Made by a program: the position numbers and the translations under genes | The notes under the pieces: generated by a model | Databases searched by the model: none | Told to the model about the DNA's origin: nothing | Seen by the model: only the letters and a program-made list of their open reading frames with translations | Shown here: positions 1 through 49,804 of the stretch, one piece after another | How the letters are laid out: each line of letters starts with the position of its first letter | Numbering within the stretch: the first letter of the stretch is position 1 | NCBI GenBank assembly: GCA_018969225.1 | Contig: JAGWYS010000003.1 | Coordinates: forward strand, 1 to 49,804 | Length of the DNA stretch: 49,804 nucleotides | Direction: 5' to 3' | Source: Gemmatimonadota bacterium | GTDB taxonomy: Bacteria; Gemmatimonadota; Gemmatimonadetes; Gemmatimonadales; Gemmatimonadaceae

Positions 1-213
1 GGCGGTGATCTGGGCCAGCGGCGAGTAGCGCGTGCTCCACTGGTCGGCGCCCCAGTGGCGCCACTCGCCGTAAGCGTTGCCGCGCACCAGCGGCGCGCCC
101 GGCTGGGCCACGGAGCGCGTCCCCAGCAGCGCCGCGGCGCCCAGCGCCCCGGTGGCCGTGAGGACGGTGAGGGGACGCACCCACCGGTGCCGTGCCAGCT
201 GCGGTCGTGTCAT
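1..213 (-). CDS. PQQ-dependent quinoprotein dehydrogenase, N-terminal fragment (cut by window edge)
   Basis: Only the first 71 codons lie in the window. They encode a basic N-terminus, a hydrophobic export signal and then a segment containing GEWRHWGADQWSTRYSPLAQI. That pattern (GEWR..GGD...TRYSPL.QI) is the usual start of the eight-bladed PQQ propeller of membrane or periplasmic glucose/alcohol dehydrogenases. Such enzymes oxidise sugars or alcohols in the periplasm and pass electrons to quinone or cytochrome c. The ATG start at 213 overlaps the TGA stop of the upstream HupE-cytochrome c gene (ATGA, 4 bp), so the two are translationally coupled and the fused cytochrome is a plausible electron acceptor. 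Substrate cannot be judged from this fragment. Confidence 0.8.
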   Translation of the reverse strand, partial: MTRPQLARHRWVRPLTVLTATGALGAAALLGTRSVAQPGAPLVRGNAYGEWRHWGADQWSTRYSPLAQITA

Positions 214-2117
214 GGACTCTCCACTGCGCGTGCGGGGAGGAAACGGGCCCCGGACGCGCGGTGCGCGAGGGGGCGGGAACGGACGGGCGCCCACCCGAGG
301 GCGCCCGGAGGGGACGGCAGGGCGCCGGCGGCCGCCTCGATGCGGACCTTCCGCAGCCAGTCGGGCTCGGCCTGCAGCGGGGCGCGCCCGGGGGGCATGC
401 CGTTGAGGCGCAGGATGTAGGCAACCAGCCAGACGTACTCGTCCTCGGTGAGGCTCCCCGGCGCGGCCTTGGGCATCATCTGGCTGACGTAGTCGTACAG
501 GTCGAACAGCGGGCGGCCGAACCACTTGTTCTCGAAGGCCGGGCCCATGTGCGTGGCGGTGGTGTGGCACCCCAGGCAGTTGCCGTTGAACACCTGCCGC
601 CCCTTGGTGGCCTGATCGGCCGTGTACACCCCCTGCCGCGTGCTGGTGGGCGCCTGCGCGGCGGCCGTGCGAGGGACCGCGCCGAGCACCGCCCCCCCCG
701 TGAGCAGCGCCAGCCACCAGAGCGCCGCCGGGAGGGTGGCGGCCGGGCGCGCCGGCTCAGCCGCGCGCGCCGCCCCCCCGGCCAGCCGTCGCATCACCCC
801 CGCGATGGCCCAATACAGCGCCAGCACCACCAGCGCGCCCGTCACGGTGCGCAGCGCGGCCAGCAGCAAGGGCGTGTCGAACGCGGGCCATCCCATGGGG
901 TAGGCCCGCAACGCGTCCCACCGGTCGGTCATCCAATGCCACGCCGCGTGCGCCACCAGCGCGGAGAGCACCACCATCCCGGCGCGCTCGGGGACCAGCG
1001 GGCCGAGCACCCGGTTGAGGAGCGGCACCGCCACCGCCACCGCCGCCACCTGCGCCAGTTCGAGCCCCACGTTGAAGGCGGCCAGGGCCGTGACCAGGTG
1101 CGCGCCCGCGAACTGCAGCCCGTCCCCCAGCGCGGAGGCGAAGCCGAAGCCGTGCACCAGCCCGAAGCCGAAGGCCAGCTGCCACCGCGCCTCGAGGCGC
1201 GCCCCCAGCAGGTTCTCAAGTGCCGTGTACACGATGGAGGCGGCGATGAGCAGCTCCACCAGCGGCGGGAACCACGGCGCGTCGGGGGCGTACCCCAGCG
1301 CGGCCGCGCCCAGCGTGACCGAGTGCGCCAGCGTGAAGGCGGTGACGATGCCCACCAGCGGACGGATGCGGCGCAGTGGCGCCACCAGGCACAGCAGGAA
1401 CAGCAGGTGGTCCACCCCGCCAACCAGGTGCGTCATGCCGGAGGGGACGAAGCGCGCCGCCGCCTGCCACCAGCTGGGGTCGAGGCGCACCGCCCCCGGG
1501 TCGCCGGTGAACGTGTAGGGGCGCTCGGCGCCCCCCTGGGGGCGGAAGAGCAGCACGGTGGTGGTCTGCACGCCCAGATGGCTCCACCGGGGATCCACGA
1601 CCAGGTCGGTCACCGGGGCGGTGAGCGGCCATTCCAGGAGCACATCCAGCATCACCTGCGGCGCCGGGATGTCCACGCTGTCCGGCAGCGGGGGCGCGCC
1701 CAGGTGCGCCACGGCCGTCTCCCACGCCAGGAAGGCGCCATCGGCCGGCAGCGACGCGCGCACCGCCGCCACGCGCGGCGCGCCCAGGTCGCGCGTGCCG
1801 TCACGCACGGTCACCCCGCCCGCCACCCACAGCTCGGCCGCCTCGCGCAGCGCCGGGGCGCTGCGGGGCAGGTCCAGCGCGCCCTGCCCGCGCAGCGGGA
1901 AGCTGACGTCGCGCATGGCCTCCAACGGCACGCGCACCAGCAGCCGGAGGCGCGCGGCCTCCTGCTGCAGGAAGGCGCGCACCAGCAGCCGGCGCGGCAC
2001 CTCGTGCGCGCGCGCCGCCTCGGGCCACGCGACGGCGAGCAGCGCCCCCACCCCGAACAGGAGGGCGATGCGAGCGAGGGTCGCCCCTCGACGAAACAGT
2101 CTGGACAGGATCGACAC
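210..2117 (-). CDS. HupE/UreJ-like membrane protein fused to a C-terminal cytochrome c domain
   Basis: About 635 aa. After a signal peptide ending near ARAHE there is an exported beta-rich domain, then a polytopic membrane segment with the HupE/UreJ_2 signature GMTHLVGGVDHLLFLLCLV and further helices (AFGFGLVHGFGFAS). A last helix near residues 455-480 leads into a c-type cytochrome with haem motif C514-L-G-C517-H518 and a likely axial Met in the QMMPKAAPG segment. HupE-type proteins are linked to nickel/cobalt handling or hydrogenase assembly, but the haem fusion points to a redox role here. The GTG at 2117 was chosen because it begins the signal peptide; no clear Shine-Dalgarno is seen, so the start is uncertain. 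The stop overlaps the ATG of the PQQ dehydrogenase gene. Confidence 0.8.
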   Translation of the reverse strand: MSILSRLFRRGATLARIALLFGVGALLAVAWPEAARAHEVPRRLLVRAFLQQEAARLRLLVRVPLEAMRDVSFPLRGQGALDLPRSAPALREAAELWVAGGVTVRDGTRDLGAPRVAAVRASLPADGAFLAWETAVAHLGAPPLPDSVDIPAPQVMLDVLLEWPLTAPVTDLVVDPRWSHLGVQTTTVLLFRPQGGAERPYTFTGDPGAVRLDPSWWQAAARFVPSGMTHLVGGVDHLLFLLCLVAPLRRIRPLVGIVTAFTLAHSVTLGAAALGYAPDAPWFPPLVELLIAASIVYTALENLLGARLEARWQLAFGFGLVHGFGFASALGDGLQFAGAHLVTALAAFNVGLELAQVAAVAVAVPLLNRVLGPLVPERAGMVVLSALVAHAAWHWMTDRWDALRAYPMGWPAFDTPLLLAALRTVTGALVVLALYWAIAGVMRRLAGGAARAAEPARPAATLPAALWWLALLTGGAVLGAVPRTAAAQAPTSTRQGVYTADQATKGRQVFNGNCLGCHTTATHMGPAFENKWFGRPLFDLYDYVSQMMPKAAPGSLTEDEYVWLVAYILRLNGMPPGRAPLQAEPDWLRKVRIEAAAGALPSPPGALGWAPVRSRPLAHRASGARFLPARAVESP

Positions 2118-2152
2118 GGGACGTAGCTTCGAGCGAATCGGCGGGAGCGCGC

Positions 2153-2174
2153 TCCGCGGACCACGGTCCGCGGA
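2153..2174. promoter_or_regulatory. 22-bp perfect inverted repeat in divergent promoter region
   Basis: TCCGCGGACC-AC-GGTCCGCGGA: two perfect 10-bp arms with a 2-bp spacer. It sits in the 145-bp gap between the divergent HupE-cytochrome c and NHL-propeller genes. It may be an operator for one or both. An AT-rich patch (acatat, about 2197-2202) lies downstream on the NHL side and could be part of a promoter. High G+C raises the chance of fortuitous symmetry. Confidence 0.4.
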
Positions 2175-2262
2175 CGGGGGCCCGTCGAGGAGCGAACATA
2201 TCACCCGGCCCCGCATCCCGCACCCCGGTGCGGCGCGCGGCCCAACCGACGTGGAGCGTGCG

Positions 2263-3465
2263 ATGGCAGTGACCCGGGCAACAAAGCGGTGGGCGGCGCT
2301 GGGCGCCGCGCTGGCGGTGGTGGTGGCGGCGCAGCAGGGGCTGCAGGCCGCCGACCGGCAGCAGGTCACGGCCCCGCGCTTCGCGGTGGACCCCCTGTGG
2401 CCCAAGCCGCTCCCCAACCACTGGATCCTCGGGTCCGTCATCGGGGTGGGGGTGGACAGCCGTGACCACGTGTTCATCATCCACCGCGGCGACTCCACGC
2501 TGAACCAGCGCACCGAGGCCGGCGCCGACGCCACGCCCCCCATTGGCGAGTGCTGCCGCTCGGCCCCGCCCATCCTCGAGTTCGATCCCGCGGGGAACCT
2601 CGTGAAGGCGTGGGGCGGCCCGGGCCCCGGCTACGTGTGGCCCGCCTCCAACCACGGCATCACGCTGGACGACAAGGACAACGTGTGGATCGGCGGCAAC
2701 GGGCCGCGCGACTCGCACATCCTCAAGTTCACGCACGACGGGCAGTTCCTCGCCCAGTACGGCACCCCCAACCAGGCGGTGGCCAGCACCGACAGCACCC
2801 ACTTCGGGCGGGTGGCCAAGATCGCCTTCGACGCCCCGCGCGGCGAGGCGTACCTGGCCGACGGCTACGGCAACAAGCGCGTGGCGGTCATCGACATGGC
2901 CACCGGCAAGGTCAAGCGCTTCTGGGGCGCCTACGGCAACACCCCCGACGACGCGCGCATGCCGCCGTACGACCCGTCGGCGCCGCCGGCGCAGCAGTTC
3001 CGCAACCCGGTGCACTGCGCCGACCCGTCCAACGACGGGCTCATCTACGTGTGCGACCGCCCCAATGACCGCATCCAGGTGTTCCAGCGGGACGGGAAGT
3101 TCGTGAAGGAGGTGCGCGTGGCGCCCCTCACCCGCGGTGACGGCTCCGTGTGGGACATCGCCTTCTCGCGCGACCCGGCCCAGAAGTTCCTGTTCCTCGC
3201 CGACGGCAAGAACGAGAAGATCTACGTCATGGACCGGCAGTCGCTGGAGATCCTCACCAGCTTCGGCGACGGGGGGCGGCAGCCCGGGCAGTTCTTCGCG
3301 GTGCACAGCATCGCCACCGACAGCAAGGGGAACATCTACACCACCGAGACCTACGAGGGGAAGCGGCTGCAGAAGTTCCGCTACCTGGGACTCGGACAGG
3401 TGAAGCGCGGGCATCAGGGGGTGCCGTGGCCCGCCGCACCGGCCCCGGCGGCGCGGGGGCGGTAG
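2263..3465 (+). CDS. Exported NHL-repeat / peptidyl-amidating-lyase-like six-bladed beta-propeller protein
   Basis: 400 aa with a cleavable signal peptide (about residues 1-30, ending AADRQ). The rest is a series of NHL-type blades recognisable by motifs such as DKDNVWIGG, EAYLADGYGNKRV, GLIYVCDRPNDRIQVF, KFLFLADGKNEKIYVM and GNIYTTETYEGKRLQKF. This matches the bacterial family annotated as NHL-repeat or peptidyl-alpha-hydroxyglycine alpha-amidating-lyase-like proteins, usually 350-420 aa and periplasmic. The biochemical role is unknown; the propeller probably binds a ligand. The ATG at 2263 has GGAG about 8 nt upstream. The gene is divergent from the HupE-cytochrome c gene and convergent with the RidA gene. 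Confidence 0.85.
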   Translation: MAVTRATKRWAALGAALAVVVAAQQGLQAADRQQVTAPRFAVDPLWPKPLPNHWILGSVIGVGVDSRDHVFIIHRGDSTLNQRTEAGADATPPIGECCRSAPPILEFDPAGNLVKAWGGPGPGYVWPASNHGITLDDKDNVWIGGNGPRDSHILKFTHDGQFLAQYGTPNQAVASTDSTHFGRVAKIAFDAPRGEAYLADGYGNKRVAVIDMATGKVKRFWGAYGNTPDDARMPPYDPSAPPAQQFRNPVHCADPSNDGLIYVCDRPNDRIQVFQRDGKFVKEVRVAPLTRGDGSVWDIAFSRDPAQKFLFLADGKNEKIYVMDRQSLEILTSFGDGGRQPGQFFAVHSIATDSKGNIYTTETYEGKRLQKFRYLGLGQVKRGHQGVPWPAAPAPAARGR

Positions 3466-3483
3466 CCGCCCAAGGTGTCACGC

Positions 3484-3521
3484 ACGCGGCCCCCCGCCGG
3501 ATCACCGGCGGGGGGCCGCGT
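3484..3521. terminator. Bidirectional hairpin terminator
   Basis: Perfect 17-bp GC-rich stem (3484-3500 with 3505-3521) and a 4-nt loop ATCA, between the convergent NHL and RidA genes. There is no U-tract on either side, so an intrinsic-like or 3'-end-protecting role is inferred. Confidence 0.75.
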
Positions 3522-3549
3522 CGTTGGGGGCCGGCTCAGCGGCGCGGCG

Positions 3550-4023
3550 TCAGGGGATGATTCCCTGGCACTCGATCTCTACCTTGGCGTTGGGGACCAC
3601 CAGCGCCGCCACCACCACCGTCGAGCGTGCCGGCGGGTTGCTGGGGAAGAATTTCGTGTAGGCCTGGTTCATCCCCTGGAAGTCCTTCACGTCGGTGAGG
3701 AACACCGTGCACTTGGTGGCGTTGGCCAGCGTGGTGCCGGCGGCCTTGAACACCTTCTCGGTGCTCTCCAGCGCCCGGGTGGTCTGCCCGCCGATGGTGG
3801 TGTCGCCGGGGGCGGTCCCCAGCTGCCCCGACGCCCACAGCTGGTTCCCCACGCGGATCCCCGGCGACAGGGTGGCCGTGATGCGCTGCCCCTCCCCCAC
3901 CACCGTCTGGCGGGACGGGTCCGCTTGCGCGGCAAGCGGGGCCGCCACGAGGATTGACGCAACCGCCAGGGCCAACGCGGCGGGCGTCGCGGCGCCAACC
4001 GGGGAACGGGGGGTCGAACGCAT
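3550..4023 (-). CDS. RidA/YjgF-family protein with signal peptide (exported RidA)
   Basis: 157 aa. Residues 1-33 form a signal peptide (basic start, long Ala/Leu-rich stretch, ending AAQADP). The rest is a complete RidA fold. The catalytic-type Arg lies in NPPARSTVVVAALV and the C-terminal Glu in KVEIECQGIIP, matching Arg105 and Glu120 of E. coli RidA, which deaminates reactive enamines/imines. Cytosolic RidA does not need a signal peptide, so this member probably acts in the periplasm, perhaps on imines from exported amine oxidases. The ATG at 4023 has GGAG upstream. It is divergent from the FmdB-like gene and convergent with the NHL gene. Confidence 0.88.
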   Translation of the reverse strand: MRSTPRSPVGAATPAALALAVASILVAAPLAAQADPSRQTVVGEGQRITATLSPGIRVGNQLWASGQLGTAPGDTTIGGQTTRALESTEKVFKAAGTTLANATKCTVFLTDVKDFQGMNQAYTKFFPSNPPARSTVVVAALVVPNAKVEIECQGIIP

Positions 4024-4141
4024 CGCGTTGTCTCCGGGTCTGGGTTCGGTGTCAGGGTCGGGGACGCCGCCGGGTGCGCCGGCGTCCTCGCGGAAACTAC
4101 TGCCCGTCCTCGCCGCGTCCATCGTCCCCTTCGGAGCTCCC

Positions 4142-4387
4142 ATGCCCCTGTTCGACTTCGTCTGCACCGCCTGCCGGCACCCCTTCGAGGCGCTCGTGCG
4201 CGGGAGCGCCGTGCCGGCCTGCCCCGCCTGCGGCAGCACGGCGCTGGAGCGGCAGCTCACACTCCCCGCCATCAAGACCTCCTCCACCCACGGGATGGCG
4301 ATGGCGGCCGCCAAGCGTCGGGACGCGGCGCAGGGGAAGGAACGGGAGCATGCGCAGCGCGAATACGAGCGCAACCACGACGACTGA
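4142..4387 (+). CDS. FmdB-family zinc-ribbon protein
   Basis: 81 aa. It starts MPLFDFVCTAC and carries two Cys pairs, C-T-A-C near residues 8-11 and C-P-A-C near 27-30. This is the standard FmdB/CxxC_CXXC_SSSS zinc ribbon, followed by a charged helical tail rich in Lys, Arg, Glu and His. Such proteins are called regulatory, from the formamidase operon of Methylophilus, but their function is largely unproven. The ATG at 4142 follows GGAG with good spacing. The neighbours, RidA and an aldolase homologue, suggest no specific role. Confidence 0.88.
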   Translation: MPLFDFVCTACRHPFEALVRGSAVPACPACGSTALERQLTLPAIKTSSTHGMAMAAAKRRDAAQGKEREHAQREYERNHDD

Positions 4388-4501
4388 GGAGCTTCCGGCG
4401 AGGGCGCCCGTCGCTTGCCGGCGGGGCCGCCGGGGCGCCAATTAGGGGGTCCCGGCCGCGCACCCCGCGCCCGGCGTCCCCCACCCCTGCGGAGTCCTGT
4501 C

Positions 4502-5470
4502 GTGCGCGCTTCCCTGCTGCTGACGGCGGTGGCCGTCACCGCCTCCCTCGCCACCGCCCCCGCGGTGGCCGCCCAGCCCCGTCTCAACCCCGTCGTGGAG
4601 CTGCTGGCCGCGGGGAAGCCCGTGTTCGGGCTGTACGCGCCGGCCAACCGGCGCTTCGGCCGCGGCGCCCCGCTCCCGCCGGACTCCGTGAAGAGTCCGC
4701 TCCAGCTGGCGCAGGAGGCCGTCGCCTACATCCGCGCCGACTACATCTTCGACGGCAGCATGGAGGGGAACTTCGACGCCGGGATCACCGGCTTCACCGA
4801 GTTCGCCAAGGGGATGGAGGCCGCGGGGATGCGGCAGGGGAAGCGCCTGTCCCACCCGCTGTTCGTGAAGACCCCCGAGATCGCCCCCGACGTCCCCAAG
4901 GCCACCCAGCGCATCGGCCAGCAGCTCAACCTGGGGGTGAGCGGGATCGTGTTCGTGGGGCTGGAGAGCCCCGAGGAGCTGGAGGCCGGCATCAAGGCGC
5001 TGCGCTTCAAGGCGCAGGGGGGCACGCGTGACGACGCCGTGGGCGACGCCCCCGCGCGCTGGGGGCTGTCGGAGAAGGACTACCGCGCCCGCGCCGACGT
5101 GTGGCCGCTCAATCCCAAGGGGGAGCTGGTCACCTTCGGGATCGTGGAGAGCAAGCCGGGGCTGGCCAAGGTGCGCGAGATCGCGCAGGTGAAGGGGCTG
5201 GGCGTGCTCTTCCCCGGCGCCGGCACGTTGCGGCAGCTGTTCACCACTACCGACGCCAGCGGCAAGCGCACCTTCGACGAGGCGGGGTGGGAGGCGGCCA
5301 TCCAGCAGGTGCTGGCCGCGTGCAAGGAGTTCAAGGTCCCCTGCGGCTATCCCGCGGGGGCGCCGGACATCGAGATGCGGATGAAGCAGGGATTCAGCGT
5401 CTTCGTGATCGGGTGGGGGGAGCAGGGGTTCAAGGCGGTGGAGCTGGGGCGCGCGGCCGGCGGCCGCTGA
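4502..5470 (+). CDS. Exported HpcH/HpaI aldolase / citrate-lyase-family protein
   Basis: 322 aa. A GTG start at 4502 with GGAG about 8 nt upstream opens a signal peptide (VRASLLLTAV...AVAAQ). The body resembles the HpcH/HpaI aldolase TIM barrel: NPVVELLAAGKPVFGLYAP at the start, GIVFVGLESPEELEAGIKALR in the middle, GLGVLFPGAGTL and FKVPCGYPAGAPDIEMRMKQGFSVFVIGW near the end. Family members split 4-hydroxy-2-oxo acids into pyruvate and an aldehyde in the cytosol. An exported copy is unusual, and I cannot confirm every metal-binding residue, so it may have a different activity. It is followed by a strong hairpin and is convergent with the SusD gene. Confidence 0.8.
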   Translation: MRASLLLTAVAVTASLATAPAVAAQPRLNPVVELLAAGKPVFGLYAPANRRFGRGAPLPPDSVKSPLQLAQEAVAYIRADYIFDGSMEGNFDAGITGFTEFAKGMEAAGMRQGKRLSHPLFVKTPEIAPDVPKATQRIGQQLNLGVSGIVFVGLESPEELEAGIKALRFKAQGGTRDDAVGDAPARWGLSEKDYRARADVWPLNPKGELVTFGIVESKPGLAKVREIAQVKGLGVLFPGAGTLRQLFTTTDASGKRTFDEAGWEAAIQQVLAACKEFKVPCGYPAGAPDIEMRMKQGFSVFVIGWGEQGFKAVELGRAAGGR

Positions 5471-5496
5471 ACGCCGGCGTCGCACCCCGAAACGAA

Positions 5497-5528
5497 ACGG
5501 CCGCCGGACCCTGAGGTCCGGCGGCCGT
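5497..5528. terminator. Bidirectional hairpin terminator
   Basis: Perfect 14-bp stem (5497-5510 with 5515-5528), loop CTGA, between the convergent aldolase and SusD genes. An A-rich run precedes it, giving a weak U-rich tail for minus-strand transcripts. Confidence 0.75.
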
Positions 5529-5547
5529 CGTCCTTCACCCCCGCGCC

Positions 5548-6900
5548 TTACGGGTTGCGGTCCAGGCACCCGTTGAACTTCGGGTTGTTCCGCTCGTCGA
5601 AGGGCACCGGGAGGTTCACGTCGTTCCCGTACACCCCCGCCAGCGGCGCCGGGAGGTTGCCGGTGGGGAACACCTGGTTGGCGGTGCGCCCGTACTGGCG
5701 GATGAGGCGGCGCAGGTCACCCAGCCGGTGCCCGGTGAGGTACAACCAGATGGCGCGCTCCTCGAAGAACTGCGAGACCGCCGCCGCCTGGTCGGTGGGG
5801 GCGGCGCCGGCCAGTGGCGCGATGGCCGGCGCGTTGGCCGCCCGCAGCTGGTTGAGCCCGGCGAACACCGCGTCGCGGTCCTCCTGCGTGCCGCCGCGGA
5901 GGCGGACCTCCAGCTCGATCAGCCGCGCCTCCAGCCCCGAGGCCACCACCGCGCTGGTGGTGCGGTCGTACTTGAGCTGCGTGGGGAGGTTGCGGCTCGA
6001 GCCGTTGAAGCCGGTGCGGGTGGACGGGACCCACGGGATCCGCGGGTCGGCGGGGGTACGCAGCCACGCGATCCCGTTCCCCCCCTCGTTGTTGATGATG
6101 GCGTAGCGCGAGTTGGCCACCGTCAGCGCGTTCCACATCCCGTTCTCCTGCCGCCCGGAGGCGGTGGAGTGGGCGGTGGACCAGTTGAAGCTGGTGGGGA
6201 CCGCGGCCGCCGCCGCCACCGCGTCGCTGTAGCGCCCGAGGTTGAGGAGCACGCGCGCGCGCCCCAGCCGCGCCATGTTCTGCACCCGGGTGTCGGTGCC
6301 CGCGGAGGCCAGCGCCGAGTCCATGCTGGCCAGTGCGCGGGCATAGATCTGCGCGGTGGTGAGCGGGTCCCCGAAGGTGGTCCCCGCCGACGTCTCCTCG
6401 GAGAACGGCACCCCCGAGCAGTACAGCTCGGCGAAGAAATTCTCCGTGTAGCCGCGGATGGCGTACAGCTCCCCGATGTTCTGCACCGGGGTGGGCGCCA
6501 CCTTCTTGAGCACGGTGATCGCGCGGGTGGCCCCGGCGCGGGCACGGTGCATGTTGCGGTAGAACCCGTCCAGCGCGGGGAGGTTCTCGTTCATCGCCCG
6601 CTGGTTGGGGAAGAGGCGGTCGTCGAAGGTGTCGGTGGAGTACATCTCGTCGGAGACGTTCCCCGAGACCACGATGACATTCTCCAGCGAGGCGTTCCCC
6701 GAGTAGACGTTGGCGAAGTCCTGCACGACCCCGAGGCGCAGCGGGGTGGCCCCCGCGGCGGTCTCGTAGTCGGCGGCGTTGAGCACGTCGGGGTCGGTGA
6801 TCTCGAGCGTGCTGGTGCTGCAGGCCGCGAGCAGTCCGGCGGCCAGGAGCGCGGCGCCCGCCGAACGGGCGGGGCGGCGCATCATGTCGGATCGGCGCAT
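5548..6900 (-). CDS. SusD/RagB-family outer-membrane lipoprotein (pair 1)
   Basis: 450 aa. A short basic start and a hydrophobic run end in the lipobox LLAAC, followed by STSTLEITDPDVLN, typical of SusD lipoproteins in this phylum. The remainder is alpha-helical with tetratricopeptide-like segments (RVLLNLGRYSDAVAAA) and the C-terminal SusD motif FFEERAIWLYLTGHRLGDLRRLIRQYGR. The C-terminus NNPKFNGCLDRNP is also typical. It forms the lid of a SusC channel and binds oligosaccharide or peptide at the outer surface. It starts 17 nt after the stop of the SusC partner. The ATG at 6900 was chosen; ATGs at 6885 and 6882 are in frame. The substrate is not evident. Confidence 0.92.
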   Translation of the reverse strand: MRRSDMMRRPARSAGAALLAAGLLAACSTSTLEITDPDVLNAADYETAAGATPLRLGVVQDFANVYSGNASLENVIVVSGNVSDEMYSTDTFDDRLFPNQRAMNENLPALDGFYRNMHRARAGATRAITVLKKVAPTPVQNIGELYAIRGYTENFFAELYCSGVPFSEETSAGTTFGDPLTTAQIYARALASMDSALASAGTDTRVQNMARLGRARVLLNLGRYSDAVAAAAAVPTSFNWSTAHSTASGRQENGMWNALTVANSRYAIINNEGGNGIAWLRTPADPRIPWVPSTRTGFNGSSRNLPTQLKYDRTTSAVVASGLEARLIELEVRLRGGTQEDRDAVFAGLNQLRAANAPAIAPLAGAAPTDQAAAVSQFFEERAIWLYLTGHRLGDLRRLIRQYGRTANQVFPTGNLPAPLAGVYGNDVNLPVPFDERNNPKFNGCLDRNP

Positions 6901-6917
6901 GGGTGGGCTGGCCCGGG

Positions 6918-9900
6918 TCAGAAGTTGAGGTTCATGCGGAACGTCCAGTAGCGCATCGGCGGCGTGGAGAAGAATTCCTCGTTGCCGCGGGTGTCGCTGT
7001 TCCCCACCGTCGTCTCGGGGTCCACCCCGGTGAACGGGGTCCACACCCCCAGGTTGCGCCCGGTGAGGACGACGTTCCAGCGCGAGGCGCGCACCGCCTT
7101 GGCCCAGCTGTCGGGGAGCTGGTACGACACCGCCATCTCGCGGAGGCGGGTGAAGGAGCCGTCCTCGTAGAAGCCCGTGAAGACGGACGCCGCGGCGGCG
7201 ACCGCCTTGGCCTGCTCCGCCAGCGGGGCGCCGTTGTACAGCCCCTGGCAGGAGATGCCGGCCTGGCACTGGTGGCGCTTGGTGTTGTTGAGCTTCAGCA
7301 TCCCCCACTTGCGGTCCACCTGCCCGGAGATGCGGAGCTTGCGCCCCAGCAGCTCGATGGTGGGGGAGAAGGCCAGTTCGCGGGTGGGGTAGGTGGGACC
7401 GACGTACTTGAAGTCCCCGTAGGTCATCTCCCCCGCCACCAGGATGCCGTCGCCGTTGGCGTCGTTGAAGGTGTACGGCCGCCCCCACAGCCCGTACAGC
7501 GGATAGCCGGGGCTGTTGAGCTGCGTGTTGCGGTTGCCGCTGGGGATCGGGCTCACTCCCTCGCCCAGCGTGATCAGCTCGTTCTTGTTGGTGGAGCCGG
7601 TGAGCATGAGGTCCACGCCGATGGCGTCGGTCGAGACCACCTTCTGGTTGAACACCAGCTCGAGGCCGCTGTTGCGGACGTTGCCGATGTTCTCGAAACG
7701 CGACGTGACGCCCGCGATGGACGGGGCCACGCGCCGCTCGATGAGCGCGTCCGTGGTGTTCTTGTTGTAGTACGTCAGCTCCACGTTGCTCTTGCCGCCG
7801 AACATCGTGAGGTCGAAGCCGGCCTCGGTCTCCGCCGAGAACTCGGGGCGGAGGTTGGCGTTCCCCAGGGCGCCGATCGACACGCCCGGCTGGTCGGCCT
7901 GCCCGGAGATGGTGGTGGAGAAGGGGGAGAAGAAGCGGAGGGCGTCGGTCGTCCCCGGGATCTGCCCCGAGGCGCCGTAGGTGGCGCGGAGGCGGAAGAC
8001 GTCGAGGAAGTCGGCCTTCGGGAAGAACGCCTGGTCCGACACCAGCCACGAGGCGCCCACCTTGGGGTAGTTCACCGCGCGGAAGTCCTTGCCGAACGCG
8101 CTGGCCGCGTCGCGCCGCAGCCCCGCGGTGAGGAACAGCTTCTCGTTGACCGAGAACACCTGCTCCACGTAGTAGCCGAGGGTGCGCTTCTCGTCATACG
8201 ATTCGGAGGCGTTGCGCACCGCGGCCGCGCTCACCGTGGTGGCGCCCGGGGGGAGCGACTGCCCGCTGGAGGCGGTGATGGCGAAGAAGTTCCGGATGTA
8301 CTGCATCCCGAACGACGTCTTCGAGTTGAGCCAGGGGAACAGCTGGCGCGACGCCGTGCCGCCCAGGTCCACCGTCTGCTGGTTGATCTCGCTGCGGTTG
8401 GCGTTCACCTGCCCCACGCGGTTGACCCCCAGCGGCCCCTGCTCGAACAGGTTGATGCCCACGTCCATGCGGGAGGCGTAGTCGATCCCCACCGTGGCCC
8501 GCGTCGTGAGCCAGCTGGCCGGGCTGTACTGCAGCTGCGCGCTGTTGATGAAGCGGTTCACCGCCTGGCTGGTGGTGCGCGACAGGATGTCGCCCATGGG
8601 GAAGGCGCGCCACCCCAGCAGCTTGACGCCGCGCCCGTCCACCAGGTCCTCGCGCCACTCGCCCCCCAGCATCCCCACCATCAGCCCGTTGCCGTTGTCC
8701 TCGTTCTGCGGCAGCCGCTGCCGGCTGTTGATGAAGCCGGACGAGATCTGGAGCGTGGCGTTCGATGCCAGCTGCGCCGTGAGGTTCATGCGCAGGCTGT
8801 TGCGGTCCAGCGCATTGGGGCGGATCTGCGAGGAGGGGATGGGCGCCTGCCGCTCCGCCCGCAGCCGGGCGATCTCGATGTCGGGCATCTTGTAGATGCC
8901 GGTCTCCACCTCCGTCTCGCCGGAGACGAAGTACTGCACCCGGTCGGTGCCGCCGGAGACCTGCATGCCGTACTGCTGCCGCCCGCCCACGTCCACGGGC
9001 GAGAGGCTGTCGATCTGGAAGGCGTTCCCCACGCGCAGGCTGTCGGCGCGGCAGATCCCCGCCGCGATGGAGATGGCGGGGCAGCGCACCCGGGTCCCGG
9101 CCGTGGCGCCGGTAAGCTGCGTCCCCCAGCCGTAGTACATCAGCGGATACGAGTTGGGGTCGGTGATCCGCCCGTTCTCCGAGTAGAAGTTCCAGCGGGT
9201 CTTCCCGGCCCGCCCGCGCTTGGTCGTGATGTTGATCACGCCGTTGGCGGCCTCGGTGCCGTACAGCGTGGCCGCCGAGGGACCCTTGATCACCTCGATG
9301 TTCTCGATCTCCTCGGGATTCAGGTCGTCCAGGCGCGACGGCGTGGAGCCGCCCACGCCGATGGAGCTGCTCCCCGTGGCCGCCGTCATGCGGACGCCGT
9401 CGATGATGACGACCGGGTCGTTGGAGAGCGACAGCGACGACTGCCCGCGGATGCGGATGCGCGAGCCGGCGCCGGTGGCGCCCGCGGAGACCACCTGCAC
9501 GCCGGCAGAGCGCCCGGAGAGCAGCTGCCCCACCGTGGCCACGGGCAGCTCGGCGATCTTGTCCGCCACCGCGATCTGGCTGGTGGCGTTGGCCAGCTCC
9601 ACCTTCCGCTGCTGCCCGGTCACCGTGGTGACCACCGCGGCCAGCGAGAAGGCCGCCTGCGTGAGTGCCACGTCGGCGGTGGCCGGTGCGGACGCCGAGA
9701 CGGTCACGGTGACCTTCCGGGCCTGGTAGCCGATGCGGTTGACGTCCAGCGTCACCGTGCCGGCGGCCGGGGCGCGCAGCGTGTAGCGCCCGTTGTCGCC
9801 GGTGAGCGTCCCCACCTGCGTGCCCGACACCAGCACGCGCGCCTGCGCGATCGGCTGGCCGGTGGCCGCGTCGGTCACGCGTCCGGAAATGGTGCCGCCG

Positions 9901-10046
9901 GCGCCCTGCGCCGCCGCGAGGGTGGGCGTGGCCAGAACCACGCCGACCGCCGTCAGCAGCGCGCGCCACCGCCGGCGCGCGGGGCGCTGGGCACCCGGAG
10001 ACTCCGCCCGCGGGCGGCTCGGCCCGTTGGGAACAGACAGTTGCAT
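6918..10046 (-). CDS. SusC/RagA-family TonB-dependent outer-membrane transporter (pair 1)
   Basis: 1042 aa. It has a signal peptide ending near AAAQG (residue 48), a carboxypeptidase-regulatory-like domain (about 50-133), a plug domain (about 150-290) with SusC hallmarks LSGRSAGVQVV, DPVVIIDGVRM and GPSAATLYGTEAANGVINITTKRG, then a 22-strand-type barrel ending in YWTFRMNLNF. The final Phe is the usual Bam signal. It imports large solutes together with the SusD lid. The ATG at 10046 is preceded by AGGGGAG with good spacing. No carbohydrate-active enzyme or peptidase is linked directly, so the substrate is open. Confidence 0.93.
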   Translation of the reverse strand: MQLSVPNGPSRPRAESPGAQRPARRRWRALLTAVGVVLATPTLAAAQGAGGTISGRVTDAATGQPIAQARVLVSGTQVGTLTGDNGRYTLRAPAAGTVTLDVNRIGYQARKVTVTVSASAPATADVALTQAAFSLAAVVTTVTGQQRKVELANATSQIAVADKIAELPVATVGQLLSGRSAGVQVVSAGATGAGSRIRIRGQSSLSLSNDPVVIIDGVRMTAATGSSSIGVGGSTPSRLDDLNPEEIENIEVIKGPSAATLYGTEAANGVINITTKRGRAGKTRWNFYSENGRITDPNSYPLMYYGWGTQLTGATAGTRVRCPAISIAAGICRADSLRVGNAFQIDSLSPVDVGGRQQYGMQVSGGTDRVQYFVSGETEVETGIYKMPDIEIARLRAERQAPIPSSQIRPNALDRNSLRMNLTAQLASNATLQISSGFINSRQRLPQNEDNGNGLMVGMLGGEWREDLVDGRGVKLLGWRAFPMGDILSRTTSQAVNRFINSAQLQYSPASWLTTRATVGIDYASRMDVGINLFEQGPLGVNRVGQVNANRSEINQQTVDLGGTASRQLFPWLNSKTSFGMQYIRNFFAITASSGQSLPPGATTVSAAAVRNASESYDEKRTLGYYVEQVFSVNEKLFLTAGLRRDAASAFGKDFRAVNYPKVGASWLVSDQAFFPKADFLDVFRLRATYGASGQIPGTTDALRFFSPFSTTISGQADQPGVSIGALGNANLRPEFSAETEAGFDLTMFGGKSNVELTYYNKNTTDALIERRVAPSIAGVTSRFENIGNVRNSGLELVFNQKVVSTDAIGVDLMLTGSTNKNELITLGEGVSPIPSGNRNTQLNSPGYPLYGLWGRPYTFNDANGDGILVAGEMTYGDFKYVGPTYPTRELAFSPTIELLGRKLRISGQVDRKWGMLKLNNTKRHQCQAGISCQGLYNGAPLAEQAKAVAAAASVFTGFYEDGSFTRLREMAVSYQLPDSWAKAVRASRWNVVLTGRNLGVWTPFTGVDPETTVGNSDTRGNEEFFSTPPMRYWTFRMNLNF

Positions 10047-10410
10047 CACATGACTCCCCTGGTCAGGATCGCCGCCAGCCGCCCGTGTGGCAGCCGGCAC
10101 AGACGCACCGACGCCCCGGCCTCGGAACGGCCGGGTGCGCGGGTGCACCGCATGGAGGCCCATCCGCGACCGGGGTGGCCGGCGACGCGACGGGCGCAAG
10201 ACAGCAACGGGGGCAGCAACGGGGATGAGGGCGGCGCCCGCAGCGGACATTCGCGCGGCAGGCCGCCCGCAAAAGGCGGGACGTCCCGAGGGACGGGAAG
10301 GGGCGGGGACCAACAGGCCCCGGAGCCCGGGGCACAACCTGTTAATTTACCATGACGCCCGGGGCGGTGTCGACACCCCGGACGTCAACCAGCGCGAACC
10401 CGACGACCGG
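10047..10410 (-). promoter_or_regulatory. 364-bp leader/promoter region upstream of SusC pair 1
   Basis: This gene-free stretch separates the small cytochrome c stop from the SusC start. It holds an AT-rich island (about 10334-10352) that could contain a -10 element for SusC, a 12-bp palindrome GGTGTCGACACC at 10366-10377 just upstream of that island in the minus direction, and a 7-bp hairpin GCCCCGG-agc-CCGGGGC (10317-10333) that could end the cytochrome transcript. If the AT island is the promoter, SusC has a leader near 290 nt. No small ORF or RNA gene was recognised. Confidence 0.4.
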
Positions 10411-10848
10411 CTACAGCCCCTTGGGGGGGAGCGGCACCTTCACCGGCGCCAGCGCCGCCGAGTCGGCCGTCAGTGCCGTGACCCCGGCGGGGAGGTCGTT
10501 GGCCTGGAAGAGGTGCGCCAGCACATCGGCGTACTCCTCGCGCGGCAGCGTCCCGGGATTGCCGTCGGGCATCGTGGTGCGGATCTGCTCGTACAGCTCC
10601 CACACCGACCGCCCGTTCCACTTGCCGCGGAAGTCGTTGCCGGTGAAGTCGGCCAGCTCGTGGCACTCCTTGCAACTGCGCGCAAAGACGGCCTTCCCGC
10701 GCTCGGCCTGCTCCGCCGTATACAACAGCGTGGAATCCGGCAGCGTCACCGCATGGGCCACCAGGCGGACCGGCGCGCGGGATGCGCCCGCCACCGACGC
10801 CGCCACCACGGCGGCCAGCACGACAGGAGGAACGACACGAATCGACAT
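10411..10848 (-). CDS. Periplasmic monohaem cytochrome c
   Basis: 145 aa. A signal peptide (MSIRVVPPVVLAAVV...) precedes a single c-type haem motif C59-K-E-C62-H63; the likely axial Met is in TTMPDGNPGTL. The pattern YTAEQAERGKAVF, F-x2-KW-x-GR, LYE, MP-x3-PG-x-L and EEYADVLAHLF closely follows the cytochrome domain fused to the HupE protein at 210-2117, so the two are paralogues. It is probably a soluble electron carrier for a periplasmic oxidoreductase. The ATG at 10848 has no Shine-Dalgarno; an upstream in-frame TTG at 10884 seemed less likely. It is divergent from the FAD amine oxidase gene. Confidence 0.88.
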   Translation of the reverse strand: MSIRVVPPVVLAAVVAASVAGASRAPVRLVAHAVTLPDSTLLYTAEQAERGKAVFARSCKECHELADFTGNDFRGKWNGRSVWELYEQIRTTMPDGNPGTLPREEYADVLAHLFQANDLPAGVTALTADSAALAPVKVPLPPKGL

Positions 10849-11017
10849 AGGGCGGAAACTGAAGGGGATTCCCGAGGGTGGCAAGCGGCCGCCGCGGTGG
10901 CGGGGAGGGCGGCCGGGGTTTGCGGGGTTGCGCGCGGCTCCGCATTTTCGCGGACACTCGGCGTTCCACGCCGAGGGATGCGGATCCCCTCGTTCCCCCA
11001 GCCACGTAGACGTTCAC

Positions 11018-12478
11018 ATGGACGCGCCGGTTCCCGCAACACCCGCCGCGCAGGATCCTGCGGCCCCCGACGCCCTCGCGACGCCGGCCCCCGCGACGCC
11101 GGCCCCCGGCGCGCTCGACCGGCGCGACTTCCTGCGCATGGCCGGCGTGGGCGCCGGGGCCCTGCTGGCCACCGGCTGCGTCACGGCCGGCGCCGCCACC
11201 GGCGGCGGCGCCTTCAGTGCGGTCCCCCCCGGGCAGGGGATCCCTCGGCGCGCCGCGCGCGACCGCGGCATCGGCCACGTCGTGGTCATCGGCGCCGGGG
11301 CGTGGGGCGCGTGGACCGCGTACCACCTGCGCCAGCAGGGCGCCCGCGTCACCCTCATCGACGCCTACGGCGCCGCCAACTCGCGCGCCACCAGCGGCGA
11401 CGAGACCCGCGGCATCCGCTCCTCGTACGGCGACCGCGCCGCCGGCACCCTCTGGACCCCGTGGGCGCGCACCGCCATCGCCCGCTGGAAGGCCTTCGAC
11501 GAGGAATGGGGGCCGCGCTTCCACACCCGCTTCTTCTACACCACCGGCGACGTCATCCTGCGCACCGCCCAGGAGCCCTTCCTCACCAAGACGGTGGAGC
11601 TCTGGCAGGCCAACGGCGTCCCGCACGAGGTGCTCACCGGCGACGAGGTGCGCAAGCGCTGGCCGGTCATCAAGGCCGACGACATCACCACCGCCATCTA
11701 CGAGCCCGACGCCGGGGTGGCCCGCGCCCGCGCCTCCACGCAGGCCATTGCCGCCATCGCGCAGGACCTGGGCGCCCGCCTGGTCATCGGCCGCGTCACG
11801 CCCGGCGCCATCGCCAACGGCCGCATGGACGGCGTGACGCTGGCGGACGGCACGGTGGTGCGCGGCGACGCCTACCTCTTTGCCTGCGGCCCCTGGCTGC
11901 GGAAGCTGTTCCCGTACCTGACGCCGCGCATGCGCGTCCCCATCGGCGTGGCCTGCTACTTCGGCACCCCGGTGGGCGACCAGCGCTTCACCGCCGGCAA
12001 CCTCCCCAGCTGGAACTTCCCGGGGGTCACCGGCTGGCCGGTGCTCCCCACCGATGCGCGCGGATTCCGCGTGCGGGGGACGCTGGCCGCCGCCTCCCCC
12101 GCCCCGGGTTCGCCGCGCCCCCCGCAGCCCCCCGCCGACCCGGCCCAGCAGGATCCCGACACCAGCTCGCGCTGGGCCACGCAAAACGTGATCGACGGCT
12201 CGCGTCGCGTGCTCGAGGTCCGCTTCCCCGCGCTGGCCGCCATGCCGCTGCTGGAGACACGCGCCTGCCACTACGAGTCCAGCATCAACGGCAACTTCAT
12301 CATCGACCATGTCCCCGACACCACCAACGCCTGGATTGCCGGCGTGGGGCAGGCCGAGGGGTTCAAGTTCGCCCCGGTGGTGAGCGAGTACGTGGCGCAG
12401 CGCGTGCTGGGCGACCCGGGGGACCCGGCGCTGCGCACCGCCTTCGCGCTCCCCACCGCACAGTACGGGGGCGACTGA
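11018..12478 (+). CDS. Tat-exported FAD-dependent amine oxidoreductase (DAO / monomeric sarcosine oxidase-like)
   Basis: 486 aa. The N-terminal 32 residues are Ala/Pro-rich, followed by a twin-arginine signal (DRRDFLRMAGVGAGALL, Arg35-Arg36) with a Cys at 54 that could be a weak lipobox. The FAD-binding motif GAGAWG is at 92-97. TSGDETRGIRSSYGD and YLFACGPWLRKLFP resemble the monomeric sarcosine oxidase / N-methyltryptophan oxidase group. A Pro-rich insertion lies around 340-370, and SINGNFIIDHVPDTTNAWIAGVGQAEGFKF is the usual C-terminal flavin-site motif. Export of the folded flavoprotein fits Tat. It likely oxidises an amine or N-methyl amino acid in the periplasm; the exported RidA could remove its imine product. 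The substrate is inferred. Confidence 0.85.
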   Translation: MDAPVPATPAAQDPAAPDALATPAPATPAPGALDRRDFLRMAGVGAGALLATGCVTAGAATGGGAFSAVPPGQGIPRRAARDRGIGHVVVIGAGAWGAWTAYHLRQQGARVTLIDAYGAANSRATSGDETRGIRSSYGDRAAGTLWTPWARTAIARWKAFDEEWGPRFHTRFFYTTGDVILRTAQEPFLTKTVELWQANGVPHEVLTGDEVRKRWPVIKADDITTAIYEPDAGVARARASTQAIAAIAQDLGARLVIGRVTPGAIANGRMDGVTLADGTVVRGDAYLFACGPWLRKLFPYLTPRMRVPIGVACYFGTPVGDQRFTAGNLPSWNFPGVTGWPVLPTDARGFRVRGTLAAASPAPGSPRPPQPPADPAQQDPDTSSRWATQNVIDGSRRVLEVRFPALAAMPLLETRACHYESSINGNFIIDHVPDTTNAWIAGVGQAEGFKFAPVVSEYVAQRVLGDPGDPALRTAFALPTAQYGGD

Positions 12479-12499
12479 CCCCCGCCCGGGGCGGACGGC

Positions 12500-13540
12500 T
12501 CAGGGAGAGAGCACCGCCACCGGGCGCCCCGCCCCCCAACTGAGCGTCGTCCCCGGCGGCACGGCCAGGAACCGGTCCGCCGGCTCCCCGCGCGCCGCCA
12601 GCGCCGCGGCCAGCGCGCGTGGCGGCTCATCCAGCGCCTCGTTCGCCAGGGCGAAGGTCCCCCAGTGCACGCCCAGCCCCGTGCGCCCGCGCACGTCGCG
12701 CAGCACCTGCACCGCCTCGTCGGGGTTCACGTGCTGCGCTCGCATGAACCACCGCGGCTCGTAGGCCCCGATGGGGATCGCGGCCAGGTCGAACGGGCCC
12801 AGCGCCTCCCCGATCTGGCGCGGCTCGTCGGAGTACCCCAGGTCACCCGCGTACCAGAAGCGCCCGTGCGGGTGGGTCACCGCCCAGCTGCCCCACAGCG
12901 TGCGGTTGCGCCCCAGCCCCCGGTTGGACCAGTGCTGCACCGACCGGAAGTGCAGCGCCAGCGGCGACGTGGCGCCCGGCCAGTCGAGGGTCTCGTCCCA
13001 GTGGAAACCGCGCACCCGCTCGGGGGTGGCGCGCAGCGCCGGCACGGCCCGCCGCATCCAGCCGTCCACCCCCGCGGGCACCAGGAAGTGCGGCATCCCG
13101 CCCGGCTGCCTGGCCAGCGCACGCACCGACGGGCGGTCCAGGTGGTCGTAGTGGTCGTGCGAGATGAGCACCAGGTCGATGGGCGGCAGGTCGCCCAGCG
13201 CGATCGCCGGCGGCTGGTGCCGCCGCGGCCCTGCGTACCGGAAGGGGGACGCCACCCGGCTGAACACCGGATCGATCAGCAGGTTCACCCCGTCCAGTTG
13301 CACCAGCAGCGTGCAGTGGCCGATGAGCGTGCAGGTGGGCACCGCACGGTTGGCACGCAGGAACGCCAGCGGCGGTGCCAGCGCGGGGACGGGCGCACGG
13401 GGCGGATGCGGCAGTCGGTGCACCAGGCGGTGCAGCAACCAGCGTCCCACCCCCGCGCCCGTGATGTCCACCCCGGAGCGGTTGCGATGGCGACCCCCCG
13501 CCCCGGGCTGCGGGGGCGGAACGGGCGGCACCACGCTCAC
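12500..13540 (-). CDS. MBL-fold metallo-hydrolase, NAPE-PLD/UlaG-like
   Basis: 346 aa. The metal site H128-D-H130-Y-D132-H133 (SHDHYDHLD) is intact. Upstream TLIGHCTLLVQLDGVNLLIDPVFS plus ASPFRYAGPRR is characteristic of N-acyl-phosphatidylethanolamine phospholipase D-like and RomA-type members. Further ligands lie in SVQHWSNRG, WYAGDLGYSDE and GLGVHWGTF. The family hydrolyses phosphodiesters, lactones or similar bonds; the exact substrate is unknown. The GTG start at 13540 overlaps the TGA of the tricorn protease gene (GTGA), so it is translationally coupled to it. An N-terminal Pro-rich stretch of about 60 residues precedes the conserved fold. Confidence 0.87.
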   Translation of the reverse strand: MSVVPPVPPPQPGAGGRHRNRSGVDITGAGVGRWLLHRLVHRLPHPPRAPVPALAPPLAFLRANRAVPTCTLIGHCTLLVQLDGVNLLIDPVFSRVASPFRYAGPRRHQPPAIALGDLPPIDLVLISHDHYDHLDRPSVRALARQPGGMPHFLVPAGVDGWMRRAVPALRATPERVRGFHWDETLDWPGATSPLALHFRSVQHWSNRGLGRNRTLWGSWAVTHPHGRFWYAGDLGYSDEPRQIGEALGPFDLAAIPIGAYEPRWFMRAQHVNPDEAVQVLRDVRGRTGLGVHWGTFALANEALDEPPRALAAALAARGEPADRFLAVPPGTTLSWGAGRPVAVLSP

Positions 13541-16500
13541 CGCCCGCGCTTCCCCCAGGCGGGGGCCGCCGGCTCCTGCGTGGCGCGCGGATTCTTCCAC
13601 CCCTGCAGCAGCCGCAGCGCCTCCTGCACCGCGCGCTCCAGCTGCGGGTCGCGCCCGCCGATCACCTCGCGCGGATAGTTCTCCACGGCGATGTCCGGGG
13701 CCACCCCTTCGTTCTCCACGTTGAACTTCGGCTCGCGCGAGAAGAAGCCGAAGCGCGGCGCGATCATCGACCCGCCATCCACGAAGGGCGGCGTGTCGGT
13801 GGTGGCCACCAGCCCCCCCCACGTGGTGGTCCCCACCAGCGGCCCCAGCTTGCGGTGCCGGAACATGTACGGCATGAGGTCGCCCCCCGAGCCGGCCATT
13901 TCGTTGATGATCATCACCTTGGGGCCCCAGATCCCGTTGGCCGGGCTGGTGAACGGGTAGCGCGCGCCCACGGGGTTGTTGAAGTAGCCGTCGAAGTCGC
14001 GCCCCAGCAGGTCCACGATGTAGTCGGCCGCCGACCCGCCGCCGTTGTACCGCTCGTCCACCACCACCCCCAGCCGGTCCTGCTGCGCGAAGTAGTAGCG
14101 GTTGAAGCTCGTGTACCCCGGCTGCCCGGTGTTGGGGAGGTACACGTACGCCAGCTTCCCCTGCGACACCGAGTCCACGTAGCGGCGATTGTGCTCCACC
14201 CACGCCCGCGTGCGCAGCCCCTGTTCACTGGCCACCGGCACCACCGTCACCTGCCGCGCCCCCTGCCCGTCGGCGCGCGCCCCCACGGTCAGCACCACCT
14301 GCCGGTTGGCGGTCCCCTCCAGCAGCCGGTGCAGGTCGTCGGTGGCGCGCACGTCGGTGCCGTTGACGGCCAGCAGGTAGTCCCCCGCGGACACCGTCAC
14401 CCCCGGCGTCGCCAGCGGGGCGCGCAGCTCGGGGTTCCAGCTCTCGCCGTCGTAGATGCGCGCGAGGCGATAGCGGCCGTTCTCCACCGTGAAGTCCGCC
14501 CCCAGCAACCCCACGTCCACGTCCGGCACGTCGGGCAGGTCGCCGCCACGCACGTACGAATGCCCGATCGCCAGCTCCGCCCCCATGTTGTCCAGCAGGT
14601 AGTTGAGGTCGGCGCGGTGGTTCACGTGGGCCAGCAGCGGCTCGTACATCTTCTTCACCGCCGCCCAGTCGCTGCCGTGCAGGTTGCGCACGTACAGGTT
14701 GTTCCGCTGGTTCCGCCACCCCTCCTCGAAGATCTGCCGGAACTCCGCGCGCGGATCCACCAGCGCGCGCAGTGTCACCGCCAGCCGCCCCGCGCCGGCG
14801 GACGGCGGCGCCTTGTCGGCGTCCACCAGGAAGAGCGCCGCCGCGCCGCCGCCCGTCCCGCCGGCACCGCCACCCCCCCCCGCGCGGTACAGCAGCTTCC
14901 GCCCGTCGGCGCTCACCGTGTACTGCTGCAACCCCGACGCGAAGGGCGCGGCGCGACGCGCCGACAGCTGGTAGCGGTGCAGCGTGTTGCCAGCGGCCCC
15001 GCCGGCCGTCCCCGAGGCGGGCACCGGCTCCAGGAAGAACACGGTGCCGGCCACCCCCGCCTTCAGCGCGGCGTAGTCGCGCTCCACCACGCCCGGAACC
15101 GCCACCACGCGCTGCTGGATCCCGTCCAGGTCGATGCGCACCGCGGGGGCGCCCGCGCGAGCCGGCGCGACGCGCCCGCTGTCCCCGCCCGCCCGCGGCG
15201 CCGCCGTCCGCACGCTGTCGCCGCCCCGCGCCCCTTCCTCATCGCTCTCGGGCAGGAACGGCGTGGGCTCCCCCTTGGCCAGGATCGCCAGGTACAGCGC
15301 CCGCGTGTCCGGGCGGTCGTACTTGGTCATGTCCAGCAGCGAGGAATTGAGCCCGAAGGTGGTGGACGCGAAGAACCACAGGTACTTCCCGCTGGCGTCC
15401 CACGCCGGCGACGTGGCGTCGGCCATCCCGTCGGTCACCTGCGCCGCCTTCCCCGTCTCGGTGTCGTACAGGAAGATCGCCCGGAACAGCGACTTGAGCC
15501 GCTTGGGGTACGCCACGTAGCGCGAGTCGGGGCTCCACACCGGCACGATGGACCGGTCCGCCATGAAGTACGGGTCGGTGTCCGCCACCTTCGCGCTCCC
15601 CGTGGCCACGTCCACCAGCCACAGGCGGAAGTGCGTGTCCTGGTACGCGATGGTCCTGCCGTTGGGCGACCACGCCGGCGCGTACGGGCGGCTGGGCTCC
15701 GGCAGCGCGAGCACCCGCTTCGCCCCCAGCCCGTCCTGCGACGCGATCACCAGCGCGTACTCCCCCGAGGCGTCGCTGAAGTACGCCACGGACTTCCCGT
15801 CGGGGGACCACACCGGCGCGATCTCCGCCGAGCCGTCGGCCTGCGTGAGGTTGCGCACGTCCCCCTTCTCCGCGGGGATGGTGAACACCTCGCCGCGCGC
15901 CTCCACCGCCGCGCGCTTGCCGCTGGCCGAGATGGCCAGCGAGACGATGCGCCCGCCGACGTCCTTCCACTGCGGCATCATCCACGGGAAGTCGCCGGTG
16001 GCGGTGATGGGCACCACCTGGTGCCTCCCCGTGGGCGCGTCCAGCAGGTGGACGTACCCGGCCTGCTCGAACACCAGGCTCTGCCCCTGCGCGTCCAGCG
16101 CCTTCACGTCGAAGTCGGTGAAACGGGTGACCTGCGCCACCGCCCGGGTGCGGGGGTCGTACCGCCACACGTTCGACACGCCGTCGCGGTCCGACAGGAA
16201 GTACACCTGCTCCCCCACCCACACGGGATCCATCTCCTTGGTGCCGGCGAACGGGGTGGTGTCCAGCGCGAAGGTGGCCAGGTCCAGGATCCAGATGGGC
16301 TTGTTCTGCCCGCCGCGGTAATTGCGCCGCTCCTCGTCCCACGAGGTGGGCATGCGGTACGCCACGCGCTTGCCGTCGGGGGAGAGCTTCCCCTGGTTGG
16401 CGCGCGGCATGGGGAGCGCCGTGGCCGCCCCGCCGGTCACCGGCACGGTGTAGAAGCGGGGCACGCCCGTGGGAGCCCAGGTGGCGCGCGGCGACGAGAA

Positions 16501-16902
16501 CAGCACCGCCGCGCCGTCCGGGGTCCACCCCTGCACCAGGTCGGCCCCGGGGTGCCAGGTGAGGCGCACCGGCTGTCCCCCCTCCACCGGCACCACGTAC
16601 ACATCCGTGTTGCCGCCGTACTCGGCGCTGAACGCCACGCGGCGGCCGTCGGGGGAGAGCTTGGGGTTCTGCGCCTGCCCCTGGAAGCTGGTGAGGCGCC
16701 GCGCGGCCCCGCCGGCCCGCTCCACCACCCAGACGTTGTTCGCGTAGGCGAAGGCAATGTGGGTGGCGCTGATCGACGGCGAGCGCAGCAGGCGGGTCCC
16801 CCCCTGGGCGGGCATGTCGGTTGCCACAAGGGTGGCCAGGGCGACGGCGAGGGACGCACGAACGGGGGACAGGCGCATGGACGGACGCATGGACGGGCGC
16901 AT
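13537..16902 (-). CDS. Secreted S41-family tricorn protease homologue
   Basis: 1121 aa. A signal peptide ending near MPAQG is followed by a long TolB/WD40-like propeller (SPDGRRVAFSAEYGGNTDVYVV, SPDGKSVAYFSDASGEYALV, SPDSRYVAYPKR), a second propeller-like part broken by a low-complexity Gly/Ala/Arg linker, a PDZ domain (TVSAGDYLLAVNGTDV) and the S41 protease core. Catalytic candidates are H781 in LAIGHSYV and S1005 in INEMAGSGGDLMPYMF, with VENEGVAPDIAVENYPRE near the C-terminus. Tricorn homologues degrade oligopeptides, and the signal peptide puts this one outside the cytoplasm. The start lies in a 12-bp repeat that offers three in-frame ATGs (16902, 16890, 16878). Confidence 0.92.
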   Translation of the reverse strand: MRPSMRPSMRLSPVRASLAVALATLVATDMPAQGGTRLLRSPSISATHIAFAYANNVWVVERAGGAARRLTSFQGQAQNPKLSPDGRRVAFSAEYGGNTDVYVVPVEGGQPVRLTWHPGADLVQGWTPDGAAVLFSSPRATWAPTGVPRFYTVPVTGGAATALPMPRANQGKLSPDGKRVAYRMPTSWDEERRNYRGGQNKPIWILDLATFALDTTPFAGTKEMDPVWVGEQVYFLSDRDGVSNVWRYDPRTRAVAQVTRFTDFDVKALDAQGQSLVFEQAGYVHLLDAPTGRHQVVPITATGDFPWMMPQWKDVGGRIVSLAISASGKRAAVEARGEVFTIPAEKGDVRNLTQADGSAEIAPVWSPDGKSVAYFSDASGEYALVIASQDGLGAKRVLALPEPSRPYAPAWSPNGRTIAYQDTHFRLWLVDVATGSAKVADTDPYFMADRSIVPVWSPDSRYVAYPKRLKSLFRAIFLYDTETGKAAQVTDGMADATSPAWDASGKYLWFFASTTFGLNSSLLDMTKYDRPDTRALYLAILAKGEPTPFLPESDEEGARGGDSVRTAAPRAGGDSGRVAPARAGAPAVRIDLDGIQQRVVAVPGVVERDYAALKAGVAGTVFFLEPVPASGTAGGAAGNTLHRYQLSARRAAPFASGLQQYTVSADGRKLLYRAGGGGGAGGTGGGAAALFLVDADKAPPSAGAGRLAVTLRALVDPRAEFRQIFEEGWRNQRNNLYVRNLHGSDWAAVKKMYEPLLAHVNHRADLNYLLDNMGAELAIGHSYVRGGDLPDVPDVDVGLLGADFTVENGRYRLARIYDGESWNPELRAPLATPGVTVSAGDYLLAVNGTDVRATDDLHRLLEGTANRQVVLTVGARADGQGARQVTVVPVASEQGLRTRAWVEHNRRYVDSVSQGKLAYVYLPNTGQPGYTSFNRYYFAQQDRLGVVVDERYNGGGSAADYIVDLLGRDFDGYFNNPVGARYPFTSPANGIWGPKVMIINEMAGSGGDLMPYMFRHRKLGPLVGTTTWGGLVATTDTPPFVDGGSMIAPRFGFFSREPKFNVENEGVAPDIAVENYPREVIGGRDPQLERAVQEALRLLQGWKNPRATQEPAAPAWGKRGR
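16867..16902 (-). repeat. 12-bp tandem repeat carrying three in-frame ATG starts
   Basis: On the minus strand three imperfect 12-bp copies (ATGCGCCCGTCC, ATGCGTCCGTCC, ATGCGCCTGTCC) lie at the tricorn start and encode Met-Arg-Pro/Leu-Ser repeats. None has a good Shine-Dalgarno. Copy-number change would alter only the signal-peptide n-region. Confidence 0.8.
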
Positions 16903-17095
16903 GGACGGGACGGATCGGGGCGACGGGACACGGACGGCCGCCTGGGCGGCCCCGGGGAGACGATACGCGCCGGGGGCGGCACGCGTGAGGGGCGCCCCGG
17001 ACGCCCGCCGGCGGCGCTTGCTCCGGGGGAGTCCGCGCGGGCAGCTTTCGCGCATGCCTCGCATCGCGGCACCCTGCGCGCCCCCCCTCGCCCTC

Positions 17096-17102
17096 GGGAG
17101 GA
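17096..17102 (+). promoter_or_regulatory. Strong Shine-Dalgarno deciding the TonB-hybrid start
   Basis: GGGAGGA lies 8 nt before the GTG at 17111. It favours that GTG over the in-frame ATG at 17054, which has no ribosome binding site. Confidence 0.75.
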
Positions 17103-17110
17103 CCCGGCAC

Positions 17111-18250
17111 GTGCGGCCATTGGCCGTGCTCGGCTGCACTGGGCTCCTGCTGGCGACGGGTGCCGCAACGCTCTCCGCGCAGTCCGGGGCGCAGGGAGTG
17201 GTCCGCGGGATGGTGCGCAGCGAGAGCGGCTCGCCGCTGGGGGGCGCACAGCTGCGGGTGCAGCCGCTGGCGGGCGGCAGCTGGACCGCCGAGTCGGACG
17301 AGGACGGGCGCGTGCAGCTGGCGCGCGTACCGGCGGGGGAGGCCTGGGTGCACGTGCGACGCCTGGGGTATCGGCCGGAGTCGCTGCAGGTGACCGTCGC
17401 GCCGCAGACCCCGGCCGAGGTGCAGCTGCGCCTGGCGCGCGCGGTGGCCGAGCTGGCCCCGGTGGTGGTGCGCGGGCGCACCGAGGTGGCCGGCCCCATG
17501 GCGGGGTTCTACCGGCGGCAGAGCCAGGGGCATGGGCGCTTTTTCACCGAGGCGGCGGTGGCGCAGCGCAACCCCATCCAGTTCACCGACCTGCTGCGCG
17601 GGGTCCCCGGCATCCGCATCGAGCAGCGCGGGCTCAACACGGCGGTGCGCATCCGCGGCAACCGCTGCGCGCCGCTGGTGTGGCTGGACGGCCAGGCGAT
17701 GGGGGCGGCCGAGGTGGACCTGGACGCCTTCGATCCGCGCTCCTTCGAGGGGATCGAGATCTACGGCGGGGGCGCGAGCGTCCCCGTGGAGTTCCAGCGC
17801 AACTTCGGCATCAGCAGCAGCTGCGGGACCATCATCCTCTGGACCAAGCGGGGGGAGCCGCGGCAACGCCGGCGCGCAAAGGACGCGCTCACGCCCGCGG
17901 CGCAGATTGCCCAGTGGCTGGAGCGCGGCGAGGTGTTCGCCCCCCGCGACGTGGACGCCCCGGCCATGATCGACTCGGGGGCCCTCGTGCGCCCGGTCTA
18001 CCCCGACTCGCTGTTCGCCACGCGCACCCCCGGCTACGTGCTGGCCGAGTTCGTGGTGAGCGCGCGCGGCGAGGTGGAGGTGGAGAGCTACAACGTCGTG
18101 ATCTCCTCGCACCCGTCGCTGGTGGTGCCGGTGCGGGTGGCGCTGCGCGACCAGCGCTTCGCCCCCGCGCGCCGGCAGGGCGTGCCGGTGCGCCAGGTGG
18201 TCCAGCAGCCGTTCACCTTCGTTCCCGACTCCACCGCCCGCCGCCGATGA
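17111..18250 (+). CDS. Hybrid protein: carboxypeptidase-regulatory domain + TonB-receptor plug + TonB C-terminal domain
   Basis: 379 aa from the GTG at 17111. A signal peptide (1-24) leads to a CarboxypepD_reg-like domain (about 28-110, VRGMVRSESGSPLGGAQLRV). Next is a plug-like domain (about 145-246) with GVPGIRIEQRGLNTAVRIRG, PLVWLDGQ and CGTIILWTKRG; two Cys (186, 238) may form a disulphide. After a charged linker comes a TonB C-terminal-type domain (about 295-370): AEFVVSARGEVEVESYNVV, LRDQRFAPARRQGVPVRQVVQQPFTF. There is no beta-barrel, so it is not a receptor; it may be an adaptor between TonB boxes and receptors or a regulator. Its stop overlaps the next ATG (ATGA). Each domain call is by motif only. 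Confidence 0.75.
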   Translation: MRPLAVLGCTGLLLATGAATLSAQSGAQGVVRGMVRSESGSPLGGAQLRVQPLAGGSWTAESDEDGRVQLARVPAGEAWVHVRRLGYRPESLQVTVAPQTPAEVQLRLARAVAELAPVVVRGRTEVAGPMAGFYRRQSQGHGRFFTEAAVAQRNPIQFTDLLRGVPGIRIEQRGLNTAVRIRGNRCAPLVWLDGQAMGAAEVDLDAFDPRSFEGIEIYGGGASVPVEFQRNFGISSSCGTIILWTKRGEPRQRRRAKDALTPAAQIAQWLERGEVFAPRDVDAPAMIDSGALVRPVYPDSLFATRTPGYVLAEFVVSARGEVEVESYNVVISSHPSLVVPVRVALRDQRFAPARRQGVPVRQVVQQPFTFVPDSTARRR

Positions 18251-18654
18251 TCATGCGCGCCGTCACCTGCCTCCTCCTCGCCGCCGTCGTCGTCCCCCTG
18301 CACGCGCAGGGCGGCGCCCGCGCGCGGCAGGAGATCGGGCGCACCGTGGCCGGGACCCCGGTGTTCCTGGAGACGAAGACGCTCCGCCGCCACGGCGACA
18401 CCGTGACTGTGGCGGTGCGGGCGGCGCTGGCGCCCCCCATCACGCACCCCAAGGGGGCGCTGTCCAGCACCCGCACCATCACCATGGTGCACTGCCCCAC
18501 GCGCACGGTGGCCACTCGCGAAAGCTGGTACTACCTGGACGCGGCGGGAACGAAGGAGGGGATGCACCGCACGGTGAAGATCCCGGGGTTTGGCCCCGCC
18601 ACGAAGGGGTCGCTGGGGGACGTGGTGCTGCAGCACCTCTGCGCCGCGAAGTAG
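18247..18654 (+). CDS. Surface-adhesin protein E-like exported protein
   Basis: 135 aa. The ATG at 18247 overlaps the stop of the TonB-hybrid gene by 4 bp. A signal peptide (MIMRAVTCLLLAAVVVPLHAQ) precedes a small beta-rich domain with GTPVFLETKTLRRHGDTVTVAVR, TMVHCPTRTVATRESWYYLDAAG and a C-terminal LQHLCAAK. The paired Cys and the pattern 'C.....A....YYDA.G' are those of the Adhesin_E family, widespread exported proteins mostly without a known role. Coupling to the TonB hybrid suggests the two are made together in the envelope. Confidence 0.7.
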   Translation: MIMRAVTCLLLAAVVVPLHAQGGARARQEIGRTVAGTPVFLETKTLRRHGDTVTVAVRAALAPPITHPKGALSSTRTITMVHCPTRTVATRESWYYLDAAGTKEGMHRTVKIPGFGPATKGSLGDVVLQHLCAAK

Positions 18655-18721
18655 CCCGGGAGCGCCGGCGCCGGAGGCGCCCCCGTTGAATCCGGGCGCG
18701 CACGGGGCCACAATATCCACC

Positions 18722-19288
18722 ATGCCTACCCCCGCCGACTGGAGACAGTGGCACCGCTGGATCGGTGCCCCCGCCGCACTCTTCCTGGCCTTCGCCTCCC
18801 TCACCGGCGTGCTGGTGGCCGGCACGGAGTTCTTCGGCGAGGACGAGGCCGTGCGCGAGGCCAACCGCACGCTGGTGAGCGCCGTGAAGACCACCTCGCC
18901 GCCGGACGCATGGCAGGGGGTGGTGAACCAGGTGATGGCGGGGGCCGCCCGCGAGGCGCCCGGCGCCCCGGTGGACAAGATCGCCATCGAGCTCAAGGGG
19001 ACAGCGCCGGTCATCACCGTGTACCTGGGGAAGCCCGAGGGCGGCGAGGACAAGCGCCTCCTGTTTGACGCGCGCACCGGGGCGTTCCTGCGCAGCGACG
19101 GCTACGCCGACAAGCCGCTGGTCAACCGCATCCACTCCGGCGAGGCGTTCGGCGACGGCGGGCTGGTGGCGGCCATGGTGTGGGGGCTCGCGCTGTTCGC
19201 GCTCACCGTGAGCGGCTTCGCGCTGTACTGGCGGCTGGCCGGCGCCAACCGGCAGGGACGCACGGGGCTCAAGCGCTGGTTCTTCTGA
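18722..19288 (+). CDS. PepSY-associated transmembrane (PepSY_TM) domain protein
   Basis: 188 aa. A first membrane helix (about 10-34, WHRWIGAPAALFLAFASLTGVLVAG) is followed by a periplasmic PepSY-like part (IAIELKGTAPVITVYLG...LLFDARTGAFLRSDGYADKPLVNRIHSGE) and a second helix (about 144-170, LALFALTVSGFALYWRL). This is the short two-helix form of PepSY_TM proteins, often found beside TonB-dependent uptake genes and linked to siderophore iron reduction or envelope peptidase control. No Shine-Dalgarno is seen before the ATG at 18722. It ends before a hairpin terminator. Confidence 0.85.
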   Translation: MPTPADWRQWHRWIGAPAALFLAFASLTGVLVAGTEFFGEDEAVREANRTLVSAVKTTSPPDAWQGVVNQVMAGAAREAPGAPVDKIAIELKGTAPVITVYLGKPEGGEDKRLLFDARTGAFLRSDGYADKPLVNRIHSGEAFGDGGLVAAMVWGLALFALTVSGFALYWRLAGANRQGRTGLKRWFF

Positions 19289-19315
19289 ACGCCGCGCCGC
19301 CGGGATGAACGCCAG

Positions 19316-19356
19316 CGGGGCCGGGGACGCACCGTGCGGTGACGCCCCCGGCCCCG
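19316..19356. terminator. Bidirectional hairpin terminator
   Basis: 11-bp stem CGGGGCCGGGG / CCCCGGCCCCG (19316-19326 with 19346-19356) with a 19-nt loop, between the convergent PepSY and VPS10/BNR genes. Confidence 0.65.
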
Positions 19357-19375
19357 TCGGCCATCCTCCCGCGCG

Positions 19376-22300
19376 CTACGGGGTGATGCGCGGCGGCCTC
19401 CGGTCCACCACTTCCGGGAGCCCCTTCGCCGAGAGCTGCGCGTTGAGCGGCGGGAGACCGTCGGCCAGCGCCTTCTCGATGTCCGCCAGGTGGCGGGCCA
19501 GCTGCTCCTTGAGGATCCCCTGCACCTCCACCGCCTGCGTGGTGGGACGGAAGTCGGCGGTGGCCACGCCGTTGGCGAGGTAGCCGATCTTGGAGATGAG
19601 CATCGACCCGAAGCGGACGCCGTCCTGCCCGGTGCCCGTCTGCCGCAGGTCCACCAGCTTCATCTCCTGCTCCACCAGCGCGGCGTCCAGCGCCTGCGCG
19701 GCGCGCGTCACCTCGGGGTCGCGCGCCAGCCGCTGCACCTGCTGCAGCTGCAGCCGCACCGCCTCCAGCCGGTGCACCGCCGTCCCGGCGGCGTTCAGCT
19801 CGCCCTTGAGCGCGGCCAGCGTGCGCACCTGCTCGGCGATCTCCGCCTCGGTGCCGCCGCTGGTGGGGTCCTTCCGCACCTCCAGCGGCTGCGACTGCAC
19901 CGCGCCGTCCACCGTGAGGCGCACCGTGTAGCGCCCGGGGGGCATCAGGATCGACACGCGGCTGGTGCCGGGGGCCGCCCGTCCCTCGGGGCCGGTGAGG
20001 ATGTGGTCGGCATACAGCGGCGAGGTGAGGAGCCGCACCTCCATGCTGGGCTCGTCGCGCAGGTCCCAGTGCAGGCGGTTGATCCCCGCCGCGTTGGGGC
20101 CGCGCAGCGTGCGCACCACGGCGCCGGCGGCGTCCAGGATCTCCACCGTGGGCGCCGCCTTGGCGGGTGCCTTGAGGAAGTAGTTGATCGACGCGCCGTA
20201 CTCCGGGTCGTCGCCGGCGGTGGGGTCGTCGTAGGTGGTGCTGGGCGCCGTGATGGGGCGGAAGCGGTACGCCGCCCGCGGCGGGAACAGGTGCGCCGGC
20301 TTCGCCGCCACCTCGCCGGTGAGCTGCTGCAGCGGCGCGAGGTCGTCCAGGATCCAGAAGCCGCGCCCGTAGGTGGAGATCACCAGGTCGTTGAAGTGCT
20401 CCTGCACCACGATCCCCGACACCGGCGCGTGCGGCAGGTTGTTCTGCAGCGGCAGCCACCGGTCGCCCGCGTCGTAGGACACGTAGATGGCGTTCTCCGT
20501 CCCCAGGTACAGCATCCCCCGCCGCACCGGATCCTCGATGATGATCTTGGCGTAGCTCAGCATGCTCACCGGGATCCCGCTCACGATCTTCACCCACGTC
20601 TTCCCGAAGTCGGTGGTGCGGTAGACGTAGGGGTTCCGGTCGTCCTCCTGGTGCGCGTCCACGGTGATGTACGCGGTGGCGTCGTCCCACTTGGACGCGG
20701 CGATGGAGCGGACCGACCCCCACGCCGGGATCCCCGGGATGTTGGCGGTGAGGTTCACCCACGTCTTCCCGTCGTCACGCGTGAGCTGCAGCTGCCCGTC
20801 GTTGGTCCCCGCCCAGATGACGCCCCGCTGCCGCGGCGACTCGGCGATGCCGTACACCACCCCCGCGTACTCCACCCCGATGTTGTCCGGGGTGAGCCCC
20901 CCGGAGCTCTTCATCCGGCTGCGGTCGTTGCGGGTGAGGTCGGGGCTGATCACCTGCCAGCTGTGCCCGCCGTCGCGCGTGCGGTGCACGTGCTGGCTGC
21001 CGGTGTACAGCGTCTGGTGGTCGTGCGGCGAGATGAGCAGCGGCGCGTCCCACACGAAGCGGTACTTGAGCCCCTCCGCCGGGCCGTTGGCCTGCTGCGG
21101 CCACACCTCCACGTGCCGGAACTGCCGCCGGTTCTCCTCGAAGCGCACCACGATCCCCCCCACCATCCCGCTCCCCGACGCGGTGCTGTAGATGATGTTG
21201 GGGTCGGTCGGGTCGGGGGTGGCCCACCCGCTCTCGCCGCCCCCCACGGAGTGCCACATCCCGCGCGAGATCCCGGCGCTCCGCCCGCCCATCACGCGGC
21301 TGTTGCTGGGGCCGCGGTACGACGGCTCGTCCTGCTTGTTCCCCAGCACGTGGTAGGGGACCTGGTTGTCCACCGTGACGTGGTAGATCTGCGCGTTCGA
21401 CAGGCGCTGCCGGAACCAGGTGCGCCCGCGGTTGGTGGTGATGGACAGCCCCTGGTCGTGCGCCACCACCTGCCGGTTGGCGTTGGTGGGGTCGATCCAG
21501 ATGTCATGGTGGTCGCCCCCCGGCGCCTCCTGCCCCGACAGCACCTGCAGCGTGCGCCCGCCGTCGATGGACCGGCTGTAGGACGCGGTGAGGAAGTAGA
21601 GCTCGTTCTCGTTGTCGGGGGTGACCGCCATCCGCGAGTAGTAGTGCGCGCGCCCCATGGCGTTGCGGTCGCGCGTCACCAGCTGCCAGGTGGCGCCGTC
21701 GTTGTCGCTGCGCCACAGCTGCCCGCTCTCGGTGGCCTCCCCCTCCCAGGGCACGCCGTCGCCCGTCTCGATGAGCGCGAACACGCGCGACGGGTTGGAG
21801 CGCGCGATGGCCACGGCGTGCTTGCCGGTGACCTTCCCCGGGAGCCCGTTGCCGACCAGGCGCGTCCAGGTGGCGCCGCCGTCGGTGCTCTTGAACAGCC
21901 CGCTCCCGGGGCCGCCGCTGAAGCGCCCCCAGGTGTGGATGACGATCTGCCACATCCCCGCGTACAGGATGCGCGGATTGGCGGGGTGCATCGCCAGGTC
22001 GGAGCACCCCGCATCGGGGGAGGTGAACAGCACGCGCGTCCAGGTGCCCCCGCCGTCGGTGGTGCGGAACACCCCGCGCTCCTGCTGGGGGCCGTACGCG
22101 GTCCCCAGCGCGCACGCGAGGACGATGTCGGGGTTGGTGGGGTGCACCACCACGCGCGCGATGCGGCCGGTCTTCTCCAGCCCCATGGCCTTCCAGGTGC
22201 GCCCCGCGTCGGTGCTCTTGAAGATCCCCTGGCCGATGGAGATGTGGCTGCGGATGTGCGCCTCGCCGGTGCCGGCCCACACCACGTTGGGATCGCTGGG

Positions 22301-22642
22301 GGCCACCGCGAGCGCCCCGATGGACTGCACCGGCTGGTCGTCGAACAGCTCGGTCCAGTGCACGCCCCCGTCGGTGGTCTTGTAGATCCCCCCGGAGGCG
22401 GCCCCCACGTAGTAGGTGGACGCGTCGCCGGGGATCCCCGCGGCGGAGGTGAAGCGGTTCCCCTCGGGGCCGATGTGCCGCCAGGGGAGGGCGCCGTAGA
22501 GCGCCTCCGTCACGGCCGGCCCATCGGGCGCCGGCGCCGCGGCTCCGCCCCGTCGCTGGGCCGCGACGGGGAGGGCGCCAAGCAGCAGGAGGGCGGCCGC
22601 CGTCACCGCGGCGGCCGGGGGGACAACGCGGGGACGGCGCAT
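19376..22642 (-). CDS. Exported VPS10/sortilin-like BNR-repeat (Asp-box) protein
   Basis: 1088 aa. A signal peptide (about 1-28, ending VAAQRR) is followed by many Asp-box/BNR blades: TTDGGVHWTEL, STDAGRTWKAM, TTDGGGTWTRV, STDGGATWTRL, TTNRGRTWFRQ, TRDGGHSWQVI, TRDDGKTWVNL and TTDFGKTWVKI. They form one or two large propellers. The C-terminal part (ILMPPGRYTVRLTVDGA..., then helical EIAEQVRTLAALKGELNAAG) is typical of the bacterial 'WD40/YVTN/BNR-like glycosyl hydrolase' group. Despite that name, enzymatic activity is not established; carbohydrate or peptide binding is possible. The ATG at 22642 has AGGAG about 7 nt upstream and lies 35 nt after icd. Confidence 0.88.
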   Translation of the reverse strand: MRRPRVVPPAAAVTAAALLLLGALPVAAQRRGGAAAPAPDGPAVTEALYGALPWRHIGPEGNRFTSAAGIPGDASTYYVGAASGGIYKTTDGGVHWTELFDDQPVQSIGALAVAPSDPNVVWAGTGEAHIRSHISIGQGIFKSTDAGRTWKAMGLEKTGRIARVVVHPTNPDIVLACALGTAYGPQQERGVFRTTDGGGTWTRVLFTSPDAGCSDLAMHPANPRILYAGMWQIVIHTWGRFSGGPGSGLFKSTDGGATWTRLVGNGLPGKVTGKHAVAIARSNPSRVFALIETGDGVPWEGEATESGQLWRSDNDGATWQLVTRDRNAMGRAHYYSRMAVTPDNENELYFLTASYSRSIDGGRTLQVLSGQEAPGGDHHDIWIDPTNANRQVVAHDQGLSITTNRGRTWFRQRLSNAQIYHVTVDNQVPYHVLGNKQDEPSYRGPSNSRVMGGRSAGISRGMWHSVGGGESGWATPDPTDPNIIYSTASGSGMVGGIVVRFEENRRQFRHVEVWPQQANGPAEGLKYRFVWDAPLLISPHDHQTLYTGSQHVHRTRDGGHSWQVISPDLTRNDRSRMKSSGGLTPDNIGVEYAGVVYGIAESPRQRGVIWAGTNDGQLQLTRDDGKTWVNLTANIPGIPAWGSVRSIAASKWDDATAYITVDAHQEDDRNPYVYRTTDFGKTWVKIVSGIPVSMLSYAKIIIEDPVRRGMLYLGTENAIYVSYDAGDRWLPLQNNLPHAPVSGIVVQEHFNDLVISTYGRGFWILDDLAPLQQLTGEVAAKPAHLFPPRAAYRFRPITAPSTTYDDPTAGDDPEYGASINYFLKAPAKAAPTVEILDAAGAVVRTLRGPNAAGINRLHWDLRDEPSMEVRLLTSPLYADHILTGPEGRAAPGTSRVSILMPPGRYTVRLTVDGAVQSQPLEVRKDPTSGGTEAEIAEQVRTLAALKGELNAAGTAVHRLEAVRLQLQQVQRLARDPEVTRAAQALDAALVEQEMKLVDLRQTGTGQDGVRFGSMLISKIGYLANGVATADFRPTTQAVEVQGILKEQLARHLADIEKALADGLPPLNAQLSAKGLPEVVDRRPPRITP

Positions 22643-22677
22643 GCGCAGGCTCCTGGTGCGGGTGCGGGGCTCGGTGG

Positions 22678-23895
22678 TCAGGCCATCTTCGCCTGGAGGC
22701 GCCGGTCGATGGCGTCCAGGAACTCCTCGGTGTGCAGGAACGGCGTGTCCTTCGAGATCAGGATGGCCAGGTCCTTCGTCATCTCCCCCGCCTCCACCGC
22801 CTCGATGCACACCCGCTCCAGCGTCTCGGCGAAGCGCGTCACCTCGGGGGTGCCGTCCAGCTTCCCGCGGTGCGCCAGCCCGCGCGTCCACGCGAAGATC
22901 GACGCAATCGGGTTGGTGGAGGTCTTCCGCCCCTTCTGGTGCTCGCGGTAGTGGCGCGTGACCGTGCCGTGCGCCGCCTCCGCCTCCATGGTCTTCCCGT
23001 CGGGGGTGAGGAGCACCGAGGTCATCAGCCCCAGCGAGCCGAACCCCTGCGCGACGATGTCCGACTGCACGTCGCCGTCGTAGTTCTTGCACGCCCACAC
23101 GTAGCCCCCCTCCCACTTGATGGCGCACGCCACCATGTCGTCGATGAGGCGGTGCTCGTACGTGAGCCCCTTCGCCGCGAACTCGGCGGCGAACTCCGCG
23201 TCGAACACCTCCTGGAACAGGTCCTTGAACTGCCCGTCGTAGGCCTTGAGGATGGTGTTCTTGGTGCTGAGGTACACCGGGTAGTTCCGCTGCAGCCCGT
23301 AGCGGAAGCTGGCGCGCGCGAAGTCGCGGATGGAGTCGTTGAAGTTGTACATCCCCATCGCCACCCCGCCGTCGGCGCCGAACTTGGCCACGTCGAAGCG
23401 CATCGGCTCGCCGCCGTCCGCGGGCGTGTAGGTGACGGTGACCGTCCCCGGGCCCGGCACCTTGAAGTCGGTGGCCTTGTACTGGTCGCCGTGCGCGTGG
23501 CGCCCCACCACGATGGGCTTCGTCCACCCCGGCACGAGGCGCGGGATGTTGCTGATGATGATGGGCTCGCGGAAGATCACGCCGCCCAGGATGTTGCGGA
23601 TGGTGCCGTTGGGGCTCTTCCACATCTTCTTGAGCCCGAACTCCTCGACGCGCGCCTCGTCGGGGGTGATGGTGGCGCACTTCACCGCCACGCCGTGCCG
23701 CTTCGTGGCCTCGGCGGAGTCGATGGTCACCTGGTCGCCGGTGGCGTCGCGGTGCTGGATCCCCAGGTCGTAGTAATCGAGCTGGAGGTCCAGGTAGGGG
23801 AGGATCAGCTTGTCCTTGATGAACTGCCAGATGATGCGCGTCATCTCGTCGCCGTCCATCTCGACGACGGGGTTGACCACCGTGATCTTGGCCAT
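22678..23895 (-). CDS. icd: NADP-dependent isocitrate dehydrogenase (eukaryotic-type, homodimeric)
   Basis: 405 aa, full length for the type II dimeric enzyme. It begins [23 protein letters not shown] and has the substrate loop [20 protein letters not shown], metal-binding Asp residues in [27 protein letters not shown] and the NADP motif [19 protein letters not shown]...[15 protein letters not shown]. It converts isocitrate and NADP+ to 2-oxoglutarate, CO2 and NADPH in the cytosolic TCA cycle. It is closer in pattern to mitochondrial/cytosolic eukaryotic IDH than to E. coli Icd. It lies downstream of asparaginase in the rpsP cluster, with a 122-bp gap that may hold its own promoter. Confidence 0.96.
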
Positions 23896-24017
23896 GCGGG
23901 TGTGTGGGCGGGCTCGGGGTGCCTCACCGACGCGCGGCGGAATGCCGCGCCCGGAGGTCCGTCCAAACTGTCCCGCGTACCGCACGGGGGCCAGTCGCGG
24001 CGCCCCCAGCCAAACCG

Positions 24018-24536
24018 CTACCCGGCCGTCCCTTCCGCCGCCCCCGGCGAGGCCTCCTCGAACACCCCCAGCGCCCGGTTCTTCCGCACCCGTCCCGCCG
24101 GGAACACCCGCCCGTTCATGGCCACGTACACCCCCGGCGGGAGCGCCTGCGCGAAGCTCAGCGCGCTCCCCAGGTTGAACAGCCCGTCGGAGCTGCCGAA
24201 GGCGTAGGGGACCATCGCCCCGGTGAGCACCACGGTCCGCCCCGCCAGCCGCGGGTCCGCCTGCAGCACGGCGGCGGTGTCCACCATGGTGTCGGTGCCG
24301 TGGGTGATCACCAGCTGGCGCTCGGGGCAGGCGGCGCACGCCGCGGCAATCGCCTCCCGGTGGGCCGAGGTCATCTCGAGGCTGTCCACCAGCATCAAGA
24401 CCTCCACCGCCACGTCCAGCCGGCACCGCCCGCGGCGAAGCATCTCCTCCACGTGCGTGGCCCGGAAGTGCAGCGTGCCGGCCAGCTCGTCGTACTCCTT
24501 GTCGAAGGTCCCGCCCGTCACGAACACGCGCAGCAT
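24018..24536 (-). CDS. Single-domain (short) asparaginase-family protein
   Basis: 172 aa, about half the usual 320-350 aa of L-asparaginase. It contains the N-terminal catalytic domain with both Thr motifs, [12 protein letters not shown] and [13 protein letters not shown], and the following [23 protein letters not shown]. The C-terminal domain is absent and the protein ends with an ordinary tail. Short proteins of this length are known in other bacteria, so this looks like the short family form rather than a truncated gene. It presumably hydrolyses asparagine or a related amide. The ATG at 24536 is preceded by GAGGGAGGGA, 10 nt after the trmD stop, at the place where rplS often sits. Confidence 0.85.
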
Positions 24537-24546
24537 CGTCCCTCCC

Positions 24547-25389
24547 TCACCCCATCTCGGGTTCGCCCGGGGGCGGCACGATGGGCGCCCCCCCACGCAC
24601 CGTCCGCCCCGCGCGGCGGGCCTTCTGCGCCGCCTTGCGGGCCGCCTTCTCGGCCACCGCCCGCTCGGCCTCGGCCAGCGTCGCCTCGCGCGCCGCGATC
24701 GCCGCTTCGCGCGCCCGCCACTCGGCGCGGTCGCGCGCCTCTGCCTCGCGGGTGCGCCGCAGGCTCTCCGCGTCGCGCCACGCCGCCACCTTGGCGTGGT
24801 CCCCCCCCAGCAGCACCTCGGGGACCGGGTGCCCGCGGTACTCGGCGGGGCGCGTGTAGCTGGGCGCGCTGATCCCCCGCCCGAAGAAGGAGTCGGTGCG
24901 CGCGCTGTCCTCGTCCCCCAGCGCCCCCGGCAGGAGGCGCACCGTGGCGTCCACGATGGCCAGCGCCGCCGGCTCCCCGCCGCTGAGCACGAAGTCCCCC
25001 AGCGACAGCTCCTCGGTGGCCAGGTGGTCGGCCACCCGCTGGTCCACGTCCTTGTAGTGCCCGCACAGCAGCGTCAGCGACGCCCCGGCGGCGAAGCGCT
25101 CGGCGTCGGCATGCGTGAAGCGGCGCCCGCGCGGCGACAGCAGCACGATGGGGGGCGTGGCGCCGAGGGCCTCCACCGCCTCGAAGAACGGGGCGGGCTT
25201 GAGCACCATCCCGGGGCCCCCGCCAAAGGGGTAGTCGTCCACCGTGCGGTGCCGGTCGTGCGTGTGCGCGCGGAGGTCCACCAGCCGGTACGACACGGCG
25301 CCCGCCGCCGCGGCGCGCGCGGGGATGGAGAGCCCCAGCGGCCCCGTGAAGAAGTCGGGGAACAGCGTGACGATGGTGACCTGCAACAT
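24547..25389 (-). CDS. trmD: tRNA (guanine37-N1)-methyltransferase with C-terminal helical extension
   Basis: 280 aa. The N-terminal SPOUT domain is canonical: VTIVTLFPDFF, DDYPFGGGPGMVLKPAPFFEA, LLSPRGRRFTHADAERFA, LTLLCGHYKDVDQRV and LGDFVLSGGEPAALAIVDA form the trefoil knot that binds S-adenosylmethionine. The enzyme methylates G37 of tRNAs to prevent frameshifting. After YRGHPVPEVLLGGDHAKVAAWR, where the usual protein ends within some 25 residues, there is a long Ala/Glu/Arg/Lys helix (EAEARDRAEWRAREAAIAAREATLAEAERAVAEK...) and a short Pro-rich end, making it about 30-40 aa longer than normal. It starts 20 nt after rimM. Confidence 0.95.
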   Translation of the reverse strand: MLQVTIVTLFPDFFTGPLGLSIPARAAAAGAVSYRLVDLRAHTHDRHRTVDDYPFGGGPGMVLKPAPFFEAVEALGATPPIVLLSPRGRRFTHADAERFAAGASLTLLCGHYKDVDQRVADHLATEELSLGDFVLSGGEPAALAIVDATVRLLPGALGDEDSARTDSFFGRGISAPSYTRPAEYRGHPVPEVLLGGDHAKVAAWRDAESLRRTREAEARDRAEWRAREAAIAAREATLAEAERAVAEKAARKAAQKARRAGRTVRGGAPIVPPPGEPEMG

Positions 25390-25409
25390 GACGGGCGGGA
25401 GCGGAGCGG

Positions 25410-25961
25410 TCAGTCCAGCAACCCGGGGAGCGGCGCGAACACCAGGGTGCGCGCCTCCTCGTCGACCCGCTCCAGCAACTCGGGGACCAGCGGCACCAGC
25501 GGACGGCCGGTGGCGGTCTCCACCTCCAGGATGTACCCCTGCGGGGCGTCGTACACGTCGCGCACGGTCCCCTTGAGCCCCTCGCCCGCCACCTCCACGC
25601 GCATCCCGATGAGCGCATGCAGGTACAGCTCCCCCTCGTCGGGGGGCGGGAGGCGGTCGGCCTCCACCAGAAGCTGCCGCCCGCGCCAGCTGTCCGCCAC
25701 GTCGCGGTCGGTCACCTCGCGCACGCGCACCAGCCAGTCGCGGTTCATGGGGCGCCCGTCCTCCAGGTGCAGGGGCACCGGGGCGCCCCCCTCCAGGACG
25801 GGTTGGCCCGCGCGATCGCCGGCATAAAGCACCGCGCCGGACGTGAACACCACGTCCGGCGCGTCGATGAGCGGCTCCACGGCCCAGGCGCCGCGCACCC
25901 CGTGCGCGCGCTTCACCGTGCCCACCGCCACCAGGGGGCCCCGCTCAGCCCTCGGCGCCAC
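25410..25961 (-). CDS. rimM: Ribosome maturation factor RimM
   Basis: About 183 aa. The N-terminal domain starts [22 protein letters not shown], with [33 protein letters not shown], and the PRC-barrel part follows ([33 protein letters not shown]...[27 protein letters not shown]). RimM binds S19 and assists 30S assembly. Three in-frame GTG codons (25961, 25973, 25985) occur in a 12-bp repeat; the most downstream was taken because it leaves the fewest extra residues. All of them overlap the 3' end of rpsP, implying coupled translation. Confidence 0.93.
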
Positions 25962-26289
25962 CCTCAGAACCACCCTCAGAACCACCCTCGGGAAGCGCCA
26001 CCGCGGCCCCCTGCAGCTTGGCGGCCAGGCGCGCCTCGTGGCGGGCCTTGAGGACGCCGGCGCGGCGCAGCAGCGAGCGCACGGTGTCGGTGGGGAGCGC
26101 GCCCACGTCCAGCCAGTGGTTCACGCGGTCCACCTTGAGCGCGAGGGCGTTCTCGCCGCCGCGGGGCTGGTACTGCCCGAGGATCTCGATGAACCGGCCG
26201 TCGCGCGGGCTGGTGGAGTCGGCGGCGACGATGCGATACATGGGAGTCTTCTTCCGCCCTTCGCGGCGGAGACGGATCTTCACGGCCAT
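25945..26289 (-). CDS. rpsP: 30S ribosomal protein S16
   Basis: 114 aa. [42 protein letters not shown] is the classical S16 N-terminus, followed by [30 protein letters not shown]. The C-terminal tail ends in repeated Glu-Gly-Gly-Ser units encoded by a 12-bp DNA repeat, which also supplies the GTG codons used to start rimM. ffh, often found next to rpsP, is not here. It is the first gene of the rpsP-rimM-trmD-asparaginase-icd-VPS10 cluster and is divergent from ggt. Confidence 0.97.
25959..25990 (-). repeat. 12-bp tandem repeat at the rpsP/rimM overlap
   Basis: CACCCTCAGAAC occurs at 25959-25970 and 25971-25982, with a partial copy at 25983-25990. It encodes the Gly-Gly-Ser-Glu tail of S16 and, in another frame, successive GTG starts of rimM. 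Copy-number change would lengthen both proteins in frame. Confidence 0.85.
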
Positions 26290-26475
26290 CGGACACGCTC
26301 GGATGCTGGAGGTGGGTCCTGCTGGTGCCGTGGATGTCCGGGGCGCAATTTGATCGCGACCCGGACAGCTGCGGCACGGTTCGGGCTCTTCGCCACGCCG
26401 GCGTTTCCGGCGGGCACCCGGTCCCCCGGATTCCGGGGGAGCCTTGAAATATACCCCACCCCACCGCCCGCGCCA
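26290..26475. promoter_or_regulatory. Divergent promoter region rpsP / ggt
   Basis: This 186-bp region has two AT-richer patches: aatttgatcg (about 26347-26356), on the rpsP side, and ttgaaatatac (26443-26453), 22 nt before the ggt start. A short hairpin TCCCCCGG-att-CCGGGGGA lies at 26422-26440. The AT patches are the best candidates for -10 elements, but no confident -35 was found. Confidence 0.4.
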
Positions 26476-28296
26476 ATGCTTGGACCCCTGTCCACCCCCT
26501 CCCGCCGCCGGGCCGCCGCCACCGCGCTGCTGGCGCTGGGCGTCCCCGCCCTCGCGCACGGCCAGCGCCCCGCCGCCGACCGCCAGCCCCTCCCCGCCGC
26601 CTCCGCCACCGGCGGCATGGTGGTGTCCGCCAGCGCCCTCGCCTCGGCGGTGGGGCGGGACGTCCTCGCCAACGGGGGCAATGCGGTGGACGCCGCCATC
26701 GCCACCGGCTTTGCGCTGGCCGTCACCTACCCCACCGCCGGCAACATCGGCGGGGGCGGCTTCATGGTGATCCGTTTCCCCGACGGGCGCGCCACCACCA
26801 TCGACTTCCGGGAGAAGGCGCCCGCCGCCGCCTCCCCCACCATGTTCCTCGACTCCACGGGAGCGTACGCCTTCCGCACCCACCACGGCAGCCATGTGGC
26901 GGTGGGGGTGCCGGGGACGGTGGCCGGCTTTGCCCTGGCCCACCAGAAGTACGGCACGGTGTCGTGGGGGAAGACCGTGGAGCCGGCGGTGCGCATGGCC
27001 ACCGACGGCTTCGTGGTGCCTCAGGGGCTGGCGGCGTCGCTGGCGTCGGCGCAGCGGCGGCTGGCGGCCTACCCGGCCACGTTGGCCGCCTACTACAAGG
27101 GGGGGCAGCCCTACGCCGCCGGCGACCGCCTGGTGCTGGGCGACCTGGGGAAGACGCTGGCGCGCGTGCGCGACCAGGGGCGCGACGGCTTCTACGCGGG
27201 GGAGACCGCGCGGCTGATCGCCGCGGAGATGCGGCGGAATGGCGGGCTCATCACCGAGGCGGACCTGGCGGCGTACCAGGCCAAGGAGCGCCCGGCGGTG
27301 ACCGGCAGCTACCGCGGCGTGCAGGTGATCGGCATGGCGCCCCCCAGCTCGGGGGGTGTGGCGATGATCGAGATGCTGAACATCCTGGAGGGGTTCGACC
27401 TCAAGGGGCTGGGGCACAACACGTCGCCGTACCTGCACCTGCTGGCGGAGAGCATGCGCCGCGCGTTCCGCGACCGCGCGATCCACCTGGGGGACCCCGA
27501 CTTCTCCGCGGTACCGGTGGCGAAGCTCACCGACAAGGCGTATGCGGCGGAGCTGCGCACGACCATCGACCGGGCGCATGCGTCGCCGTCGTCGCCCGCC
27601 GACGTGGCGCAGGGGTACGAGAGCGAGGAGACCACGCACTACAGCGTGGTGGACGCCAGCGGGATGGCGGTGTCGGTGACGTACACGCTGGAGGCCGGCT
27701 ACGGGCTGGGGGCGGTGGTGGAGGGGGCCGGCTTCCTGCTCAACAACGAAATGGGGGACTTCAACGGCAAGCCCGGGCTCACCGACACCACGGGGCTCAT
27801 CGGCACCGCCCCCAACGTGGCGCAGCCGGGGAAGCGGATGCTGTCCAGCATGACCCCCACGATCCTGGCCAAGGACGGGAAGCTGCTGGCGGTGACCGGG
27901 AGCCCCGGCGGGCGCACCATCATCAACACCGTGCTGCAGGTGGTGCTCAACCTGGTGGACTTCGGGATGCCGGTGGCCGAGGCGGTGAATGCGGGGCGGG
28001 TGCACCACCAGTGGCTGCCGAACCGGCTCACGGTGGAGCGCACGGGCTTTGACGACGGCGTGCTGGCGGCGCTGCGGTCGCTGGGGCACGACGTGCGGGT
28101 GGGGGGGCAGCAGGGGACCGCGCATTCCATCGCCGTGGACCCGGCCACGGGGGTGCGCACCGGGGCGCCCGACGCGCGGGACCGGGACGCGGGGGCGGCG
28201 GGGCATGACCGCCGGGGGGGCGGCACGCCTGACGCGGCAGGCGGCGGTGGTCAGGCGCGTGAGCTGGGCGTGGCACCCGTCACCCACGGGCGGTGA
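26476..28296 (+). CDS. ggt: Gamma-glutamyltransferase (glutathione hydrolase), exported
   Basis: 606 aa. A signal peptide ends near ALAHGQR. The large subunit includes [55 protein letters not shown] and [17 protein letters not shown]. The autocleavage site and nucleophile are T386 in [13 protein letters not shown], matching Thr391 of E. coli GGT, and the small subunit has [23 protein letters not shown] and [15 protein letters not shown]. It cleaves gamma-glutamyl bonds of glutathione and related peptides in the periplasm. The C-terminus runs about 30 Gly/Arg-rich residues past the usual GAPDPRDPDAAAAGY-type end. Bases 27800-27892 recur at the right edge of the window. Confidence 0.95.
27800..27892 (+). 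repeat. Internal ggt segment duplicated at window end (copy A)
   Basis: 93-bp segment of ggt covering the codons around [18 protein letters not shown]. It matches 49712-49804 on the same strand with a single difference (G at 27831, A at 49743). Confidence 0.95.
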
Positions 28297-28307
28297 CCAC
28301 CGCCGTG
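28285..28307. terminator. Possible weak hairpin between convergent ggt and HEPN genes
   Basis: CACGGGCGGT-GACC-ACCGCCGTG, with one bulge, spans the ggt stop codon. It may end transcription from both sides, but it is imperfect and has no U-tract. Confidence 0.35.
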
Positions 28308-28318
28308 CCCGCGCCGGC

Positions 28319-28756
28319 TCAGGCGCGCATTCGGGGCGTCAGGGCAAGCCATTCCTCGCACCACGCCCCCTCCCGCTCGGCGCGATCCAGCAGGGCGCGG
28401 GCCTCCGCCAGGGTGGCCACGTACCCCTGATACTCGAACTTGTCCTTTTCCGCGATGACGCGCTGGATCTCCTTGGCGATCCGGTCGGGGAGGCGGTTCC
28501 CCAGCACGTCGCGCAGGAGGGCGAGGACCGCCGCGTGCTCCGCCGCGGTGGAGCGCTTCCCGGCACTGTGGATCGCGACCGCGTCGGCGTGGGCGATCAC
28601 GCAGTGGACCGCGAGGATCGCCAGGGCGCTGGCGTGGCGGGCGTCGCCCTGCCCGGAGATGGCGCGCGCGGCGTGCAGCAGCCGGCGACCGACCTCGGCA
28701 TAGCTGTCGGCGCGCGCCGGATCCGTCCGCTTGGCGCGATCGGTCCTCGCCATCAT
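28319..28756 (-). CDS. HEPN-domain toxin-like protein (HepT-type partner of a nucleotidyltransferase)
   Basis: 145 aa, all-helical. [45 protein letters not shown] is typical of HEPN proteins, and [15 protein letters not shown] gives an R-x5-H motif (Arg68, His74) like the HEPN ribonuclease signature. The Tyr of the HepT RX4HXY motif, which MntA adenylylates, is not in the expected place, so control may differ. The ATG at 28756 overlaps the stop of the nucleotidyltransferase gene (ATGA, 4 bp), giving strict co-expression. It is probably an RNase toxin neutralised by its neighbour. HEPN proteins can also be non-toxic, so toxicity is inferred from the pairing. Confidence 0.75.
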
Positions 28757-29388
28757 CCGAGGAGCTCCGCCAGGGGGGGGCCGAGCACCGGGAGCACGTC
28801 CCGGGCGAGGTCCGGCCACGGGGCTGCGCCCGCCTTCCAACCGCGCCGTGCCTCCCCCAGGGTGTAGGCCAGGGGACTCGCGGTGACGCCGAACTCCGCG
28901 GCCAGGGTGTCGGCGCCCGCCAGCAGGCGCTCCAGCAGCAGCTCCCGATGGGCGGCGTTGCGGGCCACGAGCAGCACGTCCAGGTCGCTTTCGACGGTCT
29001 CCTCGCCGCGCGCGACGCTGCCGAACAGGTAGACCCCGAGCGGCGGGCTCCCGTCGCCCCGCGCGAGGGTCGCGAGGGCCTGGCGCACCCCGAGCGGCAC
29101 CTCGGCTTCCGCGCGAAAGAGCGCGATCAGCGCGGGCGCGAGCCGGTGCCGTTCGTTCAGGAGGGTGAGGTGATCGCGACCGCCCTCCAGCTTCCTGGCG
29201 ACCCCCGTCGCACAGAGGTCGGCGAGGGCGGCCTGCGCGCTCCGGAGCGCCACCCCCGCACGGCGCGCCAGCTCACGCTGGGAGAGCGGCGCGCCACCGG
29301 CGGTCAGCACGCGCAGCAGGTCAACCTTGGCCCGGGTGCCCAGCACCACACCGAGCGGCGCATGGAGGGGCGGCGGGACGGGGAGCAT
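28753..29388 (-). CDS. Winged-helix–nucleotidyltransferase fusion (MntA-type antitoxin)
   Basis: 211 aa. Residues about 15-80 are a winged helix-turn-helix (VLGTRAKVDLLRVLTAGGAPLSQRELARRAGVALRSAQAALADLCATGVARKLEG). A minimal nucleotidyltransferase domain follows with the complete GSx10DxD motif: Gly123-Ser124 and Asp135-x-Asp137 in YLFGSVARGEETVESDLDVLLVA. In HepT/MntA systems the MNT protein AMPylates and silences the HEPN toxin; the fused wHTH suggests it also represses its own promoter. The ATG at 29388 has no Shine-Dalgarno; a TTG at 29397 is possible but lies within the proposed -10 hexamer. A 14-bp palindrome lies 9 bp upstream of the ATG. Confidence 0.82.
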   Translation of the reverse strand: MLPVPPPLHAPLGVVLGTRAKVDLLRVLTAGGAPLSQRELARRAGVALRSAQAALADLCATGVARKLEGGRDHLTLLNERHRLAPALIALFRAEAEVPLGVRQALATLARGDGSPPLGVYLFGSVARGEETVESDLDVLLVARNAAHRELLLERLLAGADTLAAEFGVTASPLAYTLGEARRGWKAGAAPWPDLARDVLPVLGPPLAELLG

Positions 29389-29393
29389 GCAGA

Positions 29394-29423
29394 ACAATAG
29401 TCATATGACTACTTTTCCGCCAA
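29394..29423 (-). promoter_or_regulatory. TA-operon promoter with 14-bp palindromic operator
   Basis: The perfect palindrome TAGTCATATGACTA (29398-29411) is centred in a possible promoter: TTGGCG (29423-29418, minus strand), an 18-bp spacer, then TATTGT (29399-29394), only 5 nt before the ATG at 29388. This geometry implies a leaderless or near-leaderless transcript, fitting the missing Shine-Dalgarno. It is likely bound by the wHTH domain of the antitoxin. The hexamer assignments are by eye. Confidence 0.6.
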
Positions 29424-29466
29424 TCAGCCCGACTGGAACCGTGCGCACCGGCGTCTCCGCCAGGGC

Positions 29467-29496
29467 GCGGCAGCCGGCGGCGCGGCAGCCGGCGGC
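29467..29496. repeat. 15-bp tandem repeat, two copies
   Basis: GCGGCAGCCGGCGGC occurs twice in direct succession in the gap between the soxG stop and the toxin-antitoxin promoter. Nothing else was recognised in this gap (29424-29509). Confidence 0.85.
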
Positions 29497-29509
29497 GCGG
29501 CGCGGCCGC

Positions 29510-30085
29510 CTACGCCCCTTCCATCGCGTCCGCCAGCCACTCCACCACGTACGCCACGAACGACGGGCGCACCAGCAGGCGCCACGTGGGGGCGTCGTCC
29601 ACCAGCTGCAGCAGCACCGGCGCGCGACCCAGGAGCGTCTGCGTGGCGTGCCCCACCGGGAAGGCGCGCGGGTGCAGGTCCAGCGCGCACACGGCCGCCA
29701 GCACCTCGCGCGTGCGCGGCCCTGCCAGCTCCAGGCGATGCCGGCTGGCCGACAGCTCCACCACCGCGCCCTCCGCCTCCGGCGTCCCCTCGCGCACCGC
29801 CTCCGCGAGCGCGGCCACGAGCGCCCCGCGGGACGCCACCGGGGCCTCCACCAGCCACTCGTCCGGCCGGAGCCACGTCACCCGCCCTGCGGGCGCCTCC
29901 GCCATGGGGCCGTGCCCGGGGAGCGCCTCCAGCCCCAGGGCGGCGGCCACGCGCGCACGGGCCGCGCCCCGTGCCCGCACGCTCGCCATGAGGGGCAGCG
30001 GCAGCGCCCGCAGCGCGGCCGCGGGCGAGGACGCCGCGGTCATGCGCGCCACGATGGCCGGATCCACGGGGAGGCGCTCAGTCAC
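29510..30085 (-). CDS. soxG: Sarcosine oxidase gamma subunit family protein
   Basis: 191 aa. It has the GcvT-like fold of the gamma subunit: WLRPDEWLVEAPVASRGALVAALAEAV, VELSASRHRLELAGPRTREVLAAVCALDLHPRAFPVGHATQTLLGRAPVLLQLVDDAPTWRLLVRPSFVAYVVEWLADAM. This small subunit stabilises the heterotetramer and helps form the tetrahydrofolate side of the enzyme. The GTG start at 30085 overlaps the TGA of soxA (GTGA), and it is the last gene of the 11-gene unit. Sequence conservation is lower than in the other subunits, so the call rests partly on context. Confidence 0.88.
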   Translation of the reverse strand: MTERLPVDPAIVARMTAASSPAAALRALPLPLMASVRARGAARARVAAALGLEALPGHGPMAEAPAGRVTWLRPDEWLVEAPVASRGALVAALAEAVREGTPEAEGAVVELSASRHRLELAGPRTREVLAAVCALDLHPRAFPVGHATQTLLGRAPVLLQLVDDAPTWRLLVRPSFVAYVVEWLADAMEGA

Positions 30086-32916
30086 CGGTCGTCCGCGCCA
30101 TCGCGCCGCGCCCCCTCGGGATCGTAGTGCACCGGGTCCACCAGGGTCACCGATGCCACCCGCCCGTCCAGGAGGGGGGCGTGCAGCACCTCGCCCAGCC
30201 GCGCGCGGCCGTCGCGCACCAGCGCGAGGCCCAGGGCGCACGCCAGCGTCGGGCTGTAGCGGCTGCTGGACACGTGCCCGTCGATGGGCATCGGCGGCGC
30301 CCCGGGCGCGCGGGTGAGCGCCGCGCCTTCGGGCACCACCAGCTGCGGGTCGTTGGACCGGAAGCCGACCAGCTGCGCCCGACCGCGGGCCCGGAGCGCG
30401 TCGCGTTCGAGGGAGCGGCGTCCCACGAACGCCTTGCGCGCGGGCACCATCCACCCGAGCCCCGCGTCGTGCGGGGTGGTGAGCGCCTCGGTGTCCTGCC
30501 CCACGATGAGGTACCCCTTCTCGATGCGCAGCACCTGCAGCGCATCCAAGCCGTACGGCGTCACCCCCAGCGTGGCGCCCTCGGCCAGCAGCGCCCCCCA
30601 GAGCGCGGGCCCGTCGTGCCACGGGACGCTCACCTCGAACGCCAGCTCGCCGGAGAAGGAAACGCGCGCCACCTGCGCGTCGGCAATGCCGGCCACCGTC
30701 GCGGTGCGCACCGCCAGGAAGGGGAAGGCGTCCCGGTCCACCGCCAGCCCGGGGGCCACGCGCGCGAGCAGCGTGCGCGCGGCGGGACCGGCGATGGCCA
30801 CGGTGGTGAACTGCTCGGTGATCAAGGTCACCCAGCAGCGCCGGTCGGGCCACTCCGTCTGCAGCCACTCCTCCATCCACTCGCCCACCGCGGCCGCGTG
30901 CCCGGTGGAGGTGGTCACGAAGTACCGGTCCGCGCCGGTGCGCATCACCACGCCGTCGTCCAGGACGGACCCGTCGAGGTGACAGAGCACGGCGTAGCGC
31001 GCCTTCCCCTCGGGGAGCGAGGCCAGCGGCGTGACATAGAGCTGGTCGAGGACCCACCCCGCATCGGGGCCGCGCACGTCCAGCTTCCCAAGCGTGGAGA
31101 CATCGGCCAGCCCGACGCCGGTGCGCACCGCCCGCACCTCGCGCCGCACCGTGTCGTCGGACGTCTCCCCCGGGCGGGGATAGCGCGACGCCCGCAGCCA
31201 CTGCCCCGCGGGCTCGAACACGGCCCCCAGCGCCTGGTGCGCGGCGTGCAGCGCGGTGGTGCGCACGGGGTCGAAGCGGGCCCCCTGCGCGCGGCCAGCC
31301 ACCAGGTGGAAGGGGATCGGCTCCACCGGCGGCCGGCTGCCCGACGTGCCCACCACGGAGGCCGGGTGGCCCGCGCGCTCGGCCACCAGCGCGGCGGCCA
31401 GCACCTTGGCGGCGCGCCCCTGCTCCACGCCGGTCCCCACCAGCGTGTAGCGCTTCACATGCTCCACGTGGGTGGCGCCCGCGTCCACCGCGCGCCGGAT
31501 ACCGGCCACCGTCGCGTCGCGGTGCAGGTCCACGAAGCTGCGCGACTCGTCGCCGTCAGGGGCGGGCACCTGCCACGTCAGCCCGGGCGGATCCTCCCCG
31601 ACGTCGTCCGTGGCAGGCGCCATCACCGCGCCCGACCGCCCCAGCGCCGCGCGCGCTGCGGTGGCGCCCTGGGTGAGCGCCTCCGCGAGCGTCCACCCGC
31701 CGGTCACGGCGCCGGCCAGCCACTGTCCCGGCAGCGGCGCCGCCGGCACCGCCGTGCCCAGCCGCGCCTCGTAGCGGCTGGCGCCGCCCAGGTGCAGGTG
31801 CAGGTGCAGGTTGGGGTCGTGCCCCGCGGAGGTGGCCAGCAGGTCGGTCTCGAGCGTGAGGGTCCCGTCGCCGGCCCGCACGCGGACGGCACACAGCGCC
31901 CCCTCGGCGTCGGCGTCGGTCCCCACCACCTGGGCCCCGTCCAGCACCCGGACCCCCGCGGCGCGCACGGCGGCGCGCAGCGGGCCGTCGCCCGGGGGGC
32001 GCAGGTCGATCACGGCGGCCACCGGCACCCCGGCCTCGTGCCACGCCAGCGCCGTGCGATAGGCGTCATCGTGCGCGGTGAACAGCACGCCGCACGCGGG
32101 CGCCAGCGCCCACTGCCGCAGGTAGTGGCGCGCGGCGCCGGCCAGCATGATCCCGGGGCGATCGTTGTCGGGGAACACCAGCGGGCGCTCCAGCGCGCCG
32201 GTGGCCAGCACGATGGCGCGCGCGCGCACCTGCCACAGCCGCTGCTCGGGCACGGTCCCGCGCGCGGCCCCGGGGAGCCCGGCCCCCACGCGCTGGGCCA
32301 GCCACATGCCGTTCTGGTCGAGGGGCATCACGGCCGTGGTGCCGGTGAGCACCGTCACCTCGGGCGCCGCCTCCAACTCGCGTTCCGCGGCGGCCAGCCA
32401 CGCCTCGGCGGGGGCGCCGTCGATCGCCCGCGCCTCCCGCCGGAGCGCGCCGCCAAGCCTCGGGGCGCACTCGGCCACGATCACCCGCGCGCCGGCGCGC
32501 GCCCCTTCCAGGGCGGCCGCCAGCCCCGCCGGCCCGCCGCCCACCACCAGCAGGTCGCAGTGGGCGTATCGCCGGTCGAAGCGCGCCGTGTCGCGCGCCG
32601 CGACCAGCGCCCCCCGCACGATGCGCCCGTGCGCCGACAGCCCTTCCTGCAACGGCAGCGCCGTCGTGCGCACGAGCGGCTCCGCCACGGGGGGACGGTG
32701 GACCTGCGTGAAGCCGGTGGCCTCCTCCAGCCCGGCGCTCATGATGCCGCGCGGCCGTCCCGCGGACACGCTGGCGCCGAGCACGCGCACCCCGGCCCCC
32801 AGCAGCGCCGACGCGAGCGTGTCGCCGGCGAAGCCGGCGAGGGGCGCGCCGTTCCAGGTGAACGCCAGCGTCCGGCTCCGGTCGATCCCCAGGCCACCCG
32901 CCGGGAGGCGCCTCAC
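30082..32916 (-). CDS. soxA: Sarcosine oxidase alpha subunit
   Basis: 944 aa, normal length (950-1000). The N-terminal ferredoxin-like fold (about 15-75, FTWNGAPLAGFAGDTLASALLGAGV...PRGIMSAGLEEATGF) lacks iron-sulphur Cys, as usual. An FAD/NAD-binding domain follows with VVGGGPAG at 124-131 and ATGALERPLVFPDNDRPGIMLAGAAR. The C-terminal half is a GcvT aminomethyltransferase domain (KLDVRGPDAGWVLDQLY...; SFSGELAFEVSVPWHDGPALW; LRIEKGYLIVGQDTEALTTPHDAGLGWMV). With SoxB, D and G it oxidises sarcosine to glycine and transfers the methyl carbon to tetrahydrofolate. The GTG start overlaps the soxD stop (GTGA). A short Leu-His run reflects a CAGGTG repeat. Confidence 0.96.
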   Translation of the reverse strand: MRRLPAGGLGIDRSRTLAFTWNGAPLAGFAGDTLASALLGAGVRVLGASVSAGRPRGIMSAGLEEATGFTQVHRPPVAEPLVRTTALPLQEGLSAHGRIVRGALVAARDTARFDRRYAHCDLLVVGGGPAGLAAALEGARAGARVIVAECAPRLGGALRREARAIDGAPAEAWLAAAERELEAAPEVTVLTGTTAVMPLDQNGMWLAQRVGAGLPGAARGTVPEQRLWQVRARAIVLATGALERPLVFPDNDRPGIMLAGAARHYLRQWALAPACGVLFTAHDDAYRTALAWHEAGVPVAAVIDLRPPGDGPLRAAVRAAGVRVLDGAQVVGTDADAEGALCAVRVRAGDGTLTLETDLLATSAGHDPNLHLHLHLGGASRYEARLGTAVPAAPLPGQWLAGAVTGGWTLAEALTQGATAARAALGRSGAVMAPATDDVGEDPPGLTWQVPAPDGDESRSFVDLHRDATVAGIRRAVDAGATHVEHVKRYTLVGTGVEQGRAAKVLAAALVAERAGHPASVVGTSGSRPPVEPIPFHLVAGRAQGARFDPVRTTALHAAHQALGAVFEPAGQWLRASRYPRPGETSDDTVRREVRAVRTGVGLADVSTLGKLDVRGPDAGWVLDQLYVTPLASLPEGKARYAVLCHLDGSVLDDGVVMRTGADRYFVTTSTGHAAAVGEWMEEWLQTEWPDRRCWVTLITEQFTTVAIAGPAARTLLARVAPGLAVDRDAFPFLAVRTATVAGIADAQVARVSFSGELAFEVSVPWHDGPALWGALLAEGATLGVTPYGLDALQVLRIEKGYLIVGQDTEALTTPHDAGLGWMVPARKAFVGRRSLERDALRARGRAQLVGFRSNDPQLVVPEGAALTRAPGAPPMPIDGHVSSSRYSPTLACALGLALVRDGRARLGEVLHAPLLDGRVASVTLVDPVHYDPEGARRDGADDR

Positions 32917-33182
32917 GGGGAAGGCTCCGCGGGAGGCGCGCCCATCGGCCGCGTGTCCAGGATCGCGTGCGTGCGGGTGTCGCGCACCACGTGCATCCAC
33001 TGGCGGCAGCCGTGGACGTGCACCCACTGCTCGGTCACGGGCCCCAGCGGCGAGTCGCGCAGGTACAGCACGCGCGCCCACTCCGCGTCCGTGGCGTGCG
33101 CGGGGAGGGGCACGCCGGAGCCCGCGTGGCGGAACTCCACCTCGTCGCGGGGGCCGCAGTGGGGACAGGGGATGCGCAGCAT
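32913..33182 (-). CDS. soxD: Sarcosine oxidase delta subunit
   Basis: 89 aa. It begins MLRIPCPHCGPRDEVEFRHAG, the zinc-binding CPxCG motif of SoxD. It continues with DAEWARVLYLRDSPLGPVTEQWVHVHGCRQWMHVVRDTRTHAILDT, whose later Cys and His complete the zinc site. It is a structural subunit of heterotetrameric sarcosine oxidase. The ATG lies 1 nt after the soxB TAG stop. Confidence 0.95.
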   Translation of the reverse strand: MLRIPCPHCGPRDEVEFRHAGSGVPLPAHATDAEWARVLYLRDSPLGPVTEQWVHVHGCRQWMHVVRDTRTHAILDTRPMGAPPAEPSP

Positions 33183-33183
33183 G

Positions 33184-34398
33184 CTAGTGCGCCACCCCTG
33201 CGGCGCCATGCTCGTCCACGAGCGCGCCGGTGGTGAAGCGCTCCAGCCCGAAGGGCGCGGCCAGCGGGTGGGACGCGCCGGTGGCGAGCAGGTGCGCGAA
33301 CACCACCCCCGACCCCGGGGTGGCCTTGAAGCCCCCCGTGCCCCAGCCGCAGTTGAGGAACAGGGCGTCCACCGGCGTGGCGCCGATGATGGGGGCCGCG
33401 TCGGGGGAGACGTCCACCGTGCCGGCCCACACGCGCAGCAGGTGCGCGCGCGCCATGATGGGGTACAGCTCCAGCGCCGCCTGCAGCTGCTGCTCCAGGA
33501 TGTGCGACGAGCCGCGCTGCGCGTACGACCGGTAGGGATCGCGGGCGGCGCCCATGACCAGCTCCCCCTTGTGCGCCTGGCTCACGTACATGTGCAGGCG
33601 CCCCGACAGCGCGACGCACGGAAGGAACGGCTCGTGGATGTCCGAGACCAGCGCCTGCAACGGGTAGCTCTGGACGGGGACCTCGAGGCCGGCGAGGCGG
33701 GCCAGCAGCGGGGTGCGCCCGGCGCCCACCAGCCCCACCCGGCTGGCCCCGATGTCGCCCCGCGTGGTCCGCACGCCGGTGACGCGGTTGCCGTCGCGCA
33801 GGAACCCGGTGACCTCGCACCCCTGCAGGAGGTGGACGCCGGCGGCGTCGCAGGCGCGCGCCAGGTGGAACACGACCGCGTCATGGCGCGCGATCCCGCC
33901 GCGCGGCTGGAGCGCGGCGCCGCAGACCGGATAGCGCGGCGCGTCGGAGATGTCCAGGATGGGGCACAGGCGGGGCAGGTCCTCGCGCGGCACCCACTCG
34001 GCGTCGATGCCGGCCATGCGATTCGCGTACACCACCCGCTGCGCCGCGGCCGCCTCCGCCTGCGAGTGGGCCAGGGTGAGCAGCGAGCGCTGGTCGAAGA
34101 GGATCTCCGGGCCCAGCTCCTCCGGCCACCGCTCCCACCGGCGCACGCAGAAGTCGTAGAGCGGCATGCTCTCTTCGCGCAGGTAGTTGGAGCGGATGAT
34201 CGTGGTGTTGCGCACCGCGTTGCCGTTGCCCAGCCAGCCGCGCTCCACCACGGCCACGCTGGCGAGGCCGTGCTCGGTGGCCAGGTGGTAGGCGGTGGAG
34301 AGCCCGTGCAGCCCCCCGCCCACCACGATGATGTCGTAGTGGGCCCGGGGCTCGGGATGGCGCCACAGGAGGGGCGGGTTGCGGAAGGCCTGTTCCAC
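33184..34398 (-). CDS. soxB: Sarcosine oxidase beta subunit
   Basis: 404 aa. The FAD motif GGGLHG is at 28-33 in YDIIVVGGGLHGLSTAYHLA. It is followed by GWLGNGNAVRNTTIIRSNYL and RGGIARHDAVVFHLARACDAAGVHLLQ, typical of SoxB, with FLNCGWGTGGFKATPGSG near the C-terminus. This subunit holds the catalytic flavins that oxidise sarcosine to an imine. The start is the GTG at 34398, 7 nt after the alpha/beta hydrolase stop; no clear Shine-Dalgarno is seen. The gene order soxB-D-A-G is the classical one, but glyA and folate genes usually linked to it are absent. Confidence 0.96.
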   Translation of the reverse strand: MEQAFRNPPLLWRHPEPRAHYDIIVVGGGLHGLSTAYHLATEHGLASVAVVERGWLGNGNAVRNTTIIRSNYLREESMPLYDFCVRRWERWPEELGPEILFDQRSLLTLAHSQAEAAAAQRVVYANRMAGIDAEWVPREDLPRLCPILDISDAPRYPVCGAALQPRGGIARHDAVVFHLARACDAAGVHLLQGCEVTGFLRDGNRVTGVRTTRGDIGASRVGLVGAGRTPLLARLAGLEVPVQSYPLQALVSDIHEPFLPCVALSGRLHMYVSQAHKGELVMGAARDPYRSYAQRGSSHILEQQLQAALELYPIMARAHLLRVWAGTVDVSPDAAPIIGATPVDALFLNCGWGTGGFKATPGSGVVFAHLLATGASHPLAAPFGLERFTTGALVDEHGAAGVAH

Positions 34399-34405
34399 AG
34401 GGGGG

Positions 34406-35572
34406 CTAGCGGGCGGGTTCGCTGGGCACGCGGGAAGCTAATGCGCGGCGCACCGCCCCGACCACGGTCTCCGGGTGCTCGTAGGGGTAGTTGTGGGACG
34501 ACCCCGCCGGCGGGCGGATCAGCTCCGCCCGCCTGGACACGGCCAGGTAGCGCACCCGCGACCGCCCGAAGAAGTTGGCGGCCCGCGAGGTCAGCGCCGG
34601 GGGGAGCCCCATCGCCCGGATCTCCTCCTCGGCCCCTCCTTCCGGGATCACCACGAACACTGGCAGCGCGTCCAGCTCCCCGTCGTACACCACCAGATCG
34701 GGGGCCTCGCGCCCCACGACCGGCGCGGTGAATTCCTCGAAGATCGACGCCACGGCAAAGCCGTTCGCCGAGCGCCCGTCCCCCGCGCGCATCGCCGCGC
34801 GCACCTCGGCCAGCAGCGTGTCGCGCGCGCGGGCAAACGCCGGCGCCTTGGGCCCCGGGCGCGGGCGCGGCGTCCACAACCCGAACGCGCTCAGCACCCC
34901 CTGCGTCTGCCCCTGCCGAACCAGCCCCGCCGCCGCCGCCGCGCCAAACACCGGCGCATACACGAACGCGTCGGGCGGGGTGGCGTCCAGCAGCACCACG
35001 GCGGCGGTGCGCTCCGGATACCGCCGCGCGAAGTTGGCCGCCAGCAGCCCCCCGTACGAATGCCCCACCAGCACGAACGGTCCGGGCTCCCCGGCGTTCT
35101 TCAGCAGCGCGGCCAATTCCTCCGCCTCCACCCGCGTGCGCCGGGGAAACGGCCCGGGATCGCTCCACCCCGTCCCCGCCCGATCGAACAGGATGGACCG
35201 GGTCTCGCCGCGCATCGCCCGGTGCAGGTGGTACATGGCGTTCCCCTGCTCATGCGCGCCGGGAATCCACACCACCGTGGCTCCGCCGCGCGCATCCCCC
35301 TCGGCCAGCAGGTGCAGCGCAAAGCCGCCCACGTCCACCCGCTTCCCCGGCGGCGGTGCGGCGGCCATGGCACCGCGCTGCGCCATGCCCCCCTTGATGC
35401 CCATGGCGGTGAGCACCACGCCCGTCAGCAGCAGCGCCATCGCCCCCGTGCGCGCCACCCGGCCGCGCCGGCGCACCACCCACCAGGCCAGCACCCCCAG
35501 CGTCAGCAGCGCCGCGCCCACGGCCGCCCCGCCAAAGGGGCGCGACAGCACGGCATACAGGGCGTTCTGCAT
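34406..35572 (-). CDS. Membrane-anchored alpha/beta hydrolase
   Basis: 388 aa. Two N-terminal membrane helices (about 10-32 and 42-62) carry a short cytoplasmic RRRGR loop, then an alpha/beta-hydrolase fold: GATVVWIPGAHEQGNAMYHLHRAM, LFDRAGTGWSDPGPFPRRT and the nucleophile elbow VGHSYGG with Ser172. SSHNYPYEHPETVV near the C-terminus carries the probable catalytic His. Members hydrolyse esters, lactones or amides. The ATG overlaps the dipeptidase stop by 1 nt (TGATG), placing it inside the peptidase-sarcosine oxidase unit. The substrate is unknown. Confidence 0.85.
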   Translation of the reverse strand: MQNALYAVLSRPFGGAAVGAALLTLGVLAWWVVRRRGRVARTGAMALLLTGVVLTAMGIKGGMAQRGAMAAAPPPGKRVDVGGFALHLLAEGDARGGATVVWIPGAHEQGNAMYHLHRAMRGETRSILFDRAGTGWSDPGPFPRRTRVEAEELAALLKNAGEPGPFVLVGHSYGGLLAANFARRYPERTAAVVLLDATPPDAFVYAPVFGAAAAAGLVRQGQTQGVLSAFGLWTPRPRPGPKAPAFARARDTLLAEVRAAMRAGDGRSANGFAVASIFEEFTAPVVGREAPDLVVYDGELDALPVFVVIPEGGAEEEIRAMGLPPALTSRAANFFGRSRVRYLAVSRRAELIRPPAGSSHNYPYEHPETVVGAVRRALASRVPSEPAR

Positions 35573-36906
35573 CAGGCCCCCCCGGGCGGGGGCGCCGGAC
35601 GGGACCCGCCGTCCAGCGCCTCGATGGTGGCGGTGGAGGGCTCCCGCGTGCGGCGCAGCCGCGCCGCCACCCGCTCCACCTGCGTGAACACCCGCATGAG
35701 GTTCCCGCCCGCCAGCTTCCGCAGGTCGGCGTCGCTCCACCCGCGGCGCATCAACTCCGCGAACAGCGCGGGATAGCGCGACACATCCTCCATCCCCTCC
35801 ACCACGTTCATCGGCCCCGTGGCACCGTAGAAGTCCGCGCCGATTCCCACATGATCCGCCCCCGCCACGCGGCGAATGTGGTCGATGTGATCGGCGAGGT
35901 CCTTGAGGGTGGCGCGCGGCATCGGCCCGTGCGTGGCGGTCCACTCGCGCACCAGCCGCTCGGCGGCGCTGTCGCTGGTGGCGCGCTGCAGCCGCGGGAT
36001 GAGCCCCTCCGACCAGCGCCGCAGCGGCTCGGAGACGAACACCGTCACGAAGTTCACCTGCACCACCCCGCCGTTGCGGGCCATGCGGCGCAGGATCGAG
36101 TCGGGGACGTTGCGCACGTGGTCGGTGAGCGCGCGCGCCGAGGAGTGCGAGAAGATCACCGGGGCCTCGGACACGTCCAGCACCGCGCTCATGGCCGCCG
36201 GGGACACGTGCGAGATGTCCACCATCATCCCCAGCCGGTTCATCTCGCGCACCACCTCGCGTCCGAAGGGGGAGAGCCCGCCGTGGCGCGGGATGGCGGT
36301 GGCGGCATCGGCCCAGTCGGTGTTGGCGAAGTGCGTGAGCGTCATGTACCGCACGCCCAGGTCATAGTAGGCCCGCAGCGCCCCCAGCGAGTTGCCGATG
36401 ACGTGTCCCCCCTCGGCCCCCAGCAGCGAGGCGATCCGCCCGCTGGCGCGCACCCGCCGGATGTCGGCGGTGCTGGCGGCGAACCCGAGGTCGCGCGGGT
36501 AGCGCGCGATGAGGCGGCGCGCCAGGTCGATCTGCTCCAGCTGCGCGCGCATCGCCTCGAAGGGCGCCAGGTCGCTGGGGACATACACCGACCAGAACTG
36601 CGTGCCCACCCCGCCCTCGTGCAACTTGGGGAGGTCGGTGTCGCCGCCCCCGCGCTGCCGCAGGTCGCGCGCCGCCAGATCCATGGGGTGGGCCGGGTCC
36701 AACCGCAGCACCCACGGCAGGTCGTTGTGCGTGTCCACCAGCCCCACCTCGCGCAGCAGCGCCCGCGCGCGGCGGAGGGCGGCATCCTCACGGACGACAC
36801 GGGGGGCGGCACCCGCCGGCGCATGCTGCGCCATGATCGGCGACGCCCATAGGGACGCCACCGCCACCCCCGCCGCCACGCCACGGACGCGCCACACCGC
36901 GGTCAT
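35572..36906 (-). CDS. Exported membrane-dipeptidase family (M19) peptidase
   Basis: 444 aa. A signal peptide ends near SPIMAQHA. Zinc ligands follow the renal dipeptidase pattern: H60-x-D62 in VDTHNDLPW, Glu in LLGAEGGHVIGNSL, and His in MMVDISHVSPAAMS and IFSHSSARAL; HVGIGADFYGA supplies the late Asp. M19 enzymes hydrolyse dipeptides, including those with a C-terminal D- or non-standard residue. The ATG overlaps the upstream hydrolase stop (ATGA). It probably works on peptides released by the S9 and DUF885 peptidases encoded upstream in the same unit. Confidence 0.94.
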   Translation of the reverse strand: MTAVWRVRGVAAGVAVASLWASPIMAQHAPAGAAPRVVREDAALRRARALLREVGLVDTHNDLPWVLRLDPAHPMDLAARDLRQRGGGDTDLPKLHEGGVGTQFWSVYVPSDLAPFEAMRAQLEQIDLARRLIARYPRDLGFAASTADIRRVRASGRIASLLGAEGGHVIGNSLGALRAYYDLGVRYMTLTHFANTDWADAATAIPRHGGLSPFGREVVREMNRLGMMVDISHVSPAAMSAVLDVSEAPVIFSHSSARALTDHVRNVPDSILRRMARNGGVVQVNFVTVFVSEPLRRWSEGLIPRLQRATSDSAAERLVREWTATHGPMPRATLKDLADHIDHIRRVAGADHVGIGADFYGATGPMNVVEGMEDVSRYPALFAELMRRGWSDADLRKLAGGNLMRVFTQVERVAARLRRTREPSTATIEALDGGSRPAPPPGGA

Positions 36907-38366
36907 GGGGCCTTCCCGGCCGGCGCCTTCAGAACCGCCACCGCCCCGGTGGGCCACCCGCCGTCCAGGAAGACACGCAGCGCCGCCATCGTCTCGGCGG
37001 GGCGCTCGTACTGCGGCCAGTGCCCCATACCCGGCATTACCAGCAGCCGCCCCTGGGGCACCCCGGCCACCCACTCGCGGCTCCCCCCCAGCGGCGGGTT
37101 GTCGCGCTCGCCGTGCACCACCAGCAGCGGCAATGGGAAGCGCGTCAGCCCCTCGCGGAAGTCGAACGCCCCCAGCTTGGCCAGCAGGCGCGGCACGAAA
37201 TCCCCATAGCGCGATCCCACCTCGTTGGGGGAGTCGCACACGTCGGGGGCGCGATACCACTGCGTGGAATCGGGCCAGTTGGTGCGCAAGCCCAACCACG
37301 CGCCAGCGCGGCACTGCGCCACCTCGTCCCCGGCGAACTCCCCCGCGGCCACCCGGGCGGCCATGCGCCGCTGCAGCGCCGGGTCCATGCGCGGCGCCGA
37401 GTTCCGCCGCATGTCCTCCCACCACGGCGAGAAACGCGGCCCCACGGGCGTGAGCAGCACCAGCCGCCTCACGCGCTCCGGGAACCGTTCGGCGTAGCGG
37501 TAGGCCGCCAGCGCCCCCCCCGACCACCCCACCATCGCCACTCGCTCCGCCCCCACCGCCTGCCGGATCACGTCGGGGTCGATGGCGTCGAACTCCAGGA
37601 TCCCCATCTTGGACGGCGGCACCGAATCGGTGCGTCCCCGCCCGCGGATGTCGTAAGTGACCACGCGACGGGTGCCGGAGGCCAGCGCATCCAGGCTGGC
37701 GGCGAAATAGTTGGCGGCGTTCACCAGCACCACGTCCTTCCCACGCCCCACCTCGCGGTACCACAGCCGCACCCCGTCCGGGGTGGTGGCGTACCCCGTG
37801 CGCTCCGGGGGCCCCGACTCCACCAGCCGCTTGAGTGAGGCCAGCTCCGCGTCAAAGCGCTGCGCCGAGGCGCGCTGTCCCGCCGCGGCCCGCGCCCGTG
37901 CGGTGTCCGACGCGCCGGACGTCGTCCCCGCCGGCAGGCGCGTCTCGGCGAACACGTCGTAGCGCACCGTGGTGCGTCCGTCGCGCTCCTCCAGCGAGTA
38001 GGTGGCGAAGCCCATCAGCGTGCCGTCGGTCCCCACCAGCTTCATGGTGCGGCGGCGATAGGGCACCAGCTCGGCGTTCACCAGGTAGTAGTCCGGCGCC
38101 GCGCCGGGGGCGGAGCGCGCGGCGAACACCTCCCCCTCGCCGCCCCACGGGCCACTGTGGTGCGCCAGGCGGTTCCCCTGCTTCCACGCCGACGGCTCCA
38201 CGATGTGCGGCCACACGGCCATCGCGGACCGGTCGATCGTGACGCTGCGCTGGGCCACCAGATGCGTGGCCTCGGCCACCTGGCCGACCACCATGCGCGG
38301 CGCGAGCGGGACCAGCAGGGTGGCCGCAAGCGCCATCGCGCGACGCAGCCGGCGGAAGGTGGGCAT
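36903..38366 (-). CDS. Exported SRPBCC–alpha/beta hydrolase fusion protein
   Basis: 487 aa. A signal peptide (about 1-29) leads to a SRPBCC-like ligand-binding domain (about 35-175: AQRSVTIDRSAMAVWPHIVEPSAWKQG..., YYLVNAELVPYRRRTMKLVG, TYSLEERDGRTTVRYDVFAE). An Ala/Arg linker then joins an alpha/beta hydrolase (about 200-487) with RRVVTYDIRGRGRTDS, the elbow VGWSGG (Ser282) and the C-terminal VVHGERDNPPLGGS...MPGMGHWPQ. The binding domain may capture a hydrophobic substrate for the hydrolase. Both parts are complete, in one frame. It starts 29 nt after the S9 peptidase stop. Confidence 0.8.
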   Translation of the reverse strand: MPTFRRLRRAMALAATLLVPLAPRMVVGQVAEATHLVAQRSVTIDRSAMAVWPHIVEPSAWKQGNRLAHHSGPWGGEGEVFAARSAPGAAPDYYLVNAELVPYRRRTMKLVGTDGTLMGFATYSLEERDGRTTVRYDVFAETRLPAGTTSGASDTARARAAAGQRASAQRFDAELASLKRLVESGPPERTGYATTPDGVRLWYREVGRGKDVVLVNAANYFAASLDALASGTRRVVTYDIRGRGRTDSVPPSKMGILEFDAIDPDVIRQAVGAERVAMVGWSGGALAAYRYAERFPERVRRLVLLTPVGPRFSPWWEDMRRNSAPRMDPALQRRMAARVAAGEFAGDEVAQCRAGAWLGLRTNWPDSTQWYRAPDVCDSPNEVGSRYGDFVPRLLAKLGAFDFREGLTRFPLPLLVVHGERDNPPLGGSREWVAGVPQGRLLVMPGMGHWPQYERPAETMAALRVFLDGGWPTGAVAVLKAPAGKAP

Positions 38367-38395
38367 GGACGGTGTGGGTGGGGGACGGTGAGGGG

Positions 38396-40708
38396 TCACG
38401 GACGCAGATGCCGCACGAAGAACAGCGTGCGCTGCTCGTCGTTGTAGCGGGCGGTCTGCCCGGCCTGCCCGTGCCCCGAGTTGGCGAACACCGACAGGTC
38501 GTGCTGCAACCCCAGCCGCACCAGCTCCTCGGACATGCGCATCGTCTCGGGGAAGGTGGCCACGTCGCTGAGGCCGCTCATCAGGCGCAGGTGGCCGCGC
38601 ACCTTGGGGGCCAGCAGGATGGCGTTGGCCTGATCGTACAGCGCCGCATTCTGCTGCGGGAGCCCCAGGTACGTTTCGTACAGCTGGTTCCCCACGGGAT
38701 CGAAGCCGGGGACCTCCACGGAGGCCGCCCCGTACAGGTCGGGAGCCTGCGCCAGCGCGCGGAGGGCATAGTGGCCGCCCCAGGAGCGCCCCCAGATCCC
38801 GACGCGCGTCAGATCCAGGAAGGGGAGCCGCGCCCCCAGCTGGCGGATGGCGCCGGCGTGGTCGGCAATCTCGAAGGTGCCCCACGCGCGGTAGACCACG
38901 TCGTGAAAGGCCTTCGACCGTCCCGGCGTGCCGCGGCCGTCCAGCGTGACCACCACGAACCCGAGGTTGGCCAGCGCACGGTTGTACGTGGAGGTGGAGG
39001 GCCCCGGGTCGCCGAAGGTGACCGGGCGCACGGCGATCTGCGGCCCCGCGTAGAGGAACTCCACCACCGGGTACGTGCGCGTGCTGTCGAAGTCGAAGGG
39101 GAGGTACATGGTGACCCACAGGTCCGTGTTCCCGTCGGCCGCCTTCACCACGTACTCGCGCGGGGGGGTCCACCCCACGCGGCGCAGCCGGTCGATGTTG
39201 GCCTCCCCCAGCACCCTCACCAACGTGCCGTCGGTGCGACGCAATTCGGTGCGGGGGGGCGTGGCGGGGGACGACCAGCTGTCCACGAAGCAGTCGGCCG
39301 CGGGACACATCGTCACCTCGTGCACCCCGGCCCCCTCGGTGAGCCGCTGCGACGCGCCCCCGCCCGCCAGGGACGCGCGGTACAGGTGCCGGTCGTACGG
39401 GCGCGCCGGGTCCCCCTGCGCCATGAAGTACACCCACCCGCGCGCCTGGTCCACGCGCACCACCGACGTCACCGGATAGCTCCCCTGCGTGATCCGCGCC
39501 ACAAGGCGCCCCGCAAGGTCGTACCGGTACAGGTGGTCCCAGCCGTCGCGCTCCGAGCGCCAGAGGAACCCCGAGCCGTCGGGGAGCAGCGTCCACGGAA
39601 AGTCGTCCCCCCACACCACCTCGTGATGATTGGTGAGGAAGGTGGGCGACCGCTCGGCCAGGATCACCCGCGCCTCCCCCGTGGACGGGTCGGCGGACCA
39701 CACCTCCACCCCGTGCAGCAGCCGGTCGTACTTGGCGACCAGCACCCGCGACTCGTCGGGGAGCCACCCCATGAACTCCAGGTAGCTGTCGCGCGTGTCC
39801 CCCAGCCGCAGCGTCACGGGGCGCCCCCACACCACGTCCAGCACGTGCAGCGACGGCACGGGGAGCTCCCCCCCGGCCCGCGTCCACCGCGTTTCCAGCG
39901 GCTCCACGAACATCTTGAGCCATTGCGCACCCCACATCGTCTGCAGGCCGCGCACGTCGCTGCGCTGCGCCACGAAGCGCGTCCCGCTGGGGGACCACGG
40001 TTCCCATCGGCGCGTTTCCACGGTCCACAGCGAGTCGGCGCTGCCGTCGGTGGTGCGCAGGAGCGTCCGCCCGTCGGTCGCCGAGCGCAGGGCGATGTCG
40101 TATCCCTGCACGCCGAGGTACCAGCGGCCGTCGGGCGAGCGGCGCTCCAGGTTGCGCGTCTCCCCGCCGCCGGTGAAGGACTCCTGCCAGAACGCCTGCG
40201 GGCGCTGCCGCGTCAGCTCGCTGGTGGCCAGGCGGTCCCCCTCGTTGGCCGTGGGGCGCGGCAGCCGGGTCAGCGCATAGGTGGCGAGGTCCAGCTGCCA
40301 GCTGTCCCCCTCCAGCTCGAAGCGCAGCTGTTGCGGCGCGGTGAACGCCACCTGGGCAAACGGCACCCCCCGGCCGGCAGGCTCGTCGCCCAGCTGCTCG
40401 ACAAGGGCGCGGCGGAGTCGCTCGGCATCCAGCAGCGGCGCCTTGCGTCCGGTCGCCAGCTCCACACGCTGCAGGACGCGGTCATTGGGGCCACCCTCGG
40501 CGTACCAGAGGCTGGTCCCGCCGGGGATCCACCCAGGCACCACTCGCCCGCCCCGCACCAGGTTGTCGAAATCCAGATAGGCGTGGTACGCGGCGCGGCG
40601 CGCCGATTCGACGGGCGCCGGCTGCGCAGCCAGGGGGACGGTCACCCCCGCGAACGCCGCAGCCACCATCGCCGTGGACAGGACAGGGGCACGGAGGGAC
40701 GGTTGCAC
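38396..40708 (-). CDS. Exported S9-family prolyl oligopeptidase (dipeptidyl peptidase IV type)
   Basis: 770 aa. A signal peptide (about 1-28) is followed by the DPP-IV-type N-terminal propeller (SPDGRWYLGVQGYDIALRSAT, WLPDESRVLVAKYDR, FLWRSERDGWDHLYRYDLAGRL) and the C-terminal catalytic domain: FVVVTLDGRGTPGRSKAFHDVVY and GIWGRSWGGHYAL with Ser642, with the late His in NSGHGQAGQT. DPP-IV enzymes remove N-terminal dipeptides after Pro or Ala. The GTG at 40708 starts the signal peptide. It lies 47 nt after the DUF885 gene in the same unit. Confidence 0.92.
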   Translation of the reverse strand: MQPSLRAPVLSTAMVAAAFAGVTVPLAAQPAPVESARRAAYHAYLDFDNLVRGGRVVPGWIPGGTSLWYAEGGPNDRVLQRVELATGRKAPLLDAERLRRALVEQLGDEPAGRGVPFAQVAFTAPQQLRFELEGDSWQLDLATYALTRLPRPTANEGDRLATSELTRQRPQAFWQESFTGGGETRNLERRSPDGRWYLGVQGYDIALRSATDGRTLLRTTDGSADSLWTVETRRWEPWSPSGTRFVAQRSDVRGLQTMWGAQWLKMFVEPLETRWTRAGGELPVPSLHVLDVVWGRPVTLRLGDTRDSYLEFMGWLPDESRVLVAKYDRLLHGVEVWSADPSTGEARVILAERSPTFLTNHHEVVWGDDFPWTLLPDGSGFLWRSERDGWDHLYRYDLAGRLVARITQGSYPVTSVVRVDQARGWVYFMAQGDPARPYDRHLYRASLAGGGASQRLTEGAGVHEVTMCPAADCFVDSWSSPATPPRTELRRTDGTLVRVLGEANIDRLRRVGWTPPREYVVKAADGNTDLWVTMYLPFDFDSTRTYPVVEFLYAGPQIAVRPVTFGDPGPSTSTYNRALANLGFVVVTLDGRGTPGRSKAFHDVVYRAWGTFEIADHAGAIRQLGARLPFLDLTRVGIWGRSWGGHYALRALAQAPDLYGAASVEVPGFDPVGNQLYETYLGLPQQNAALYDQANAILLAPKVRGHLRLMSGLSDVATFPETMRMSEELVRLGLQHDLSVFANSGHGQAGQTARYNDEQRTLFFVRHLRP

Positions 40709-40755
40709 GCTGAGGTCGGTCGGAGGGTGACGGGTTGGGGCGCGCCCCGCGGGGC

Positions 40756-42594
40756 TCAGCGCGCGCCCTGCTGGGCGAGCCAGGCGTCCACGCGCTGCTC
40801 CAGCGCAAAGAAGGGCAGCGGGCCGTCCCCCAGGATGACCTGGTGGAAGGCCTTGGGATCAAAACGGGGCCCCAGCGCGCGCTCGGCCCGCGCGCGCAGC
40901 TCCTGGAAGGTGAGCATCCCCATGCGGTACCCCAGCGCCTGCCCGGGAATGTCGCAGCAGTAGCGCAGCACCTCCGAGGCCACCTCGGCGTCGGAGATGA
41001 CGGAGTTGGCGCGCAGGTACGCCAGCGCGCGCTCGTGGCTCCACCCCAGCAGGTTGAGCCCGGTGTCCAGCACCAGCCGCGCGGCGCTGTACAGCTCCAT
41101 GATGCGGCGCCCGTAGCGGTCGTAGGGGTCGCGGTAGCCGCCCATCGACTCGGCCAGCGCCGCGGCGTACTCGGCCCACCCCTCGGTGTACGCGGTGCTC
41201 GCGTAATTCCGTCGCAGGGGGTGCTTCGTCGCCAGCAGCTCCTGGACCAACGCGAGGTGGTAGTGGTGCCCGGGGAGGATCTCGTGGTACGCCAGCCCCT
41301 CGAACCACACCGTGGTCTTCTGCTCCAGCTGCCCGCCGTTGAAGAAGTACACCCCGGTGGAGTCGGTGGCGGAGGGTTGCCGATAGTACCCGTAGGTCAT
41401 CCCCGCCTCCAGCGCGGGGTCCAGCCGACGCACGTCATACGGCGCGCGGGGAACCACGGCAAACTGCTCCCCCAGGCGGGGGCGCAGCGTCGCCAGGTGC
41501 CCCAGCATCTTGTCGCGCACCACGTCGGGGGAGGACGGGACGAAACGCGGCGCGGTGCGCAGGTACCGGTGGAACGCCTCGCGCGTGGCGAACGCGCCGC
41601 CGCGGCCCAGCGTGCCGCGGATGGAATCCAGCTCGGCGGTGATGCGCGCGATCTCGCGGAGCCCCAGGGCGTGCACCTGCTCGGGGGTGCGGTCGATGGT
41701 GAGCGAGGCGCGCACCAGCCGACGGTACTGCGCCTCCCCCCCCGGGTACTGCGCCAACCCCACGGTCGCCGGGGCCGCCGCCAGGTACGGTCCCTCCAGC
41801 CAGCCAATCAGGCGGTCGAACGCCGGGTTCACCCGCTCGGTCACCTCGTCCGCCAACCGCCGCTCGAAGCGCGCCACCGCGGCGCTGTCCTGTGCGCGCA
41901 CCCCCCGCAGCCGAGCCTCCGCCACCGCCACCGGGCTGCGTGCGGGCTCGGCGCGGAACTGCCGCAGCAGCGTCAGCGCCGCGGCCACCTCGGGCTTGGG
42001 CATGCGATAGCCGTGGCGCTCCTGCCCCCGCAGGTAGGCATGCACCGCGTCCACCACCCCCGCATACTGCTCCGCAAGGTCCAGATACCGGTCCAGATCG
42101 GCCGGGGCCGCAACGCGGTGCGCCGACAGGATCCCGTGCACCGCGCCGAAGCCGTTGCCGTAGGGGGAGACGGGATTGTGAAACCAGTACCCGTCCCCCT
42201 CCGCCGCCAGCTCCGCCGCGCGGGCGCGCGTCACGGCGGCCAGGCTCCACGCCTCGCTCCCCACCGGCTGCGCGCCCGCGCTGTCCAGCTGCGCGAGGAT
42301 CCGCCGCCCCACGGCGGCATTCTCCTCGGCCTGGGCCACCGATGGCACCGGGAGGGTGCGCACGCTTGCCCCGGTGCGAAGCCGGGTGGCCGGGTCGGTG
42401 GCCATGATGCGCGCCCACAGCGCGTCGGCGATGGCGGTGATGCGGGCGCTGTCCCCGGATGCCACGCCCCCGGACGCGGTTCCCCGTCCGGTGCCCTGCG
42501 CCGCCCCGGGTGCCGGCACCACGACCGGCGCCAGCGCGGCGGCAAACAGGAGGGCGAAGGACGCGGGGGTCCGGGGGCGCGGGGGGGCGGCCAT
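40756..42594 (-). CDS. Exported DUF885-family metallopeptidase-like protein
   Basis: 612 aa. A signal peptide ends near GAAQGTG. The rest is all-helical with the DUF885 motif YHEILPGHHYHLAL (His437-Glu438...His443-His444), resembling the HExxH zinc site of M32-type carboxypeptidases, and YTEGWAEYAAALAESMGGYRDPYDRYG downstream supplies a likely third ligand Glu. YCCDIPGQALGYRMGMLTFQELR is also typical. Family members are probable metallocarboxypeptidases with little direct biochemistry. The ATG shares one base with the SusD stop (TAATG), so it is translationally linked to the SusCD transporter. Confidence 0.9.
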   Translation of the reverse strand: MAAPPRPRTPASFALLFAAALAPVVVPAPGAAQGTGRGTASGGVASGDSARITAIADALWARIMATDPATRLRTGASVRTLPVPSVAQAEENAAVGRRILAQLDSAGAQPVGSEAWSLAAVTRARAAELAAEGDGYWFHNPVSPYGNGFGAVHGILSAHRVAAPADLDRYLDLAEQYAGVVDAVHAYLRGQERHGYRMPKPEVAAALTLLRQFRAEPARSPVAVAEARLRGVRAQDSAAVARFERRLADEVTERVNPAFDRLIGWLEGPYLAAAPATVGLAQYPGGEAQYRRLVRASLTIDRTPEQVHALGLREIARITAELDSIRGTLGRGGAFATREAFHRYLRTAPRFVPSSPDVVRDKMLGHLATLRPRLGEQFAVVPRAPYDVRRLDPALEAGMTYGYYRQPSATDSTGVYFFNGGQLEQKTTVWFEGLAYHEILPGHHYHLALVQELLATKHPLRRNYASTAYTEGWAEYAAALAESMGGYRDPYDRYGRRIMELYSAARLVLDTGLNLLGWSHERALAYLRANSVISDAEVASEVLRYCCDIPGQALGYRMGMLTFQELRARAERALGPRFDPKAFHQVILGDGPLPFFALEQRVDAWLAQQGAR

Positions 42595-43871
42595 TACCGT
42601 CCGGCGAGGTTGGGGTTGGTGGTGCGCTCCAGGTCGGGGAGCGGAAAGCAGCGGTTGGTCCCGTAGAAGCCGCCGCCGAAGGGAAACGGTGCACCCGTGG
42701 CCGGCACGAAGGGAAGGGTGAGGCGCTGGTAGTCGCCCAGGTGCTGCGACTCCAGGAACAGCTCCGCCCGCCGCTCGTAGATGAGCTGGGCCCGCACGTC
42801 GGCCGCCGAGGTGGAGGCGAACGGGGGGAGTGCCGGGGTGGTGCGGGCGTGCAGCGTGTTGATGATGGCCACCGCCGCCGCGACGTTGCCGGCCGCCAGC
42901 TCCGCCTCGGCGATGATCAACTGCGCCTCCGCCCACTTGGCGATGGGGATGGAGGCGGCGAAGCTGGTGTACTTCCCCTGCAGGTACAGCGAGTCCGCGT
43001 TGTTGGCCCCGGTGCGATTGGCGTTGGTGACCGGCACGCGCGGGTCGCGCACCCCCTCGAACGTCATGGCCCGGTACACCGGCCCCACCGTGAGCCCCGC
43101 CCCCTGGTTGTTGTTGTTGAACACCGGGTTGAAGCGGCGGGGGTCGGCGGCCGAGAAGGTGGCGTTGCGGACATAGTTGGCGGGGACCTGCCGGGCATCG
43201 GCCGCCGCCTCCGGGAGACGGGCCAGGTTGAGGCGCGCGCGGGCGCGCCCCAGGTACGCCATGGGGAGGATGTCGGTGGCGTTGCTGGCCTGCGCGTCGG
43301 CAATGGCCGCCGTGAAGCGCTCCTCGGCGCGCGTCCACACCTGCGCCTTGGACAGCTCCGGCCCCGCGCTGACCGTGGCGGTGCACATCTGCTCGCCCAT
43401 CAGGAGCAGGGCATACCCCGCGTAGGCCGCGTTGGTGGCCAGCAGCTGGCGGCGGTTGGTCACCTGCGCGTCCGTCCACGATTCCAGCCCCTTCTGCAGC
43501 TCGCCGGAGAGCCAGAGGGTCACGTTGAGGGCGCCGAAGGGGCCCAGTCCGCCGCAGCCGCCGGTGCTGATGGTGGAGCTGGTGGCGATGTCGCGGCGAT
43601 CCACCTGCCAGGTGGTGTTGCCGGTGGAGCTGTTGGCCAGTTCGTCGCCCAGGGTGCCGCCGCCCACGACGGCGCCGCCGAAGGCGCATTCGAACTCGCC
43701 CACCACGGAGTTCATCAGGATGGCGGCGTTGGCGGGCACCACGGATCCGTCGGCGGGAACGCGGCTGGGGACGTCCACCTCCAGCAGGGTGCCGCAGGCC
43801 GCCGACGCGGCGAGGAGCGCGCACACGGCGGTGCGGGTCATGGCGCGGATGGCGCGCGAGCGGGGAGTCAT
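42594..43871 (-). CDS. SusD/RagB-family outer-membrane lipoprotein (pair 2)
   Basis: 425 aa. A signal with lipobox AASAAC precedes GTLLEVDVPSRVP. The helical body has SusD features (GYALLLMGEQMC, RARLNLARLPEAAADARQVP) and the C-terminal YERRAELFLESQHLGDYQRL plus GTNRCFPLPDLERTTNPNL. It is the lid/binding partner of the SusC at 43892-46912, 20 nt after its stop. RagAB-type pairs can import oligopeptides; here the downstream peptidases make a peptide substrate plausible. The start chosen is the ATG at 43871; a second in-frame ATG lies ten codons downstream. Confidence 0.9.
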   Translation of the reverse strand: MTPRSRAIRAMTRTAVCALLAASAACGTLLEVDVPSRVPADGSVVPANAAILMNSVVGEFECAFGGAVVGGGTLGDELANSSTGNTTWQVDRRDIATSSTISTGGCGGLGPFGALNVTLWLSGELQKGLESWTDAQVTNRRQLLATNAAYAGYALLLMGEQMCTATVSAGPELSKAQVWTRAEERFTAAIADAQASNATDILPMAYLGRARARLNLARLPEAAADARQVPANYVRNATFSAADPRRFNPVFNNNNQGAGLTVGPVYRAMTFEGVRDPRVPVTNANRTGANNADSLYLQGKYTSFAASIPIAKWAEAQLIIAEAELAAGNVAAAVAIINTLHARTTPALPPFASTSAADVRAQLIYERRAELFLESQHLGDYQRLTLPFVPATGAPFPFGGGFYGTNRCFPLPDLERTTNPNLAGR

Positions 43872-43891
43872 GAGGATGGGCACCGGGCGCC

Positions 43892-46800
43892 TCAGAAAGT
43901 CAGGTTGAGGGAGAACCGGACCTGCCGCGGGAGCGGCAGGTTCGCCTGCTCGCTGGCGGTGAGCTCGCCGAAGCCGCCCGGCTGTTCCGTCTCCGGGTCG
44001 AGCCCCGACCAGCGGGTCCACGTGTGCAGGTTGCGGCCGGCCAGCAGCAGCGAGGCGCGGGAGGCGCGCAGGCGCCGGGCGAGGACGTCGGGGAGGTCGT
44101 ACCCCAGCGAGACCTCGCGCAGCTTGGCGAAGGAGGCGTCGTTGATGAAGCCGCTGGTGAGCACCAGCGCGCTGCCGCGCTGCGCGTAGGCCACGTCGCG
44201 CGCGTCGAACTCCTGCGGGTAGTAGTTCTGCCGGCAGAGGCGGAACACGGTGCAGCGCGCCCAGAGGTTGGTGTCGAAGCGGCGCATCCCCTGGCGGAAG
44301 TCCACCAGGGTGTACAGGCGCAGCCGCCGCCCCAGGCGCACCGTGGAGGTCACCGCCCCTTCGTACTTGGGCGTGGAGCGCCCCAGGTAGGTGAGCGGCG
44401 CGGTGGCGCACGGCGCGGGGCCGCTGGGCGTTTCGCACTGCAGGTTGGTGGCCTGGCCGGTGCCGTCCAGGGTGGCGCTGGCCAGCCGCTGCCCGAAGAA
44501 GGCGGCCACGGGGTACCCCACGCGGTGCTGCTGGGCGCGGGGGAACGTGCCCACGAAGATGGGCGGTTGCCCCCCCAGGTCGGTGATCTCGTTCTCGTTG
44601 GAGTTGACGGTGGCGGTGAGGTCCCATCCCACGCGCTCGCCGGTGAGGACGGCCACCGTGGTGCGCAGCTCGAAACCGTCGTTGCGGATGGCCCCCAGAT
44701 TGGTGAAGCGGGTGCCGATGAAGCCGCTGGAGGGGGGGACCGGCGCCAGCACGATGGCATCGCGGCGGTTCTGCCGGAACCAGGTGAACTCCATCGCCAC
44801 CCGGTCCTGGAAGAGCCCGGCGTCGAAGCCCAGCTCCACCTCCGTGCCGCGCTCGGGGCGAAGGTCGGGGTTCCCCACCGCCTGGGTGGTGAGCGCCGGC
44901 TGGTCGCCGGGGCCGGTGACGGGCCCCAGCGTGCGGAGCGCCGCGAAGGCGTCGGGCTGCTGCCCCGCCGCGCCGTACGCGGCGCGGGCCTTGAAGGTGT
45001 TCACCACGCCCCCCTTCCACCAGGATTCCTCGCTGGCCACCCAGCTGCCGCTGATCTTGGGGTAGGTGGCCGCCTGGAAGTCGGTGCCAAAGGCGCTGTT
45101 GTTGTCCACGCGCACCGCGCCGGTGACGAAGACGCGGTTGCGCCACCCCAGCTGCTGCTGCGCGTAGGTGCCGATGGTGGTGTTCTCGATGTAATCGTCG
45201 CCGCCCGTGCGCACGGAGGTGCCCAGGATGGTGCTGAGCCCGGGCGCCGGGAACTGCTGGCCGCTGACGGTGGTGAAGCGGGTGAGGCGGCCGAAGTACT
45301 GCGCGCCCACGCTGGTCTGGCTGGTGAGCCCGTCGCGGAGGGTGGCGTTGTAGGTGGCGCTGTAGTCCAGCGTGTTGGTGCGCGCGTCGCGCAGCTGCAC
45401 GTCCTTGCGACCGGCCGCGACCGCCGGGCTGAAGAACCGGGCCTGGTCGGGGGTCATCCGACGCACGATGTTCTGGTTGTTCTCCTGCACCAGGTCGACG
45501 CCAAGGTTGAGGCGCTGGGTGAGGTGCCGCCCCGCCTGGTGCTGCAGCTGCCCGGACACGGTGGTGCGCTGGAGCAGCTGGAAGACGTCATACACGCCGT
45601 AGAGCACCTCCGGCGGCGCGGCGAAGAAGCCGCGACTGGGACCGCCCTGCGTGAGGGGGTTGGCGTTGACGGCGCTGAAGAGCGGCGCGCCGGCCCCCTC
45701 CTGCGGGGCGAAGGAGGTCTTGCCGGTCACCACCCCCAGGTCGACGCGCGCGGTGAGCGACGGGCGCGGCAGGAACTGGAGGTTGGCCCGCAGCGAGGAC
45801 TGGAGCTGGCGGTTGTTGAGGTCGATCCCCTCCTCGTCCTGCACGACGCCGCCCACGCGGTACGTGACCGGACCGGAGCCGCCGTCGATGCCCATGGCGT
45901 AGCGCTGGAACTGGCCGGTGCGCCAGATGGCGTTCCCGAGCGCGCGCTCGTTCTCCACGGCGTTGAACGAGAGGATCTGCCCCTGGGGCGAGCGCGCGTA
46001 GTTGGTGGGCAGGCGGCCGGCCGGGTTGTCGAACTCGTTGGTCCCCTGGTCGGCGGTGAAGGTGACGCGGGCCTTCTCGCCGGCGCGCCCGGCCTTGGTG
46101 ATGATCTGGATGACGCCGTTGGAGGCCTCGGTGCCGTAGAGGGTGGCGGCGGCGGGTCCCTTGATGATCTCAATGGACTCGATGTCGGCCGGGTTGACGT
46201 CGTTGAGGCGGGAGACGACGTTGGCGCCCTGGACCGCCGGGCCCGAGGCCTGCGCGGCGTCCACGCGGATGCCGTCCACGTACACGAGGGGCGCGCCGGT
46301 GAGGGCGAGGCTGTTGCGCCCGCGGATGTTGACCTTGGTGCCGGCGCCGGCCATGCCGGAGTTGGCGGTGAGGACGACGTTGGAGGCGCGGCCGTTCAGG
46401 AGCTGGGAGACGTCGGTGACGGGGGCGCGCTCGAGGGTGGCGCGCGCGTCCACCTTGGTGATGGCGTTGCCCACGGCGCGGCGCTCGACCGTGCCGGCGG
46501 TGCCGGTGACGACCACCTCATCCAGCTTGACGGAGAGCTCGGCCAGGGTGAAGGCGAGCGCGGCGCTCCCGGCGCCGACGGCGCGCGACTGGGCCTGGTA
46601 GCCGATGGCGGTGACGCGGACCGTCCGGGCGCCGGCCCCGAGGTCGGTGAGGCGGAAGCGGCCGCGGGCGTCGGTGAGCGCGAGGGCGGCGGTGCCGACC
46701 ACGGTGACGCGAGCGCCCTCGACAGGGCGGCCGCGCGCGTCGATGACGGTGCCCGTGATGGAGTCGGCCTGGAGGCGGGGGACGACCGCGGGGGCAGCCC

Positions 46801-46912
46801 CCGGTGCTGGCGGCGCGTCGGCGTGGGCGGGTGCCGCGGTGGCCGCGAGGAGGGCCAACCCGCCGCCCCAGAGCAGGGCGGTGACGTGGGCGTTTGGGCT
46901 GGGACGGGGCAT
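43892..46912 (-). CDS. SusC/RagA-family TonB-dependent outer-membrane transporter (pair 2)
   Basis: 1006 aa. A signal peptide ends near PAHADA. Next are a carboxypeptidase-regulatory-like domain (about 50-125, ITGTVIDARGRPVEGARVTVVG), a plug (about 145-280) with LLNGRASNVVL, GAPLVYVDGIRV and GPAAATLYGTEASNGVIQIITKAG, and a barrel ending in FSLNLTF. It is the first gene of the 11-gene unit. Its ATG lies 36 bp downstream of a palindrome shared with the divergent cytochrome P450 gene. It has no clear Shine-Dalgarno. Confidence 0.93.
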   Translation of the reverse strand: MPRPSPNAHVTALLWGGGLALLAATAAPAHADAPPAPGAAPAVVPRLQADSITGTVIDARGRPVEGARVTVVGTAALALTDARGRFRLTDLGAGARTVRVTAIGYQAQSRAVGAGSAALAFTLAELSVKLDEVVVTGTAGTVERRAVGNAITKVDARATLERAPVTDVSQLLNGRASNVVLTANSGMAGAGTKVNIRGRNSLALTGAPLVYVDGIRVDAAQASGPAVQGANVVSRLNDVNPADIESIEIIKGPAAATLYGTEASNGVIQIITKAGRAGEKARVTFTADQGTNEFDNPAGRLPTNYARSPQGQILSFNAVENERALGNAIWRTGQFQRYAMGIDGGSGPVTYRVGGVVQDEEGIDLNNRQLQSSLRANLQFLPRPSLTARVDLGVVTGKTSFAPQEGAGAPLFSAVNANPLTQGGPSRGFFAAPPEVLYGVYDVFQLLQRTTVSGQLQHQAGRHLTQRLNLGVDLVQENNQNIVRRMTPDQARFFSPAVAAGRKDVQLRDARTNTLDYSATYNATLRDGLTSQTSVGAQYFGRLTRFTTVSGQQFPAPGLSTILGTSVRTGGDDYIENTTIGTYAQQQLGWRNRVFVTGAVRVDNNSAFGTDFQAATYPKISGSWVASEESWWKGGVVNTFKARAAYGAAGQQPDAFAALRTLGPVTGPGDQPALTTQAVGNPDLRPERGTEVELGFDAGLFQDRVAMEFTWFRQNRRDAIVLAPVPPSSGFIGTRFTNLGAIRNDGFELRTTVAVLTGERVGWDLTATVNSNENEITDLGGQPPIFVGTFPRAQQHRVGYPVAAFFGQRLASATLDGTGQATNLQCETPSGPAPCATAPLTYLGRSTPKYEGAVTSTVRLGRRLRLYTLVDFRQGMRRFDTNLWARCTVFRLCRQNYYPQEFDARDVAYAQRGSALVLTSGFINDASFAKLREVSLGYDLPDVLARRLRASRASLLLAGRNLHTWTRWSGLDPETEQPGGFGELTASEQANLPLPRQVRFSLNLTF

Positions 46913-46947
46913 GGGGGTAGGGACCGGTGGGAAGCGCGTGGCCGGAT

Positions 46948-46977
46948 GGTCTCATATATTGAGACCTAGTCTCATAT
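46948..46977. promoter_or_regulatory. Three-half-site operator between susC and the P450 gene
   Basis: A perfect 7-bp inverted repeat GGTCTCA-TATAT-TGAGACC (46948-46966) is followed by another GTCTCATAT (46969-46977), an exact 9-bp direct repeat of 46949-46957 placed 20 bp, two helical turns, away. Half-sites alternate in orientation. Acinetobacter PcaU and PobR, both IclR-family, bind a palindrome plus one extra direct repeat, so the IclR gene at 48352 is the obvious candidate. The AT-rich spacer probably overlaps promoter elements for both directions. Confidence 0.7.
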
Positions 46978-47067
46978 CGTGCACCCTATCGTACCGCCGG
47001 GGCCGGACGACGGCAAGCAAGCGCCGGAACCGCCTGCGCTCCGGCTTCTCCCGCACCCGCCCACCAC

Positions 47068-48246
47068 ATGTCCGCGCCCGCCTCCTTCCCGATCGGCGCC
47101 ACCGTCACCATCGACCAACTGGCCGATGATCCCTACCCGATCTTTCATCGCCTGCGGGCCACCGAGCCGGTGACCTGGGCGCCAGCCATCGGGCAATGGC
47201 TGGTCACCAGTCGTGACCTCGTCATGGAGGTGCTCCGCGACCCCATGCGCTTCCGCACCGACGATCCCCGGTCCCCCATCCGCGAGACGTTCGGGCCGCA
47301 GATGCTGTCCACCGAGGGGGAGACGCAGCGGCGCTTCAAGTCGGCGTGCGCGCCCCCGTTCAACGCCAAGGCCGTGGACGCGCTCACGCCGCTCGTGCAG
47401 GACGTGGTCGCCGCGCACGTCGAGGCACTCCCGGCCGCGGGCGCGGACCTGCGCTCCACCTACGCCGCGCCCGTGGCGGTCGCCACCGTCGCGCGCGTGC
47501 TGGGGCTGGACCCGGCGGGGGACGGCCTGTTGCGCGAGTGGTATGGCACGTTCGCCGACGCGCTGATCAACTATGCGGGGGACCCGGAGACGCGGACCCG
47601 GGCCGAGGCGGCCGTCCGGGCGTTTCGCGCCTCGCTGGCGCCGATCCTGCACGCCCCCGACGCCGCGTCGCGCGCGCTGCTGCACACCCTCGCGCGGGCG
47701 CATCCGCGGATGCTGGATGACGGGGAGATTGCCGCCAACGCGCTCATCGTGCTCTTCGGCGGCATCGAAACCACCGAGGCCTCGATCGCCAATTCCCTCT
47801 GGGCAATCCTGTCGCACCCGTCGGCGCCGGGCGTCGGCCACCTCGACGCCGACGCCGTGGACCGGTGCGTGGAGGAGACCTTCCGCTGGGAACCGGCCGT
47901 GCAGACGTGCAGCCGCTACGCGCCGGAGGCGGTGATGCTCGGTGGCGTGCCACTGCCGGCGGGCGCGATCGTGCAGTGCATGCTGGGGGCGGCCAACCGC
48001 GACCCGGCCCACTATCGCGCCCCGGACCGCTGGGATCCGGCGCGTGCGGATCCCACGCCGCATCTGGCGTTCGGATTCGGCCGGCACTTCTGCCTCGGGG
48101 CGGCCTTGGCGCGCCTGGAGGCGCGCACCGCGCTCCTTGCGCTCTTCGGCCGACATCCGCACTGTCGCCTCGACCCCGAGCGTCCGAGCCGTCCCCTCGG
48201 GCACGAATTCCGCAAGCCCCCGCGCCTGGACGTGCTGTGGGCGTGA
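47068..48246 (+). CDS. Bacterial cytochrome P450 (class I type)
   Basis: 392 aa, normal for a soluble bacterial P450. I-helix oxygen motif GGIETT (231-236), K-helix ExxR (Glu270-Arg273), and the haem loop FGFGRHFCLG with the Cys342 ligand are intact. The conserved Thr pair in GGIETTEASI supports monooxygenase chemistry. No ferredoxin or reductase gene is adjacent, so electrons must come from elsewhere. It is divergent from the susC-peptidase-sarcosine oxidase unit and shares its operator region, which suggests related function, for example oxidation or N/O-dealkylation of the same substrate. The specific reaction is unknown. Confidence 0.95.
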   Translation: MSAPASFPIGATVTIDQLADDPYPIFHRLRATEPVTWAPAIGQWLVTSRDLVMEVLRDPMRFRTDDPRSPIRETFGPQMLSTEGETQRRFKSACAPPFNAKAVDALTPLVQDVVAAHVEALPAAGADLRSTYAAPVAVATVARVLGLDPAGDGLLREWYGTFADALINYAGDPETRTRAEAAVRAFRASLAPILHAPDAASRALLHTLARAHPRMLDDGEIAANALIVLFGGIETTEASIANSLWAILSHPSAPGVGHLDADAVDRCVEETFRWEPAVQTCSRYAPEAVMLGGVPLPAGAIVQCMLGAANRDPAHYRAPDRWDPARADPTPHLAFGFGRHFCLGAALARLEARTALLALFGRHPHCRLDPERPSRPLGHEFRKPPRLDVLWA

Positions 48247-48351
48247 CGCGCGCTCGCGCCGTGTGCGCTCGCCCCGCCATTCCCCACGGCCTCCCGGACC
48301 TCTAGCTTCCCTGCGCGCCGTGTCCGTGCCCCGGCCTACCACCCCCCAGCC

Positions 48352-49182
48352 ATGCTTGCCACGCTCGACGCGGTGCTCGCCCTGTTCAGCGACCGCACCC
48401 CCGAACTCGCCGCCCTCGACATCGCCGAGCGGCTCGGTCGGCCCCGCAGTTCGGTCTATCGGATTCTCCGCTCCTTCGAGGCGGCCGGCTTCCTTGATTT
48501 CGACGAGCGCTCCGGTCGCTACCGGCTGGGGATCCGCCTCGCGGCACTGGGCGCACTGGCCCAGCAGTCGTCCCCGCTGCAACGGGCCATTCATCCCGTC
48601 CTGATCCGCCTCGCCCGCGACTCGGGCGAATGCGCCACCCTGGTCGTCCGCTCGGGCGCCGTCGCGACCACCGTGGACATCGTCTATGCGCCGCAGCCGC
48701 TGGTGGTGCCGGGAGTCCTCGGCGGACATCCGCCCCTGCACGCGTCGGCCGGCGGCAAGGTCCTCCTCGCATGGCTCGCCGACGCGGAGCGACGCGCGTT
48801 GCTGGGGGATGCGCTCAAGCGCTACACGGCGGCCACCATTACCGACCTGCCCGCGCTCATGGAGCAGCTCGACGGGGTCCGGACCGCCGGCATCGCCGTT
48901 GCCCGGGGCGAATGGTTCCCCGACGTCTGCGGCATGGGCGCGCCGGTGTGGGACCACACGGGCGCGGCGGTGGCCGCCATCACGATCGGCTTCCCCTCGG
49001 TGCGCGCGGGCGCCGCCCGCCTGCGCCAACTGCAACCGCTGGTGGCGCGGGCCGGTGCCGAGGGGACGGCCGTGCTGGGCGGTGCGCCGCGAGGCGCCTC
49101 AGCGCCCCCCGCGGCCGCCATGACGGAGGAGATGCGACCGCGGACGGTGACCTCCGATCGCCGCCGCCGCGTGCGCGCCTGA
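48352..49182 (+). CDS. IclR-family transcriptional regulator
   Basis: 276 aa. The N-terminal winged helix (about 1-60) reads MLATLDAVLALFSDRTPELAALDIAERLGRPRSSVYRILRSFEAAGFLDFDERSGRYRLG. The C-terminal effector domain has SGECATLVVRSGAVATTVDIV, LHASAGGKVLLAWLAD, TITDLPALMEQLDGVRTAGIAVARGEW and VAAITIGFP, all IclR-typical. The last 35 residues are a charged, probably disordered tail. It lies 105 nt downstream of the P450 gene on the same strand and is the likely ligand-responsive regulator of the three-half-site operator at 46948-46977. Confidence 0.94.
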   Translation: MLATLDAVLALFSDRTPELAALDIAERLGRPRSSVYRILRSFEAAGFLDFDERSGRYRLGIRLAALGALAQQSSPLQRAIHPVLIRLARDSGECATLVVRSGAVATTVDIVYAPQPLVVPGVLGGHPPLHASAGGKVLLAWLADAERRALLGDALKRYTAATITDLPALMEQLDGVRTAGIAVARGEWFPDVCGMGAPVWDHTGAAVAAITIGFPSVRAGAARLRQLQPLVARAGAEGTAVLGGAPRGASAPPAAAMTEEMRPRTVTSDRRRRVRA

Positions 49183-49221
49183 AGCGGCTTCCCCGTCGCA
49201 TGCGGGGTCGTGTAGGAAAAG

Positions 49222-49255
49222 ACCGGGGGGCGATCCGCACGGATCGCCCCCCGGT
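49222..49255. terminator. Bidirectional hairpin terminator
   Basis: Perfect 15-bp stem (49222-49236 with 49241-49255), loop GCAC, preceded by AAAA, between the convergent IclR and DUF2911 genes. Confidence 0.8.
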
Positions 49256-49290
49256 TCCCACCCTGTCGGCGCGATGCGCCGCCCGTCCGC

Positions 49291-49711
49291 TCACTTCACC
49301 GTGAACGCCGCCACGGCCTTGTACGTGTCCCACGCGATCACCAGCTCGCCCCCCTTCCCGGCGGGCTTCACCTGGATCTCCATCTTCTCCACCACCGGGT
49401 TGTTCGACGTCACCGTCATCGGGATCCGCACCAGGTCCTGCTTGGCGTCGTAGTCGGTGCCCCACTGCTTGGTCTGCTTGTTCACGACCAGCTCCCACTT
49501 GCCGCTCTCCTCGAGCTTCGTGAACAGCGTGTAGGTGCCGGCCGGCACCGCCTTGCCGCCGAAGTCCAGCGCCTTGCTGGTGGTGAAGTGCGTGGCCTCG
49601 TTGGCCCCCGTGCGCCACACCATCCCCCACTTCATGTCGCCCAGGCCGTTGAACAGCACGCGCCCGCGCTTGCTGGGGCGGCCGTAGTTCACCGCGATCT
49701 CGCTCCCCGCC
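49291..49711 (-). CDS. DUF2911-family protein, 5' end lost at the window-edge join
   Basis: About 140 codons remain. The frame reads GSEIAVNYGRPSKRGRVLFNG, MVWRTGANEATHFTTSKALDFGG, VPAGTYTLFTKLEESGKWELVVNKQTKQWGTDYD and ends DTYKAVAAFTVK: the core DUF2911 domain, usually a 170-190 aa periplasmic protein with a signal peptide. The GTG at 49692 would start inside the conserved domain, so the true start lies upstream. Just beyond the AEAG codons the sequence changes abruptly into a copy of ggt, so the signal peptide and first strand are missing. Function is unknown. Confidence 0.8.
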
Positions 49712-49804
49712 TCGGCACCGCCCCCAACGTGGCGCAGCCGGGAAAGCGGATGCTGTCCAGCATGACCCCCACGATCCTGGCCAAGGACGGGAAGCTGCTG
49801 GCGG
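49712..49804 (+). repeat. Copy of internal ggt segment at the right edge (copy B)
   Basis: 93 bp matching 27800-27892 at 92 of 93 positions, same strand, and running to the last base. It abuts DUF2911 without any gene start. It is either a second ggt copy or an assembly join. Confidence 0.95.

Follow-up and report, generated by a model that had tools for sequence, protein, structure and literature searches.

The window, that is, the whole 49,804-nt stretch of Gemmatimonadota DNA analysed, contains a block of 13 genes in which a SusCD outer-membrane import pair and a run of exported hydrolases are joined to a heterotetrameric sarcosine oxidase (soxBDAG), with a cytochrome P450 and an IclR-type regulator on the opposite strand (Table 1). 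This conserved SusCD-peptidase-sox operon and its candidate operator suggest that a nutrient has gone unrecognised, an N-methyl peptide being the most likely one. The best single reading, which we hold with about even confidence, is that sarcosine is freed from such a peptide after import. SusCD loci are mostly interpreted as glycan loci, and heterotetrameric sarcosine oxidase loci are associated with the use of betaine or free sarcosine. None of the open-licence PMC matches listed joins SusCD with sarcosine oxidase ("SusC" also matches "susceptible") or "Gemmatimonadota" with "sarcosine oxidase", none concerns polysarcosine, and the excerpt of PMC11658791 contains nothing on peptide import. 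In this little-cultured phylum, the operator, the regulator, SusD, and SoxBDAG offer concrete handles for identifying the nutrient.

Table 1. Genes of the conserved block and candidate operator, with positions in the window
Feature	Position	Strand	Assignment or characteristics
soxG, gamma subunit, 3' border of the conserved block	29510..30085	-	PF04268
soxA, alpha subunit with folate-binding GCV_T domain	30082..32916	-	TIGR01372, GCV_T
soxD, delta subunit	32913..33182 (alternative start 33209)	-	TIGR01374
soxB, sarcosine oxidase beta subunit	33184..34398	-	TIGR01373, 530.3 bits
Membrane-anchored alpha/beta hydrolase	34406..35572	-	PF12697 (Abhydrolase_6), 52.4 bits
M19 (renal-dipeptidase-type) dipeptidase, exported	35572..36906	-	PF01244 (Peptidase_M19), 373.5 bits
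SRPBCC + alpha/beta hydrolase fusion, exported	36903..38366	-	PF10604 below cut-off; PF00561/PF12697 over cut-off
S9/DPP-IV-like serine peptidase, exported	38396..40708	-	PF00930 + PF00326
DUF885 protein, exported, candidate metallopeptidase	40756..42594	-	HExxPGHH and EGW(A/G)EY motifs
SusD-like lipoprotein lid	42594..43871	-	425 aa, lipobox AASAAC (by eye)
SusC/RagA-type TonB-dependent outer-membrane transporter	43892..46912	-	1006 aa, signal peptide
Candidate IclR operator TCTCATATATTGAGA	46950..46964	.	Divergent SusC<>P450 intergenic region
Cytochrome P450, divergent, block member	47068..48246	+	PF00067, 89.5 bits
IclR-type regulator, other block border	48352..49182	+	PF01614/PF09339

Architecture and conservation of the block

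Pfam and NCBIfam assignments bear out all 11 genes that the initial annotation had placed on the minus strand between 29510 and 46912, in the order SusC-SusD-DUF885-S9-(SRPBCC+hydrolase)-M19-hydrolase-soxB-D-A-G. Its statement that no gap exceeds 47 nt also holds, as the ten junctions from SusC to soxG measure 20, -1, 47, 29, -4, -1, 7, 1, -4, and -4 nt. With the start codons we chose, eight of them are identical in G109, where the remaining two measure 98 and 18 nt. The eleven-gene unit is thus real, but its proposed extent was too small: the divergent P450 and IclR genes (47068-49182) move with the block and belong to it, giving 13 genes. A scan of 29000-47500 for sigma-70-type promoters returned no site, and as shuffled sequences lead one to expect 0.3, this result carries no weight either way.

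Within the genus, soxB occurs in four of 30 genomes (G000, which holds the window, G109, G138, and G069), all of which carry the block order, and full-length matches to the SRPBCC-hydrolase are found in the same four. All 13 genes are complete in G109; contig ends cut the G138 and G069 copies within soxA, and the latter copy is spread over two contigs. This conservation supports the earlier view of a single unit, and the order common to four assemblies rules out fortuitous adjacency and a chimeric assembly. Against G109, DNA homology extends from 29510 to 49091, ending at soxG on one side and inside IclR on the other; against G138 it reaches 49186. The flanks are unmatched. A gamma-glutamyltransferase at 26476-28296 is ruled out as a member of the unit, since G109 is unmatched beyond soxG; the contigs of G138 and G069 end before soxG and are uninformative in this respect. 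Purifying selection acts on all 13 genes (pairwise dN/dS 0.06-0.26, from a single pair for soxG). Between G109 and G138, dS is 0.23-0.54 over 12 block genes and 1.01 for trmD. In a TrmD tree of 28 of the 30 genus genomes, based on this one marker gene, the four carriers are ungrouped except for G069 and G109, with weak support elsewhere. Horizontal spread of the block inside the genus is at most suggested by these comparisons.

Import pair, exported hydrolases, and sarcosine oxidase

The import module is a SusCD pair, a SusC/RagA TonB-dependent barrel (TIGR04056, 429 bits, cut-off 368) adjoining a SusD-family lipoprotein (PF07980, 29.8 bits, cut-off 23.1). SusC orthologues share 90-92% identity in the three other carriers (longest matched stretch) and 68% in G054, a member of a second genus. 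Among solved relatives, the unspecified SusC homologue 8aa4 is closest, ahead of RagA and BT_2264, a ranking that counts against release of sarcosine from an imported peptide. As in RagAB and BT2263-2264, a SusC/RagA-type transporter and its SusD lid adjoin peptidases; in contrast to these systems, the Gemmatimonadota locus adds exported hydrolases, a cytoplasmic sarcosine oxidase, a P450, and an IclR regulator. RagAB is described as a peptide importer in the excerpt of PMC11817032.

The description of the locus as peptidase-rich is well founded. None of the 13 genes matched a carbohydrate-active enzyme family in the Pfam/NCBIfam scans, which rules out a glycan locus (polysaccharide utilisation locus). 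The DUF885 protein (PF05960, 389 bits, cut-off 32.4) has 3o0y as its closest solved relative (E 1e-49) and retains both motifs listed in Table 1 in 5/5 aligned sequences. The S9 protein has both propeller and catalytic domain (DPPIV_N, 143 bits; Peptidase_S9, 104 bits), and its closest solved relatives are the DPP-IV structures 5yp1 and 2ecf. Its Ser (GRSWG), Asp, and His segments, to which we assign the catalytic roles, are kept in 5/5 aligned sequences. The double-Glu motif of DPP-IV presumably binds the substrate N-terminus; V-E aligns where 2ecf has E-E and is likewise kept in 5/5 sequences, and with one of the two glutamates aligning, the prolyl specificity proposed earlier is plausible only. 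The M19 protein is closest to 3id7 (E 6e-114), with the segments THND, EGGH, SHVS, and SHSSAR kept in 4/4 aligned sequences. In the SRPBCC-hydrolase fusion, which corresponds to two separate ORFs in G054, Abhydrolase_1 scores 63.6 bits and the SRPBCC match (PF10604) 26.8 against a cut-off of 27.4; the sequence of the membrane-anchored hydrolase is hydrophobic around residues 15 and 45. The N-termini are consistent with exported hydrolases and cytoplasmic Sox proteins. AlphaFold models of the DUF885 protein and the SRPBCC-hydrolase were too poor (mean pLDDT 46.9 and 49.0) and were discarded.

The sarcosine oxidase is of the heterotetrameric type, with four subunit genes ordered B-D-A-G. SoxB scores barely above its curated cut-off (529.45) and aligns over residues 7-404 without gaps to the solved beta subunits 1vrq, 3ada, and 2gag (E 1e-154 to 1e-156). 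The GIA(K/R)HD segment is found in 4/4 aligned sequences, including its His, which we take to be the covalent-FMN residue. This closeness to solved sarcosine oxidases supports the identity given to SoxB in the initial annotation. SoxA has a GCV_T domain (231 bits, over the Pfam cut-off) and an SO_alpha_A3 match (81.5 bits), and SoxG is above its Pfam cut-off (69.9 vs. 21). Two further features count against such a release of sarcosine from an imported peptide: SoxA, SoxD, and SoxG score below their NCBIfam cut-offs (945.5/1164, 88.1/116.5, and 113.6/143.95), and the locus contains no inner-membrane permease. SoxBDAG would act as the last enzyme of the pathway; a glycine-cleavage P protein is present in the genome.

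A SoxBDAG-type enzyme might instead act on another secondary amino acid from imported peptides, e.g. N-methyl-alanine or proline. S9- or S15-family hydrolases lie upstream of sox in several genera, and according to the excerpt of PMC12582975, the monomeric Bacillus sarcosine oxidase acts on L- and D-proline with a kcat/Km of about 1/1900 and 1/400 of that for sarcosine. The ungapped SoxB alignment to sarcosine oxidase beta subunits and the full GCV_T folate domain retained in SoxA, which is best explained by one-carbon release, argue against this and make it distinctly improbable.

Known heterotetrameric sarcosine oxidase operons (glyA-soxBDAG and glycine-betaine islands) share the soxB-D-A-G order and a SoxB near 1vrq/2gag, whereas the sox genes of the window share an operon with peptidase genes and an outer-membrane importer. 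In one Streptomyces locus (L042), serine hydroxymethyltransferase and a GntR regulator adjoin sox, and one Saccharopolyspora locus (L044) has a dimethylglycine-dehydrogenase-like gene, GntR, and an IclR gene about 2 kb beyond soxG. The excerpt of PMC3691474 links heterotetrameric sarcosine oxidase loci to betaine use and describes a Colwellia sox island adjoining betaine demethylation genes. Betaine is unsupported as the source of sarcosine here, because the sole Ring_hydroxyl_A protein found in the 86% complete genome G000 scores 138.7, far under the betaine-monooxygenase (GbcA-type) cut-off of 670; the stronger of two in G109 scores 163.1, and none was found in G138. A betaine demethylation locus is likewise unsupported.

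SusCD and sox loci in other genera and families

That SusCD and sox are adjacent in relatives holds for all four soxB-bearing genomes of the genus and fails in G054. There, a SusC-SusD-DUF885-S9-SRPBCC-hydrolase run forms an orthologous core (52-69% identity) together with IclR (57%) and the same palindrome. Sox, M19, and P450 are missing from this unit, with an erythromycin-esterase-like gene in their place, and soxBDAG is located elsewhere in the genome; the modules are therefore separable. This arrangement speaks against freeing sarcosine from an imported peptide. The earlier proposal that the imported compound itself contains sarcosine or another N-methyl residue is plausible only; its actinomycin example found no specific support.

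The G054 arrangement would suit two nutrient modules under one regulator, with SusCD and the hydrolases acting on ordinary or D-amino-acid peptides, soxBDAG acting on free environmental sarcosine, and co-regulation arising since both feed glycine, one-carbon, and nitrogen supply. Muropeptide-type enzymes beside SusCD relatives agree with this. Within the genus, by contrast, the modules occur only together, and the five best SusD matches in 179 family genomes are the window locus and its orthologues (70-100% identity; next 50%), with a SoxB of at least 69% identity also present in 5/5 genomes with a SusD of at least 70%, a SoxB trait found in 7/148 family genomes. On balance, we regard two such modules under one regulator as unlikely.

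More distant SusCD relatives in the same family (SusD 48-50%) resemble the window locus in having peptidases after SusD. A peptidase or beta-lactamase-fold hydrolase follows in 5/5 loci scanned; among them are S13, close to an enolase-superfamily enzyme, and two M15 fusions. Three of the five have an amino-acid permease nearby. These neighbours favour a peptide as the probable SusCD cargo. SusCD-S13/enolase and SusCD-beta-lactamase/M15 loci (G000:C232, G053:C47) differ from the window in their peptidases and gave no sox or IclR match in the stretches fetched; they would be muropeptide users. Where enzymes alone are indecisive, SusCD cargo may thus be approached via co-conserved regulator sites and the neighbours of SusCD relatives.

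SusCD importers usually take up oligomers, and M19 and S9 families accept non-standard substrates. The latter would allow the substrate to be a non-peptide N-methyl ester or amide (N-acyl sarcosine, or a carbamate or lactone natural product), with the alpha/beta hydrolases and the P450 as main workers and the peptidase-family proteins as amidases or esterases. Two alpha/beta hydrolases and a P450 in the block, the erythromycin-esterase-like gene in the G054 unit, and a CocE/NonD hydrolase in G113 fit such a substrate; the usual oligomer cargo and the peptidases and amino-acid permeases beside SusCD relatives do not, and we consider it very improbable.

A second arrangement, which supports release of sarcosine from an imported peptide, is seen in G113 (genus g14), where one strand carries a CocE/S15 hydrolase, a SusC-like gene, a weak SusD, and soxBDAG, and the opposite strand an amino-acid permease and IclR. 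By NCBIfam, the hydrolase is a CocE/NonD hydrolase above cut-off and not a proven X-Pro peptidase. The second family counts against it: a digestive-type peptidase neighbour was seen at one sox locus, the S9 gene in G248. The Pfam-scanned neighbours at the G188, G276, and G233 sox loci (three, three, and one) belong to other families, with a CAAX-type membrane protease in G188; in this survey, coverage of G403 was limited to BLAST against a reference set, and G240 was left unannotated. As 10 genomes contain 18-61 S9 genes each, S9 proximity alone is weak evidence. Proline-specific peptidases as convergent sox neighbours, favoured at first, were weakened by this abundance and by the CocE/NonD assignment.

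Returning to sarcosine release from an imported peptide, the 13 genes would form a single regulated catabolic unit. SusD and SusC may carry a small peptide or depsipeptide through the outer membrane, and in the periplasm the exported DUF885, S9, M19, and SRPBCC-hydrolase proteins would cleave peptide and ester/amide bonds, with the membrane-anchored hydrolase perhaps finishing or handling a membrane-passing product. The freed N-methyl amino acid, most likely sarcosine, would enter the cytoplasm through a permease encoded outside the locus and be converted by SoxBDAG to glycine and methylene-tetrahydrofolate. The P450 may act on a side group by oxidation or dealkylation, and IclR, bound at TCTCA-N5-TGAGA, would sense the substrate or product and control the operon and the P450. 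More specifically, though we lean against it, this could be a dedicated import and degradation locus for sarcosine-containing peptides or depsipeptides, such as microbial non-ribosomal products, combining SusCD, a periplasmic peptidase/esterase cascade, folate-linked cytoplasmic SoxBDAG, and one IclR operator, and perhaps spread as a block in the genus. If true, it would provide a means of eating another microbe's antibiotic-like peptides.

The IclR regulator and a conserved palindrome

P450 orthologues (88-93%) are present in G109, G138, and G069, with no match at the G054 locus, and IclR orthologues occur at all five SusCD loci. An IclR gene also adjoins sox in G188, G044, G141, and G017, at loci without this SusCD type, and the G113 cluster has one at a distance of about 8 kb from soxB. 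The best curated matches of IclR, all below cut-off, are BhcR, PcaR/PcaU, KdgR, IclR, and AllR; BhcR, IclR, and AllR are described as glyoxylate-responsive in the excerpt of PMC11323563. Both the sox-linked IclR genes in those four genomes and the glyoxylate-type matches are in line with two modules sharing a regulator.

The candidate operator TCTCATATATTGAGA, followed by the half-site AGTCTCATAT, contains an exact TCTCA-N5-TGAGA palindrome between P450 and SusC, the sole exact copy in the G000 genome. It is conserved at this position in G109, G138, and G069, and in G054 the SusC orthologue and IclR flank it. Sox-linked and neighbouring loci totalling 335 kb contained four exact palindromes, three of them being the SusC<>P450 site in three genomes, vs. 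0.0 in 10 block shuffles. Base composition predicts about 0.4 exact sites per genome, and the genome-wide weight of the motif therefore rests on position and conservation. Read backward as a control, the palindrome gave 0 sites in 9/10 genomes and 3 in G054. One-mismatch copies, as in G113 and G141, were not above chance (4 seen vs. 2.1 in shuffles) and were dropped as evidence; exact copies are absent from G113 and G017. Away from the system, G044 has two exact palindromes, while G141, G054, and G188 have a single one. G069 has an additional copy near a short IclR-like ORF, which is accompanied by homologues of gamma-glutamyltransferase and M19.

Extent and conservation of the block

The initial annotation described eleven minus-strand genes, which we confirmed in the order SusC, SusD, DUF885, S9/DPP-IV-like peptidase, SRPBCC plus alpha/beta hydrolase, M19, membrane alpha/beta hydrolase, soxB, soxD, soxA, and soxG. 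Intergenic distances along this run are 20, −1, 47, 29, −4, −1, 7, 1, −4, and −4 nt, and with the start codons chosen here 8 of the 10 junctions are the same in the same-genus genome G109. Searches of 29000-47500 for sigma-70-like promoters (no matches, 0.3 expected by chance) and terminator-like sites (three vs. 3.1 in shuffles, no excess) were uninformative. The claim that these genes form one unit is well supported, and the unit is larger than first reported, as the cytochrome P450 and the IclR regulator are members of it.

Features of the window discussed in the text
Feature	Position	Strand	Remark
SusC to soxG	29510-46912	−	eleven-gene run
TCTCATATATTGAGA	46950-46964		candidate operator, SusC–P450 intergenic region
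Cytochrome P450	47068-48246	+	member of block
IclR regulator	48352-49182	+	member of block
Gamma-glutamyltransferase	26476-28296	+	just past the sox operon 3' end; unmatched there in G109
Tricorn-type protease	13537-16878		same region as second oxidase
Second oxidase	11138-12478	+	N-methyl-tryptophan/monomeric sarcosine oxidase family; NCBIfam 150 bits, cut-off 257
Second SusC-like receptor	6918-9941	−	near second oxidase
SusD-similar lipoprotein	5548-6885	−	no Pfam match; 28–32% to locus SusDs

The analyzed genome (G000; 3.8 Mb, 86% complete) belongs to a Gemmatimonadota genus sampled by 30 genomes. Four of these contain soxB, and the same four encode the full-length SRPBCC-hydrolase; three more have only partial hydrolase-domain matches (31–35% identity). 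All 13 genes of the block are present in G109, but soxG is otherwise visible only in G000, as the block runs into a contig end inside soxA in G138 and is split over two contigs, likewise cut in soxA, in G069. DNA homology to G109 starts at 29510 (soxG stop) and ends at 49091 inside the IclR gene, and that to G138 reaches 49186 on the IclR side. The flanking gamma-glutamyltransferase, nucleotidyltransferase, and DUF2911 genes find no match there in G109. All 13 genes are under purifying selection (dN/dS 0.06–0.26), and much of the block is also found in a public Gemmatimonas sp. record (L033).

Linkage of the SusCD and sox modules

The best single reading of the block, to which we give an even chance, is that an N-methyl peptide is imported as a nutrient; its main rival is the co-regulation of two modules. 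The modules do occur apart in G054, a genome of another genus in the family, where SusC, SusD, DUF885, S9, and SRPBCC-hydrolase genes are followed by an erythromycin-esterase-like gene at a locus lacking sox, M19, and P450, and soxBDAG lies on a separate contig behind an S9 peptidase. Co-occurrence speaks against mere separability: block-type SusD (at least 70% identity) was found in five of 179 family genomes, with at most nine candidates scored per genome, and all five encode a SoxB of at least 69% identity, which is present in 7 of 148 family genomes (three more have a 39–41% relative); as the species are related, these counts serve as support and not as a probability.

Close SoxB proteins occur in 13 of 395 genomes of the phylum sample. 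Within the family, an S9 or S15/CocE gene lies upstream in the same-strand run in all seven sox genomes, and in G113 (genus g14) this is an S15/CocE gene accompanied, immediately ahead of soxB, by a SusC-like gene and a weakly matching SusD (22.3 bits against the PF07980 cut-off of 23.1). A second family contributes six genomes, including G248 with an S9 gene near sox; since genomes encode 18–61 S9 genes, single cases of this kind carry little weight. The scanned neighbours in G188 (three), G276 (three), and G233 (one) belong to other families, and the sox neighbours of G188 include one CAAX-type membrane protease; G403 was compared by BLAST against the reference set only, and G240 was left out of the annotation.

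In the classical arrangement, represented by one Streptomyces and one Saccharopolyspora locus, sox genes are accompanied by glyA or a dimethylglycine-dehydrogenase-like gene. Among 80 public sox loci, mostly from actinobacteria, 16 have some IclR match, weak (26–36%) in all except the G113-type record. None of the listed matches among open-licence PMC papers joins SusCD with sarcosine oxidase. Two genera combine a CocE/S15 hydrolase, an amino-acid permease, sox genes, and IclR (L016:10674-15216 in G113 and L022:2233-11716 in G141); their hydrolases are 80% and their permeases 86% identical, and their SoxB proteins, with 70% and 41% identity to that of the window, come from separate groups.

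A candidate operator and the IclR regulator

Alignment shows the TCTCA-N5-TGAGA palindrome TCTCATATATTGAGA to be conserved in both G109 and G138, and G069 has it as well. It is the single exact site in each of G000, G109, and G138; as base composition alone predicts ~0.4 per genome, its weight lies in position and conservation. The palindrome recurs in G054 between IclR (57% identity) and the SusC orthologue (68%), and an exact copy in G188, from the second family, lies directly upstream of the IclR gene adjoining soxBDAG. The 335 kb of scanned loci contain four exact palindromes (three being one site in three genomes) vs. none in ten shuffles. Copies with one mismatch, among them those of G113 and G141, were given no weight (four vs. 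2.1 in shuffles).

Solely from this linkage, we infer that the IclR of the block may bind the motif. Its best curated model is BhcR, with a score far below the cut-off (116.7 vs. 350), and a passage in PMC11323563 describes BhcR, IclR, and AllR as glyoxylate-responsive; we therefore guess that the ligand is related to glycine or glyoxylate. At L141:1512-5398 (contig C60 of G069), the palindrome stands between a short IclR-like ORF and downstream genes for a gamma-glutamyltransferase and an M19 dipeptidase, an arrangement like that of glutathione-type peptide use.

Cargo and substrate

No carbohydrate-active enzyme was found among the genes of the block. The eight next-best SusD matches share 47–50% identity; six of their loci were fetched and five scanned for neighbours. 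Downstream of SusD, one locus encodes an S13 D,D-carboxypeptidase and, close by, an enolase-superfamily enzyme; two encode a beta-lactamase+M15 fusion, one a beta-lactamase followed by S9, and one a beta-lactamase at the contig end. An amino-acid permease is encoded nearby in three of these five loci. These neighbours favour a cargo of the peptide class, perhaps one with D-residues. In G054, the orthologous SusCD-hydrolase operon overlaps at its end with the erythromycin-esterase-like gene (L138:15929-17209; 121 bits to PF05139), a hint that the cargo may contain an ester or lactone. Actinomycin, named in the initial annotation, stays an example without specific evidence.

SoxB residues 7–404 match solved sarcosine oxidase beta subunits and SoxA retains the folate domain. 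As SoxA, SoxD, and SoxG score under the curated cut-offs, the predicted assignment of SoxBDAG as a sarcosine oxidase is strong in kind but tentative as to substrate. For monomeric sarcosine oxidase, a passage in PMC12582975 states that proline is poorly accepted. G000 itself has a SusCD relative at L199 (contig C232:6001-20448), accompanied by genes for an S13 D,D-carboxypeptidase and an enolase-superfamily enzyme and by others of the DUF1552/DUF1592 type; this looks like a muropeptide-use locus.
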